Positions 1-64,000 of a stretch of 64,000 nt of DNA are shown here, in pieces. The translations under genes and the position numbers were made by a program. Each line of letters opens with the position of its first letter. Within the stretch, counting starts at the first letter, position 1. The stretch comes from Gordius sp. MW1. Taxonomy: Eukaryota > Nematomorpha > Gordioida > Gordea > Gordiidae. Below the pieces are notes generated by a model, which was not told the DNA's origin, did not search any database, and saw only the letters and a program-made list of their open reading frames with translations. The DNA is taken from the NCBI GenBank assembly GCA_964036665.1, contig OZ038528.1, forward strand, positions 11,290,501 to 11,354,500, given 5' to 3'.

Positions 1-358
1 TTTCTTTGAACCGTATTCATCCGATGAAAGTTGTCGTTTTCAGACGTGGTTTCCATGATAAAAAGTAAAAATTTATCAGAATCAGAAAACTATTACTTTG
101 AAATCATGATCGCATATGCATTTTTGAAAAATTAAGCACTCACGTTGCGATACAACAAACTAATCGCAACAATAAAACGTTGTCTTTTGTCAAAATGATA
201 GTTCTCGCAGCTTAAAACCTCTTTTCGGAAGCCAATCGATGATAATAGGATTCTCAATTTGGCTTACTTTTATATATTTTTTCATGCTCTTTCACATAGA
301 ATCGAAAAAAAAAATATTTTTACCTCAAAATTTTTCACATATTTTTCTTTAAACCGTA

Positions 359-371
359 TTCATCCGATGAA
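359..371. other. 13-bp dyad TTCATC-C-GATGAA (representative copy)
   Basis: The arms TTCATC and GATGAA are perfect reverse complements around one central C. The dyad is intact in the many monomers reading CCGATGAAAG and broken by one change in those reading CCGAAGAAAG. The two states alternate along the array, for example intact at 1043-1065 and altered at 698-720. Symmetric sites of this size can bind dimeric proteins, but no binding factor can be named from sequence alone. Confidence 0.6.
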
Positions 372-445
372 AGTTGTCGTTTTCAGACGTGGTTTCCATG
401 ATAAAAAGTAAAATTTTATCTGAATCAGAAAACTATTACTTTGAA

Positions 446-453
446 ATCATGAT
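446..453. other. 8-bp palindrome ATCATGAT (representative copy)
   Basis: ATCATGAT is self-complementary and lies just upstream of the hairpin cluster. It is kept in nearly all monomers; exceptions include the change to ATCATAAT at about 26077 and 29466, and to ATCATTAT in the 46.4, 49.2 and 51.2 kb copies. A palindrome this short could be chance, and its meaning is unknown. Confidence 0.4.
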
Positions 454-458
454 CGCAT

Positions 459-484
459 AGTGCATTTTTGAAAAATTAAGCACT
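459..484 (+). other. Imperfect hairpin/dyad, arms AGTGC and GCACT
   Basis: The outer arms AGTGC (459-463) and GCACT (480-484) are complementary. They enclose ATTTTT (464-469), a central G and AAAAAT (471-476), which are also complementary; the only unpaired stem bases are TAA at 477-479. Several subfamilies break the outer arms without compensation, for example ATTGC with GCAGT in the 11-24 kb TATTATT subfamily and ACTGC with GCACT near 61-64 kb. A strictly conserved RNA or DNA fold is therefore not supported. Confidence 0.5.
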
Positions 485-487
485 CAC

Positions 488-514
488 GTTGCGATACAAC
501 AAACTAATCGCAAC
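488..514 (+). other. Hairpin with 8-bp arms GTTGCGAT / ATCGCAAC, 11-nt loop
   Basis: GTTGCGAT (488-495) and ATCGCAAC (507-514) are perfect reverse complements separated by an 11-nt A/C-rich loop. It begins three bases after the preceding dyad, so two potential cruciforms sit side by side. It is intact in most monomers. Exceptions include GTTGCGAA at about 6022, 7740, 8093 and 8437, GTTGAGAT near 1871 and 3949, and the common ATCGCAAA state from about 30.9 kb onward, which keeps seven of eight pairs. Confidence 0.6.
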
Positions 515-528
515 AATAAAACGTTGTC

Positions 529-539
529 TTTTGTCAAAA
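529..539. other. 11-bp dyad TTTTG-T-CAAAA
   Basis: The arms TTTTG and CAAAA are symmetric about one T. This is the last of the dyads grouped in the central 100 bp of the monomer. One subfamily (11-24 kb) reads TTTTGTGAAAA, which breaks the symmetry, and the copies at about 47230, 49960 and 52005 delete part of it. It may be only a by-product of A/T richness. Confidence 0.35.
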
Positions 540-632
540 GATAGTTCTCGCAGCTTTAAACCTCTTTTCGGAAGTCAATCGATGATAATAATATTCTCAA
601 ATTGGCCTACTTTTATATATTTTTTCATGCTC

Positions 633-693
633 TTTCACATAGAATCGAAAAAAATAAATATTTTTACCTCAAAATTTTTCACATATTTTTCTT
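633..693. other. A/T-tract segment with 9-bp direct repeats
   Basis: TTTCACATA occurs twice, at 633-641 and 677-685, 44 bp apart. Between and after them lie A7 (648-654), AAATATTTTT (656-665), AAAATTTTT (671-679) and TTTTT (686-690), with centres 10-14 bp apart, roughly one helical turn. Tracts spaced this way can curve DNA (established knowledge). This is the most length-variable part of the monomer: the first A run ranges from about 7 to 13, and several inferred recombination breakpoints fall here. Confidence 0.55.
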
Positions 694-1764
694 TGAACCG
701 TATTCATCCGAAGAAAGTTGTCGTTTTCAGACGTGGTTTCCATGATAAAAAGTAAAATTTTATCAGAATCAGAAAACTATTACTTTGAAATCATGATCGC
801 ATAGTGCATTTTTGAAAAATTAAGCACTCACGTTGCGATACAACAAACTAATCGCAACAATAAAACGTTGTCTTTTGTCAAAATGATAGTTCTCGCAGCT
901 TAAAACCTCTTTTCGGAAGTCAATCGATGATAATAGGATTCTCAAATTGGCCTACTTTTATATATTTTTTCATGCTCTTTCACATAGAATCGAAAAAAAT
1001 AAATATTTTTACCTCAAAATTTTTCACATATTTTTCTTTCAACCGTATTCTTCCGATGAAAGTTGTCGTTTTCAGACGTGGTTTCCATGATAAAAAGTAA
1101 AATTTTATCAGAATCAGAAAACTATTACTTTGAAATCATGATCGCATAGTGCATTTTTGAAAAATTAAGCACTCACGTTGCGATACAACAAACTAATCGC
1201 AATAATAAAACGTTGTCTTTTGTCAAAATGATAGTTCTCGCAGCTTAAAACCTCTTTTCGGAAGCCAATCGATGATAATAGGATTCTCAATTTGGCTTAC
1301 TTTTATATATTTTTTCATGCTCTTTCACATAGAATCGAAAAAAAAAATATTTTTACCTCAAAATTTTTCACATATTTTTCTTTAAACCGTATTCATCCGA
1401 TGAAAGTTGTCGTTTTCAGACGTGGTTTCCATGATAAAAAGTAAAATTTTATCTGAATCAGAAAACTATTACTTTGAAATCATGATCGCATAGTGCATTT
1501 TTGAAAAATTAAGCACTCACGTTGCGATACAACAAACTAATCGCAACAATAAAACGTTGTCTTTTGTCAAAATGAAGTTCTCGCGGCTTAAAACCTCTTT
1601 TCGGAAGTCAATCGATGATAATAGGATTCTCAAATTGGCCTACTTTTATATATTTTTTCATGCTCTTTCACATAGAATCGAAAAAAATAAATATTTTTAC
1701 CTCAAAATTTTTCACATAATTTTCTTTAAACCGTATTCATCCGATGAAAGTTGTCGTTTTCAGA

Positions 1765-4700
1765 CGTGGTGTGGTTTCCATGATAAAAAGTAAAAATTTA
1801 TCAGAATCAGAAAACTATTACTTTGAAATCATGATCGCATAGTGCATTTTTGAAAAATTAAGCACTCACGTTGAGATACAACAAACTAATCGCAACAATA
1901 AAACGTTGTCTTTTGTCAAAATGATAGTTCTCGCAGCTTAAAACCTCTTTTCGGAAGTCAATCGAGGATAATAGGATTCTCAAATTGGCTTACTTTTATA
2001 TATTTTTTTATGCTCTTTCACATAGAATCGAAAAAAAAAATATTTTTACCTCAAAATTTTTCACATATATTTCTTTCAACCGTATTCATCCGATGAAAGT
2101 TGTCGTTTTCCGACGTGGTTTCTCCATGATAAAAAGTAAAAATTTATCAGAATCAAAAAACTATTACTTTGAAATCATGACCGCATAGTGCATTTTTGAA
2201 AAATTAAGCACTCACGTTGCGATACAACAAACTAATCGCAACAATAAAACGTTGTCTTTTGTTAAAATGATAGTTCTCGCAGCTTAAAACCTCTTTTCGG
2301 AAGTCAATCGAGGATAATAGGATTCTCAAATTGGCTTACTTTTATATATTTTTTTATGCTCTTTCACATAGAATCGAAAAAAAAATATTTTTACCTCAAA
2401 ATTTTTCACATATTTTTCTTTGAACCGTATTGATCCGATGAAAGTTGTCGTTTTCAGACGTGGTTTCCTTGATAAAAAGTAAAAATTTATCAGAATCAGA
2501 AAACTATTACTTTGAAATCATGATCGCATAGTGCATTTTTGAAAAATTAAGCACTCACGTTGCGATACAACAAACTAATCGCAACAATAAAACGTTGTCT
2601 TTTGTCAAAATGATAGTTCTCGCAGCTTAAAACCTCTTTTCGGAAGTCAATCGATGATAATAGGATTCTCAAATTGGCCTACTTTTATATATTTTTTCAT
2701 GCTCTTTCACATAGAATCGAAAAAAATAAATATTTTTACCTCAAAATTTTTCACATATTTTTCTTTCAACCGTATTCATCCGATGAAAGTTGTCGTTTTC
2801 AGACGTGGTGTGGTTTCCATGATAAAAAGTAAAAATTTATCAGAATCAGAAAACTATTACTTTGAAATCATGATCGCATAGTGCATTTTTGAAAAATTAA
2901 GCACTCACGTTGCGATACAACAAACTAATCGCAACAATAAAACGTTGTCTTTTGTCAAAATGATAGTTCTCGCAGCTTACAACTTCTTTTCGGAAGTCAA
3001 TCGAGGATAATAGGATTCACAAATTGGCTTACTTTTATATATTTTTTCATGCTCTTTTACATAGAATCGAAAAAAAAAATATTTTTACCTCAAAATTTTT
3101 CACATATATTTCTTTCAACCGTATTCATCTGATGAAAGTTGTCGTTTTCAGACGTGGTTTCCATGATAAAAAGTAAAAATTTATCAGAATCAGAAAACTA
3201 CTACTTTGAAATCATGATCGCATAGTGCATTTTTGAAAAATTAAGCACTCACGTTGCGATACAACAAACTAATCGCAACAATAAAACGTTGTCTTTTGTC
3301 AAAATGATAGTTCTCGCAGCTTAAAACCTCTTTTCGGAAGTCAATCGAGGATAATAGGATTCTCAAATTGGCTTTCTTTTATATATTTTTTCATGCTCTT
3401 TCACATAGAATCGAAAAAAATAAATATTTTTACCTCAAAATTTTTCACATATTTTTCTTTGAACCGTATTCATCCGATGAAAGTTGTCGTTTTCAGACGT
3501 GGTTTCCATGATAAAAAGTAAAAATTTATCAGAATCAGAAAACTATTACTTTGAAATCATGATCGCATAGTGCATTTTTGAAAAATTAAGCACCACGTTG
3601 CGATACAACAAACTAATCGCAACAATAAAACGTTGTCTTTTGTCAAAATGATAGTTCTCGCAGCTTAAAACCTCTTTTCGGAAGTCAATCGATGATAATA
3701 GGATTCTCAAATTGGCCTACTTTTATATATTTTTTCATGCTCTTTCACATAGAATCGAAAAAAATAAATATTTTTACCTCAAAATTTTTCACATATTTTT
3801 CTTTCAACCGTATTCATCCGATGAAAGTTGTCGTTTTCAGACGTGGTGTGGTTTCCATGATAAAAAGTAAAAATTTATCAGAATCAGAAAACTATTACTT
3901 TGAAATCATGATCGCATAGTGCATTTTTGAAAAATTAAGCACTCACGTTGAGATACAACAAACTAATCGCAACAATAAAACGTTGTCTTTTGTCAAAATG
4001 ATAGTTCTCGCAGCTTAAAACCTCTTTTCGGAAGTCAATCGAGGATAATAGGATTCTCAAATTGGCTTACTTTTATATATTTTTTTATGCTCTTTCACAT
4101 AGAATCGAAAAAAAAATATTTTTACCTCAAAATTTTTCACATATTTTTCTTTGAACCGTATTCATCCGATGAAAGTTGTCGTTTTCAGACGTGGTTTCCT
4201 TGATAAAAAGTAAAAATTTATCAGAATCAGAAAACTATTACTTTGAAATCATGATCGCATAGTGCATTTTTGAAAAATTAAGCACTCACGTTGCGATACA
4301 ACAAACTAATCGCAACAATAAAACGTTGTCTTTTGTCAAAATGATAGTTATCGCAGCTTAAAACCTCTTTTCGGAAGTCAATCGATGATAATAGGATTCT
4401 CAAATTGGCTTACTTTTATATATTTTTTCATGCTCTTTCACATAGAATCGAAAAAAATAAATATTTTTACCTCAAAATTTTTCACATATTTTTCTTTCAA
4501 CCGTATTCATCCGATGAAAGTTGTCGTTTTCAGACGTGGTGTGGTTTCCATTATAAAAAGTAAAAATTTATCAGAATCAGAAAACTATTACTTTGAAATC
4601 ATGATCGCATAGTGCATTTTTGAAAAATTAAGCACTCACGTTGCGATACAACAAACTAATCGCAACAATAAAACGTTGTCTTTTGTCAAAATGATAGTTC

Positions 4701-7700
4701 TCGCAGCTTAAAACCTCTTTTCGGAAGTCAATCGAGGATAATAGGATTCTCAAATTGGCTTACTTTTATATATTTTTTCATGCTCTTTCACATAGAATCG
4801 AAAAAAAAAATATTTTTACCTCAAAATTTTTCACATATTTTTCTTTGAACCGTATTCATCCGATGAAAGTTGTCGTTTTCCGACGTGGTTTCCATGATAA
4901 AAAGTAAAAATTTATCAGAATCAAAAAACTATTACTTTGAAATCATGATCGCATAGTTTTTTGAAAAATTAAGCACTCACGTTGCGATACAACAAACTAA
5001 TCGCAACAATAAAACGTTGTCTTTTGTCAAAATGATAGTTCTTGCAGCTTAAAACCTTTTTTCGGAAGTCAATCGATGATAATAGGATTCTCAAATTGGC
5101 CTACTTTTATATATTTTTTCATGCTATTTCACATAGAATCGAAAAAAATAAATATTTTTACCTCAAAATTTTTCACATATTTTTCTTTCAACCGTATTCA
5201 TCCGATGAAAGTTGTCGTTTTCAGACGTGGTGTGGTTTCCATTATAAAAAGTAAAAATTTATCAGAATCAGAAAACTATTACTTTGAAATCATGATCGCA
5301 TAGTGCATTTTTGAAAAATTAAGCACTCACGTTGCGATACAACAAACTAATCGCAACAATAAAACGTTGTCTTTTGTCAAAATGATAGTTCTCGCAGCTT
5401 AAAACCTCTTTTCGGAAGTCAATCGAGGATAATAGGATTCTCAAATTGGCTTACTTTTATATATTTTTTCATGCTCTTTCACATAGAATCGAAAAAAAAA
5501 ATATTTTTACCTCAAAATTTTTCACATATTTTTCTTTCAACCGTATTCATCTGTTGAAAGTTTTCGTTTTCAGACGTGGTTTCCATGATAAAAAGTAAAA
5601 ATTTATCAGAATCAGAAAACTATTACTTTGAAATCATGATCGCATAGTGCATTTTTGAAAAATTAAGCACTCACGTTGCGATACAACAAACTAATCGCAA
5701 CAATAAAACTTTGTCTTTTGTCAAAATGATAGTTCTCGCAGCTTAAAACCTCTTTTCGGAAGTCAATCGAGGATAATAGGATTCTCAAATTGGCCTACTT
5801 TTATATATTTTTTCATGCTCTTTCACATAGAATCAAAAAAATTAAATATTTTTACCTCAAAATTTTTCACATATTTTTCTTTCAACCGTATTCATCCGGT
5901 GAAAGTTGTCGTTTTCAGACGTGGTTTCCATGATAAAAAGTAAAAATTTATCAGAATCAGAAAACTATTACTTTGAAATCATGATCGCATAGTGCATTTT
6001 TGAAAAATTAAGCAGTCACGTTGCGAAACAACAAACTAATCGCAACAATAAAACGTTGTCTTTTGTCAAAATGATAGTTCTCGCAGCTTAAAACCTCTTT
6101 TCGGAAGTCAATCGAGGATAATAGGATTCTCAAATTGGCTTACTTTTATATATTTTTTCATGCTCTTTCACATAGAATCGAAAAAAAAATATTTTTACCT
6201 CAAAATTTTTCACATATTTTTCCTTGAACCGTATTCATCAGATGAAAGTTGTCGTTTTCCGACGTGGTTTCCATGATAAAAAGTAAAAATTTATCAGAAT
6301 CAAAAAACTATTACTTTGAAATCATGATCGCATAGTGCATTTTTGAAAAATTAAGCACTCACGTTGCGATACAACAAACTAATCGCACCAATAAAACGTT
6401 GTCTTTTGTCAAAATGATAGTTCTCGCAGCTTGAAACCTCTTTTCGGAAGTCAATCGAGGATAATAGGATTCTCAAATTGGCTTACTTTTATATATTTTT
6501 TTATGCTCTTTCACATAGAATCGAAAAATAAATATTTTTACCTCAAAATTTTTCACATATTTTTCTTTCAACCGTATTCATCCGATGAAAGTTGTCGTTT
6601 TCAGACGTGGTTTCCATGATAAAAAGTAAAAATTTATCATAATCAGAAAACTATTACTTTGAAATCATGATCGCATAGTGCATTTTTGAAAAATTAAGCA
6701 CTCACGTTGCGATACAACAAACTAATCGCAACAATAAAACGTTGTCTTTTGTCAAAATGATAGTTCTCGCAGCTTAAAACCTCTTTTCGGAAGTCAATCG
6801 AGGATAATAGGATTCTCAAATTGGCTTACTTTTATATATTTTTTTATGCTCTTTCACATAGAATCGAAAAAAATAAATATTTTTACCTTAAAATTTGTCA
6901 CATATTTATTTTTGAACCGTATTCATCCGATGAAAGTTGTCGTTTTCAGACGTGGTTTCCATGATAAAAAGTAAAAATTTATCAGAATCAGAAAACTATT
7001 ACTTTGAAATCATGATCGCATAGTGCATTTTTGAAAAATTAAGCACTCACGTTGCGATACAACAAACTAATCGCAACAATAAAACGTTGTCTTTTGTCAA
7101 AATGAAGTTCTCGCGGCTTAAAACCTCTTTTCGGAAGTCAATCGAGGATAATAGGATTCTCAAATTGGCCTACTTTTATATATTTTTTCATGCTCTTTCA
7201 CATAGAATCGAAAAAAATAAATATTTTTACCTCAAAATTTTTCACATATTTTTCTTTCAACCGTATTCATCCGATGAAAGTTGTCGTTTTTAGACGTGGT
7301 TTCCATGATAAAAAGTAAAAATTTATCAGAATCAGAAAACTATTACTTTGAAATCATGATCGCATAGTGCATTTTTGAAAAATTAAGCACTCACGTTGCG
7401 ATACAACAAACTAATCGCAACAATAAAACGTTGTCTTTTGTCAAAATGATAGTTCTCGCAGCTTAAAACCTCTTTTCGGAAGTCAATCGAGGATAATAGG
7501 ATTATCAAATTGGCCTACTTTTATATATTTTTTCATGCTCTTTCACATAGAATCGAAAAAAATAAATATTTTTACCTCTAAATTTTTCACATATTTTTCT
7601 TTCAACCGTATTCATCCGATGAAAGTTGTCGTTTTCAGACGTGGTTTCCATGATAAAAAGTGAAATTTTATCAGAATCAGAAAACTATTACTTTGAAATC

Positions 7701-10396
7701 ATGATCGCATAGTGCATTTTTGAAAAATTAAGCACTCACGTTGCGAAACAACAAACTAATCGCAACAATAAAACGTTGTCTTTTGTCAAAATGATAGTTC
7801 TCGCAGCTTAAAACCTCTTTTCGGAAGTCAATCGAGGATAATAGGATTCTCAAATTGGCTTACTTTTATATATTTTTTCATGCTCTTTCACATAAAATCG
7901 AAAAAAATAAATATTTTTACCTCAAAATTTTTCACATATTTTTCTTTCAACCGTATTCATCCGATGAAAGTTGTCGTTTTCAGACGTGGTTTCCATGATA
8001 AAAAGTGAAATTTTATCAGAATCAGAAAACTATTACTTTGAAATCATGATCGCATAGTGCATTTTTGAAAAATTAAGCACTCACGTTGCGAAACAACAAA
8101 CTAATCGCAACAATAAAACGTTGTCTTTTGTCAAAATGATAGTTCTCGCAGCTTAAAACCTCTTTTCGGAAGTCAATCGAGGATAATAGGATTATCAAAT
8201 TTGCCTACTTTTATATATTTTTTCATGCTCTTTCACATAGAATCGAAAAAAATAAATATTTTTACCTCTAAATTTTTCACATATTTTTCTTTCAACCGTA
8301 TTCATCCGATGAAAGTTGTCGTTTTCAGACGTGGTTTCCATGATAAAAAGTGAATTTTATCAGAATCAGAAAACTATTACTTTGAAATCATGATCGCATA
8401 GTGCATTTTTGAAAAATTAAGCACTCACGTTGCGAAACAACAAACTAATCGCAACAATAAAACGTTCTCTTTTGTCATAGTTCTCGCAGCTTAAAACCTC
8501 TTTTCGGAAGTCAATCGAGGATAATAGGATTCTCAAATTGGCTTACTTTTATATATTTTTTCATGCTCTTTCACATAAAATCGAAAAAAATAAATATTTT
8601 TACCTCAAAATTTTTCACATATTTTTCTTTTAACCGTATTCATCCGATGAAAGTTGTCGTTTTCAGACGTGGTTTCCATGATAAAAAGTAAAAATTTAAC
8701 AGAATCAGAAAACTATTACTTTGAAATCATGATCGCATAGTGCATTTTTGAAAAATTAAGCACTCACGTTGCGATACAACAAACTAATCGCACAATAAAA
8801 CGTTGTCTTTTGTCAAAATGATAGTTCTCGCAGCTTAAAACCTCTTTTCGGAAGTCAATCGAGGATAATAGGATTCTCAAATTGGCCTACTTTTATATAT
8901 TTTTTCATGCTCTTTCACATAGAATCAAAAAAATTAAATATTTTTACCTCAAAATTTTTCACATATTTTTCTTTCAACCCTATTCATCCGGTGAAAGTTG
9001 TCGTTTTCAGACGTGGTTTCCATGATAAAAAGTAAAAATTTATCAGAATCAGAAAACTATTACTTTGAAATCATGATCGCATAGTGCATTTTTGAAAAAT
9101 TAAGCACTCACGTTGCGATAGAACAAACTGATTGCAACAATAAAACGTTGTCTTTTGTCAAAATGATAGTTCTCGCAGCTTAAAACCTCTTTTCGGAAGT
9201 CAATCGATGATAATAGGATTCTCAAATTGGCCTACTTTTATATATTTTTTCATGCTCTTTCACATAGAATCGAAAAAAAAAATATTTTTACCTCAAAATT
9301 TTTCACATATATTTCTTTCAACCGTATTCATCTGATGAAAGTTGTCGTTTTCAGACGTGGTTTCCATGATAAAAAGTAAAAATTTATCAGAATCAGAAAA
9401 CTACTACTTTGAAATCATGATCGCATAGTGCATTTTTGAAAAATTAAGCACTCACGTTGCGATACAACAAACTAATCGCAACAATAAAACGTTGTCTTTT
9501 GTCAAAATGATAGTTCTCGCAGCTTAAAACCTCTTTTCGGAAGTCAATCGAGGATAATAGGATTCTCAAATTGGCTTACTTTTATATATTTTGTCATGCT
9601 CTTTCACATAGAATCGAAAAAAATAAATATTTTTACCTCAAAATTTTTCACATATTTTTCTTTGAACCGTATTCATCCGATGAAAGTTGTCGTTTTCAGA
9701 CGTGGTTTCCATGATAAAAAGTAAAAATTTATCAGAATCAGAAAACTATTACTTTGAAATCATGATCGCATAGTGCATTTTTGAAAAATTAAGCACTCAC
9801 GTTGCGATACAACAAACTAATCGCAACAATAAAACGTTGTCTTTTGTCAAAATGATAGTTCTCGCAGCTTAAAACCTCTTTTCGGAAGTCAATCGAGGAT
9901 AATAGGATTCTCAAATTGGCTTACTTTTATATATTTTTTCATGCTCTTTCACATAGAATCGAAAAAAAAAATATTTTTACCTCAAAATTTTTCACATATT
10001 TTTCTTTGAACCGTATTCATCCGATGAAAGTTGTCGTTTTCCGACGTGGTTTCCATGATAAAAAGTAAAAATTTATCAGAATCAAAAAACAATTACTTTG
10101 AAATCATGATCGCATAGTTTTTTGAAAAATTAAGCACTCACGTTGCGATACAACAAACTAATCGCAACAATAAAACGTTGTCTTTTGTCAAAATGATAGT
10201 TCTTGCAGCTTAAAACCTTTTTTCGGAAGTCAATCGATGATAATAGGATTCTCAAATTGGCCTACTTTTATATATTTTTTCATGCTATTTCACATAGAAT
10301 CGAAAAAAATAAATATTTTTACCTCAAAATTTTTCACATATTTTTCTTTCAACCGTATTCATCCGATGAAAGTTGTCGTTTTCAGACGTGGTGTGG
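1765..10396. repeat. Six monomers with a 5-bp TGTGG insertion
   Basis: The consensus CAGACGTGGTTTCC becomes CAGACGTGGTGTGGTTTCC, a partial tandem duplication of TGTGG, at 1765-1774, 2804-2813, 3842-3851, 4535-4544, 5226-5235 and 10387-10396. I saw no copy elsewhere in the window. The first five are spaced by about two or three monomers (1039, 1038, 693, 691 bp). The sixth is 5161 bp from the fifth and lies in a larger duplicated segment. It is a clean marker of one lineage limited to the left end. Confidence 0.85.
4556..5780. repeat. 1.2-kb segment duplicated 5161 bp downstream (copy 1)
   Basis: This segment matches about 9717-10941 at a constant offset of 5161 bp (15 monomers). Shared rare variants are the short GCATAGTTTTTTGAAAA form near 4952, the TGCAGC context with CTTTTTTCGG near 5055, the TGTGG insertion at 5226 and CATCTGTTGAAAGTTTTCG near 5549. 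Copies differ at a few bases, for example CTATTAC here against CAATTAC at about 10091, so this is not a recent exact copy. Confidence 0.75.
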
Positions 10397-10941
10397 TTTC
10401 CATTATAAAAAGTAAAAATTTATCAGAATCAGAAAACTATTACTTTGAAATCATGATCGCATAGTGCATTTTTGAAAAATTAAGCACTCACGTTGCGATA
10501 CAACAAACTAATCGCAACAATAAAACGTTGTCTTTTGTCAAAATGATAGTTCTCGCAGCTTAAAACCTCTTTTCGGAAGTCAATCGAGGATAATAGGATT
10601 CTCAAATTGGCTTACTTTTATATATTTTTTCATGCTCTTTCACATAGAATCGAAAAAAAAAATATTTTTACCTCAAAATTTTTCACATATTTTTCTTTCA
10701 ACCGTATTCATCTGTTGAAAGTTTTCGTTTTCAGACGTGGTTTCCATGATAAAAAGTAAAAATTTATCATAATCAGAAAACTATTACTTTGAAATCATGA
10801 TCGCATAGTGCATTTTTGAAAAATTAAGCACTCACGTTGCGATACAACAAACTAATCGCAACAATAAAACGTTGTCTTTTGTCAAAATGATAGTTCTCGC
10901 AGCTTAAAACCTCTTTTCGGAAGTCAATCGAGGATAATAGG
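9717..10941. repeat. 1.2-kb segment duplicated from 5161 bp upstream (copy 2)
   Basis: Partner of 4556-5780, sharing the same set of rare variants in the same order. Boundaries are approximate: to the left the TGTGG state differs, and to the right the copies diverge at GGCTTAC versus GGCCTAC. A neighbouring match of about 600-900 bp (near 3100 and 9300, sharing CATCTGATG and CTACTACTTT) has a different offset, 6203 bp. The net difference is a three-monomer insertion or deletion between the two matches. Confidence 0.7.
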
Positions 10942-11025
10942 ATTCTCAAATTGGCTTACTTTTATATATTTTTTCATGCTCTTTCACATAGAATCGAAAA
11001 AAAAAATATTTTTACCTCAAAATTT

Positions 11026-14000
11026 TTAACATATTATTATTTCAGCCGTATTCATCCGAAGAAAGTTGTCGTTTTCAGACGTCGTTTCCATGATAAAAAG
11101 TAAAAATTTATCAGAATAAGAAAACTATTACTTTGAAATCATGATCGCATATTGCATTTTTGAAAAATTAAGCAGTTACGTTGCGATACAACAAACTAAT
11201 CGCAACAATAAAACGTTGTCTTTCGTCAAAATGATAGTTCTCGCAGCTTAAAACCTCTTTTCTGAAGTCAATCGAGGATAATAGGATTCTCAAATTGGCT
11301 TACTTTTATATATTTTTTCATGCTCTTTCACATAGAATCGAAAAAAAAAATATTTTTACCTCAAAATTTTTCACATATTATTATTTCAGCCGTATTCATC
11401 CGAAGAAAGTTGTCGTTTTCAGACGTCGTTTCCATGATAAAAAGTAAAAATTTATCAGAATCAGAAAACTATTACTTTGAAATCATGATCGCATATTGCA
11501 TTTTTGAAAAATTAAGCAGTTACGTTGCGATACAACAAACTAATCGCAACAATAAAACGTTGTCTTTTGTGAAAATGATAGTTCTCGCAGCTTAAAACCT
11601 CTTTTCGGAAGTCAATCGAGGATAATAGGATTCTCAAATTGGCTTACTTTTATATATTTTTTTATGCTCTTTCACATAGAATCGAAAAAAATAAATATTT
11701 TTACCTTAAAATTTTGAACCGTATTCATCCGATGAAAGTTGTCGTTTTCAGACGTGGTTTCCATGATAAAAAGTAAAAATTTATCAGAATCAGAAAACTA
11801 TTACTTTGAAATCATGATCGCATAGTGCATTTTTGAAAAATTAAGCACTCACGTTGCGATACAACAAACTAATCGCAACAATAAAACGTTGTCTTTTGTC
11901 AAAATGATAGTTCTCGCAGCTTAAAACCTCTTTTCGGAAGTCAATCGAGGATAATAGGATTCTCAAATTGGCTTACTTTTATATTTTTTTTTATGCTCTT
12001 TCACATAGAATCGAAAAAAATAAATATTTTTACCTTAAAATATTTCACACATTTTTCTTTGAACCGTACATCCGATGAAAGTTGTCGTTTTCAGACGTGG
12101 TTTCCATGATAAAAAGTAAAAATTTATCAGAATCAGAAAACTATTACATTGAAATCATGATCGCATAGTGCATTTTTGAAAAATTAAGCACTCACGTTGC
12201 GATACAACAAACTAATCGCAACAATGAGACGTTGTCTTTTGTCAAAATGATAGTTCTCGCAGCTTAAAACCTCTTTTCGGAAGTCAATCGAGGATAATAG
12301 GATTCTCAAATTGGCCTACTTTTATATGTTTTTTCATGCTCTTTCACATAGAATCAAAAAAAAATATTTTTACCTCAAAATTTTTCACATATTTTTCTTT
12401 GAACCGTATTCATCCGATGAAAGTTGTCGTTTTCAGAGGTGGTTTCCTTGATAAAAAGTAAAAATTTATCAGAATCAGAAAACTATTACTTTGAAATCAT
12501 GATCGCATAGTTCATTTTTGAAAAATTAAGCACTCACGTTGCGATACAACAAACTAATCGCAACAATAAAACGTTGTCTTTTGTCAAAATGATAGTTCTC
12601 GCAGCTTAAAACCTCTTTTCTGAAGTCAATCGAGGATAATAGGATTCTCAAATTGGCTTACTTTTATATATTTTTTCATGCTCTTTCACATAGAATCGAA
12701 AAAAAAAAATTTTTACCTCAAAATTTTTCACATATTATTATTTCAACCGTATTCATCCGAAGAAAGTTGTCGTTTTCAGACGTCGTTTCCATGATAAAAA
12801 GTAAAAATTTATCAGAATCAGAAAACTATTACTTTGAAATCATGATCGCATATTGCATTTTTGAAAAATTAAGCAGTTACGTTGCGATACAACAAACTAA
12901 TCGCAACAATAAAACGTTGTCTTTTGTGAAAATGATAGTTCTCGCAGCTTAAAACCTCTTTTCGGAAGTCAATCGAGGATAATAGGATTCTCAAATTGGC
13001 TTACTTTTATATATTTTTTTATGCTCTTTCACATAGAATCGAAAAAAATAAATATTTTTACCTTAAAATTTTGAACCGTATTCATCCGATGAAAGTTGTC
13101 GTTTTCAGACGTGGTTTCCATGATAAAAAGTAAAAATTTATCAGAATCAGAAAACTATTACTTTGAAATCATGATCGCATAGTGCATTTTTGAAAAATTA
13201 AGCACTCACGTTGCGATACAACAAACTAATCGCAACAATAAAACGTTGTCTTTTGTCAAAATGATAGTTCTCGCAGCTTAAAACCTCTTTTCGGAAGTCA
13301 ATCGAGGATAATAGGATTCTCAAATTGGCTTACTATTATATATTTTTTCATGCTATTTCACATAGAATCGAAAAAAAAATATTTTTACCTCAAAATTTTT
13401 CACATATTATTATTTCAACCGTATTCATCCGAAGAAAGTTGTCGTTTTCAGACGTCGTTTCCATGATAAAAAGTAAAAATTTATCAGAATCAGAAAACTA
13501 TTACTTTGAAATCATGATCGCATATTGCATTTTTGAAAAATTAAGCAGTTACGTTGCGATACAACAAACTAATCGCAACAATAAAACGTTGTCTTTTGTG
13601 AAAATGATAGTTCTCGCAGCTTAAAACCTCTTTTCGGAAGTCAATCGAGGATAATAGGATTCTCAAATTGGCTTACTTTTATATATTTTTTTATGCTCTT
13701 TCACATAGAATCGAAAAAAATAAATATTTTTACCTTAAAATTTTGAACCGTATTCATCCGATGAAAGTTGTCGTTTTCAGACGTGGTTTCCATGATAAAA
13801 AGTAAAAATTTATCAGAATCAGAAAACTATTACTTTGAAATCATGATCGCATAGTGCATTTTTGAAAAATTAAGCACTCACGTTGCGATACAACAAACTA
13901 ATCGCAACAATAAAACGTTGTCTTTTGTCAAAATGATAGTTCTCGCAGCTTAAAACCTCTTTTCGGAAGTCAATCGAGGATAATAGGATTCTCAAATTGG

Positions 14001-15386
14001 CTTACTATTATATATTTTTTCATGCTATTTCACATAGAATCGAAAAAAAAATATTTTTACCTCAAAATTTTTCACATATTTTTCTTTGGACCGTATTCAT
14101 CCGAAGAAAGTTGTCGTTTTCAGACGTGGTTTCCATGATAAAAAGTAAAAATTTATCAGAATCAGAAAACTATTACTTTGAAATCATGATCGCATAGTGC
14201 ATTTTTGAAAAATTAAGCACTCACGTTGCGATAAAACAAACTAATCGCAACAATAAAACGTTGTCTTTTGTCAAAATGATAGTTCTCGGAGCTTAATACC
14301 TCTTTTCGGAAGTCAATCGAGGATAATAGGATTCTCAAATTGGCTTACTTTTATATATTTTTTCATGCTCTTTCACATAGAATCGAAAAAAATAAATATT
14401 TTTACCTCAAAATTTTTCACATATTTTTATTTGAACCGTATTCATCCGATGAAAGTTGTCGTTTTCCGACGTGGTTTCCATGATAAAAAGTAAAAATTTA
14501 TCAGAATCAAAAAACTATTACTTTGAAATCATGATCGCATAGTGCATTTTTGAAAAATTAAGCACTTACGTTGCGATACAACAAACTAATCGCAACAATA
14601 AAACGTTGTCTTTTGTCAAAATGATAGTTCTCGCAGCTTAAAACCTCTTTTCGGAAGTCAATCGAGGATAATAGGATTCTCAAATTGGCCTACTTTTATA
14701 TATTTTTTCATGCTCTTTCACATAGAATCAAAAAAAAATATTTTTACCTCAAAATTTTTCACATATTTTTCTTTGAACCGTATTCATCCGAAGAAAGTTG
14801 TCGTTTTCAGACGTGGTTTCCATGATAAAAAGTAAAAATTTATCAGAATCAGAAAACTATTACTTTGAAATCATGATCGCATAGTGCATTTTTGAAAAAT
14901 TAAGCACTCACGTTGCGATAAAACAAACTAATCGCAACAATAAAACGTTGTCTTTTGTCAAAATGATAGTTCTCGGAGCTTAATACCTCTTTTCGGAAGT
15001 CAATCGAGGATAATAGGATTCTCAAATTGGCTTACTTTTATATATTTTTTCATGCTCTTTCACATAGAATCGAAAAAAATAAATATTTTTACCTTAAAAT
15101 TTTGAACCGTATTCATCCGATGAAAGTTGTCGTTTTCAGACGTGGTTTCCATGATAAAAAGTAAAAATTTATCAGAGTCAGAAAACTATTACTTTGAAAT
15201 CATGATCGCATAGTGCATTTTTGAAAAATTAAGCACTCACGTTGCGATACAACAAACTAATCGCAACAATAAAACGTTGTCTTTTGTCAAAATGATAGTT
15301 CTCGCAGCTTAAAACCTCTTTTCGGAAGTCAATCGAGGATAATAGGATTCTCAAATTGGCTTACTATTATATATTTTTTCATGCTA
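11026..15386. repeat. Block B: transition into the HOR domain
   Basis: Two new monomer types enter here: the TATTATTATTTC subfamily (first near 11030) and the 16-bp-deleted short monomer (first near 11715). Parts of the block are relatives of the 4416-bp HOR. About 11.7-12.3 kb matches 18.1-18.7 kb at an offset of 6435 bp, and about 12.3-13.4 kb matches 19.4-20.5 kb at 7119 bp. The 684-bp difference means the block lacks two monomers found in the HOR. No gene or non-satellite sequence is present. Confidence 0.8.
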
Positions 15387-18300
15387 TTTCACATAGAATC
15401 GAAAAAAAAATATTTTTACCTCAAAATTTTTCACATATTATTATTTCAACCGTATTCATCCGAAGAAAGTTGTCGTTTTCAGACGTCGTTTCCATGATAA
15501 AAAGTAAAAATTTATCAGAATCAGAAAACTATTACTTTGAAATCATGATCGCATATTGCATTTTTGAAAAATTAAGCAGTTACGTTGCGATACAACAAAC
15601 TAATCGCAACAATAAAACGTTGTCTTTTGTGAAAATGATAGTTCTCGCAGCTTAAAACCTCTTTTCGGAAGTCAATCGAGGATAATAGGATTCTCAAATT
15701 GGCTTACTTTTATATATTTTTTTATGCTCTTTCACATAGAATCGAAAAAAATAAATATTTTTACCTTAAAATTTTGAACCGTATTCATCCGATGAAAGTT
15801 GTCGTTTTCAGACGTGGTTTCCATGATAAAAAGTAAAAATTTATCAGAATCAGAAAACTATTACTTTGAAATCATGATCGCATAGTGCATTTTTGAAAAA
15901 TTAAGCACTCACGTTGCGATACAACAAACTAATCGCAACAATAAAACGTTGTCTTTTGTCAAAATGATAGTTCTCGCAGCTTAAAACCTCTTTTCGGAAG
16001 TCAATCGAGGATAATAGGATTCTCAAATTGGCTTACTATTATATATTTTTTCATGCTATTTCACATAGAATCGAAAAAAAAATATTTTTACCTCAAAATT
16101 TTTCACATATTTTTCTTTGGACCGTATTCATCCGAAGAAAGTTGTCGTTTTCAGACGTGGTTTCCATGATAAAAAGTAAAAATTTATCAGAATCAGAAAA
16201 CTATTACTTTGAAATCATGATCGCATAGTGCATTTTTGAAAAATTAAGCACTCACGTTGCGATAAAACAAACTAATCGCAACAATAAAACGTTGTCTTTT
16301 GTCAAAATGATAGTTCTCGGAGCTTAATACCTCTTTTCGGAAGTCAATCGAGGATAATAGGATTCTCAAATTGGCTTACTTTTATATATTTTTTCATGCT
16401 CTTTCACATAGAATCGAAAAAAATAAATATTTTTACCTCAAAATTTTTCACATATTTTTATTTGAACCGTATTCATCCGATGAAAGTTGTCGTTTTCCGA
16501 CGTGGTTTCCATGATAAAAAGTAAAAATTTATCAGAATCAAAAAACTATTACTTTGAAATCATGATCGCATAGTGCATTTTTGAAAAATTAAGCACTTAC
16601 GTTGCGATACAACAAACTAATCGCAACAATAAAACGTTGTCTTTTGTCAAAATGATAGTTCTCGCAGCTTAAAACCTCTTTTCGGAAGTCAATCGAGGAT
16701 AATAGGATTCTCAAATTGGCCTACTTTTATATATTTTTTCATGCTCTTTCACATAGAATCAAAAAAAAATATTTTTACCTCAAAATTTTTCACATATTTT
16801 TCTTTGAACCGTATTCATCCGAAGAAAGTTGTCGTTTTCAGACGTGGTTTCCATGATAAAAAGTAAAAATTTATCAGAATCAGAAAACTATTACTTTGAA
16901 ATCATGATCGCATAGTGCATTTTTGAAAAATTAAGCACTCACGTTGCGATAAAACAAACTAATCGCAACAATAAAACGTTGTCTTTTGTCAAAATGATAG
17001 TTCTCGGAGCTTAATACCTCTTTTCGGAAGTCAATCGAGGATAATAGGATTCTCAAATTGGCTTACTTTTATATATTTTTTCATGCTCTTTCACATAGAA
17101 TCGAAAAAAATAAATATTTTTACCTTAAAATTTTGAACCGTATTCATCCGATGAAAGTTGTCGTTTTCAGACGTGGTTTCCATGATAAAAAGTAAAAATT
17201 TATCAGAGTCAGAAAACTATTACTTTGAAATCATGATCGCATAGTGCATTTTTGAAAAATTAAGCACTCACGTTGCGATACAACAAACTAATCGCAACAA
17301 TAAAACGTTGTCTTTTGTCAAAATGATAGTTCTCGCAGCTTAAAACCTCTTTTCGGAAGTCAATCGAGGATAATAGGATTCTCAAATTGGCTTACTATTA
17401 TATATTTTTTCATGCTATTTCACATAGAATCGAAAAAAAAATATTTTTACCTCAAAATTTTTCACATATTTTTCTTTGGACCGTATTCATCCGAAGAAAG
17501 TTGTCGTTTTCAGACGTGGTTTCCATGATAAAAAGTAAAAATTTATCAGAATCAGAAAACTATTACTTTGAAATCATGATCGCATAGTGCATTTTTGAAA
17601 AATTAAGCACTTACGTTGCGATACAACAAACTAATCGCAACAATAAAACGTTGTCTTTTGTCAAAATGATAGTTCTCGCAGCTTAAAACCTCTTTTCGGA
17701 AGTCAATCGAGGATAATAGGATTCTCAAATTGGCTTACTTTTATATATTTTTTCATGCTCTTTCACATAGAATCGAAAAAAAAAATATTTTTACCTCAAA
17801 ATTTTTCACATATTATTATTTCAGCCGTATTCATCCGAAGAAAGTTGTCGTTTTCAGACGTCGTTTCCATGATAAAAAGTAAAAATTTATCAGAATCAGA
17901 AAACTTTTACTTTGAAATCATGATCGCATATTGCATTTTTGAAAAATTAAGCAGTTACGTTGCGATACAACAAACTAATCGCAACAATAAAACGTTGTCT
18001 TTTGTGAAAATGATAGTTCTCGCAGCTTAAAACCTCTTTTCGGAAGTCAATCGAGGATAATAGGATTCTCAAATTGGCTTACTTTTATATATTTTTTTAT
18101 GCTCTTTCACATAGAATCGAAAAAAATAAATATTTTTACCTTAAAATTTTGAACCGTATTCATCCGATGAAAGTTGTCGTTTTCAGACGTGGTTTCCATG
18201 ATAAAAAGTAAAAATTTATCAGAATCAGAAAACTATTACTTTGAAATCATGATCGCATAGTGCATTTTTGAAAAATTAAGCACTCACGTTGCGATACAAC

Positions 18301-21300
18301 AAACCAATCGCAACAATAAAACGTTGTCTTTTGTCAAAATGATAGTTCTCGCAGCTTATAACCTCTTTTCGGAAGTCAATCGAGGATAATAGGATTCTCA
18401 AATTGGCTTACTTTTATATTTTTTTTTATGCACTTTCACATAGAATCGAAAAAAATAAATATTTTTACCTTAAAATATTTCACACATTTTTCTTTGAACC
18501 GTACATCCGATGAAAGTTGTCGTTTTCAGACGTGGTTTCCATGATAAAAAGTAAAAATTTATCAGAATCAGAAAACTATTACATTGAAATCATGATCGCA
18601 TAGTGCATTTTTGAAAAATTAAGCACTCACGTTGCGATACAACAAACTAATCGCAACAATAAAACGTTGTCTTTTGTCAAAATGATAGTTCTCGCAGCTT
18701 AAAACCTCTTTTCGGAAGTCAATCGAGGATAATAGGATTCTCAAATTGGCCTACTTTTATATGTTTTTTCATGCTCTTTCACATAGAATCAAAAAAAAAT
18801 ATTTTTACCTTAAAATATTTCACACATTTTTCTTTGAACCGTACATCCGATGAAAGTTGTCGTTTTCAGAGGTGGTTTACTTGATAAAAAGTAAAAATTT
18901 ATCAGAATCAAAAAACTATTACTTTGAAATCATGATCGCATAGTGCATTTTTGAAAAATTAAGCACTCACGTTGCGATACAACAAACTAATCGCAACAAT
19001 AAAACGTTGTCTTTTGTGAAAATGATAGTTCTCGCAGCTTAAAACCTCTTTTCGGAAGTCAATCGAGGATAATAGGATTCTCAAATTGGCTTACTTTTAT
19101 ATATTTTTTCATGCTCTTTCACATAGAATCGAAAAAAAAAATATTTTTACCTCAAAATTTTTCACATATTTTTCTTTGAACCGTATTCATCCGAAGAAAG
19201 TTGTCGTTTTCAGACGTGGTTTCCATGATAAAAAGTAAAAATTTATCAGAATCAGAAAACTATTACTTTGAAATCATGATCGCATAGTGCATTTTTGAAA
19301 AATTAAGCACTCACGTTGCGATACAACAAACTAATCGCAACAATAAAACGTTGTCTTTTGTCAAAATGATAGTTCTCGCAGCTTAAAACCTCTTTTCGGA
19401 AGTCAATCGAGGATAATAGGATTCTCAAATTGGCCTACTTTTATATGTTTTTTCATGCTCTTTCACATAGAATCAAAAAAAAATATTTTTACCTCAAAAT
19501 TTTTCACATATTTTTCTTTGAACCGTATTCATCCGATGAAAGTTGTCGTTTTCAGAGGTGGTTTCCTTGATAAAAAGTAAAAATTTATCAGAATCAGAAA
19601 ACTATTACTTTGAAATCATGATCGCATAGTTCATTTTTGAAAAATTAAGCACTCACGTTGCGATACAACAAACTAATCGCAACAATAAAACGTTGTCTTT
19701 TGTCAAAATGATAGTTCTCGCAGCTTAAAACCTCTTTTCTGAAGTCAATCGAGGATAATAGGATTCTCAAATTGGCTTACTTTTATATATTTTTTCATGC
19801 TCTTTCACATAGAATCGAAAAAAAAATATTTTTACCTCAAAATTTTTCACATATTATTATTTCAACCGTATTCATCCGAAGAAAGTTGTCGTTTTCAGAC
19901 GTCGTTTCCATGATAAAAAGTAAAAATTTATCAGAATCAGAAAACTATTACTTTGAAATCATGATCGCATATTGCATTTTTGAAAAATTAAGCAGTTACG
20001 TTGCGATACAACAAACTAATCGCAACAATAAAACGTTGTCTTTTGTGAAAATGATAGTTCTCGCAGCTTAAAACCTCTTTTCGGAAGTCAATCGAGGATA
20101 ATAGGATTCTCAAATTGGCTTACTTTTATATATTTTTTTATGCTCTTTCACATAGAATCGAAAAAAATAAATATTTTTACCTTAAAATTTTGAACCGTAT
20201 TCATCCGATGAAAGTTGTCGTTTTCAGACGTGGTTTCCATGATAAAAAGTAAAAATTTATCAGAATCAGAAAACTATTACTTTGAAATCATGATCGCATA
20301 GTGCATTTTTGAAAAATTAAGCACTCACGTTGCGATACAACAAACTAATCGCAACAATAAAACGTTGTCTTTTGTCAAAATGATAGTTCTCGCAGCTTAA
20401 AACCTCTTTTCGGAAGTCAATCGAGGATAATAGGATTCTCAAATTGGCTTACTATTATATATTTTTTCATGCTATTTCACATAGAATCGAAAAAAAAATA
20501 TTTTTACCTCAAAATTTTTCACATATTTTTCTTTGGACCGTATTCATCCGAAGAAAGTTGTCGTTTTCAGACGTGGTTTCCATGATAAAAAGTAAAAATT
20601 TATCAGAATCAGAAAACTATTACTTTGAAATCATGATCGCATAGTGCATTTTTGAAAAATTAAGCACTCACGTTGCGATAAAACAAACTAATCGCAACAA
20701 TAAAACGTTGTCTTTTGTCAAAATGATAGTTCTCGGAGCTTAATACCTCTTTTCGGAAGTCAATCGAGGATAATAGGATTCTCAAATTGGCTTACTTTTA
20801 TATATTTTTTCATGCTCTTTCACATAGAATCGAAAAAAATAAATATTTTTACCTCAAAATTTTTCACATATTTTTATTTGAACCGTATTCATCCGATGAA
20901 AGTTGTCGTTTTCCGACGTGGTTTCCATGATAAAAAGTAAAAATTTATCAGAATCAAAAAACTATTACTTTGAAATCATGATCGCATAGTGCATTTTTGA
21001 AAAATTAAGCACTTACGTTGCGATACAACAAACTAATCGCAACAATAAAACGTTGTCTTTTGTCAAAATGATAGTTCTCGCAGCTTAAAACCTCTTTTCG
21101 GAAGTCAATCGAGGATAATAGGATTCTCAAATTGGCCTACTTTTATATATTTTTTCATGCTCTTTCACATAGAATCAAAAAAAAATATTTTTACCTCAAA
21201 ATTTTTCACATATTTTTCTTTGAACCGTATTCATCCGAAGAAAGTTGTCGTTTTCAGACGTGGTTTCCATGATAAAAAGTAAAAATTTATCAGAATCAGA

Positions 21301-24300
21301 AAACTATTACTTTGAAATCATGATCGCATAGTGCATTTTTGAAAAATTAAGCACTCACGTTGCGATAAAACAAACTAATCGCAACAATAAAACGTTGTCT
21401 TTTGTCAAAATGATAGTTCTCGGAGCTTAATACCTCTTTTCGGAAGTCAATCGAGGATAATAGGATTCTCAAATTGGCTTACTTTTATATATTTTTTCAT
21501 GCTCTTTCACATAGAATCGAAAAAAATAAATATTTTTACCTTAAAATTTTGAACCGTATTCATCCGATGAAAGTTGTCGTTTTCAGACGTGGTTTCCATG
21601 ATAAAAAGTAAAAATTTATCAGAGTCAGAAAACTATTACTTTGAAATCATGATCGCATAGTGCATTTTTGAAAAATTAAGCACTCACGTTGCGATACAAC
21701 AAACTAATCGCAACAATAAAACGTTGTCTTTTGTCAAAATGATAGTTCTCGCAGCTTAAAACCTCTTTTCGGAAGTCAATCGAGGATAATAGGATTCTCA
21801 AATTGGCTTACTATTATATATTTTTTCATGCTATTTCACATAGAATCGAAAAAAAAATATTTTTACCTCAAAATTTTTCACATATTTTTCTTTGGACCGT
21901 ATTCATCCGAAGAAAGTTGTCGTTTTCAGACGTGGTTTCCATGATAAAAAGTAAAAATTTATCAGAATCAGAAAACTATTACTTTGAAATCATGATCGCA
22001 TAGTGCATTTTTGAAAAATTAAGCACTTACGTTGCGATACAACAAACTAATCGCAACAATAAAACGTTGTCTTTTGTCAAAATGATAGTTCTCGCAGCTT
22101 AAAACCTCTTTTCGGAAGTCAATCGAGGATAATAGGATTCTCAAATTGGCTTACTTTTATATATTTTTTCATGCTCTTTCACATAGAATCGAAAAAAAAA
22201 ATATTTTTACCTCAAAATTTTTCACATATTATTATTTCAGCCGTATTCATCCGAAGAAAGTTGTCGTTTTCAGACGTCGTTTCCATGATAAAAAGTAAAA
22301 ATTTATCAGAATCAGAAAACTATTACTTTGAAATCATGATCGCATATTGCATTTTTGAAAAATTAAGCAGTTACGTTGCGATACAACAAACTAATCGCAA
22401 CAATAAAACGTTGTCTTTTGTGAAAATGATAGTTCTCGCAGCTTAAAACCTCTTTTCGGAAGTCAATCGAGGATAATAGGATTCTCAAATTGGCTTACTT
22501 TTATATATTTTTTTATGCTCTTTCACATAGAATCGAAAAAAATAAATATTTTTACCTTAAAATTTTGAACCGTATTCATCCGATGAAAGTTGTCGTTTTC
22601 AGACGTGGTTTCCATGATAAAAAGTAAAAATTTATCAGAATCAGAAAACTATTACTTTGAAATCATGATCGCATAGTGCATTTTTGAAAAATTAAGCACT
22701 CACGTTGCGATACAACAAACCAATCGCAACAATAAAACGTTGTCTTTTGTCAAAATGATAGTTCTCGCAGCTTATAACCTCTTTTCGGAAGTCAATCGAG
22801 GATAATAGGATTCTCAAATTGGCTTACTTTTATATTTTTTTTTATGCACTTTCACATAGAATCGAAAAAAATAAATATTTTTACCTTAAAATATTTCACA
22901 CATTTTTCTTTGAACCGTACATCCGATGAAAGTTGTCGTTTTCAGACGTGGTTTCCATGATAAAAAGTAAAAATTTATCAGAATCAGAAAACTATTACAT
23001 TGAAATCATGATCGCATAGTGCATTTTTGAAAAATTAAGCACTCACGTTGCGATACAACAAACTAATCGCAACAATAAAACGTTGTCTTTTGTCAAAATG
23101 ATAGTTCTCGCAGCTTAAAACCTCTTTTCGGAAGTCAATCGAGGATAATAGGATTCTCAAATTGGCCTACTTTTATATGTTTTTTCATGCTCTTTCACAT
23201 AGAATCAAAAAAAAATATTTTTACCTTAAAATATTTCACACATTTTTCTTTGAACCGTACATCCGATGAAAGTTGTCGTTTTCAGAGGTGGTTTACTTGA
23301 TAAAAAGTAAAAATTTATCAGAATCAAAAAACTATTACTTTGAAATCATGATCGCATAGTGCATTTTTGAAAAATTAAGCACTCACGTTGCGATACAACA
23401 AACTAATCGCAACAATAAAACGTTGTCTTTTGTGAAAATGATAGTTCTCGCAGCTTAAAACCTCTTTTCGGAAGTCAATCGAGGATAATAGGATTCTCAA
23501 ATTGGCTTACTTTTATATATTTTTTCATGCTCTTTCACATAGAATCGAAAAAAAAAATATTTTTACCTCAAAATTTTTCACATATTTTTCTTTGAACCGT
23601 ATTCATCCGAAGAAAGTTGTCGTTTTCAGACGTGGTTTCCATGATAAAAAGTAAAAATTTATCAGAATCAGAAAACTATTACTTTGAAATCATGATCGCA
23701 TAGTGCATTTTTGAAAAATTAAGCACTCACGTTGCGATACAACAAACTAATCGCAACAATAAAACGTTGTCTTTTGTCAAAATGATAGTTCTCGCAGCTT
23801 AAAACCTCTTTTCGGAAGTCAATCGAGGATAATAGGATTCTCAAATTGGCCTACTTTTATATGTTTTTTCATGCTCTTTCACATAGAATCAAAAAAAAAT
23901 ATTTTTACCTCAAAATTTTTCACATATTTTTCTTTGAACCGTATTCATCCGATGAAAGTTGTCGTTTTCAGAGGTGGTTTCCTTGATAAAAAGTAAAAAT
24001 TTATCAGAATCAGAAAACTATTACTTTGAAATCATGATCGCATAGTTCATTTTTGAAAAATTAAGCACTCACGTTGCGATACAACAAACTAATCGCAACA
24101 ATAAAACGTTGTCTTTTGTCAAAATGATAGTTCTCGCAGCTTAAAACCTCTTTTCTGAAGTCAATCGAGGATAATAGGATTCTCAAATTGGCTTACTTTT
24201 ATATATTTTTTCATGCTCTTTCACATAGAATCGAAAAAAAAATATTTTTACCTCAAAATTTTTCACATATTATTATTTCAACCGTATTCATCCGAAGAAA

Positions 24301-24500
24301 GTTGTCGTTTTCAGACGTCGTTTCCATGATAAAAAGTAAAAATTTATCAGAATCAGAAAACTATTACTTTGAAATCATGATCGCATATTGCATTTTTGAA
24401 AAATTAAGCAGTTACGTTGCGATACAACAAACTAATCGCAACAATAAAACGTTGTCTTTTGTGAAAATGATAGTTCTCGCAGCTTAAAACCTCTTTTCGG
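11029..24500. repeat. TATTATTATTTC monomer subfamily (nine copies)
   Basis: Nine monomers share a linked set of variants: TATTATTATTTC before CAACCG or CAGCCG, CCGAAGAAAG, GACGTCG in place of GACGTGG, CGCATATTGC in place of CGCATAGTGC, GCAGTTACG in place of GCACTCACG, and usually TTGTGAAAATG. They lie near 11040, 11385, 12735, 13410, 15440, 17815, 19855, 22230 and 24270. In these copies the frame stays open for up to 99 codons by chance loss of stops. The span given is the range over which they are dispersed, not a continuous run. Confidence 0.85.
13150..17467. repeat. 2031-bp six-monomer repeat (two copies)
   Basis: Variants at 2031-bp offset include CTCGGAGCTTAATACC at about 14284 and 16315 and again at 14971 and 17002, and AGAGTC at 15174 and 17205. 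Identity runs from about 13150-15436 onto 15181-17467. The second copy forms the first six monomers of the 4416-bp HOR (anchors 15450, 15779, 16122, 16467, 16809, 17138, then 17481). The 13-mer was therefore probably built from a six-monomer unit plus seven more monomers (inference). Confidence 0.85.
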
Positions 24501-25527
24501 AAGTCAATCGAGGATAATAGGATTCTCAAATTGGCTTACTTTTATATATTTTTTTATGCTCTTTCACATAGAATCGAAAAAAATAAATATTTTTACCTTA
24601 AAATTTTGAACCGTATTCATCCGATGAAAGTTGTCGTTTTCAGACGTGGTTTCCATGATAAAAAGTAAAAATTTATCAGAATCAGAAAACTATTACTTTG
24701 AAATCATGATCGCATAGTGCATTTTTGAAAAATTAAGCACTCACGTTGCGATACAACAAACTAATCGCAACAATAAAACGTTGTCTTTTGTCAAAATGAT
24801 AGTTCTCGCAGCTTAAAACCTCTTTTCGGAAGTCAATCGAGGATAATAGGATTCTCAAATTGGCTTACTATTATATATTTTTTCATGCTATTTCACATAG
24901 AATCGAAAAAAAAATATTTTTACCTCAAAATTTTTCACATATTTTTCTTTGGACCGTATTCATCCGAAGAAAGTTGTCGTTTTCAGACGTGGTTTCCATG
25001 ATAAAAAGTAAAAATTTATCAGAATCAGAAAACTATTACTTTGAAATCATGATCGCATAGTGCATTTTTGAAAAATTAAGCACTCACGTTGCGATAAAAC
25101 AAACTAATCGCAACAATAAAACGTTGTCTTTTGTCAAAATGATAGTTCTCGGAGCTTAATACCTCTTTTCGGAAGTCAATCGAGGATAATAGGATTCTCA
25201 AATTGGCTTACTTTTATATATTTTTTCATGCTCTTTCACATAGAATCGAAAAAAATAAATATTTTTACCTCAAAATTTTTCACATATTTTTATTTGAACC
25301 GTATTCATCCGATGAAAGTTGTCGTTTTCCGACGTGGTTTCCATGATAAAAAGTAAAAATTTATCAGAATCAAAAAACTATTACTTTGAAATCATGATCG
25401 CATAGTGCATTTTTGAAAAATTAAGCACTTACGTTGCGATACAACAAACTAATCGCAACAATAAAACGTTGTCTTTTGTCAAAATGATAGTTCTCGCAGC
25501 TTAAAACCTCTTTTCGGAAGTCAATCG
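15387..25527. repeat. 4416-bp, 13-monomer higher-order repeat (2.3 copies)
   Basis: Anchors run from 15450 to 19866 with spacings 329, 343, 345, 342, 329, 343, 344, 329, 345, 340, 342, 342 and 343 bp, summing to 4416. Every diagnostic variant I compared recurs 4416 bp later: AGAGTC at 17205/21621; CTCGGAGC at 16315/20731/25147; AAACCAATCG near 18301/22717; TTTACTTGAT near 18878/23294; TAGTTCATTT near 19628/24044. One difference seen is T at 17906 against A at 22322. Left edge: the last mismatches are 15366 and 15386. Right edge: CGAGGA at 21110 against CGTTGA at 25526. Copies therefore span 15387-19802, 19803-24218 and a partial third. Confidence 0.93.
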
Positions 25528-28500
25528 TTGATAATAGGATTCTCAAATTGGCCTACTTTTATATATTTTTTCATGCTCTTTCACATAGAATCAAAAAAAA
25601 AATATTTTTACCTCAAAATTTTTCACATATTTTTCTTTGAACCGTATTCATCCGATGAAAGTTGTCGTTTTCAGACGTGGTTTCCTTGATAAAAAGTAAA
25701 AATTTATCAGAATCAGAAAACTATTACTTTGAAATCATGATCGCATAGTGCATTTTTGAAAAATTAAGCACTCACGTTGCGATACAACAAACTAATCGCA
25801 ACAATAAAACGTTGTCTTTTGTCAAAATGATAGTTCTCGCAGCTTAAAACCTCTTTTCGGAAGTCAATCGAGGATAATAGGATTCTCAAATTGGCCTACT
25901 TTTATATATTTTTTCATGCTCTTTCACATAGAATCAAAAAATAAATATTTTTACCTTAAAATTTTTCACATATTTTTCTTTGAACCGTATTCATCCGATG
26001 AAAGTTGTCGTTTTCAGACGTGGTTTCCATGATAAAAAGTAAAAATTTATGAGAATCAGAAAACTATTACTTTGAAATCATAATCGCATAGTGCATTTTT
26101 GAAAAATTAAGCACTTACGTTGCGATACAACAAACTAATCGCAACAATAAAACGTTGTCTTTTGTCAAAATGATAGTTCTCGCAGCTTAAAACCTCTTTT
26201 CGGAAGTCAATCGAGGATAATAGGATTCTCAAATTGGCCTACTTTTATATATTTTTTCATGCTCTTTCACATAGAATCAAAAAAAAATATTTTTACCTCA
26301 AAATTTTTCACATATTTTTCTTTGAACCGTATTCATCCGAAGAAAGTTGTCGTTTTCAGACGTGGTTTCCATGATAAAAAGTAAAAATTTATCAGAATCA
26401 GAAAACTATTACTTTGAAATCATGATCGCATAGTGCATTTTTGAAAAATTAAGCACTCACGTTGCGATAAAACAAACTAATCGCAACAATAAAACGTTGT
26501 CTTTTGTCAAAATGATAGTTCTCGGAGCTTAATACCTCTTTTCGGAAGTCAATCGAGGATAATAGGATTCTCAAATTGGCTTACTTTTATATATTTTTTC
26601 ATGCTCTTTCACATAGAATCGAAAAAAATAAATATTTTTACCTTAAAATTTTGAACCGTATTCATCCGATGAAAGTTGTCGTTTTCAGACGTGGTTTCCA
26701 TGATAAAAAGTAAAAATTTATCAGAGTCAGAAAACTATTACTTTGAAATCATGATCGCATAGTGCATTTTTGAAAAATTAAGCACTCACGTTGCGATACA
26801 ACAAACTAATCGCAACAATAAAACGTTGTCTTTTGTCAAAATGATAGTTCTCGCAGCTTAAAACCTCTTTTCGGAAGTCAATCGAGGATAATAGGATTCT
26901 CAAATTGGCTTACTATTATATATTTTTTCATGCTATTTCACATAGAATCGAAAAAAAAATATTTTTACCTCAAAATTTTTCACATATTTTTCTTTGGACC
27001 GTATTCATCCGAAGAAAGTTGTCGTTTTCAGACGTGGTTTCCATGATAAAAAGTAAAAATTTATCAGAATCAGAAAACTATTACTTTGAAATCATGATCG
27101 CATAGTGCATTTTTGAAAAATTAAGCACTTACGTTGCGATACAACAAACTAATCGCAACAATAAAACGTTGTCTTTTGTCAAAATGATAGTTCTCGCAGC
27201 TTAAAACCTCTTTTCAGAAGTCAATAGAGGATAATAAGATTCTCAAATTGGCCTACTTTTATATATTTTTTCATGCTCTTTCACATAGAATCGAAAAAAA
27301 TAAATATTTTTACCTTAAAATTTTGAACCGTATTCATCCGATGAAAGTTGTCGTTTTCAGACGTGGTTTCCATGATAAAAAGTAAAAATTTATCAGAATC
27401 AGAAAACTATTACTTTGAAATCATGATCGCATAGTGCATTTTTGAAAAATTAAGCACTCACGTTGCGATACAACAAACTAATCGCAACAATAAAACGTTG
27501 TCTTTTGTCAAAATGATAGTTCTCGCAGCTTAAAACCTCTTTTCGGAAGTCAATCGAGGATAATAGGATTCTCAAATTGGCCTACTTTTATATATTTTTT
27601 CATGCTCTTTCACATAGAATCAAAAAAAAATATTTTTACCTCAAAATTTTTCACATATTTTTCTTTGAACCGTATTCATCCGAAGAAAGTTGTCGTTTTC
27701 AGACGTGGTTTCCATGATAAAAAGTAAAAATTTATCAGAATCAGAAAACTATTACTTTGAAATCATGATCGCATAGTGCATTTTTGAAAAATTAAGCACT
27801 TACGTTGCGATACAACAAACTAATCGCAACAATAAAACGTTGTCTTTTGTGAAAATGATAGTTCTCGCAGCTTAAAACCTCTTTTCGGAAGTCAATCGAG
27901 GATAATAGGATTCTCAAATTGGCTTACTTTTATATATTTTTTTATGCTCTTTCACATAGAATCGAAATAAATAAATATTTTTACCTTAAAATTTTGAACC
28001 GTATTCATCCGATGAAAGTTGTCGTTTTCAGACGTGGTTTCCATGATAAAAAGTAAAAATTTATCAGAATCAGAAAACTATTACTTTGAAATCATGATCG
28101 CATAGTGCATTTTTGAAAAATTAAGCACTCACGTTGCGATACAACAAACTAATCGCAACAATAAAACGTTGTCTTTTGTCAAAATGATAGTTCTCGCAGC
28201 TTAAAACCTCTTTTCGGAAGTCAATCGAGGATAATAGGATTCTCAAATTGGCTTACTATTATATATTTTTTCATGCTATTTCACATAGAATCGAAAAAAA
28301 AATATTTTTACCTCAAAATTTTTCACATATTTTTCTTTGGACCGTATTCATCCGAAGAAAGTTGTCGTTTTCAGACGTGGTTTCCATGATAAAAAGTAAA
28401 AATTTATCAGAATCAGAAAACTATTACTTTGAAATCATGATCGCATAGTGCATTTTTGAAAAATTAAGCACTCACGTTGCGATAAAACAAACTAATCGCA

Positions 28501-30032
28501 ACAATAAAACGTTGTCTTTTGTCAAAATGATAGTTCTCGGAGCTTAATACCTCTTTTCGGAAGTCAATCGAGGATAATAGGATTCTCAAATTGGCTTACT
28601 TTTATATATTTTTTCATGCTCTTTCACATAGAATCGAAAAAAATAAATATTTTTACCTCAAAATTTTTCACATATTTTTCTTTGAACCGTATTCATCCGA
28701 TGAAAGTTGTCGTTTTCCGACGTGGTTTCCATGATAAAAAGTAAAAATTTATCAGAATCAAAAAACTATTACTTTGAAATCATGATCGCATAGTGCATTT
28801 TTGAAAAATTAAGCACTTACGTTGCGATACAACAAACTAATCGCAACAATAAAACGTTGTCTTTTGTCAAAATGATAGTTCTCGCAGCTTAAAACCTCTT
28901 TTCGGAAGTCAATCGTTGATAATAGGATTCTCAAATTGGCCTACTTTTATATATTTTTTCATGCTCTTTCACATAGAATCAAAAAAAAAATATTTTTACC
29001 TCAAAATTTTTCACATATTTTTCTTTGAACCGTATTCATCCGATGAAAGTTGTCGTTTTCAGACGTGGTTTCCTTGATAAAAAGTAAAAATTTATCAGAA
29101 TCAGAAAACTATTACTTTGAAATCATGATCGCATAGTGCATTTTTGAAAAATTAAGCACTCACGTTGCGATACAACAAACTAATCGCAACAATAAAACGT
29201 TGTCTTTTGTCAAAATGATAGTTCTCGCAGCTTAAAACCTCTTTTCGGAAGTCAATCGAGGATAATAGGATTCTCAAATTGGCCTACTTTTATATATTTT
29301 TTCATGCTCTTTCACATAGAATCAAAAAATAAATATTTTTACCTTAAAATTTTTCACATATTTTTCTTTGAACCGTATTCATCCGATGAAAGTTGTCGTT
29401 TTCAGACGTGGTTTCCATGATAAAAAGTAAAAATTTATGAGAATCAGAAAACTATTACTTTGAAATCATAATCGCATAGTGCATTTTTGAAAAATTAAGC
29501 ACTTACGTTGCGATACAACAAACTAATCGCAACAATAAAACGTTGTCTTTTGTCAAAATGATAGTTCTCGCAGCTTAAAACCTCTTTTCGGAAGTCAATC
29601 GAGGATAATAGGATTCTCAAATTGGCCTACTTTTATATATTTTTTCATGCTCTTTCACATAGAATCAAAAAAAAATATTTTTACCTCAAAATTTTTCACA
29701 TATTTTTCTTTGAACCGTATTCATCCGAAGAAAGTTGTCGTTTTCAGACGTGGTTTCCATGATAAAAAGTAAAAATTTATCAGAATCAGAAAACTATTAC
29801 TTTGAAATCATGATCGCATAGTGCATTTTTGAAAAATTAAGCACTTACGTTGCGATACAACAAACTAATCGCAACAATAAAACGTTGTCTTTTGTCAAAA
29901 TGATAGTTCTCGCAGCTTAAAACCTCTTTTCAGAAGTCAATAGAGGATAATAAGATTCTCAAATTGGCCTACTTTTATATATTTTTTCATGCTCTTTCAC
30001 ATAGAATCGAAAAAAATAAATATTTTTACCTC
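25528..30032. repeat. Block C: mosaic of 10- and 8-monomer offset duplications
   Basis: About 24405-26451 matches 27793-29839 at an offset of 3388 bp (10 monomers). They share CGTTGAT at 25526/28914 and TTATGAGAATC at 26051/29439, with single differences such as GAAATAAAT near 27967. From about 29840 the match switches to an offset of 2716 bp (8 monomers), sharing TTTTCAGAAG with AATAGAGG and AATAAGATT at 27211/29927. The marker pattern also implies a two-monomer (686 bp) insertion near 25.5-26.2 kb relative to the 13-mer HOR. No gene is present. Confidence 0.8.
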
Positions 30033-32101
30033 AAAATTTTTCACATATTTTTCTTTGAACCGTATTCATCCGATGAAAGTTGTCGTTTTCCGACGTGGTT
30101 TCCATGATAAAAAGTAAAAATTTATCAGAATCAAAAAACTATTACTTTGAAATCATGATCGCATAGTACATTTTTGAAAAATTAAGCACTCACGTTGCGA
30201 TACAACAAACTAATCGCAACAATAAAACGTTGTCTTTTGTCAAAATGATAGTTCTCGCAGCTTAAAACCTCTTCTCGGAAGTCAATCGATGATAATAGGA
30301 TTCTTAAATTGGCCTACTTTTATATATTTTTTCATGCTCTTTCACATAGAATCAAAAAAAAATATTTTTACCTCAAAATTTTTCACATATTTTTCTTTGA
30401 ACCGTATTCATACGATGAAAGTTGTCGTTTTCAGACGTGGTTTCCTTGATAAAAAGTAAAAATTTATCAGAATCAGAAAACTATTACTTTGAAATCATGA
30501 TCGCATAGTGCATTTTTGAAAAATTAAGCACTCACGTTGCGATACAACAAACTAATCGCAACAATAAAACGTTGTCTTTTGTCAAAATGATAGTTCTCGC
30601 AGCTTAAAACCTCTTTTCGGAAGTCAATCGAGGATAATAGGATTCTCAAATTGGCTTACTTTTATATATTTTTTCATGCTCTTTCACATAGAATCGAAAA
30701 AAAAATATTTTTACCTCAAAATTTTTCACATATTTTTCATTGAACCGTATTCATCCGAAGAAAGTTGTCGTTTTCAGACGTCGTTTCCATGATAAAAAGT
30801 AAAAATTTATCAGAATCAGAAAACTATTACTTTGAAATCATGATCGCATAGTGCATTTTTGAAAAATTAAGCACTCACGTTGCGATACAACAAACTAATC
30901 GCAAAAATAAAACGTTGTCTTTTGTCAAAATGATAGTTCTCGCAGCTTAAAACCTCTTTTCGGAAGTCAATCGAGGATAATAGGATTCTCAAATTGGCTT
31001 ACTTTTATATATTTTTTTATGCTCTTTCACATAGAATCGAAAAAAATAAATATTTTTACCTTAAAATTTTTCACATATTTTTCTTTGAACCGTATTCATC
31101 CGATGAAAGTTGTCGTTTTCCGACGTGGTTTCCATGATAAAAAGTAAAAATTTATCAGAATCAAAAAACTATTACTTTGAAATCATGATCGCATAGTACA
31201 TTTTTGAAAAATTAAGCACTCACGTTGCGATACAACAAACTAATCGCAACAATAAAACGTTGTCTTTTGTCAAAATGATAGTTCTCGCAGCTTAAAACCT
31301 CTTCTCGGAAGTCAATCGATGATAATAGGATTCTTAAATTGGCCTACTTTTATATATTTTTTCATGCTCTTTCACATAGAATCAAAAAAAAAATATTTTT
31401 ACCTCAAAATTTTTCACATATTTTTCTTTGAACCGTATTCATCCGATGAAAGTTGTCGTTTTCAGACGTGGTTTCCTTGATAAAAAGTAAAAATTTATCA
31501 GAATCAGAAAACTATTACTTTGAAATCATGATCGCATAGTGCATTTTTGAAAAATTAAGCACTCACGTTGCGATACAACAAACTAATCGCAACAATAAAA
31601 CGTTGTCTTTTGTCAAAATGATAGTTCTCGCAGCTTAAAACCTCTTTTCGGAAGTCAATCGAGGATAATAGGATTCTCAAATTGGCTTACTTTTATATAT
31701 TTTTTCATGCTCTTTCACATAGAATCGAAAAAAAAATATTTTTACCTCAAAATTTTTCACATATTTTTCTTTGAACCGTATTCATCCGAAGAAAGTTGTC
31801 GTTTTCAGACGTCGTTTCCATGATAAAAAGTAAAAATTTATCAGAATCAGAAAACTATTACTTTGAAATCATGATCGCATAGTGCATTTTTGAAAAATTA
31901 AGCACTCACGTTGCGATACAACAAACTAATCGCAAAAATAAAACGTTGTCTTTTGTCAAAATGATAGTTCTCGCAGCTTAAAACCTCTTTTCGGAAGTCA
32001 ATCGAGGATAATAGGATTCTCAAATTGGCTTACTTTTATATATTTTTTTATGCTCTTTCACATAGAATCGAAAAAAATAAATATTTTTACCTTAAAATTT
32101 T
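30033..32101. repeat. Three-monomer 1030/1031-bp tandem pair
   Basis: CTTCTCGG recurs at 30271 and 31301 (1030 bp). After an extra A in the run near 31384, the offset becomes 1031, as for CGCAAAAATAAAACG at about 30900 and 31931. Small differences include CATACGATG near 30411 against CATCCGATG, and TTTTCATTG near 30737 against TTTTCTTTG. The second copy runs directly into the start of the 15-mer HOR, and the two features overlap from 31593. Confidence 0.8.
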
Positions 32102-35100
32102 GAACCGTATTCATCCGATGAAAGTTGTCGTTTTCAGACGTGGTTTCCATGATAAAAAGTAAAAATTTATCAGAATCAGAAAATTATTACTTTGAAATCA
32201 TGATCGCATAGTGCATTTTTGAAAAATTAAGCACTCACGTTGCGATACAACAAACTAATCGCAACAATAAAACGTTGTCTTTTGTCAAAATGATAATTCT
32301 CGCAGCTTAAAACCTCTTTTCGGAAGTCAATCGAGGATAATAGGATTCTCAAATTGGCCTACTTTTATATATTTTTTCATGCTCTTTCACATAGAATCAA
32401 AAAAAAATATTTTTACCTCAAAATTTTTCACATATTTTTCTTTGAACCGTATTCATCCGATGAAAGTTGTCGATTTCAGACGTGGTTTCCTTGATAAAAA
32501 GTAAAAATTTATCAGAATCAGAAAACTATTACTTTGAAATCATGATCGCATAGTGCATTTTTGAAAATTAAGCACTCACGTTGCGATACAACAAACTAAT
32601 CGCAAAAATAAAACGTTGTCTTTTGTCAAAATGATAGTTCTCGCAGCTTAAAACCTCTTTTCGGAAGTCAATCGAGGATAATAGGATTCTCAAATTGGCC
32701 TACTTTTAAATATTTTTTCATGCTCTTTCACATAGAATCGAAAAAAATAAATATTTTTACCTCAAAATTTTTCACATATTTTTCTTTGAGTATTCATCCG
32801 ATGAAAGTTGTCGTTTTCCGACGTGGTTTCCATGATAAAAAGTAAAAATTTATCAGAATCAAAAAACTATTACTTTGAAATCATGATCGCATAATGCATT
32901 TTTGAAAAATTAAGCACTTACGTTGCGATACAACAAACTAATCGCAACAATAAAACGTTGTCTTTTGTCAAAATGATAGTTCTCGCAGCTTAAAACCTCT
33001 TTTCAGAAGTCAATAGAGGATAATAAGATTCTCAAATTGGCCTACTTTTATATATTTTTTCATGCTCTTTCACATAGAATCGAAAAAAATAAATATTTTT
33101 ACCTCAAAATTTTTCACATATTTTTCTTTGAACCGTATTCATCCGATGAAAGTTGTCGTTTTCCGACGTGGTTTCCATGATAAAAAGTAAAAATTTATCA
33201 GAATCAAAAAACTATTACTTTGAAATCATGATCGCATAGTGCATTTTGGATAAATTAAGCACTCACGTTGCGATACAACAAACTAATCGCAACAATAAAA
33301 CGTTGTCTTTTGTCAAAATGATAGTTCTCGCAGCTTAAAACCTCTTTTCGGAAGTCAATCGATGATAATAGGATTCTTAAATTGGCCTACTTTTATATAT
33401 TTTTTCATGCTCTTTCACATAGAATCAAAAAAAAAATATTTTTACCTCAAAATTTTTCACATATTTTTCTTTGAACCGTATTCATCCGATGAAAGTTGTC
33501 GTTTTCAGACGTGGTTTCCTTGATAAAAAGTAAAAATTTATCAGAATCAGAAAACTATTACTTTGAAATCATGATCGCATAGTGCATTTTTGAAAAATTA
33601 AGCACTCACGTTGCGATACAACAAACTAATCGCAACAATAAAACGTTGTCTTTTGTCAAAATGATAGTTCTCGCAGCTTAAAACCTCTTTTCGGAAGTCA
33701 ATCGAGGATAATAGGATTTTCAAATTGGCTTACTTTTATATATTTTTTCATGCTCTTTCACATAGAATCGAAAAAAAAAAAAATATTTTTACCTCAAAAT
33801 TTTTCACATATTTTTCTTTGAACCGTATTCATCCGAAGAAAGTTGTCGTTTTCAGACGTGGTTTCCATGATAAAAAGTAAAAATTAATCAGTTTCAGAAA
33901 ACTATTACTTTGAAATCATGATCGCATAGTACATTTTTGAAAAATGTAGCAGTCACGTTGCGATACAACAAACTAATCGCAAAAATAAAACGTTGTCTTT
34001 TGTCAAAATGATAGTTCTCGCAGCTTAAAACCTCTTTTCGGAAGTCAATCGAGGATAATAGGATTCTCAAATTGGCTTACTTTTATATATTTTTTTATGC
34101 TCTTTCACATAGAATCGAAAAAAATAAATATTTTCACCTTAAAATTTTGAACCGTATTCATCCGATGAAAGTTGTCGTTTTCAGACGTGGTTTCCATGAT
34201 AAAAAGTAAAAATTTATCAGAATCAAAAAACTATTACTTTGAAATCATGATCGCATAGTGCATTTTTGAAAAATTAAGCACTTACGTTGCGATACAACAA
34301 ACTAATCGCAACAATAAAACGTTGTCTTTTGTCAAAATGATAGTTCTCGCAGCTTAAAACCTCTTTTCAGAAGTCAATAGAGGATAATAAGATTCTCAAA
34401 TTGGCCTACTTTTATATATTTTTTCATGCTCTTTCACATAGAATCGAAAAAAATAAATATTTTCACCTCAAAATTTTTCACCTATTTTTCTTTGAACCGT
34501 ATTCATCCGATGAAAGTTGTCGTTTTCCGACGTGGTTTCCATGATAAAAAGTAAAAATTTATCAGAATCAAAAAACTATTACTTTGAAATCATGATCGCA
34601 TAGTGCATTTTTGAAAAATTAAGCACTCACGTTGCGATACAACAAACTAATCGCAACAATAAAACGTTGTCTTCTGTCAAAATGATAGTTCTCGCAGCTT
34701 AAAACCTCTTTTCGGAAGTCAATCGATGATAATAGGATTCTTAAATTGGCCTACTTTTATATATTTTTTCATGCTCTTTCACAAAGAATCAAAAAAAAAT
34801 ATTTTTACCTCAAAATTTTTCACATATTTTTCTTTGAACCGTTTTCATCCGATGAAAGTTGTCGTTTTCAGACGTGGTTTCCTTGATAAAAAGTAAAAAT
34901 TTATCAGAATCAGAAAACTATTACTTTGAAATCATGATCGCATAGTGCATTTTTGAAAAATTAAGCACTCACGTTGCGATACAACAAACTAATCGCAACA
35001 ATAAAACGTTGTCTTTTGTCAAAATGATAGTTCTCGCAGCTTAAAACCTCTTTTCGGAAGTCAATCGAGGATAATAGGATTTTCAAATTGGCTTACTTTT

Positions 35101-38100
35101 ATATATTTTTTCATGCTCTCTCACATAGAATCGAAAAAAAAAATATTTTTACCTCAAAATTTTTCACATATTTTTCTTTGAACCGTATTCATCCGAAGAA
35201 AGTTGTCGTTTTCAGACGTGGTTTCCATGATAAAAAGTAAAAATTTATCAGAATCAGAAAACTATTACTTTGAAATCATGATCGCATAGTGCATTTTTGA
35301 AAAATTAAGCACTCACGTTGCGATACAACAAACTAATCGCAAAAATAAAACGTTGTCTTTTGTCAAAATGATAGTTCTCGCAGCTTAAAACCTCTTTTCG
35401 GAAGTCAATCGAGGATAATAGGATTCTCAAATTGGCTTACTTTTATATATTTTTTTATGCTCTTTCACATAGAATCGAAAAAAATAAATATTTTTACCTT
35501 AAAATTTTGAACCGTATTCATCCGATGAAAGTTGTCGTTTTCAGACGTGGTTTCCATGATAAAAAGTAAAAATTAATCAGAATCAGAAAACTATTACTTT
35601 GAAATCATGATCGCATAGTGCATTTTTGAAAAATTAAGCACTCACGTTGCGATACAACAAACTAATCGCAACAATAAAACGTTGTCTTTTGTCAAAATGA
35701 TAATTCTCGCAGCTTAAAACCTCTTTTCGGAAGTCAATCGAGGATAATAGGATTCTCAAATTGGCCTACTTTTATATATTTTTTCATGCTCTTTCACATA
35801 GAATTAAAAAAAAAATATTTTTACCTCAAAATTTTTCACATATTTTTCTTTGAACCGTATTCATCCGATGAAAGTTGTCGTTTTCAGACGTGGTTTCCTT
35901 GATAAAAAGTAAAAATTTATCAGAATCAGAAAACTATTACTTTGAAATCATGATCGCATAGTGCATTTTTAAAAAATTAAGCACTCACGTTGCGATACAA
36001 CAAACTAATCGCAACAATAAAACGTTGTCTTTTGTCAAAATGATAGTTCTCGCAGCTTAAAACCTCTTTTCGGAAGTCAATAGAGGATAATAGGATTTTC
36101 AAATTGGCTTACTTTTATATATTTTTTCATGCTCTTTCACATAGAATCGAAAAAAAAAAATATTTTTACCTCAAAATTTTTCACATATTTTTCTTTGAAC
36201 CGTATTCATCCGAAGAAAGTTGTCGTTTTCAGACGTGGTTTCCATGATAAAAAGTAAAAATTTATCAGAATCAGAAAACTATTACTTTGAAATCATGATC
36301 GCATAGTGCATTTTTGAAAAATTAAGCACTCACGTTGCGATACAACAAACTAATCGCAAAAATAAAACGTTGTCTTTTGTCAAAATGATAGTTCTCGCTG
36401 CTTAAAACCTCTTTTCGGAAGTCAATCGAGGATAATAGGATTCTCAAATTGGCTTACTTTTATATCTTTTTTTATGCTCTTTCACATAGAATCGAAAAAA
36501 ATAAATATTTTTACCTTAAAATTTTGAACCGTATTCATCCGATGAAAGTTGTCGTTTTCAGACGTGGTTTCCATGATAAAAAGTAAAAATTTATCAGAAT
36601 CAAAAAACTATTACTTTGAAATCATGATCGCATAGTGCATTTTTGAAGAATTAAGCACTCACGTTGCGATACAACAAACTAATCGCAAAAATAAAACGTT
36701 GTCTTTTGTCAAAATGATAGTTCTCGCAGCTTAAAACCTCTTTTCGGAAGTCAATCGAGGATAATAGGATTCTCAAATTGGCTTACTTTTATATATTTTT
36801 TCATGCTCTTTCACATAGAATCGAAAAAAAAATATTTTTACCTCAAAATTTTTCACATATTTTTCTTTGAACCGTATTCATCCGAAGAAAGTTGTCGTTT
36901 TCAGACGTCGTTTCCATGATAAAAAGTAAAAATTTATCAGAATCAGAAAACTATTACTTTGAAATCATGATCGCATAGTGCATTTTTGAAAAATTAAGCA
37001 CTCACGTTGCGATACAACAAACTAATCGCAAAAATAAAACGTTGTCTTTTGTCAAAATGATAGTTCTCGCAGCTTAAAACCTCTTTTCGGAAGTCAATCG
37101 AGGATAATAGGATTCTCAAATTGGCTTACTTTTATATATTTTTTTATGCTCTTTCACATAGAATCGAAAAAAATAAATATTTTTACCTTAAAATTTTGAA
37201 CCGTATTCATCCGATGAAAGTTGTCGTTTTCAGACGTGGTTTCCATGATAAAAAGTAAAAATTTATCAGAATCAGAAAATTATTACTTTGAAATCATGAT
37301 CGCATAGTGCATTTTTGAAAAATTAAGCACTCACGTTGCGATACAACAAACTAATCGCAACAATAAAACGTTGTCTTTTGTCAAAATGATAATTCTCGCA
37401 GCTTAAAACCTCTTTTCGGAAGTCAATCGAGGATAATAGGATTCTCAAATTGGCCTACTTTTATATATTTTTTCATGCTCTTTCACATAGAATCAAAAAA
37501 AAATATTTTTACCTCAAAATTTTTCACATATTTTTCTTTGAACCGTATTCATCCGATGAAAGTTGTCGATTTCAGACGTGGTTTCCTTGATAAAAAGTAA
37601 AAATTTATCAGAATCAGAAAACTATTACTTTGAAATCATGATCGCATAGTGCATTTTTGAAAATTAAGCACTCACGTTGCGATACAACAAACTAATCGCA
37701 AAAATAAAACGTTGTCTTTTGTCAAAATGATAGTTCTCGCAGATTAAAACCTCTTTTCGGAAGTCAATCGAGGATAATAGGATTCTCAAATTGGCCTACT
37801 TTTAAATATTTTTTCATGCTCTTTCACATAGAATCGAAAAAAATAAATATTTTTACCTCAAAATTTTTCACATATTTTTCTTTGAGTATTCATCCGATGA
37901 AAGTTGTCGTTTTCCGACGTGGTTTCCATGATAAAAAGTAAAAATTTATCAGAATCAAAAAACTATTACTTTGAAATCATGATCGCATAATGCATTTTTG
38001 AAAAATTAAGCACTTACGTTGCGATACAACAAACTAATCGCAACAATAAAACGTTGTCTTTTGTCAAAATGATAGTTCTCGCAGCTTAAAACCTCTTTTC

Positions 38101-41100
38101 AGAAGTCAATAGAGGATAATAAGATTCTCAAATTGGCCTACTTTTATATATTTTTTCATGCTCTTTCACATAGAATCGAAAAAAATAAATATTTTTACCT
38201 CAAAATTTTTCACATATTTTTCTTTGAACCGTATTCATCCGATGAAAGTTGTCGTTTTCCGACGTGGTTTCCATGATAAAAAGTAAAAATTTATCAGAAT
38301 CAAAAAACTATTACTTTGAAATCATGATCGCATAGTGCATTTTGGATAAATTAAGCACTCACGTTGCGATACAACAAACTAATCGCAACAATAAAACGTT
38401 GTCTTTTGTCAAAATGATAGTTCTCGCAGCTTAAAACCTCTTTTCGGAAGTCAATCGATGATAATAGGATTCTTAAATTGGCCTACTTTTATATATTTTT
38501 TCATGCTCTTTCACATAGAATCAAAAAAAAAATATTTTTACCTCAAAATTTTTCACATATTTTTCTTTGAACCGTATTCATCCGATGAAAGTTGTCGTTT
38601 TCAGACGTGGTTTCCTTGATAAAAAGTAAAAATTTATCAGAATCAGAAAACTATTACTTTGAAATCATGATCGCATAGTGCATTTTTGAAAAATTAAGCA
38701 CTCACGTTGCGATACAACAAACTAATCGCAACAATAAAACGTTGTCTTTTGTCAAAATGATAGTTCTCGCAGCTTAAAACCTCTTTTCGGAAGTCAATCG
38801 AGGATAATAGGATTTTCAAATTGGCTTACTTTTATATATTTTTTCATGCTCTTTCACATAGAATCGAAAAAAAAAAAAATATTTTTACCTCAAAATTTTT
38901 CACATATTTTTCTTTGAACCGTATTCATCCGAAGAAAGTTGTCGTTTTCAGACGTGGTTTCCATGATAAAAAGTAAAAATTAATCAGTTTCAGAAAACTA
39001 TTACTTTGAAATCATGATCGCATAGTACATTTTTGAAAAATGTAGCAGTCACGTTGCGATACAACAAACTAATCGCAAAAATAAAACGTTGTCTTTTGTC
39101 AAAATGATAGTTCTCGCAGCTTAAAACCTCTTTTCGGAAGTCAATCGAGGATAATAGGATTCTCAAATTGGCTTACTTTTATATATTTTTTTATGCTCTT
39201 TCACATAGAATCGAAAAAAATAAATATTTTCACCTTAAAATTTTGAACCGTATTCATCCGATGAAAGTTGTCGTTTTCAGACGTGGTTTCCATGATAAAA
39301 AGTAAAAATTTATCAGAATCAAAAAACTATTACTTTGAAATCATGATCGCATAGTGCATTTTTGAAAAATTAAGCACTTACGTTGCGATACAACAAACTA
39401 ATCGCAACAATAAAACGTTGTCTTTTGTCAAAATGATAGTTCTCGCAGCTTAAAACCTCTTTTCAGAAGTCAATAGAGGATAATAAGATTCTCAAATTGG
39501 CCTACTTTTATATATTTTTTCATGCTCTTTCACATAGAATCGAAAAAAATAAATATTTTCACCTCAAAATTTTTCACCTATTTTTCTTTGAACCGTATTC
39601 ATCCGATGAAAGTTGTCGTTTTCCGACGTGGTTTCCATGATAAAAAGTAAAAATTTATCAGAATCAAAAAACTATTACTTTGAAATCATGATCGCATAGT
39701 GCATTTTTGAAAAATTAAGCACTCACGTTGCGATACAACAAACTAATCGCAACAATAAAACGTTGTCTTCTGTCAAAATGATAGTTCTCGCAGCTTAAAA
39801 CCTCTTTTCGGAAGTCAATCGATGATAATAGGATTCTTAAATTGGCCTACTTTTATATATTTTTTCATGCTCTTTCACAAAGAATCAAAAAAAAATATTT
39901 TTACCTCAAAATTTTTCACATATTTTTCTTTGAACCGTTTTCATCCGATGAAAGTTGTCGTTTTCAGACGTGGTTTCCTTGATAAAAAGTAAAAATTTAT
40001 CAGAATCAGAAAACTATTACTTTGAAATCATGATCGCATAGTGCATTTTTGAAAAATTAAGCACTCACGTTGCGATACAACAAACTAATCGCAACAATAA
40101 AACGTTGTCTTTTGTCAAAATGATAGTTCTCGCAGCTTAAAACCTCTTTTCGGAAGTCAATCGAGGATAATAGGATTTTCAAATTGGCTTACTTTTATAT
40201 ATTTTTTCATGCTCTCTCACATAGAATCGAAAAAAAAAATATTTTTACCTCAAAATTTTTCACATATTTTTCTTTGAACCGTATTCATCCGAAGAAAGTT
40301 GTCGTTTTCAGACGTGGTTTCCATGATAAAAAGTAAAAATTTATCAGAATCAGAAAACTATTACTTTGAAATCATGATCGCATAGTGCATTTTTGAAAAA
40401 TTAAGCACTCACGTTGCGATACAACAAACTAATCGCAAAAATAAAACGTTGTCTTTTGTCAAAATGATAGTTCTCGCAGCTTAAAACCTCTTTTCGGAAG
40501 TCAATCGAGGATAATAGGATTCTCAAATTGGCTTACTTTTATATATTTTTTTATGCTCTTTCACATAGAATCGAAAAAAATAAATATTTTTACCTTAAAA
40601 TTTTGAACCGTATTCATCCGATGAAAGTTGTCGTTTTCAGACGTGGTTTCCATGATAAAAAGTAAAAATTAATCAGAATCAGAAAACTATTACTTTGAAA
40701 TCATGATCGCATAGTGCATTTTTGAAAAATTAAGCACTCACGTTGCGATACAACAAACTAATCGCAACAATAAAACGTTGTCTTTTGTCAAAATGATAAT
40801 TCTCGCAGCTTAAAACCTCTTTTCGGAAGTCAATCGAGGATAATAGGATTCTCAAATTGGCCTACTTTTATATATTTTTTCATGCTCTTTCACATAGAAT
40901 TAAAAAAAAAATATTTTTACCTCAAAATTTTTCACATATTTTTCTTTGAACCGTATTCATCCGATGAAAGTTGTCGTTTTCAGACGTGGTTTCCTTGATA
41001 AAAAGTAAAAATTTATCAGAATCAGAAAACTATTACTTTGAAATCATGATCGCATAGTGCATTTTTAAAAAATTAAGCACTCACGTTGCGATACAACAAA

Positions 41101-41896
41101 CTAATCGCAACAATAAAACGTTGTCTTTTGTCAAAATGATAGTTCTCGCAGCTTAAAACCTCTTTTCGGAAGTCAATAGAGGATAATAGGATTTTCAAAT
41201 TGGCTTACTTTTATATATTTTTTCATGCTCTTTCACATAGAATCGAAAAAAAAAAATATTTTTACCTCAAAATTTTTCACATATTTTTCTTTGAACCGTA
41301 TTCATCCGAAGAAAGTTGTCGTTTTCAGACGTGGTTTCCATGATAAAAAGTAAAAATTTATCAGAATCAGAAAACTATTACTTTGAAATCATGATCGCAT
41401 AGTGCATTTTTGAAAAATTAAGCACTCACGTTGCGATACAACAAACTAATCGCAAAAATAAAACGTTGTCTTTTGTCAAAATGATAGTTCTCGCTGCTTA
41501 AAACCTCTTTTCGGAAGTCAATCGAGGATAATAGGATTCTCAAATTGGCTTACTTTTATATCTTTTTTTATGCTCTTTCACATAGAATCGAAAAAAATAA
41601 ATATTTTTACCTTAAAATTTTGAACCGTATTCATCCGATGAAAGTTGTCGTTTTCAGACGTGGTTTCCATGATAAAAAGTAAAAATTTATCAGAATCAAA
41701 AAACTATTACTTTGAAATCATGATCGCATAGTGCATTTTTGAAGAATTAAGCACTCACGTTGCGATACAACAAACTAATCGCAAAAATAAAACGTTGTCT
41801 TTTGTCAAAATGATAGTTCTCGCAGCTTAAAACCTCTTTTCGGAAGTCAATCGAGGATAATAGGATTCTCAAATTGGCTTACTTTTATATATTTTT
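31593..41896. repeat. 5096-bp, 15-monomer higher-order repeat (2.02 copies)
   Basis: Anchors run from 31776 to 36872 with 15 intervals summing to 5096. Paired variants are GACGTCG at 31808/36904, GAAAATTATT at 32179/37275, TTTGAGTATTC (loss of ACC) near 32786/37882, TTTTGGATAAATT at 33244/38340, ATCAGTTTCAG near 33887/38983, TTTTCAGAAG at 33000/38096 and 34374/39470, and GAAGAATT at 36645/41741. One difference seen is C at 32647 against A at 37743. The left edge is set by CAACAATAAAACG against CAAAAATAAAACG, and the right edge by TTTTTTCATG against TTTTTTTATG near 41897. Confidence 0.93.
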
Positions 41897-44800
41897 TTAT
41901 GCTCTTTCACATAGAATCGAAAAAAATAAATATTTCTACCTTAAAATTTTGAACCGTATTCATCCGATGAAAGTTGTCGTTTTCAGACGTGGTTTCCATG
42001 ATAAAAAGTAAAAATTTATCAGAATCAGAAAACTATTACTTTGAAATCATGATCGCATAGTGCATTTTTGAAAAATTAAGCACTCACGCTGCGATACAAC
42101 AAACTAATCGCAACAATAAAACGTTGTCTTTTGTCAAAATGATAATTCTCGCAGCTTAAAACCTCTTTTCGGAAGTCAATCGAGGATAATAGGATTCTCA
42201 AATTGGCCTACTTTTATATATTTTTTCATGCTCTTTCACATAGAATCTAAAAAAATATTTTTACCTCAAAATTTTTCACATATTTTTTTTTGAACCGTAT
42301 TCATCCGATGAAAGTTGTCGTTTTCAGACGTGGTTTCCTTGATAAAAAGTAAAAATTTATCAGAATCAGAAAACTATTACTTTGAAATCATGATCGCATA
42401 GTGCATTTTTGAAAATTAAGCACTCACGTTGCGATACAACAAACTAATCGCAACAATAAAACGTTGTCTTTTGTCAAAATGATAGTTCTCGCAGCTTAAA
42501 ACCTCTTTTCGGAAGTCAATCGAGGATAATAGGATTCTCAAATTGGCTTACTTTTATATATTTTTTCATGCTCTTTCACATAGAATCGAAAAAAAAAATA
42601 TTTTTACCTCAAAATTGTTCACATATTTTTCTTTGGACCGTATTCATCCGAAGAAAGTTGTCGTTTTCAGACGTGGTTTCCATGATAAAAAGTAAAAATT
42701 TATCAGAATCAGAAAACTATTACTTTGAAATCATGATCGCATAGTGCATTTTTGAAAAATTAAGCACTCACGTTGCGATACAACAAACTAATCGCAACAA
42801 TAAAACGTTGTCTTTTGTCAAAATGATAGTCCTCGCAGCTTAAAACCTCTTTTCGGAAGTCAATCGAGGATAATAGGATTCTCAAATTGGCTTACTTTTA
42901 TATATTTTTTCATGCTCTTTAGCATAGAATCGAAAAAAAAATATTTTTACCTCAAAATTTTTCACATATTTTTCTTTGAACCGTATTCATCCGAAGAAAG
43001 TTGTCGTTTTCAGACGTGGTTTCCATGATAAAAAGTAAAAATTTATCAGAATCAGAAAACTATTACTTTGAAATCATGATCGCATAGTGCATTTTTGAAA
43101 AATTAAGCACTCACGTTGCGATACAACAAACTAATCGCAAAAATAAAACGTTGTCTTTTGTCAAAATGATAGTTCTCGCAGCTTAAAACCTCTTTTCGGA
43201 AGTCAATAGAGGATAATAGGATTCTCAAATTGGCCTACTTTTATATATTTTTTCATGCTCTTTCACATAGAATCGAAAAAAATAAATATTTTTACCTCAA
43301 AATTTTTCACATATTTTTCTTTCAACCGTATTCATCCGATGAAAGTTGTCGTTTTCAGACGTGGTTTCCATGATAAAAAGTAAAAATTTATCAGAATCAG
43401 AAAACTATTACTTTGAAATCATGATCGCATAGTGCATTTTTGAAAAAGTAAGCAGTTACGTTGCGATACAACAAACTAATCGCAACAATAAAACGTTGTC
43501 TTTTGTCAAAATGATAGTTCTCGCAGCTTAAAACCTCTTTTCGGAAGTCAATCGAGGATAATAGGATTCTCAAATTGGCTTACTTTTATATATTTTTTTA
43601 TGCTCTTTCACATAGAATCGAAAAAAATAAATATTTTTACCTTAAAATTTTGAACCGTATTCATCCGATGAAAGTTGTCGTTTTCAGACGTGGTTTCCAT
43701 GATAAAAAGTAAAAATTTATCAGAATCAGAAAACTATTACTTTGAAATCATGATCGCATAGTGCATTTTTGAAAAATTAAGCACTCACGTTGCGATACAA
43801 CAAACTAATCGCAACAATAAAACGTTGTCTTTTGTCAAAATGATAGTTCTCGCAGCTTAAAACCTCTTTTCGGAAGTCAATCGAGGTTAATAGGATTCTC
43901 AAATTGGCCTACTTTTATATATTTTTTCATGCTCTTTCACATAGAATTAAAAAAAATATTTTTACCTCAAAATTTTTCACATATTTTTCTTTAACCCGTA
44001 TTCATCCGATGAAAGTTGTCGTTTTCAGACGTGGTTTCCTTGATAAAAAGTAAAAATTTATCAGAATCAGAAAACTATTACTTTGAAATCATGATCGCAT
44101 AGTGCATTTTTGAAAAATTAAGCACTCACGTTGCGATACAACAAACCAATCGCAACAATAAAACGTTGTCTTTTGTCAAAATGATAGTTCTCGCAGCTTA
44201 AAACCTCTTTTCGGAAGTCAATCGAGGAAATAGGATTCTCAAATTGGCTTACTTTTATATATTTTTTTATGCTCTTTCACATAGAATCGAAAAAAATAAA
44301 TATTTTTACCTTAAAATTTTGAACCGTATTCATCCGATGAAAGTTGTCGTTTTCAGACGTGGTTTCCATGATAAAAAGTAAAAATTTATCAGAATCAGAA
44401 AACTATTACTTTGAAATCATGATCGCATAGTGCATTTTTGAAAAATTAAGCACTCACGTTGCGATACAACAAACTAATCGCAACAATAAAACGTTGTCTT
44501 TTGTTAAAATGATAGTTCTCATAGGCTTAAAACCTCTTTTCGGAAGTCAATCGAGGATAATAGGATTCTCAAATTGGCCTACTTTTATATATTTTTTCAT
44601 GCTCTTTCACATAGAATCTAAAAAAAATATTTTTACCTCAAAATTTTTCACATATTTTTCTTTGAACCGTATTCATTCGATGAAAGTTGTCGTTTTCAGA
44701 CGTGGTTTCCTCGATAAAAAGTAAAAATTTATCAGAATCAGAAAACTATTACTTTGAAATCATGATCGCATAGTGCATTTTTGAAAAATTAAGCACTCAC

Positions 44801-45542
44801 GTTGCGATACAACAAACTAATCGCAACAATAAAACGTTGTCTTTTGTCAAAATGATAGTTCTCGCAGCTTAAAACCTCTTTTCGGAAGTCAATAGAGGAT
44901 AATAGGATTCTCAAATTGGCCTACTTTTATATATTTTTTCATGCTCTTTCACATAGAATCAAAAAAAAATAAATATTTTTACCTCAAAATTTTTCACATA
45001 TTTTTCTTTGAACCGTATTCATCCGAAGAAAGTTGTCGTTTTCAGACGTGGTTTCCATGATAAAAAGTAAAAATTTATCAGAATCAGAAAACTATTACTT
45101 TGAAATCATGATCGCATAGTGCATTTTTGAAAAATTAAGCACTCACGTTGCGATACAACAAACTAATCGCAAAAATAAAACGTTGTCTTTTGTCAAAATG
45201 ATAGTTCTCGCTGCTTAAAACCTCTTTTCGGAAGTCAATCGAGGATAATAGGATTCTCAAATTGGCTTACTTTTATATCTTTTTTTATGCTCTTTCACAT
45301 AGAATCGAAAAAAATAAATATTTTTACCTTAAAATTTTGAACCGTATTCATCCGATGAAAGTTGTCGTTTTCAGACGTGGTTTCCATGATAAAAAGTAAA
45401 AATTTATCAGAATCAGAAAACTATTACTTTGAAATCATGATCGCATAGTGCATTTTTGAAAAATTAAGCACTCACGTTGCGATACAACAAACTAATCGCA
45501 ACAATAAAACGTTGTCTTTTGTCAAATGATAATTCTCGCAGC
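41897..45542. repeat. Block D: mosaic monomers, source of long-range copies
   Basis: About eleven monomers with no internal tandem HOR that I can see. About 43340-44485 matches 57619-58764 at an offset of 14279 bp (42 monomers), sharing GAAAAAGTAAGCAGTTACG, TTTAACCCGTATT (43991/58270) and AATCGAGGAAATAGG (44221/58500). One difference seen is GAGGTTAAT near 43884. The TCCTCGAT variant at 44709 recurs at 47769 and 52543. No gene is present. Confidence 0.75.
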
Positions 45543-48500
45543 TTAAAACCTCTTTTCGGAAGTCAATCGAGGATAATAGGATTCTCAAATTGGCCTACTT
45601 TTATATATTTTTTCATGCTCTTTCACATAGAATCTAAAAAAATATTTTTACCTCAAAATTGTTCACATATTTTTCTTTGGACCGTATTCATCCGAAGAAA
45701 GTTGTCGTTTTCAGACGTGGTTTCCATGATAAAAAGTAAAAATTTATCAGAATCAGAAAACTATTACTTTGAAATCATGATCGCATAGTGCATTTTTGAA
45801 AAATTAAGCACTCACGTTGCGATACAACAAACTAATCGCAACAATAAAACGTTGTCTTTTGTCAAAATGATAGTTCTCGCAGCTTAAAACCTCTTTTCGG
45901 AAGTCAATCGTGATAATAGGATTCTCAAATTGGCTTACTTTTATATATTTTTTCATGCTCTTTCACATAGAATCGAAAAAAAAAATATTTTTACCTCAAA
46001 ATTTTCACATATTTTTCTTTGAACCGTATTCATCCGAAGAAAGTTGTCGTTTTCAGACGTGGTTTCCATGATAAAAAGTAAAAATTTATCAGAATTAGAA
46101 AACTATTACTTTGAAATCATGATCGCATAGTGCATTTTTGAAAAATTAAGCACTCACGTTGCGATACAACAAACTAATCGCAACAATAAAACGTTGTCTT
46201 TTGTCAAAATGATAGTTCTCGCAGCTTAAAACCTCTTTTCGGAAGTCAATAGAGGATAATATGATTCTCAAATTGGCCTACTTTTATATATTTTTTCATG
46301 CTCTTTCACATAGAATCGAAAAAAATAAATATTTTTACCTCAAAATTTTTGACATATTTTTCTTTGAACCGTATTCATCCGATGAAAGTTGTCGTTTTCC
46401 GACGTGGTTTCCATGATAAAAAGTAAAAATTTATCAGAATCAAAAAACTATTACTTTGAAATCATTATCGCATAGTGCATTTTTGAAAAATTAAGCACTC
46501 ACGTTGCGATACAACAAACTAATCGCAACAATAAAACGTTGTCTTTTGTCAAAATGATAGTCCTCGCAGCTTAAAACCTCTTTTCGGAAGTCAATCGAGG
46601 ATAATAGGATTCTCAAATTGGCTTACTTTTATATATTTTTTCATGCTCTTTCACATAGAATCGAAAAAAAAATATTTTTACCTCAAAATTTTTCACATAT
46701 TTTTCTTTGAACCGTATTCATCCGAAGAAAGTTGTCGTTTTCAGACGTGGTTTCCATGATAAAAAGTAAAAATTTATCAGAATCAGAAAACTATTACTTT
46801 GAAATCATGATCGCATAGTGCATTTTTGAAAAATTAAGCACTCACGTTGCGATACAACAAACTAATCGCAAAAATAAAACGTTGTCTTTTGTCAAAATGA
46901 TAGTTCTCGCAGCTTAAAACCTCTTTTCGGAAGTCAATAGAGGATAATAGGATTCTCAAATTGGCCTACTTTTATATATTTTTTCATGCTCTTTCACATA
47001 GAATCGAAAAAAATAAATATTTTTACCTCAAAATTTTTCACATATTTTTCTTTCAACCGTATTCATCCGATGAAAGTTGTCGTTTTCAGACGTGGTTTCC
47101 ATGATAAAAAGTAAAAATTTATCAGAATCAGAAAACTATTACTTTGAAATCATGATCGCATAGTGCATTTTTGAAAAAGTAAGCAGTTACGTTGCGATAC
47201 AACAAACTAATCGCAACAATAAAACGTTGTCATTGTCAAAATGATAGTTCTCGCAGCTTAAAACCTCTTTTCGGAAGTCAATCGAGGATAATAGGATTCT
47301 CAAATTGGCTTACTTTTATATATTTTTTTATGCTCTTTCACATAGAATCGAAAAAAATAAATATTTTTACCTTAAAATTTTGAACCGTATTCATCCGATG
47401 AAAGTTGTCGTTTTCAGACGTGGTTTCCATGATAAAAAGTAAAAATTTATCAGAATCAGAAAACTATTACTTTGAAATCATGATCGCATAGTGCATTTTT
47501 GAAAAATTAAGCACTCACGTTGCGATACAACAAACTAATCGCAACAATAAAACGTTGTCTTTTGTTAAAATGATAGTTCTCGCAGCTTAAAACCTCTTTT
47601 CGGAAGTCAATCGAGGATAATAGGATTCTCAAATTGGCCTACTTTTATATATTTTTTCATGCTCTTTCACATAGAATCAAAAAAAAATATTTTTACCTCA
47701 AAATTTTTCACATATTTTTCTTTGAACCGTATTCATTCGATGAAAGTTGTCGTTTTCAGACGTGGTTTCCTCGATAAAAAGTAAAAATTTATCAGAATCA
47801 GAAAACTATTACTTTGAAATCATGATCGCATAGTGCATTTTTGAAAAATTAAGCACTCACGTTGCGATACAACAAACTAATCGCAACAATAAAACGTTGT
47901 CTTTTGTCAAAATGATAGTTCTCGCAGCTTAAAACCTCTTTTCGGAAGTCAATAGAGGATAATAGGATTCTCAAATTGGCCTACTTTTATATATTTTTTC
48001 ATGCTCTTTCACATAGAATCAAAAAAAAAATATTTTTACCTCAAAATTTTTCACATATTTTTCTTTGAACCGTATTCATCCGAAGAAAGTTGTCGTTTTC
48101 AGACGTGGTTTCCATGATAAAAAGTAAAAATTTATCAGAATCAGAAAACTATTACTTTGAAATCATGATCGCATAGTGCATTTTTGAAAAATTAAGCACT
48201 CACGTTGCGATACAACAAACTAATCGCAAAAATAAAACGTTGTCTTTTGTCAAAATGATAGTTCTCGCTGCTTAAAACCTCTTTTCGGAAGTCAATCGAG
48301 GATAATAGGATTCTCAAATTGGCCTACTTTTATATATTTTTTCATGCTCTTTCACATAGAATCTAAAAAAATATTTTTACCTCAAAATTGTTCACATATT
48401 TTTCTTTGGACCGTATTCATCCGAAGAAAGTTGTCGTTTTCAGACGTGGTTTCCATGATAAAAAGTAAAAATTTATCAGAATCAGAAAACTATTACATTG

Positions 48501-51500
48501 AAATCATGATCGCATAGTGCATTTTTGAAAAATTAAGCACTCACGTTGCGATACAACAAACTAATCGCAACAATAAAACGTTGTCTTTTGTCAAAATGAT
48601 AGTTCTCGCAGCTTAAAACCTCTTTTCGGAAGTCAATCGTGATAATAGGATTCTCAAATTGGCTTACTTTTATATATTTTTTCATGCTCTTTCACATAGA
48701 ATCGAAAAAAAAAATATTTTTACCTCAAAATTTTCACATATTTTTCTTTGAACCGTATTCATCCGAAGAAAGTTGTCGTTTTCAGACGTGGTTTCCATGA
48801 TAAAAAGTAAAAATTTATCAGAATCAGAAAACTATTACTTTGAAATCATGATCGCATAGTGCATTTTTGAAAAATTAAGCACTCACGTTGCGATACAACA
48901 AACTAATCGCAACAATAAAACGTTGTCTTTTGTCAAAATGATAGTTCTCGCAGCTTAAAACCTCTTTTCGGAAGTCAATAGAGGATAATATGATTCTCAA
49001 ATTGGCCTACTTTTATATATTTTTTCATGCTCTTTCACATAGAATCGAAAAAAATAAATATTTTTACCTCAAAATTTTTGACATATTTTTCTTTGAACCG
49101 TATTCATCCGATGAAAGTTGTCGTTTTCCGACGTGGTTTCCATGATAAAAAGTAAAAATTTATCAGAATCAAAAAACTATTACTTTGAAATCATTATCGC
49201 ATAGTGCATTTTTGAAAAATTAAGCACTCACGTTGCGATACAACAAACTAATCGCAACAATAAAACGTTGTCTTTTGTCAAAATGATAGTCCTCGCAGCT
49301 TAAAACCTCTTTTCGGAAGTCAATCGAGGATAATAGGATTCTCAAATTGGCTTACTTTTATATATTTTTTCATGCTCTTTCACATAGAATCGAAAAAAAA
49401 ATATTTTTACCTCAAAATTTTTCACATATTTTTCTTTGAACCGTATTCATCCGAAGAAAGTTGTCGTTTTCAGACGTGGTTTCCATGATAAAAAGTAAAA
49501 ATTTATCAGAATCAGAAAACTATTACTTTGAAATCATGATCGCATAGTGCATTTTTGAAAAATTAAGCACTCACGTTGCGATACAACAAACTAATCGCAA
49601 AAATAAAACGTTGTCTTTTGTCAAAATGATAGTTCTCGCAGCTTAAAACCTCTTTTCGGAAGTCAATAGAGGATAATAGGATTCTCAAATTGGCCTACTT
49701 TTATATATTTTTTCATGCTCTTTCACATAGAATCGAAAAAAATAAATATTTTTACCTCAAAATTTTTCACATATTTTTCTTTCAACCGTATTCATCCGAT
49801 GAAAGTTGTCGTTTTCAGACGTGGTTTCCATGATAAAAAGTAAAAATTTATCAGAATCAGAAAACTATTACTTTGAAATCATGATCGCATAGTGCATTTT
49901 TGAAAAAGTAAGCAGTTACGTTGCGATACAACAAACTAATCGCAACAATAAAACGTTGTCATTGTCAAAATGATAGTTCTCGCAGCTTAAAACCTCTTTT
50001 CGGAAGTCAATCGAGGATAATAGGATTCTCAAATTGGCTTACTTTTATATATTTTTTTATGCTCTTTCACATAGAATCGAAAAAAATAAATATTTTTACC
50101 TTAAAATTTTGAACCGTATTCATCCGATGAAAGTTGTCGTTTTCAGACGTGGTTTCCATGATAAAAAGTAAAAATTTATCAGAATCAGAAAACTATTACT
50201 TTGAAATCATGATCGCATAGTGCATTTTTGAAAAATTAAGCACTCACGTTGCGATACAACAAACTAATCGCAACAATAAAACGTTGTCTTTTGTTAAAAT
50301 GATAGTTCTCGCAGCTTAAAACCTCTTTTCGGAAGTCAATCGAGGATAATAGGATTCTCAAATTGGCCTACTTTTATATATTTTTTCATGCTCTTTCACA
50401 TAGAATCAAAAAAAAATATTTTTACCTCAAAATTGTTCACATATTTTTCTTTGGACCGTATTCATCCGAAGAAAGTTGTCGTTTTCAGACGTGGTTTCCA
50501 TGATAAAAAGTAAAAATTTATCAGAATCAGAAAACTATTACATTGAAATCATGATCGCATAGTGCATTTTTGAAAAATTAAGCACTCACGTTGCGATACA
50601 ACAAACTAATCGCAACAATAAAACGTTGTCTTTTGTCAAAATGATAGTTCTCGCAGCTTAAAACCTCTTTTCGGAAGTCAATCGTGATAATAGGATTCTC
50701 AAATTGGCTTACTTTTATATATTTTTTCATGCTCTTTCACATAGAATCGAAAAAAAAAATATTTTTACCTCAAAATTTTCACATATTTTTCTTTGAACCG
50801 TATTCATCCGAAGAAAGTTGTCGTTTTCAGACGTGGTTTCCATGATAAAAAGTAAAAATTTATCAGAATCAGAAAACTATTACTTTGAAATCATGATCGC
50901 ATAGTGCATTTTTGAAAAATTAAGCACTCACGTTGCGATACAACAAACTAATCGCAACAATAAAACGTTGTCTTTTGTCAAAATGATAGTTCTCGCAGCT
51001 TAAAACCTCTTTTCGGAAGTCAATAGAGGATAATATGATTCTCAAATTGGCCTACTTTTATATATTTTTTCATGCTCTTTCACATAGAATCGAAAAAAAT
51101 AAATATTTTTACCTCAAAATTTTTGACATATTTTTCTTTGAACCGTATTCATCCGATGAAAGTTGTCGTTTTCCGACGTGGTTTCCATGATAAAAAGTAA
51201 AAATTTATCAGAATCAAAAAACTATTACTTTGAAATCATTATCGCATAGTGCATTTTTGAAAAATTAAGCACTCACGTTGCGATACAACAAACTAATCGC
51301 AACAATAAAACGTTGTCTTTTGTCAAAATGATAGTCCTCGCAGCTTAAAACCTCTTTTCGGAAGTCAATCGAGGATAATAGGATTCTCAAATTGGCTTAC
51401 TTTTATATATTTTTTCATGCTCTTTCACATAGAATCGAAAAAAAAATATTTTTACCTCAAAATTTTTCACATATTTTTCTTTGAACCGTATTCATCCGAA

Positions 51501-52476
51501 GAAAGTTGTCGTTTTCAGACGTGGTTTCCATGATAAAAAGTAAAAATTTATCAGAATCAGAAAACTATTACTTTGAAATCATGATCGCATAGTGCATTTT
51601 TGAAAAATTAAGCACTCACGTTGCGATACAACAAACTAATCGCAAAAATAAAACGTTGTCTTTTGTCAAAATGATAGTTCTCGCAGCTTAAAACCTCTTT
51701 TCGGAAGTCAATAGAGGATAATAGGATTCTCAAATTGGCCTACTTTTATATATTTTTTCATGCTCTTTCACATAGAATCGAAAAAAATAAATATTTTTAC
51801 CTCAAAATTTTTCACATATTTTTCTTTCAACCGTATTCATCCGATGAAAGTTGTCGTTTTCAGACGTGGTTTCCATGATAAAAAGTAAAAATTTATCAGA
51901 ATCAGAAAACTATTACTTTGAAATCATGATCGCATAGTGCATTTTTGAAAAAGTAAGCAGTTACGTTGCGATACAACAAACTAATCGCAACAATAAAACG
52001 TTGTCATTGTCAAAATGATAGTTCTCGCAGCTTAAAACCTCTTTTCGGAAGTCAATCGAGGATAATAGGATTCTCAAATTGGCTTACTTTTATATATTTT
52101 TTTATGCTCTTTCACATAGAATCGAAAAAAATAAATATTTTTACCTTAAAATTTTGAACCGTATTCATCCGATGAAAGTTGTCGTTTTCAGACGTGGTTT
52201 CCATGATAAAAAGTAAAAATTTATCAGAATCAGAAAACTATTACTTTGAAATCATGATCGCATAGTGCATTTTTGAAAAATTAAGCACTCACGTTGCGAT
52301 ACAACAAACTAATCGCAACAATAAAACGTTGTCTTTTGTTAAAATGATAGTTCTCGCAGCTTAAAACCTCTTTTCGGAAGTCAATCGAGGATAATAGGAT
52401 TCTCAAATTGGCCTACTTTTATATATTTTTTCATGCTCTTTCACATAGAATCAAAAAAAAATATTTTTACCTCAAA
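45543..52476. repeat. Six-monomer 2045-bp unit, three copies with a two-monomer spacer
   Basis: The unit occupies 45658-47702, 48387-50431 and 50432-52476. The second and third copies are directly adjacent. The first and second are separated by 684 bp (47703-48386, two monomers), giving offsets of 2729 and 2045 bp. Shared markers are AATTGTTCAC with TTTGGACCG, CAATCGTGATAAT, AATAGAGGATAATATG, TTTTTGACATATT, ATCATTATCGC, GATAGTCCTCG, GTAAGCAGTTACG and the shortened TTGTCATTGTC (near 47229, 49958, 52003). The first copy differs by GAATTAGAA near 46095 and by ATTACTTTG where the other two have ATTACATTG. Confidence 0.9.
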
Positions 52477-55400
52477 ATTTTTCACATATTTTTCTTTGAA
52501 CCGTATTCATTCGATGAAAGTTGTCGTTTTCAGACGTGGTTTCCTCGATAAAAAGTAAAAATTTATCAGAATCAGAAAACTATTACTTTGAAATCATGAT
52601 CGCATAGTGCATTTTTGAAAAATTAAGCACTCACGTTGCGATACAACAAACTAATCGCAACAATAAAACGTTGTCTTTTGTCAAAATGATAGTTCTCGCA
52701 GCTTAAAACCTCTTTTCGGAAGTCAATAGAGGATAATAGGATTCTCAAATTGGCCTACTTTTATATATTTTTTCATGCTCTTTCACATAGAATCAAAAAA
52801 AAAATATTTTTACCTCAAAATTTTTCACATATTTTTCTTTGAACCGTATTCATCCGAAGAAAGTTGTCGTTTTCAGACGTGGTTTCCATGATAAAAAGTA
52901 AAAATTTATCAGAATCAGAAAACTATTACTTTGAAATCATGATCGCATAGTGCATTTTTGAAAAATTAAGCACTCACGTTGCGATACAACAAACTAATCG
53001 CAAAAATAAAACGTTGTCTTTTGTCAAAATGATAGTTCTCGCTGCTTAAAACCTCTTTTCGGAAGTCAATCGAGGATAATAGGATTCTCAAATTGGCTTA
53101 CTTTTATATCTTTTTTTATGCTCTTTCACATAGAATCGAAAAAAATAAATATTTTTACCTTAAAATTTTGAACCGTATTCATCCGATGAAAGTTGTCGTT
53201 TTCAGACGTGGTTTCCATGATAAAAAGTAAAAATTTATCAGAATCAGAAAACTATTACTTTGAAATCATGATCGCATAGTGCATTTTTGAAAAATTAAGC
53301 ACTCACGTTGCGATACAACAAACTAATCGCAACAATAAAACGTTGTCTTTTGTCAAAATGATAGTTCTCGCAGCTTGAAACCTCTTTTCGGAAGTCAATC
53401 GTGATAATAGGATTCTCAAATTGGCTTACTTTTATATATTTTTTCATGCTCTTTCACATAGAATCGAAAAAAAAAAATATTTTTACCTCAAAATTTTTCA
53501 CATATTTTTCTTTGAACCGTATTCATCCGAAGAAAGTTGTCGTTTTCAGACGTGGTTTCCATGATAAAAAGTAAAAATTTATCAGAATCAGAAAACTATT
53601 ACTTTGAAATCATGATCGCATAGTGCATTTTTGAAAAATTAAGCACTCACGTTGCGATACAACAAACTAATCGCAAAAATAAAACGTTGTCTTTTGTCAA
53701 AATGATAGTTCTCGCTGCTTAAAACCTCTTTTCGGAAGTCAATCGAGGATAATAGGATTCTCAAATTGGCTTACTTTTATATCTTTTTTTATGCTCTTTC
53801 ACATAGAATCGAAAAAAATAAATATTTTTACCTTAAAATTTTGAACCGTATTCATCCGATGAAAGTTGTCGTTTTCAGACGTGGTTTCCATGATAAAAAG
53901 TAAAAATTTATCAGAATCAGAAAACTATTACTTTGAAATCATGATCGCATAGTGCATTTTTGAAAAATTAAGCACTCACGTTGCGATACAACAAACTAAT
54001 CGCAACAATAAAACGTTGTCTTTTGTCAAAATGATAATTCTCGCAGCTTAAAACCTCTTTTCGGAAGTCAATCGAGGATAATAGGATTCTCAAATTGGCC
54101 TACTTTTATATATTTTTCATGCTCTTTCACATAGAATCTAAAAAAATATTTTTACCTCAAAATTTTTCACATATTTTTCTTTGAACTGTATTCATCCGAT
54201 GAAAGTTGTCGTTTTCAGACGTGGTTTCCTTGATAAAAAGTAAAAATTTATCAGAATCAGAAAACTATTACTTTGAAATCATGATCGCATAGTGCATTTT
54301 TGAAAATTAAGCACTCACGTTGCGATACAACAAACTAATCGCAACAATAAAACGTTGTCTTTTGTCAAAATGATAGTTCTCGCAGCTTAAAACCTCTTTT
54401 CGGAAGTCAATCGAGGATAATAGGATTCTCAAATTGGCTTACTTTTATATATTTTTTCATGCTCTTTCACATAGAATCGAAAAAAAAAATATTTTTACCT
54501 CAAAATTTTTCACATATTTTTCTTTGAACCGTATTCATCCGATGAAAGTTGTCGTTTTCAGACGTGGTTTCCTTGATAAAAAGTAAAAATTTATCAGAAT
54601 CAGAAAACTATTACTTTGAAATCATGATCGCATAGTGCATTTTTGAAAATTAAGCACTCACGTTGCGATACAACAAACTAATCGCAACAATAAAACGTTG
54701 TCTTTTGTCAAAATGATAGTTCTCGCAGCTTAAAACCTCTTTTCGGAAGTCAATAGAGGATAATAGGATTCTCAAATTGGCTTACTTTTATATCTTTTTT
54801 TATGCTCTTTCACATAGAATCGAAAAAAATAAATATTTTTACCTTAAAATTTTGAACCGTATTCATCCGATGAAAGTTGTCGTTTTCAGACGTGGTTTCC
54901 ATGATAAAAAGTAAAAATTTATCAGAATCAGAAAACTATTACTTTGAAATCATGATCGCATAGTGCATTTTTGAAAAATTAAGCACTCACGTTGCGATAC
55001 AACAAACTAATCGCAACAATAAAACGTTGTCTTTTGTCAAATGATAATTCTCGCAGCTTAAAACCTCTTTTCGGAAGTCAATCGAGGATAATAGGATTCT
55101 CAAATTGGCCTACTTTTATATATTTTTTCATGCTCTTTCACATAGAATCTAAAAAAATATTTTTACCTCAAAATTGTTCACATATTTTTCTTTGGACCGT
55201 ATTCATCCGAAGAAAGTTGTCGTTTTCAGACGTGGTTTCCATGATAAAAAGTAAAAATTTATCAGAATCAGAAAACTATTACTTTGAAATCATGATCGCA
55301 TAGTGCATTTTTGAAAAATTAAGCACTCACGTTGCGATACAACAAACTAATCGCAACAATAAAACGTTGTCTTTTGTCAAAATGATAGTTCTCGCAGCTT

Positions 55401-58400
55401 AAAACCTCTTTTCGGAAGTCAATCGAAGATAATAGGATTCTCAAATTGGCCTACTTTTATATATTTTTTCATGCTCTTTCACATAGAATCAAAAAAAATA
55501 AATATTTTTACCTCAAAATTGTTCACATATTTTTCTTTGAACCGTATTCATCCGATGAAAGTTGTCGTTTTCAGACGTGGTTTCCTTGATAAAAAGTAAA
55601 AATTTATCAGAATCAGAAAACTATTACTTTGAAATCATGATCGCATAGTGCATTTTTGAAAAATTAAGCACTCACGTTGCGATACAACAAACTAATCGCA
55701 ACAATAAAACGTTGTCTTTTGTCATAATGATAGTTCTCGCAGCTTAAAACCTCTTTTCGGAAGTCAATCGAGGATAATAGGATTCTCAAATTGGCTTACT
55801 TTTATATATTTTTTCATGCTCTTTCACATAGAATCGAAAAAAAAAAAAATTTTCCCTCAAAATTTTTCACATATTTTTCTTTGAACCGTATTCATCCGAT
55901 GAAAGTTGTCGTTTTCAGACGTGGTTTCCATGATAAAAAGTAAAAATTTATCAGAATCAGAAAACTATTACTTTGAAATCATGATCGCATAGTGCATTTT
56001 TGAAAAATTAAGCACTCACGTTGCGATACAACAAACTAATCGCAACAATAAAACGTTGTCTTTTGTCAAAATGATAGTTCTCGCAGCTTAAAACCTCTTT
56101 TCGGAAGTCAATCGAGGATAATAGGATTCTCAAATTGGCTTACTTTTATATATTTTTTCATGCTCTTTCACATAGAATCGAAAAAAAAATATTTTTACCT
56201 CAAAATTTTTCACATATTTTTCTTTGAACCGTATTCATCCGATGAAAGTTGTCGTTTTCAGACGTGGTTTCCATGATAAAAAGTAAAAATTTATCAGAAT
56301 CAGAAAACTATTACTTTGAAATCATGATCGCATAGTGCATTTTTGAAAAATTAAGCACTCACGTTGCGATACAACAAACTAATCGCAACAATAAAACGTT
56401 GTCTTTTGTCAAAATGATAGTTCTCGCAGCTTAAAACCTCTTTTCGGAAGTCAATCGAGGATAATAGGATTCTCAAATTGGCTTACTTTTATATATTTTT
56501 TTATGCTCTTTCACATAGAATCGAAAAAAATAAATATTTTTACCTTAAAATATTTCACATACTTTTCTTTGAACCGTATTCATCCGATGAAAGTTGTCGT
56601 TTTCAGACGTGGTTTCCATGATAAAAAGTAAAAATTTATCAGAATCAGAAAACTGTTACTTTGAAATCATGATCGCATAGTGCATTTTTGAAAAATTAAG
56701 CACTCACGTTGCGATACAACAAACTAATCGCAACAATAAAACGTTGTCTTTTGTCAAAATGATAGTTCTCGCAGCTTAAAACCTCTTTTCGGAAGTCAAT
56801 CGAGGATAATAGGATTCTCAAATTGGCCTACTTTTATATATTTTTTCATGCTTTTTCACATAGAATCAAAAAAAATAAATATTTTTACCTCAAAATTTTT
56901 CACATATTTTTCTTTGAACCGTATCCATCCGATGAAAGTTGTCGTTTTCAGACGTGGTTTCCTTGATAAAAAGTAAAAATTTATCAGAATCAGAAAACTA
57001 TTACTTTGAAATCATGATCGCATAGTGCATTTTTGAAAAATTAAGCACTCACGTTGCGATACAACAAACTAATCGCAACAATAAAACGTTGTCTTTTGTC
57101 ATAATGATAGTTCTCGCAGCTTAAAACCTCTTTTCGGAAGTCAATCGAGGATAATAGGATTCTCAAATTGGCTTACTTTTATATATTTTTTCATGCTCTT
57201 TCACATAGAATCGAAAAAAAAAATTTTTTACCTCAAAATTTTTCACATATTTTTCTTTGAACCGTATTCATCCGATGAAAGTTGTCGTTTTCAGACGTGG
57301 TTTCCATGATAAAAAGTAAAAATTTATCAGAATCAGAAAACTATTACTTTGAAATCATGATCGCATAGTGCATTTTTGAAAAATTAAGCCCTCACGTTGC
57401 GATACAACAAACTAATCGCAACAATAAAACGTTGTCTTTTGTCAAAATGATAGTTCTCGCAGCTTAAAACCTCTTTTCGGAAGTCAATCGAGGATAATAG
57501 GATTCTCAAATTGGCTTACTTTTATATATTTTTTCATGCTCTTTCACATAAAATCGAAAAAAAAATATTTTTACCTCAAAATTTTTCACATATTTTTCTT
57601 TGAACCGTATTCATCCGAAGAAAGTTGTCGTTTTCAGACGTGGTTTCCATGATAAAAAGTAAAAATTTATCAGAATCAGAAAACTATTACTTTGAAATCA
57701 TGATCGCATAGTGCATTTTTGAAAAAGTAAGCAGTTACGTTGCGATACAACAAACTAATCGCAACAATAAAACGTTGTCTTTTGTCAAAATGATAGTTCT
57801 CGCAGCTTAAAACCTCTTTTCGGAAGTCAATCGAGGATAATAGGATTCTCAAATTGGCTTACTTTTATATATTTTTTTATGCTCTTTCACATAGAATCGA
57901 AAAAAATAAATATTTTTACCTTAAAATTTTGAACCGTATTCATCCGATGAAAGTTGTCGTTTTCAGACGTGGTTTCCATGATAAAAAGTAAAAATTTATC
58001 AGAATCAGAAAACTATTACTTTGAAATCATGATCGCATAGTGCATTTTTGAAAAATTAAGCACTCACGTTGCGATACAACAAACTAATCGCAACAATAAA
58101 ACGTTGTCTTTTGTCAAAATGATAGTTCTCGCAGCTTAAAACCTCTTTTCGGAAGTCAATCGAGGATAATAGGATTCTCAAATTGGCCTACTTTTATATA
58201 TTTTTTCATGCTCTTTCACATAGAATTAAAAAAAATATTTTTACCTCAAAATTTTTCACATATTTTTCTTTAACCCGTATTCATCCGATGAAAGTTGTCG
58301 TTTTCAGACGTGGTTTCCTTGATAAAAAGTAAAAATTTATCAGAATCAGAAAACTATTACTTTGAAATCATGATCGCATAGTGCATTTTTGAAAAATTAA

Positions 58401-58600
58401 GCACTCACGTTGCGATACAACAAACCAATCGCAACAATAAAACGTTGTCTTTTGTCAAAATGATAGTTCTCGCAGCTTAAAACCTCTTTTCGGAAGTCAA
58501 TCGAGGAAATAGGATTCTCAAATTGGCTTACTTTTATATATTTTTTTATGCTCTTTCACATAGAATCGAAAAAAATAAATATTTTTACCTTAAAATTTTG
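52477..58600. repeat. Block E: mosaic monomers with long-range copies
   Basis: From 52477 the sequence resumes as the segment starting at 44643 (offset 7834 bp, with TCCTCGAT at 52543). The TATATCTTTTTTTATG variant occurs near 53107, 53780 and 54791, as well as at 45281, 36465 and 41561. About 54756-55423 matches 45241-45908 at 9515 bp (28 monomers), including the rare TTTTGTCAAATGATAATT form lacking one A. The end of the block copies 43-44 kb. Around 55.4-57.6 kb a two-to-four monomer pattern with TTGTCATAATG recurs near 55721 and 57099. No gene is present. Confidence 0.75.
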
Positions 58601-60636
58601 AACCGTATTCATCCGATGAAAGTTGTCGTTTTCAGACGTGGTTTCCATGATAAAAAGTAAAAATTTATCAGAATCAGAAAACTATTACTTTGAAATCATG
58701 ATCGCATAGTGCATTTTTGAAAAATTAAGCACTCACGTTGCGATACAACAAACTAATCGCAACAACAAAACGTTGTCTTTTGTCAAAATGATAGTTCTCG
58801 CAGCTTAAAACCTCTTTTCGGAAGTCAATCGAGGATAATAGGATTCTCAAATTGGCCTACTTTTATATATTTTTTCATGCTCTTTCACATAGAATCAAAA
58901 AAAAAATATTTTTACCTCAAAATTTTACGCATATTTTTCTTTGAACCGTATTCATCCGATGAAAGTTGTCGTTTTCAGACATGGTTTCCTTGATAAAAAG
59001 TAAAAATTTATCAGAATCAGAAAACTATTACTTTGAAATCATGATCGCATAGTGCATTTTTGAAAAATTAAGCACTCACGTTGCGATACAACAAACTAAT
59101 CGCAACAATAAAACGTTGTTTTTTGTCAAAATGATAGTTCTCACAGCTTAAAATTTCTTTTCGGAAGTCAATAGAGGATAATAGGATTCTCAAATTGGCC
59201 TACTTTTATATATTTTTTCATGCTCTTTCACATAGAATCGAAAAAAATAAATATTTTTACCTCAAAATTTTTCACATATTTTTCTTTGAACCGTATTCAT
59301 CCGATGACAGTTGTCGTTTTCCGACGTGGTTTTTATGATAAAAAGTAAAAATTTATCAGAATCAAAAAACTTACTTTGAAATCATGATCGCATACTGCAT
59401 TTTTGAAAAATTAAGCACTCACGTTGCGATACAACAAACTAATCGCAACAATAAAACGTTGTCATTTGTCAAAATGATAGTTCTCGCAGCTTAAAACCTC
59501 TTTTCGGAAGTCAATCGATGATAATAGGATTCTCAAAGTGGCCTACTTTTATATATTTTTTCATGCTCTTTCACATAGAATCGAAAAAAATAAATATTTT
59601 TACCTCAAAATTTTTCACATATTTTTCTTTCAACCGTATTCATCCGATGAAAGTTGTCGTTTTCAGACGTGGTTTCCATGATAAAAAGTAAAAATTTATC
59701 AGAATCAGAAAACTATTACTTTGAAATCATGATCGCATAGTGCATTTTTGAAAAATTAAGCACTCACGTTGCGATACAACAAACTAATCGCAACAACAAA
59801 ACGTTGTCTTTTGTCAAAATGATAGTTCTCGCAGCTTAAAACCTCTTTTCGGAAGTCAATCGAGGATAATAGGATTCTCAAATTGGCCTACTTTTATATA
59901 TTTTTTCATGCTCTTTCACATAGAATCAAAAAAAAAATATTTTTACCTCAAAATTTTACGCATATTTTTCTTTGAACCGTATTCATCCGATGAAAGTTGT
60001 CGTTTTCAGACATGGTTTCCTTGATAAAAAGTAAAAATTTATCAGAATCAGAAAACTATTACTTTGAAATCATGATCGCATAGTGCATTTTTGAAAAATT
60101 AAGCACTCACGTTGCGATACAACAAACTAATCGCAACAATAAAACGTTGTTTTTTGTCAAAATGATAGTTCTCACAGCTTAAAATTTCTTTTCGGAAGTC
60201 AATAGAGGATAATAGGATTCTCAAATTGGCCTACTTTTATATATTTTTTCATGCTCTTTCACATAGAATCGAAAAAAATAAATATTTTTACCTCAAAATT
60301 TTTCACATATTTTTCTTTGAACCGTATTCATCCGATGACAGTTGTCGTTTTCCGACGTGGTTTTTATGATAAAAAGTAAAAATTTATCAGAATCAAAAAA
60401 CTTACTTTGAAATCATGATCGCATACTGCATTTTTGAAAAATTAAGCACTCACGTTGCGATACAACAAACTAATCGCAACAATAAAACGTTGTCATTTGT
60501 CAAAATGATAGTTCTCGCAGCTTAAAACCTCTTTTCGGAAGTCAATCGATGATAATAGGATTCTCAAAGTGGCCTACTTTTATATATTTTTTCATGCTCT
60601 TTCACATAGAATCGAAAAAAATAAATATTTTTACCT
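58601..60636. repeat. Three-monomer 1031-bp tandem pair
   Basis: Rare variants repeat exactly 1031 bp apart: GCAACAACAAAACG near 58760/59791, AAATTTTACGCAT at 58920/59951, GACATGG near 58979/60010, CTCACAGCTTAAAATTTC near 59140/60171, CCGATGACAG near 59300/60331, AAACTTACTTTG (loss of TAT) near 59367/60398 and TCAAAGTGGCC near 59533/60564. The match ends where ACCTCAAAA becomes ACCTATAAA near 60637. Both copies look almost identical, so this amplification is recent. Confidence 0.88.
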
Positions 60637-63600
60637 ATAAATTTTTCACATATTTTTCTTTCAACCGTATTCATCCGATGAAAGTTGTCGTTTTCAGACG
60701 TGGTTTCCATGATAAAAAGTAAAAATTTATCAGAATCAGAAAACTATTACTTTGAAATCATGATCGCATAGTGCATTTTTGAAAAATTAAGCACTCACGT
60801 TGCGATACAACAAACTAATCCCAACAATAAAACGTTGTTTTTTGTCAAAATGATAGTTCTCGCAGCTTAAAACCTCTTTTCGGAAGTCAATAGAGGATAA
60901 TAGGATTCTCAAATTGGCCTACTTTTATATATTTTTTCATGCTCTTTCACATAGAATCGAAAAAAATAAATATTTTTACCTCAAAATTTTTCACATATTT
61001 TTCTTTGAACCGTATTCATCCGATGAAAGTTGTCGTTTTCCGACGTGGTTTCCATGATAAAAAGTAAAAATTTATCAGAATCAAAAAACTATTACTTTGA
61101 AATCATGATCGCATAGTGCATTTTTGAAAAATTAAGCACTCACGTTGCGATACAACAAACTAATCGCAACAATAAAACGTTGTCTTTTGTCAAAATGATA
61201 GTTCTCGCAGCTTAAAACCTCTTTTCGGAAGTCAATCGATGATAATAGGATTCTCAAATTGGCCTACTTTTATATATTTTTTCATGCTCTTTCACATAGA
61301 ATCGAAAAAAATAAATATTTTTACCTCAAAATTTTTCACATATTTTTCTTTGAACCGTATTCATCCGATGAAAGTTGTCGTTTTCCGACGTGGTTTCCAT
61401 GATAAAAAGTAAAAATTTATCAGAATCAAAAAACTATTACTTTGAAATCATGATCGCATACTGCATTTTTGAAAAATTAAGCACTCACGTTGCGATACAA
61501 CAAACTAATCGCAACAATAAAACGTTGTTTTTTGTCAAAATGATAGTTCTTCTCGCAGCTTAAAACCTCTTTTCGGAAGTCAATCGAGGATAATAGGATT
61601 CTCAAATTGGCTTACTTTTATATATTTTTTCATGCTCTTTCACAAAGAATCGAAAATAATAAATATTTTTACCTTAAAATATTTCACATATTTTTCTTTG
61701 AACCGTATTCATCCGATGAAAGTTGTCGTTTTCAGACGTGGTTTCCATGATAAAAAGTAAAAATTTATCAGAATCAGAAAACTATTACTTTGAAATCATG
61801 ATCGCATAGTGCATTTTTGAAAAATTAAGCACTCACGTTGCGATACAACAAACTAATCGCAACAATAAAACGTTGTCTTTTGTCAAAATGATAGTTCTCG
61901 CAGCTTAAAACCTCTTTTCGGAAGTCAATCGAGGATAATAGGATTCTCAAATTGGCCTACTTTTATATATTTTTTCATGCTCTTTCACATAGAATCAAAA
62001 AAAAAATATTTTTACCTCAAAATTTTTCACATATTTTTCTTTGAACCGTATTCATCCGATGAAAATTGTCGTTTTCAGACGTGGTTTCCATGATAAAAAG
62101 TAAAAATTTATCAGAATCAGAAAACTATTACTTTGAAATCATGATCGCATAGTGCATTTTTGAAAAATTAAGCACTCACGTTGCGATACAACAAACTAAT
62201 CGCAACAATAAACGTTGTCTTTTGTCAAAATGATAGTTCTCGCAGCTTAAAACCTATTTTCGGAAGTCAATCGAGGATAATAGGATTCTCAAATTGGCCT
62301 ACTTTTATATATTTTTTCATGCTCTTTCACATAGAATCAAAAAAAAAAATATTTTTACCTTAAAATATTTCACATATTTTTCTTTGAACCGTATTCATCC
62401 GATGAAAGTTGTCGTTTTCCGACGTGGTTTCCATGATAAAAAGTAAAAATTTATCAGAATCAAAAAACTATTACTTTGAAATCATGATCGCATACTGCAT
62501 TTTTGAAAAATTAAGCACTCACGTTGCGATAACAAACTAATCGCAACAAAACGTTGTCTTTTGTCAAAATGATAGTTCTCGCAGCTTAAAACCTCTTTTC
62601 GGAAGTCAATCGATGATAATAGGATTCTCAAATTGGCCTACTTTTATATATTTTTTCATGCTCTTTCACATAAAATCGAAAAAAATAAATATTTTTACCT
62701 CAAAATTTTTCACATATTTTTCTTTCAACCGTATTCATCCGATGAAAATTGTCGTTTTCAGACGTGGTTTCCATGATAAAAAGTAAAAATTTATCAGAAT
62801 CAGAAAACTATTACTTTGAAATCATGATCGCATAGTGCATTTTTGAAAAATTAAGCACTCACGTTGCGATACAACAAACTAATCGCAACAATAAAACGTT
62901 GTCTTTTGTCAAAATGATAGTTCTCGCAGCTTAAAACCTCTTTTCGGAAGTCAATCGAGGATAATAGGATTCTCAAATTGGCTTACTTTTATATATTTTT
63001 TCATGCTCTTTCACAAAGAATCGAAAAAAATAAATATTTTTACCTTAAAATATTTCACATATTTTTCTTTGAACCGTATTCATCCGATGAAAGTTGTCGT
63101 TTTCAGACGTGGTTTCCATGATAAAAAGTAAAAATTTATCAGAATCAGAAAACTATTACTTTGAAATCATGATCGCATAGTGCATTTTTGAAAAATTAAG
63201 CACTCACGTTGCGATACAACAAACTAATCGCAACAATATAACGTTGTCTTTTGTCAAAATCATAGTTCTCGCAGCTTAAAACCTCTTTTCGGAAGTCAAT
63301 CGAGGATAATAGGATTCTCAAATTGGCCTACTTTTATATATTTTTTCATGCTCTTTCACATAGAATCAAAAAAAATATTTTTACCTCAAAATTTTACGCA
63401 TATTTTTCTTTGAACCGTATTCATCCGATGAAAGTTGTCGTTTTCAGACATGGTTTCCTTGATAAAAAGTAAAAATTTATCAGAATCAGAAAACTATTAC
63501 TTTGAAATCATGATCGCATAGTGCATTTTTGAAAAATTAAGCACTCACGTTGCGATACAACAAACTAATCGCAACAATAAAACGTTGTTTTTTGTCAAAA

Positions 63601-64000
63601 TGATAGTTCTCACAGCTTAAAACCTCTTTTCGGAAGTCAATAGAGGATAATAGGATTCTCAAATTGGCCTACTTTTATATATTTTTCATGCTCTTTCACA
63701 TAGAATCGAAAAAAATAAATATTTTTACCTCAAAATTTTTCACATATTTTTCTTTGAACCGTATTCATCCGATGAAAGTTGTCGTTTTCCGACGTGGTTT
63801 CCATGATAAAAAGTAAAAATTTATCAGAATCAAAAAACTATTACTTTGAAATCATGATCGCATACTGCATTTTTGAAAAATTAAGCACTCACGTTGCGAT
63901 ACAACAAACTAATCGCAACAATAAAACGTTGTCTTTTGTCAAAATGATAGTTCTCGCAGCTTAAAACCTCTTTTCGGAAGTCAATCGATGATAATAGGAT
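60637..64000. repeat. Block F: full-length monomers at the right end
   Basis: About ten monomers, none with the 16-bp deletion. Several read CGCATACTGC, a state concentrated in the last 5 kb. AAATTTTACGCAT, GACATGG, GTTGTTTTTTG and CTCACAGC return near 63388-63615, about 3438 bp after their previous occurrence, but with AAAACCTC restored. This monomer is therefore a relative rather than a copy of the 1031-bp unit. A 3-bp TCT insertion (GTTCTTCTCGC) occurs near 61547. The window ends inside a monomer. Confidence 0.8.

Follow-up and report, generated by a model that had tools for sequence, protein, structure and literature searches.

In humans, alpha satellite forms a regional centromere from related families, with a core array, flanking relatives, and recent segmental duplications. 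The mouse has a small minor satellite with CENP-A beside a far larger pericentromeric major satellite, and the fission yeast centromere consists of a central core flanked by inverted repeats that covers tens of kb and is not satellite-based. Nematomorpha, to which Gordius sp. MW1 belongs, is among the least sequenced animal phyla and is sister to the nematodes, many of which are holocentric. A satellite centromere block of the type proposed here is known in kind, and the closest described system is found in the beetle Tribolium madens, where the accessible part of the published account reports two satellites, TmSat1 and TmSat2, that derive from one ancestral ~110-bp unit and occupy multi-megabase regions on all chromosomes (PMC13081366). 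Frequent changes in array orientation give these regions a macro-dyad symmetry, the longest reported being 75 and 26 kb, and the same part of that account includes T. castaneum and T. freemani as further comparison systems (PMC13081366).

The window analyzed here is the whole stretch of 64,000 nucleotides at C2:11290501-11354500. Tandem Repeats Finder (TRF) returned it from end to end as one tandem-repeat row with a period of 343, 187.7 copies, 94% matches and 2% indels. Cutting by k-mer voting gave 188 monomer anchors and 187 whole monomers, 328-350 bp long, of a repeat that we call satellite A. These monomers are arranged head-to-tail on one strand, and a looser anchor search found no minus-strand monomers in the window. 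The satellite A consensus in the window is 345 bp (monomer 344-345 bp), and pairwise identity among the 187 monomers had a mean of 0.951 and a minimum of 0.896. A ~15-bp deletion yields the 34 of 187 monomers that are 328-329 bp long; the remaining 153 are 339-350 bp. GC content was even at 29.5-30.3% across all 32 bins of 2 kb. Since monomer follows monomer continuously between bases 152 and 63900, there is no space in the window for a gene or transposon. The original prediction of a single same-orientation array over 64 kb, made of about 187 monomers of ~344 bp with no transposon, gene or unique sequence, was therefore correct in each of these respects. Of the 187 monomers, 94 belong to segments of 5-18 monomers that were recently duplicated in tandem (Table 1). 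When the A consensus was doubled and checked for half-monomer structure, off-period direct matches were short only. The array extends to the left past the window, where the preceding 1.5 kb is also satellite, and to the right the nearest A match among the matches listed is 50 kb on, at C2:11404529. The listed A matches on C2 (10.83 to 12.14 Mb) are on the + strand throughout.

Table 1. Satellite features of the window, in window coordinates.
Position	Strand	Feature	Evidence
1..64000	+	Uninterrupted satellite A array, part of a larger A+ arm	TRF, 188 anchors, listed matches, probe map
1..1900	+	Left end of the window, with an exact repeat 180,318 bp farther along C2	3,400/3,400 bp identical, including 1,500 bp upstream of the window
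152..495	+	First whole monomer as cut; phase start ACAACAAACTAATCGC; monomers run to 63900	Monomer cutting
11532..58745	+	Interspersed 328-329 bp variant, absent elsewhere in the window	Monomer cutting
15249..25783	+	Recent segmental duplication: 18 monomers (15249-21366), copy at a 13-monomer lag (19665-25783), mean identity 0.9985	
31575..41766	+	Recent segmental tandem duplication: 15 monomers (31575-36670), copy immediately after (36671-41766), mean identity 0.9996	

The assembly is 211.8 Mb with eight chromosome-size contigs, and it contains about 68,700 copies (68,676) of satellite A, which amount to ~23.6 Mb or ~11% of the assembly. A second satellite of ~350 bp (349 bp), satellite B, is present in 9,550 copies (~3.3 Mb). 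The two together come to 27.0 Mb by copy count (68,676 x 344 bp + 9,550 x 349 bp), in agreement with ~26 Mb for the blocks summed from their outermost positive points. Mapping with 172 spot probes gave each of the eight large contigs a single satellite A block, about 2-4 Mb long; the probes were 10 kb to several Mb apart, a spacing that small outlying arrays could escape. The 113 probes within blocks comprised 79 with A, 31 with B, and three with neither. These three lay in or at the B zone (C1 12.90 and 13.10 Mb, C8 14.40 Mb), and from this confinement we conclude that satellite A arrays are clean in general. Beyond the blocks, where the chromosome arms were sampled thinly (1-13 negative probes per chromosome), 58 of 59 probes, including one on C9, were negative and the other, at C8 20.0 Mb, held one isolated B-like monomer (82%). 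A transposon origin of B, suggested by the position of this monomer between direct repeats, was rejected since those repeats match separately at many places. Six of the eight large contigs (C1, C2, C3, C5, C6, C8) start with the CCCTAA telomere repeat, which is TTAGGG-type, so at the contig starts, the only ends read, the A/B blocks are internal. The proposal that such an array forms a centromere core or a pericentromeric block gains support from this map of one A block per chromosome-size contig; the window itself belongs to a block and not to its core, as it lies in the right arm of the C2 block ~0.5 Mb off the core.

A satellite B core was found inside the A block on all eight large contigs. 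The location of the core was predicted ahead of probing on three chromosomes. It was found as predicted on C5 and C6, but the prediction failed on C3, where the core lies at 14.3-14.8 Mb rather than at 15.1-15.7 Mb. Full-length alignment of the A and B consensus sequences scored 234, compared with a maximum of 55 in 20 shuffles, and the two are best read as putative sister satellites from one ancestral unit of ~345 bp. Identity of the 79 A probes to the consensus did not rise or fall with distance to the core (Spearman 0.07, p 0.52), and layered growth thus has no age gradient in its favor.

The genome is predicted from sequence to encode a CENP-A-type histone, a divergent, intron-split H3 on C5 near 23.668 Mb. 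Its loop 1 is three residues longer than that of H3, and in the PDB it matched H3/CENP-A chimeras and CENP-A best, with H3 only slightly behind. No CENP-C (PF11699) was found at E <= 1 in the one genome searched, using an exon-by-exon search from which introns or a short divergent domain could hide CENP-C; this search gave sub-threshold matches in eight of 14 prokaryote controls. The CENP-B box TTCGNNNNANNCGGG had no match within two substitutions in A, and B contains one weak two-substitution match per unit.

We consider it very probable that the window array is part of a regional monocentric centromere, with A arms around a B core on every large chromosome. From position alone we infer that the block has centromere function, and we propose a division of labor between A and B in which B is a likelier kinetochore site than A. 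Under this proposal the block would nucleate CENP-A chromatin and the kinetochore, with B favored over A as the site. Long, clean A arms enclose the smaller, somewhat interrupted B core and may act as pericentromeric heterochromatin that provides sister chromatid cohesion and insulates the core. Within arms, unequal exchange together with the duplication of segments could keep the sequence uniform, and exchange between chromosomes would add to this.

In centromeres, activity usually goes with the array of highest homogeneity, and for this reason the homogeneity of A speaks for A as the functional core. Within-locus identity of A was 0.948-0.977 at six of seven loci (0.891 at the seventh, at the C5 edge), mostly equal to or above that of B, and A is far more abundant. 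This leads to a reading that we hold to be less probable and yet a serious possibility, namely that A is the CENP-A satellite and B is an older, degenerating ex-centromere repeat stranded mid-block while A expanded on both sides. The restriction of non-satellite in-block probes to the B zone and the lone diverged B-like monomer in the C8 arm are consistent with such a relic. However, the relic would need to have been retained inside the block on all eight chromosomes, and identity of B, at 0.944-0.956 inside each of three loci and 0.891-0.931 from one to another of the three chromosomes compared, is high enough to argue that B is undergoing homogenization. It is improbable that the block is heterochromatin with no kinetochore role, either knob-like or purely pericentric, and that the centromere lies elsewhere. 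Clean satellite alone does not prove a centromere and the role that we assign to the block is deduced from its position, but a single block of similar size, each enclosing a second satellite, is present on all eight chromosomes.

As assembled, A occurs in both orientations within the block on all eight large contigs, and spot probes indicate that its orientation runs reach hundreds of kb. Examples of places with a switch (A/A or A/B) are the intervals 15.100-15.110 Mb on C3 and 10.000-10.063 Mb on C2. The A arms closest to the core are opposite in direction on seven of the eight contigs as assembled (p 0.035 under a coin toss). This pattern brings to mind a broader plan, which we regard as doubtful, where all centromeres are megabase inverted structures with a CENP-A-bearing core satellite between mirror-image sister-satellite arms, and would be the first centromeres to be described from Nematomorpha. 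It would be a large-scale counterpart of the core-and-inverted-repeat layout of fission yeast, built from satellite DNA alone. We also think it unlikely that the orientation switches, as distinct from the core itself, are a scaffolding artefact in which contigs within the repeat were put together without regard to their true order or direction. Hi-C orients long satellite contigs poorly, and the size of the coin-toss p value, additional switches within the arms of C1, C2, C3, C5, C7 and C8, and the exact 3,400-bp recurrence on C2 (Table 1) are all compatible with such joining. The presence of B within A on all eight contigs holds regardless of contig orientation, and 20 sampled 4-kb loci, four of them satellite, contained no N, although this says little on gaps elsewhere.

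A regional centromere with A arms and a B core shares with human alpha satellite the regional layout, the core family with flanking relatives, and the recent segmental duplications. It differs in where homogeneity lies: in humans it is highest in the core, next to diverged flanks, whereas the flanks in the worm exceed the core in size and roughly equal it in homogeneity. The division of labor proposed for B and A resembles that of the minor and major satellites of mouse, but mouse chromosomes are telocentric with the satellites side by side and in the worm A flanks B at either end. Fission yeast likewise has a core between inverted flanks; the worm structure is measured in megabases, consists of satellite, and has the inverted plan on seven of eight chromosomes only. 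To judge from the accessible part of the beetle study, T. madens and the worm each have two one-ancestor satellites in multi-megabase regions on all chromosomes, with orientation switches (PMC13081366). By the same partial account, the major and minor arrays of the beetle are intermingled, unlike B in the worm, which is gathered in a single core zone on each chromosome, and the beetle symmetries extend to at most 75 kb compared with worm runs of hundreds of kb, a comparison made by description and not by sequence.

A search of IMG/VR with the exact 27-base core of A gave no matches, and no nematomorph satellite or centromere was found in the literature searched. The earlier description of the monomer as apparently undescribed is accordingly supported, not proven. 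If true, a monocentric satellite centromere with conventional CENP-A in Nematomorpha would bear on the time at which holocentricity originated, and core and arm sister satellites on all large chromosomes would test whether family, orientation or position sets the CENP-A site. The inverted plan, if real, would extend the macro-dyad pattern of Tribolium, as it appears in the accessible part of that report, to a distant animal (PMC13081366).

Single-strand folding gave z scores of -1.96 for the A monomer and -0.31 and -0.49 for B monomers. Short inverted repeats numbered 7, 5, 11 and 7 at four A loci (3.9, 6.1, 3.7 and 3.3 in 15 Markov shuffles) and 8, 15 and 44 at three B loci (4.4, 5.1 and 8.0), and the C7 B locus alone was far above shuffles. 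Neither measure discriminates A from B as the functional core. For the mitochondrial contig, ARAGORN found no tRNAs at its bacterial-code setting and Rfam found one. Many microRNA matches on this contig were rejected as genes and are inverted repeats that fit hairpin models. An insect source such as a beetle or wasp, suggested at first by the monomer and the genome size, was rejected in view of the TTAGGG-type telomeres and of the mitochondrial genes, which indicate a horsehair worm. The mitochondrial genes carry inverted repeats and, compared without rrnS, nad4L, atp8 and cytb, which were not located, their order matches the nematomorph order in the accessible parts of two published reports (PMC10380579, PMC6649704).

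The window is a single head-to-tail array of satellite A from position 1 to 64000. One Tandem Repeats Finder row covers this whole span with a period of 343, 187.7 copies, and 94% matches. Cutting the array by k-mer votes located 188 anchors, which delimit 187 complete monomers; 123 of these are distinct, their mean pairwise identity is 0.951, and the consensus is 345 bp long. GC content ranges from 29.5 to 30.3% across the window, and a looser anchor search found no minus-strand satellite A anchors in it. A 328-329 bp monomer variant with a deletion of ~15 bp accounts for 34 of the 187 monomers, all between 11.5 and 58.7 kb. Half of the monomers (94/187) fall in repeated runs at least five monomers long in which every pair has at least 98.5% identity; the longest are an 18-monomer run repeated with an offset of 13 monomers and a 15-monomer run with the copy directly adjoining the original. 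Runs of this kind are a typical signature of recent unequal exchange. Positions 1-1900 together with 1.5 kb upstream recur as an exact copy, at least 3,400 bp without a difference, 180,318 bp away within the array. Either a large segment was duplicated recently or the assembly repeats this stretch.

A 33-base core of satellite A had 40,629 forward and 28,047 reverse matches in the whole assembly at up to 3 mismatches (control, 0). This corresponds to ~23.6 Mb, or 11% of the assembly, and should be read as a minimum if many monomers are diverged. We mapped the satellites with 172 probes at 169 distinct places (three cores were probed twice), each typed by BLAST against A and B, adding pattern-match places as extra points; the typed set covers C1-C9. 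The probes comprised 79 A, 32 B, and 61 neither. On this map, each of the eight large contigs has one satellite block. Within the block limits, 79 of 113 probes were A, 31 were B, and three were neither, all three in or at the B zone. Beyond the blocks 58 of 59 probes were negative, including the sole C9 probe, and the one positive, on C8, was a single B-like monomer. The summed block lengths (~26 Mb) agree with the 27.0 Mb obtained from copy counts.

Coordinates of satellite blocks and other features
Feature	Contig	Position	Remark
Block, outermost positive points	C1	11.25-14.4 Mb	
Block, outermost positive points	C2	8.7-12.5 Mb	
Block, outermost positive points	C3	12.7-16.6 Mb	
Block, outermost positive points	C4	2.0-4.0 Mb	
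Block, outermost positive points	C5	11.0-14.5 Mb	
Block, outermost positive points	C6	13.0-16.0 Mb	
Block, outermost positive points	C7	8.5-11.3 Mb	
Block, outermost positive points	C8	12.7-16.6 Mb	
Non-satellite probes in block	C1	12.90 and 13.10 Mb	
Non-satellite probe in block	C8	14.40 Mb	
B core	C3	14.3-14.8 Mb	
A orientation switch	C3	between 15.100 and 15.110 Mb	in stretch predicted to hold B
Lone diverged B-like monomer	C8	near 20.002 Mb	L043:1907-2320; identity 80-82%, 82% in the probe
Exact copy of window start	C2	11470819 onward	
Divergent H3	C5	near 23.668 Mb	intron-split
Histone gene cluster	C2	12985957-13214431	starts 0.3-0.5 Mb from satellite block
Histone gene cluster	C2	15175767-15284061	
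Nuclear cox1 match	C8	2829490-2830827	

Satellite B, with a unit of ~350 bp, was first met as probes only ~71-74% identical to A and is a distinct family. A 31-base pattern found 9,550 copies of it at up to 3 mismatches (control, 0). Short B pieces from four chromosomes share 80-97% identity; for whole monomers, compared across C2, C6, and C7, identity is 0.891-0.931 between loci and 0.944-0.956 within loci. The A and B consensuses align over their full length with 80% identity over 321 gap-free aligned positions, the best-rotation score being 234; none of 20 shuffles, for which a coarser rotation step was used, scored above 55. C1, C2, C4, C7, and C8 were the first contigs on which B was found within the A block. 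Its place was forecast beforehand for C3, C5, and C6, and it was found there on two of the three, C5 and C6; the predicted stretch of C3 contained none and has a switch in A orientation instead, B being found elsewhere. B thus lies inside the block on all eight chromosomes, with C4 and C7 represented by one probed place each and C4 also by adjoining pattern matches. The lone B-like monomer, which sits in an arm of C8, the largest of the chromosomes, may be left over from an earlier centromere.

The A points flanking B most closely run in opposite directions on seven of eight chromosomes, C3 being the exception; they point toward the core on C1, C5, C6, C7, and C8 and away from it on C2 and C4. 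At least seven of eight has p 0.035 under a coin toss, and A switches orientation again within the arms of C1, C2, C3, C5, C7, and C8, so that a mirror-image plan of the arms is suggestive, not secured. B changes direction inside the core on C1, C5, C6, and C8.

A histone-fold search, in which 150 of 190 candidates were scored, found canonical H3 twice. Weaker matches included a divergent H3 on C5; further weak histone-fold matches lie on C1, C2, C4, C6, and elsewhere. The C5 exons, read by eye, encode a histone fold with VREIANELKIGGDFYRWQITALAALQE in the loop 1 region, three residues longer than its H3 counterpart. A loop 1 longer than in H3 is typical of CENP-A. The best PDB matches were H3/CENP-A chimeras (97.9 bits), then CENP-A (94.3-92.5 bits), with H3 narrowly behind (92.3 bits and below). 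An exon-by-exon search of this genome with the Pfam profile did not find CENP-C, a match to which introns or a short divergent domain could hide.

Each block is most likely a regional monocentric centromere with CENP-A within it. We lean towards B as the CENP-A site, with A as flanking heterochromatin, because B lies within the block on every one of the eight chromosomes, averages ~0.4 Mb per chromosome, and is still being homogenised. With B as the core, the window would be pericentromeric arm DNA ~0.5 Mb from the C2 B core. A is no less homogeneous than B and the B zone contains foreign sequence, as in an ageing array; these points speak for CENP-A on A, a possible arrangement that we consider less probable than CENP-A on B. 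That CENP-A occupies neither satellite is improbable.

A 2026 report describes megabase regions of Tribolium madens that are made of two sister satellites and show inversions at the level of whole arrays (PMC13081366); the present case differs from it in having B confined to a single zone on each chromosome and in its longer runs of one orientation. Among the open-access papers listed on nematomorphs and on a 344-bp satellite, no title or abstract described satellite A, nor any satellite or centromere of a nematomorph.

The assembly is 211.8 Mb in 12 contigs, and the window occupies 11290501-11354500 of C2. C1-C7 measure 21-28 Mb each, C8 37.4 Mb, and C9 1.37 Mb; the others are two small contigs and a mitochondrial contig of 14.8 kb. 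Among the starts of C1-C8, a CCCTAA telomere repeat opens C1, C2, C3, C5, C6, and C8, a telomere repeat of TTAGGG type in a nematomorph; C7 starts with other sequence. A CCGTTGTCCGT-type short repeat opens both C4 and C9, in opposite orientation, in place of the telomere repeat, and C9 could be the end that C4 lacks. C2 also carries two large tandem histone gene clusters with units of ~5.2 kb and ~6.3 kb, in which translation identified H2B (stretches L048 and L062); the second histone is probably H2A.

The mitochondrial contig contains 27 inverted-repeat pairs of at least 24 nt, many perfect and two less than 80% complementary, mostly inside nad1, atp6, nad4, nad5, nad2, and nad6 as read from translations. 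With rrnL placed by Rfam, and with rrnS, nad4L, atp8, and cytb not located, the order read is rrnL (minus), nad1 (minus), cox1, cox2, atp6, cox3, nad3, nad4, nad5, nad2 (minus), nad6. Two reports describe inverted repeats in atp6, nad1, and nad5 common to all four species studied (PMC6649704) and an order that places rrnL-rrnS-nad1 together on one strand and the genes from cox1 to nad3 on the opposite strand, with nad2 inverted (PMC10380579). Because its inverted repeats and gene order fit these, we conclude that the animal is a horsehair worm of gordioid type; the reports had no order from the other nematomorph class to compare. Besides the nuclear cox1 match in the table there are 22 further ones, some being pieces of one copy; one nuclear match is near full length and nearly as good as the mitochondrial gene's own.
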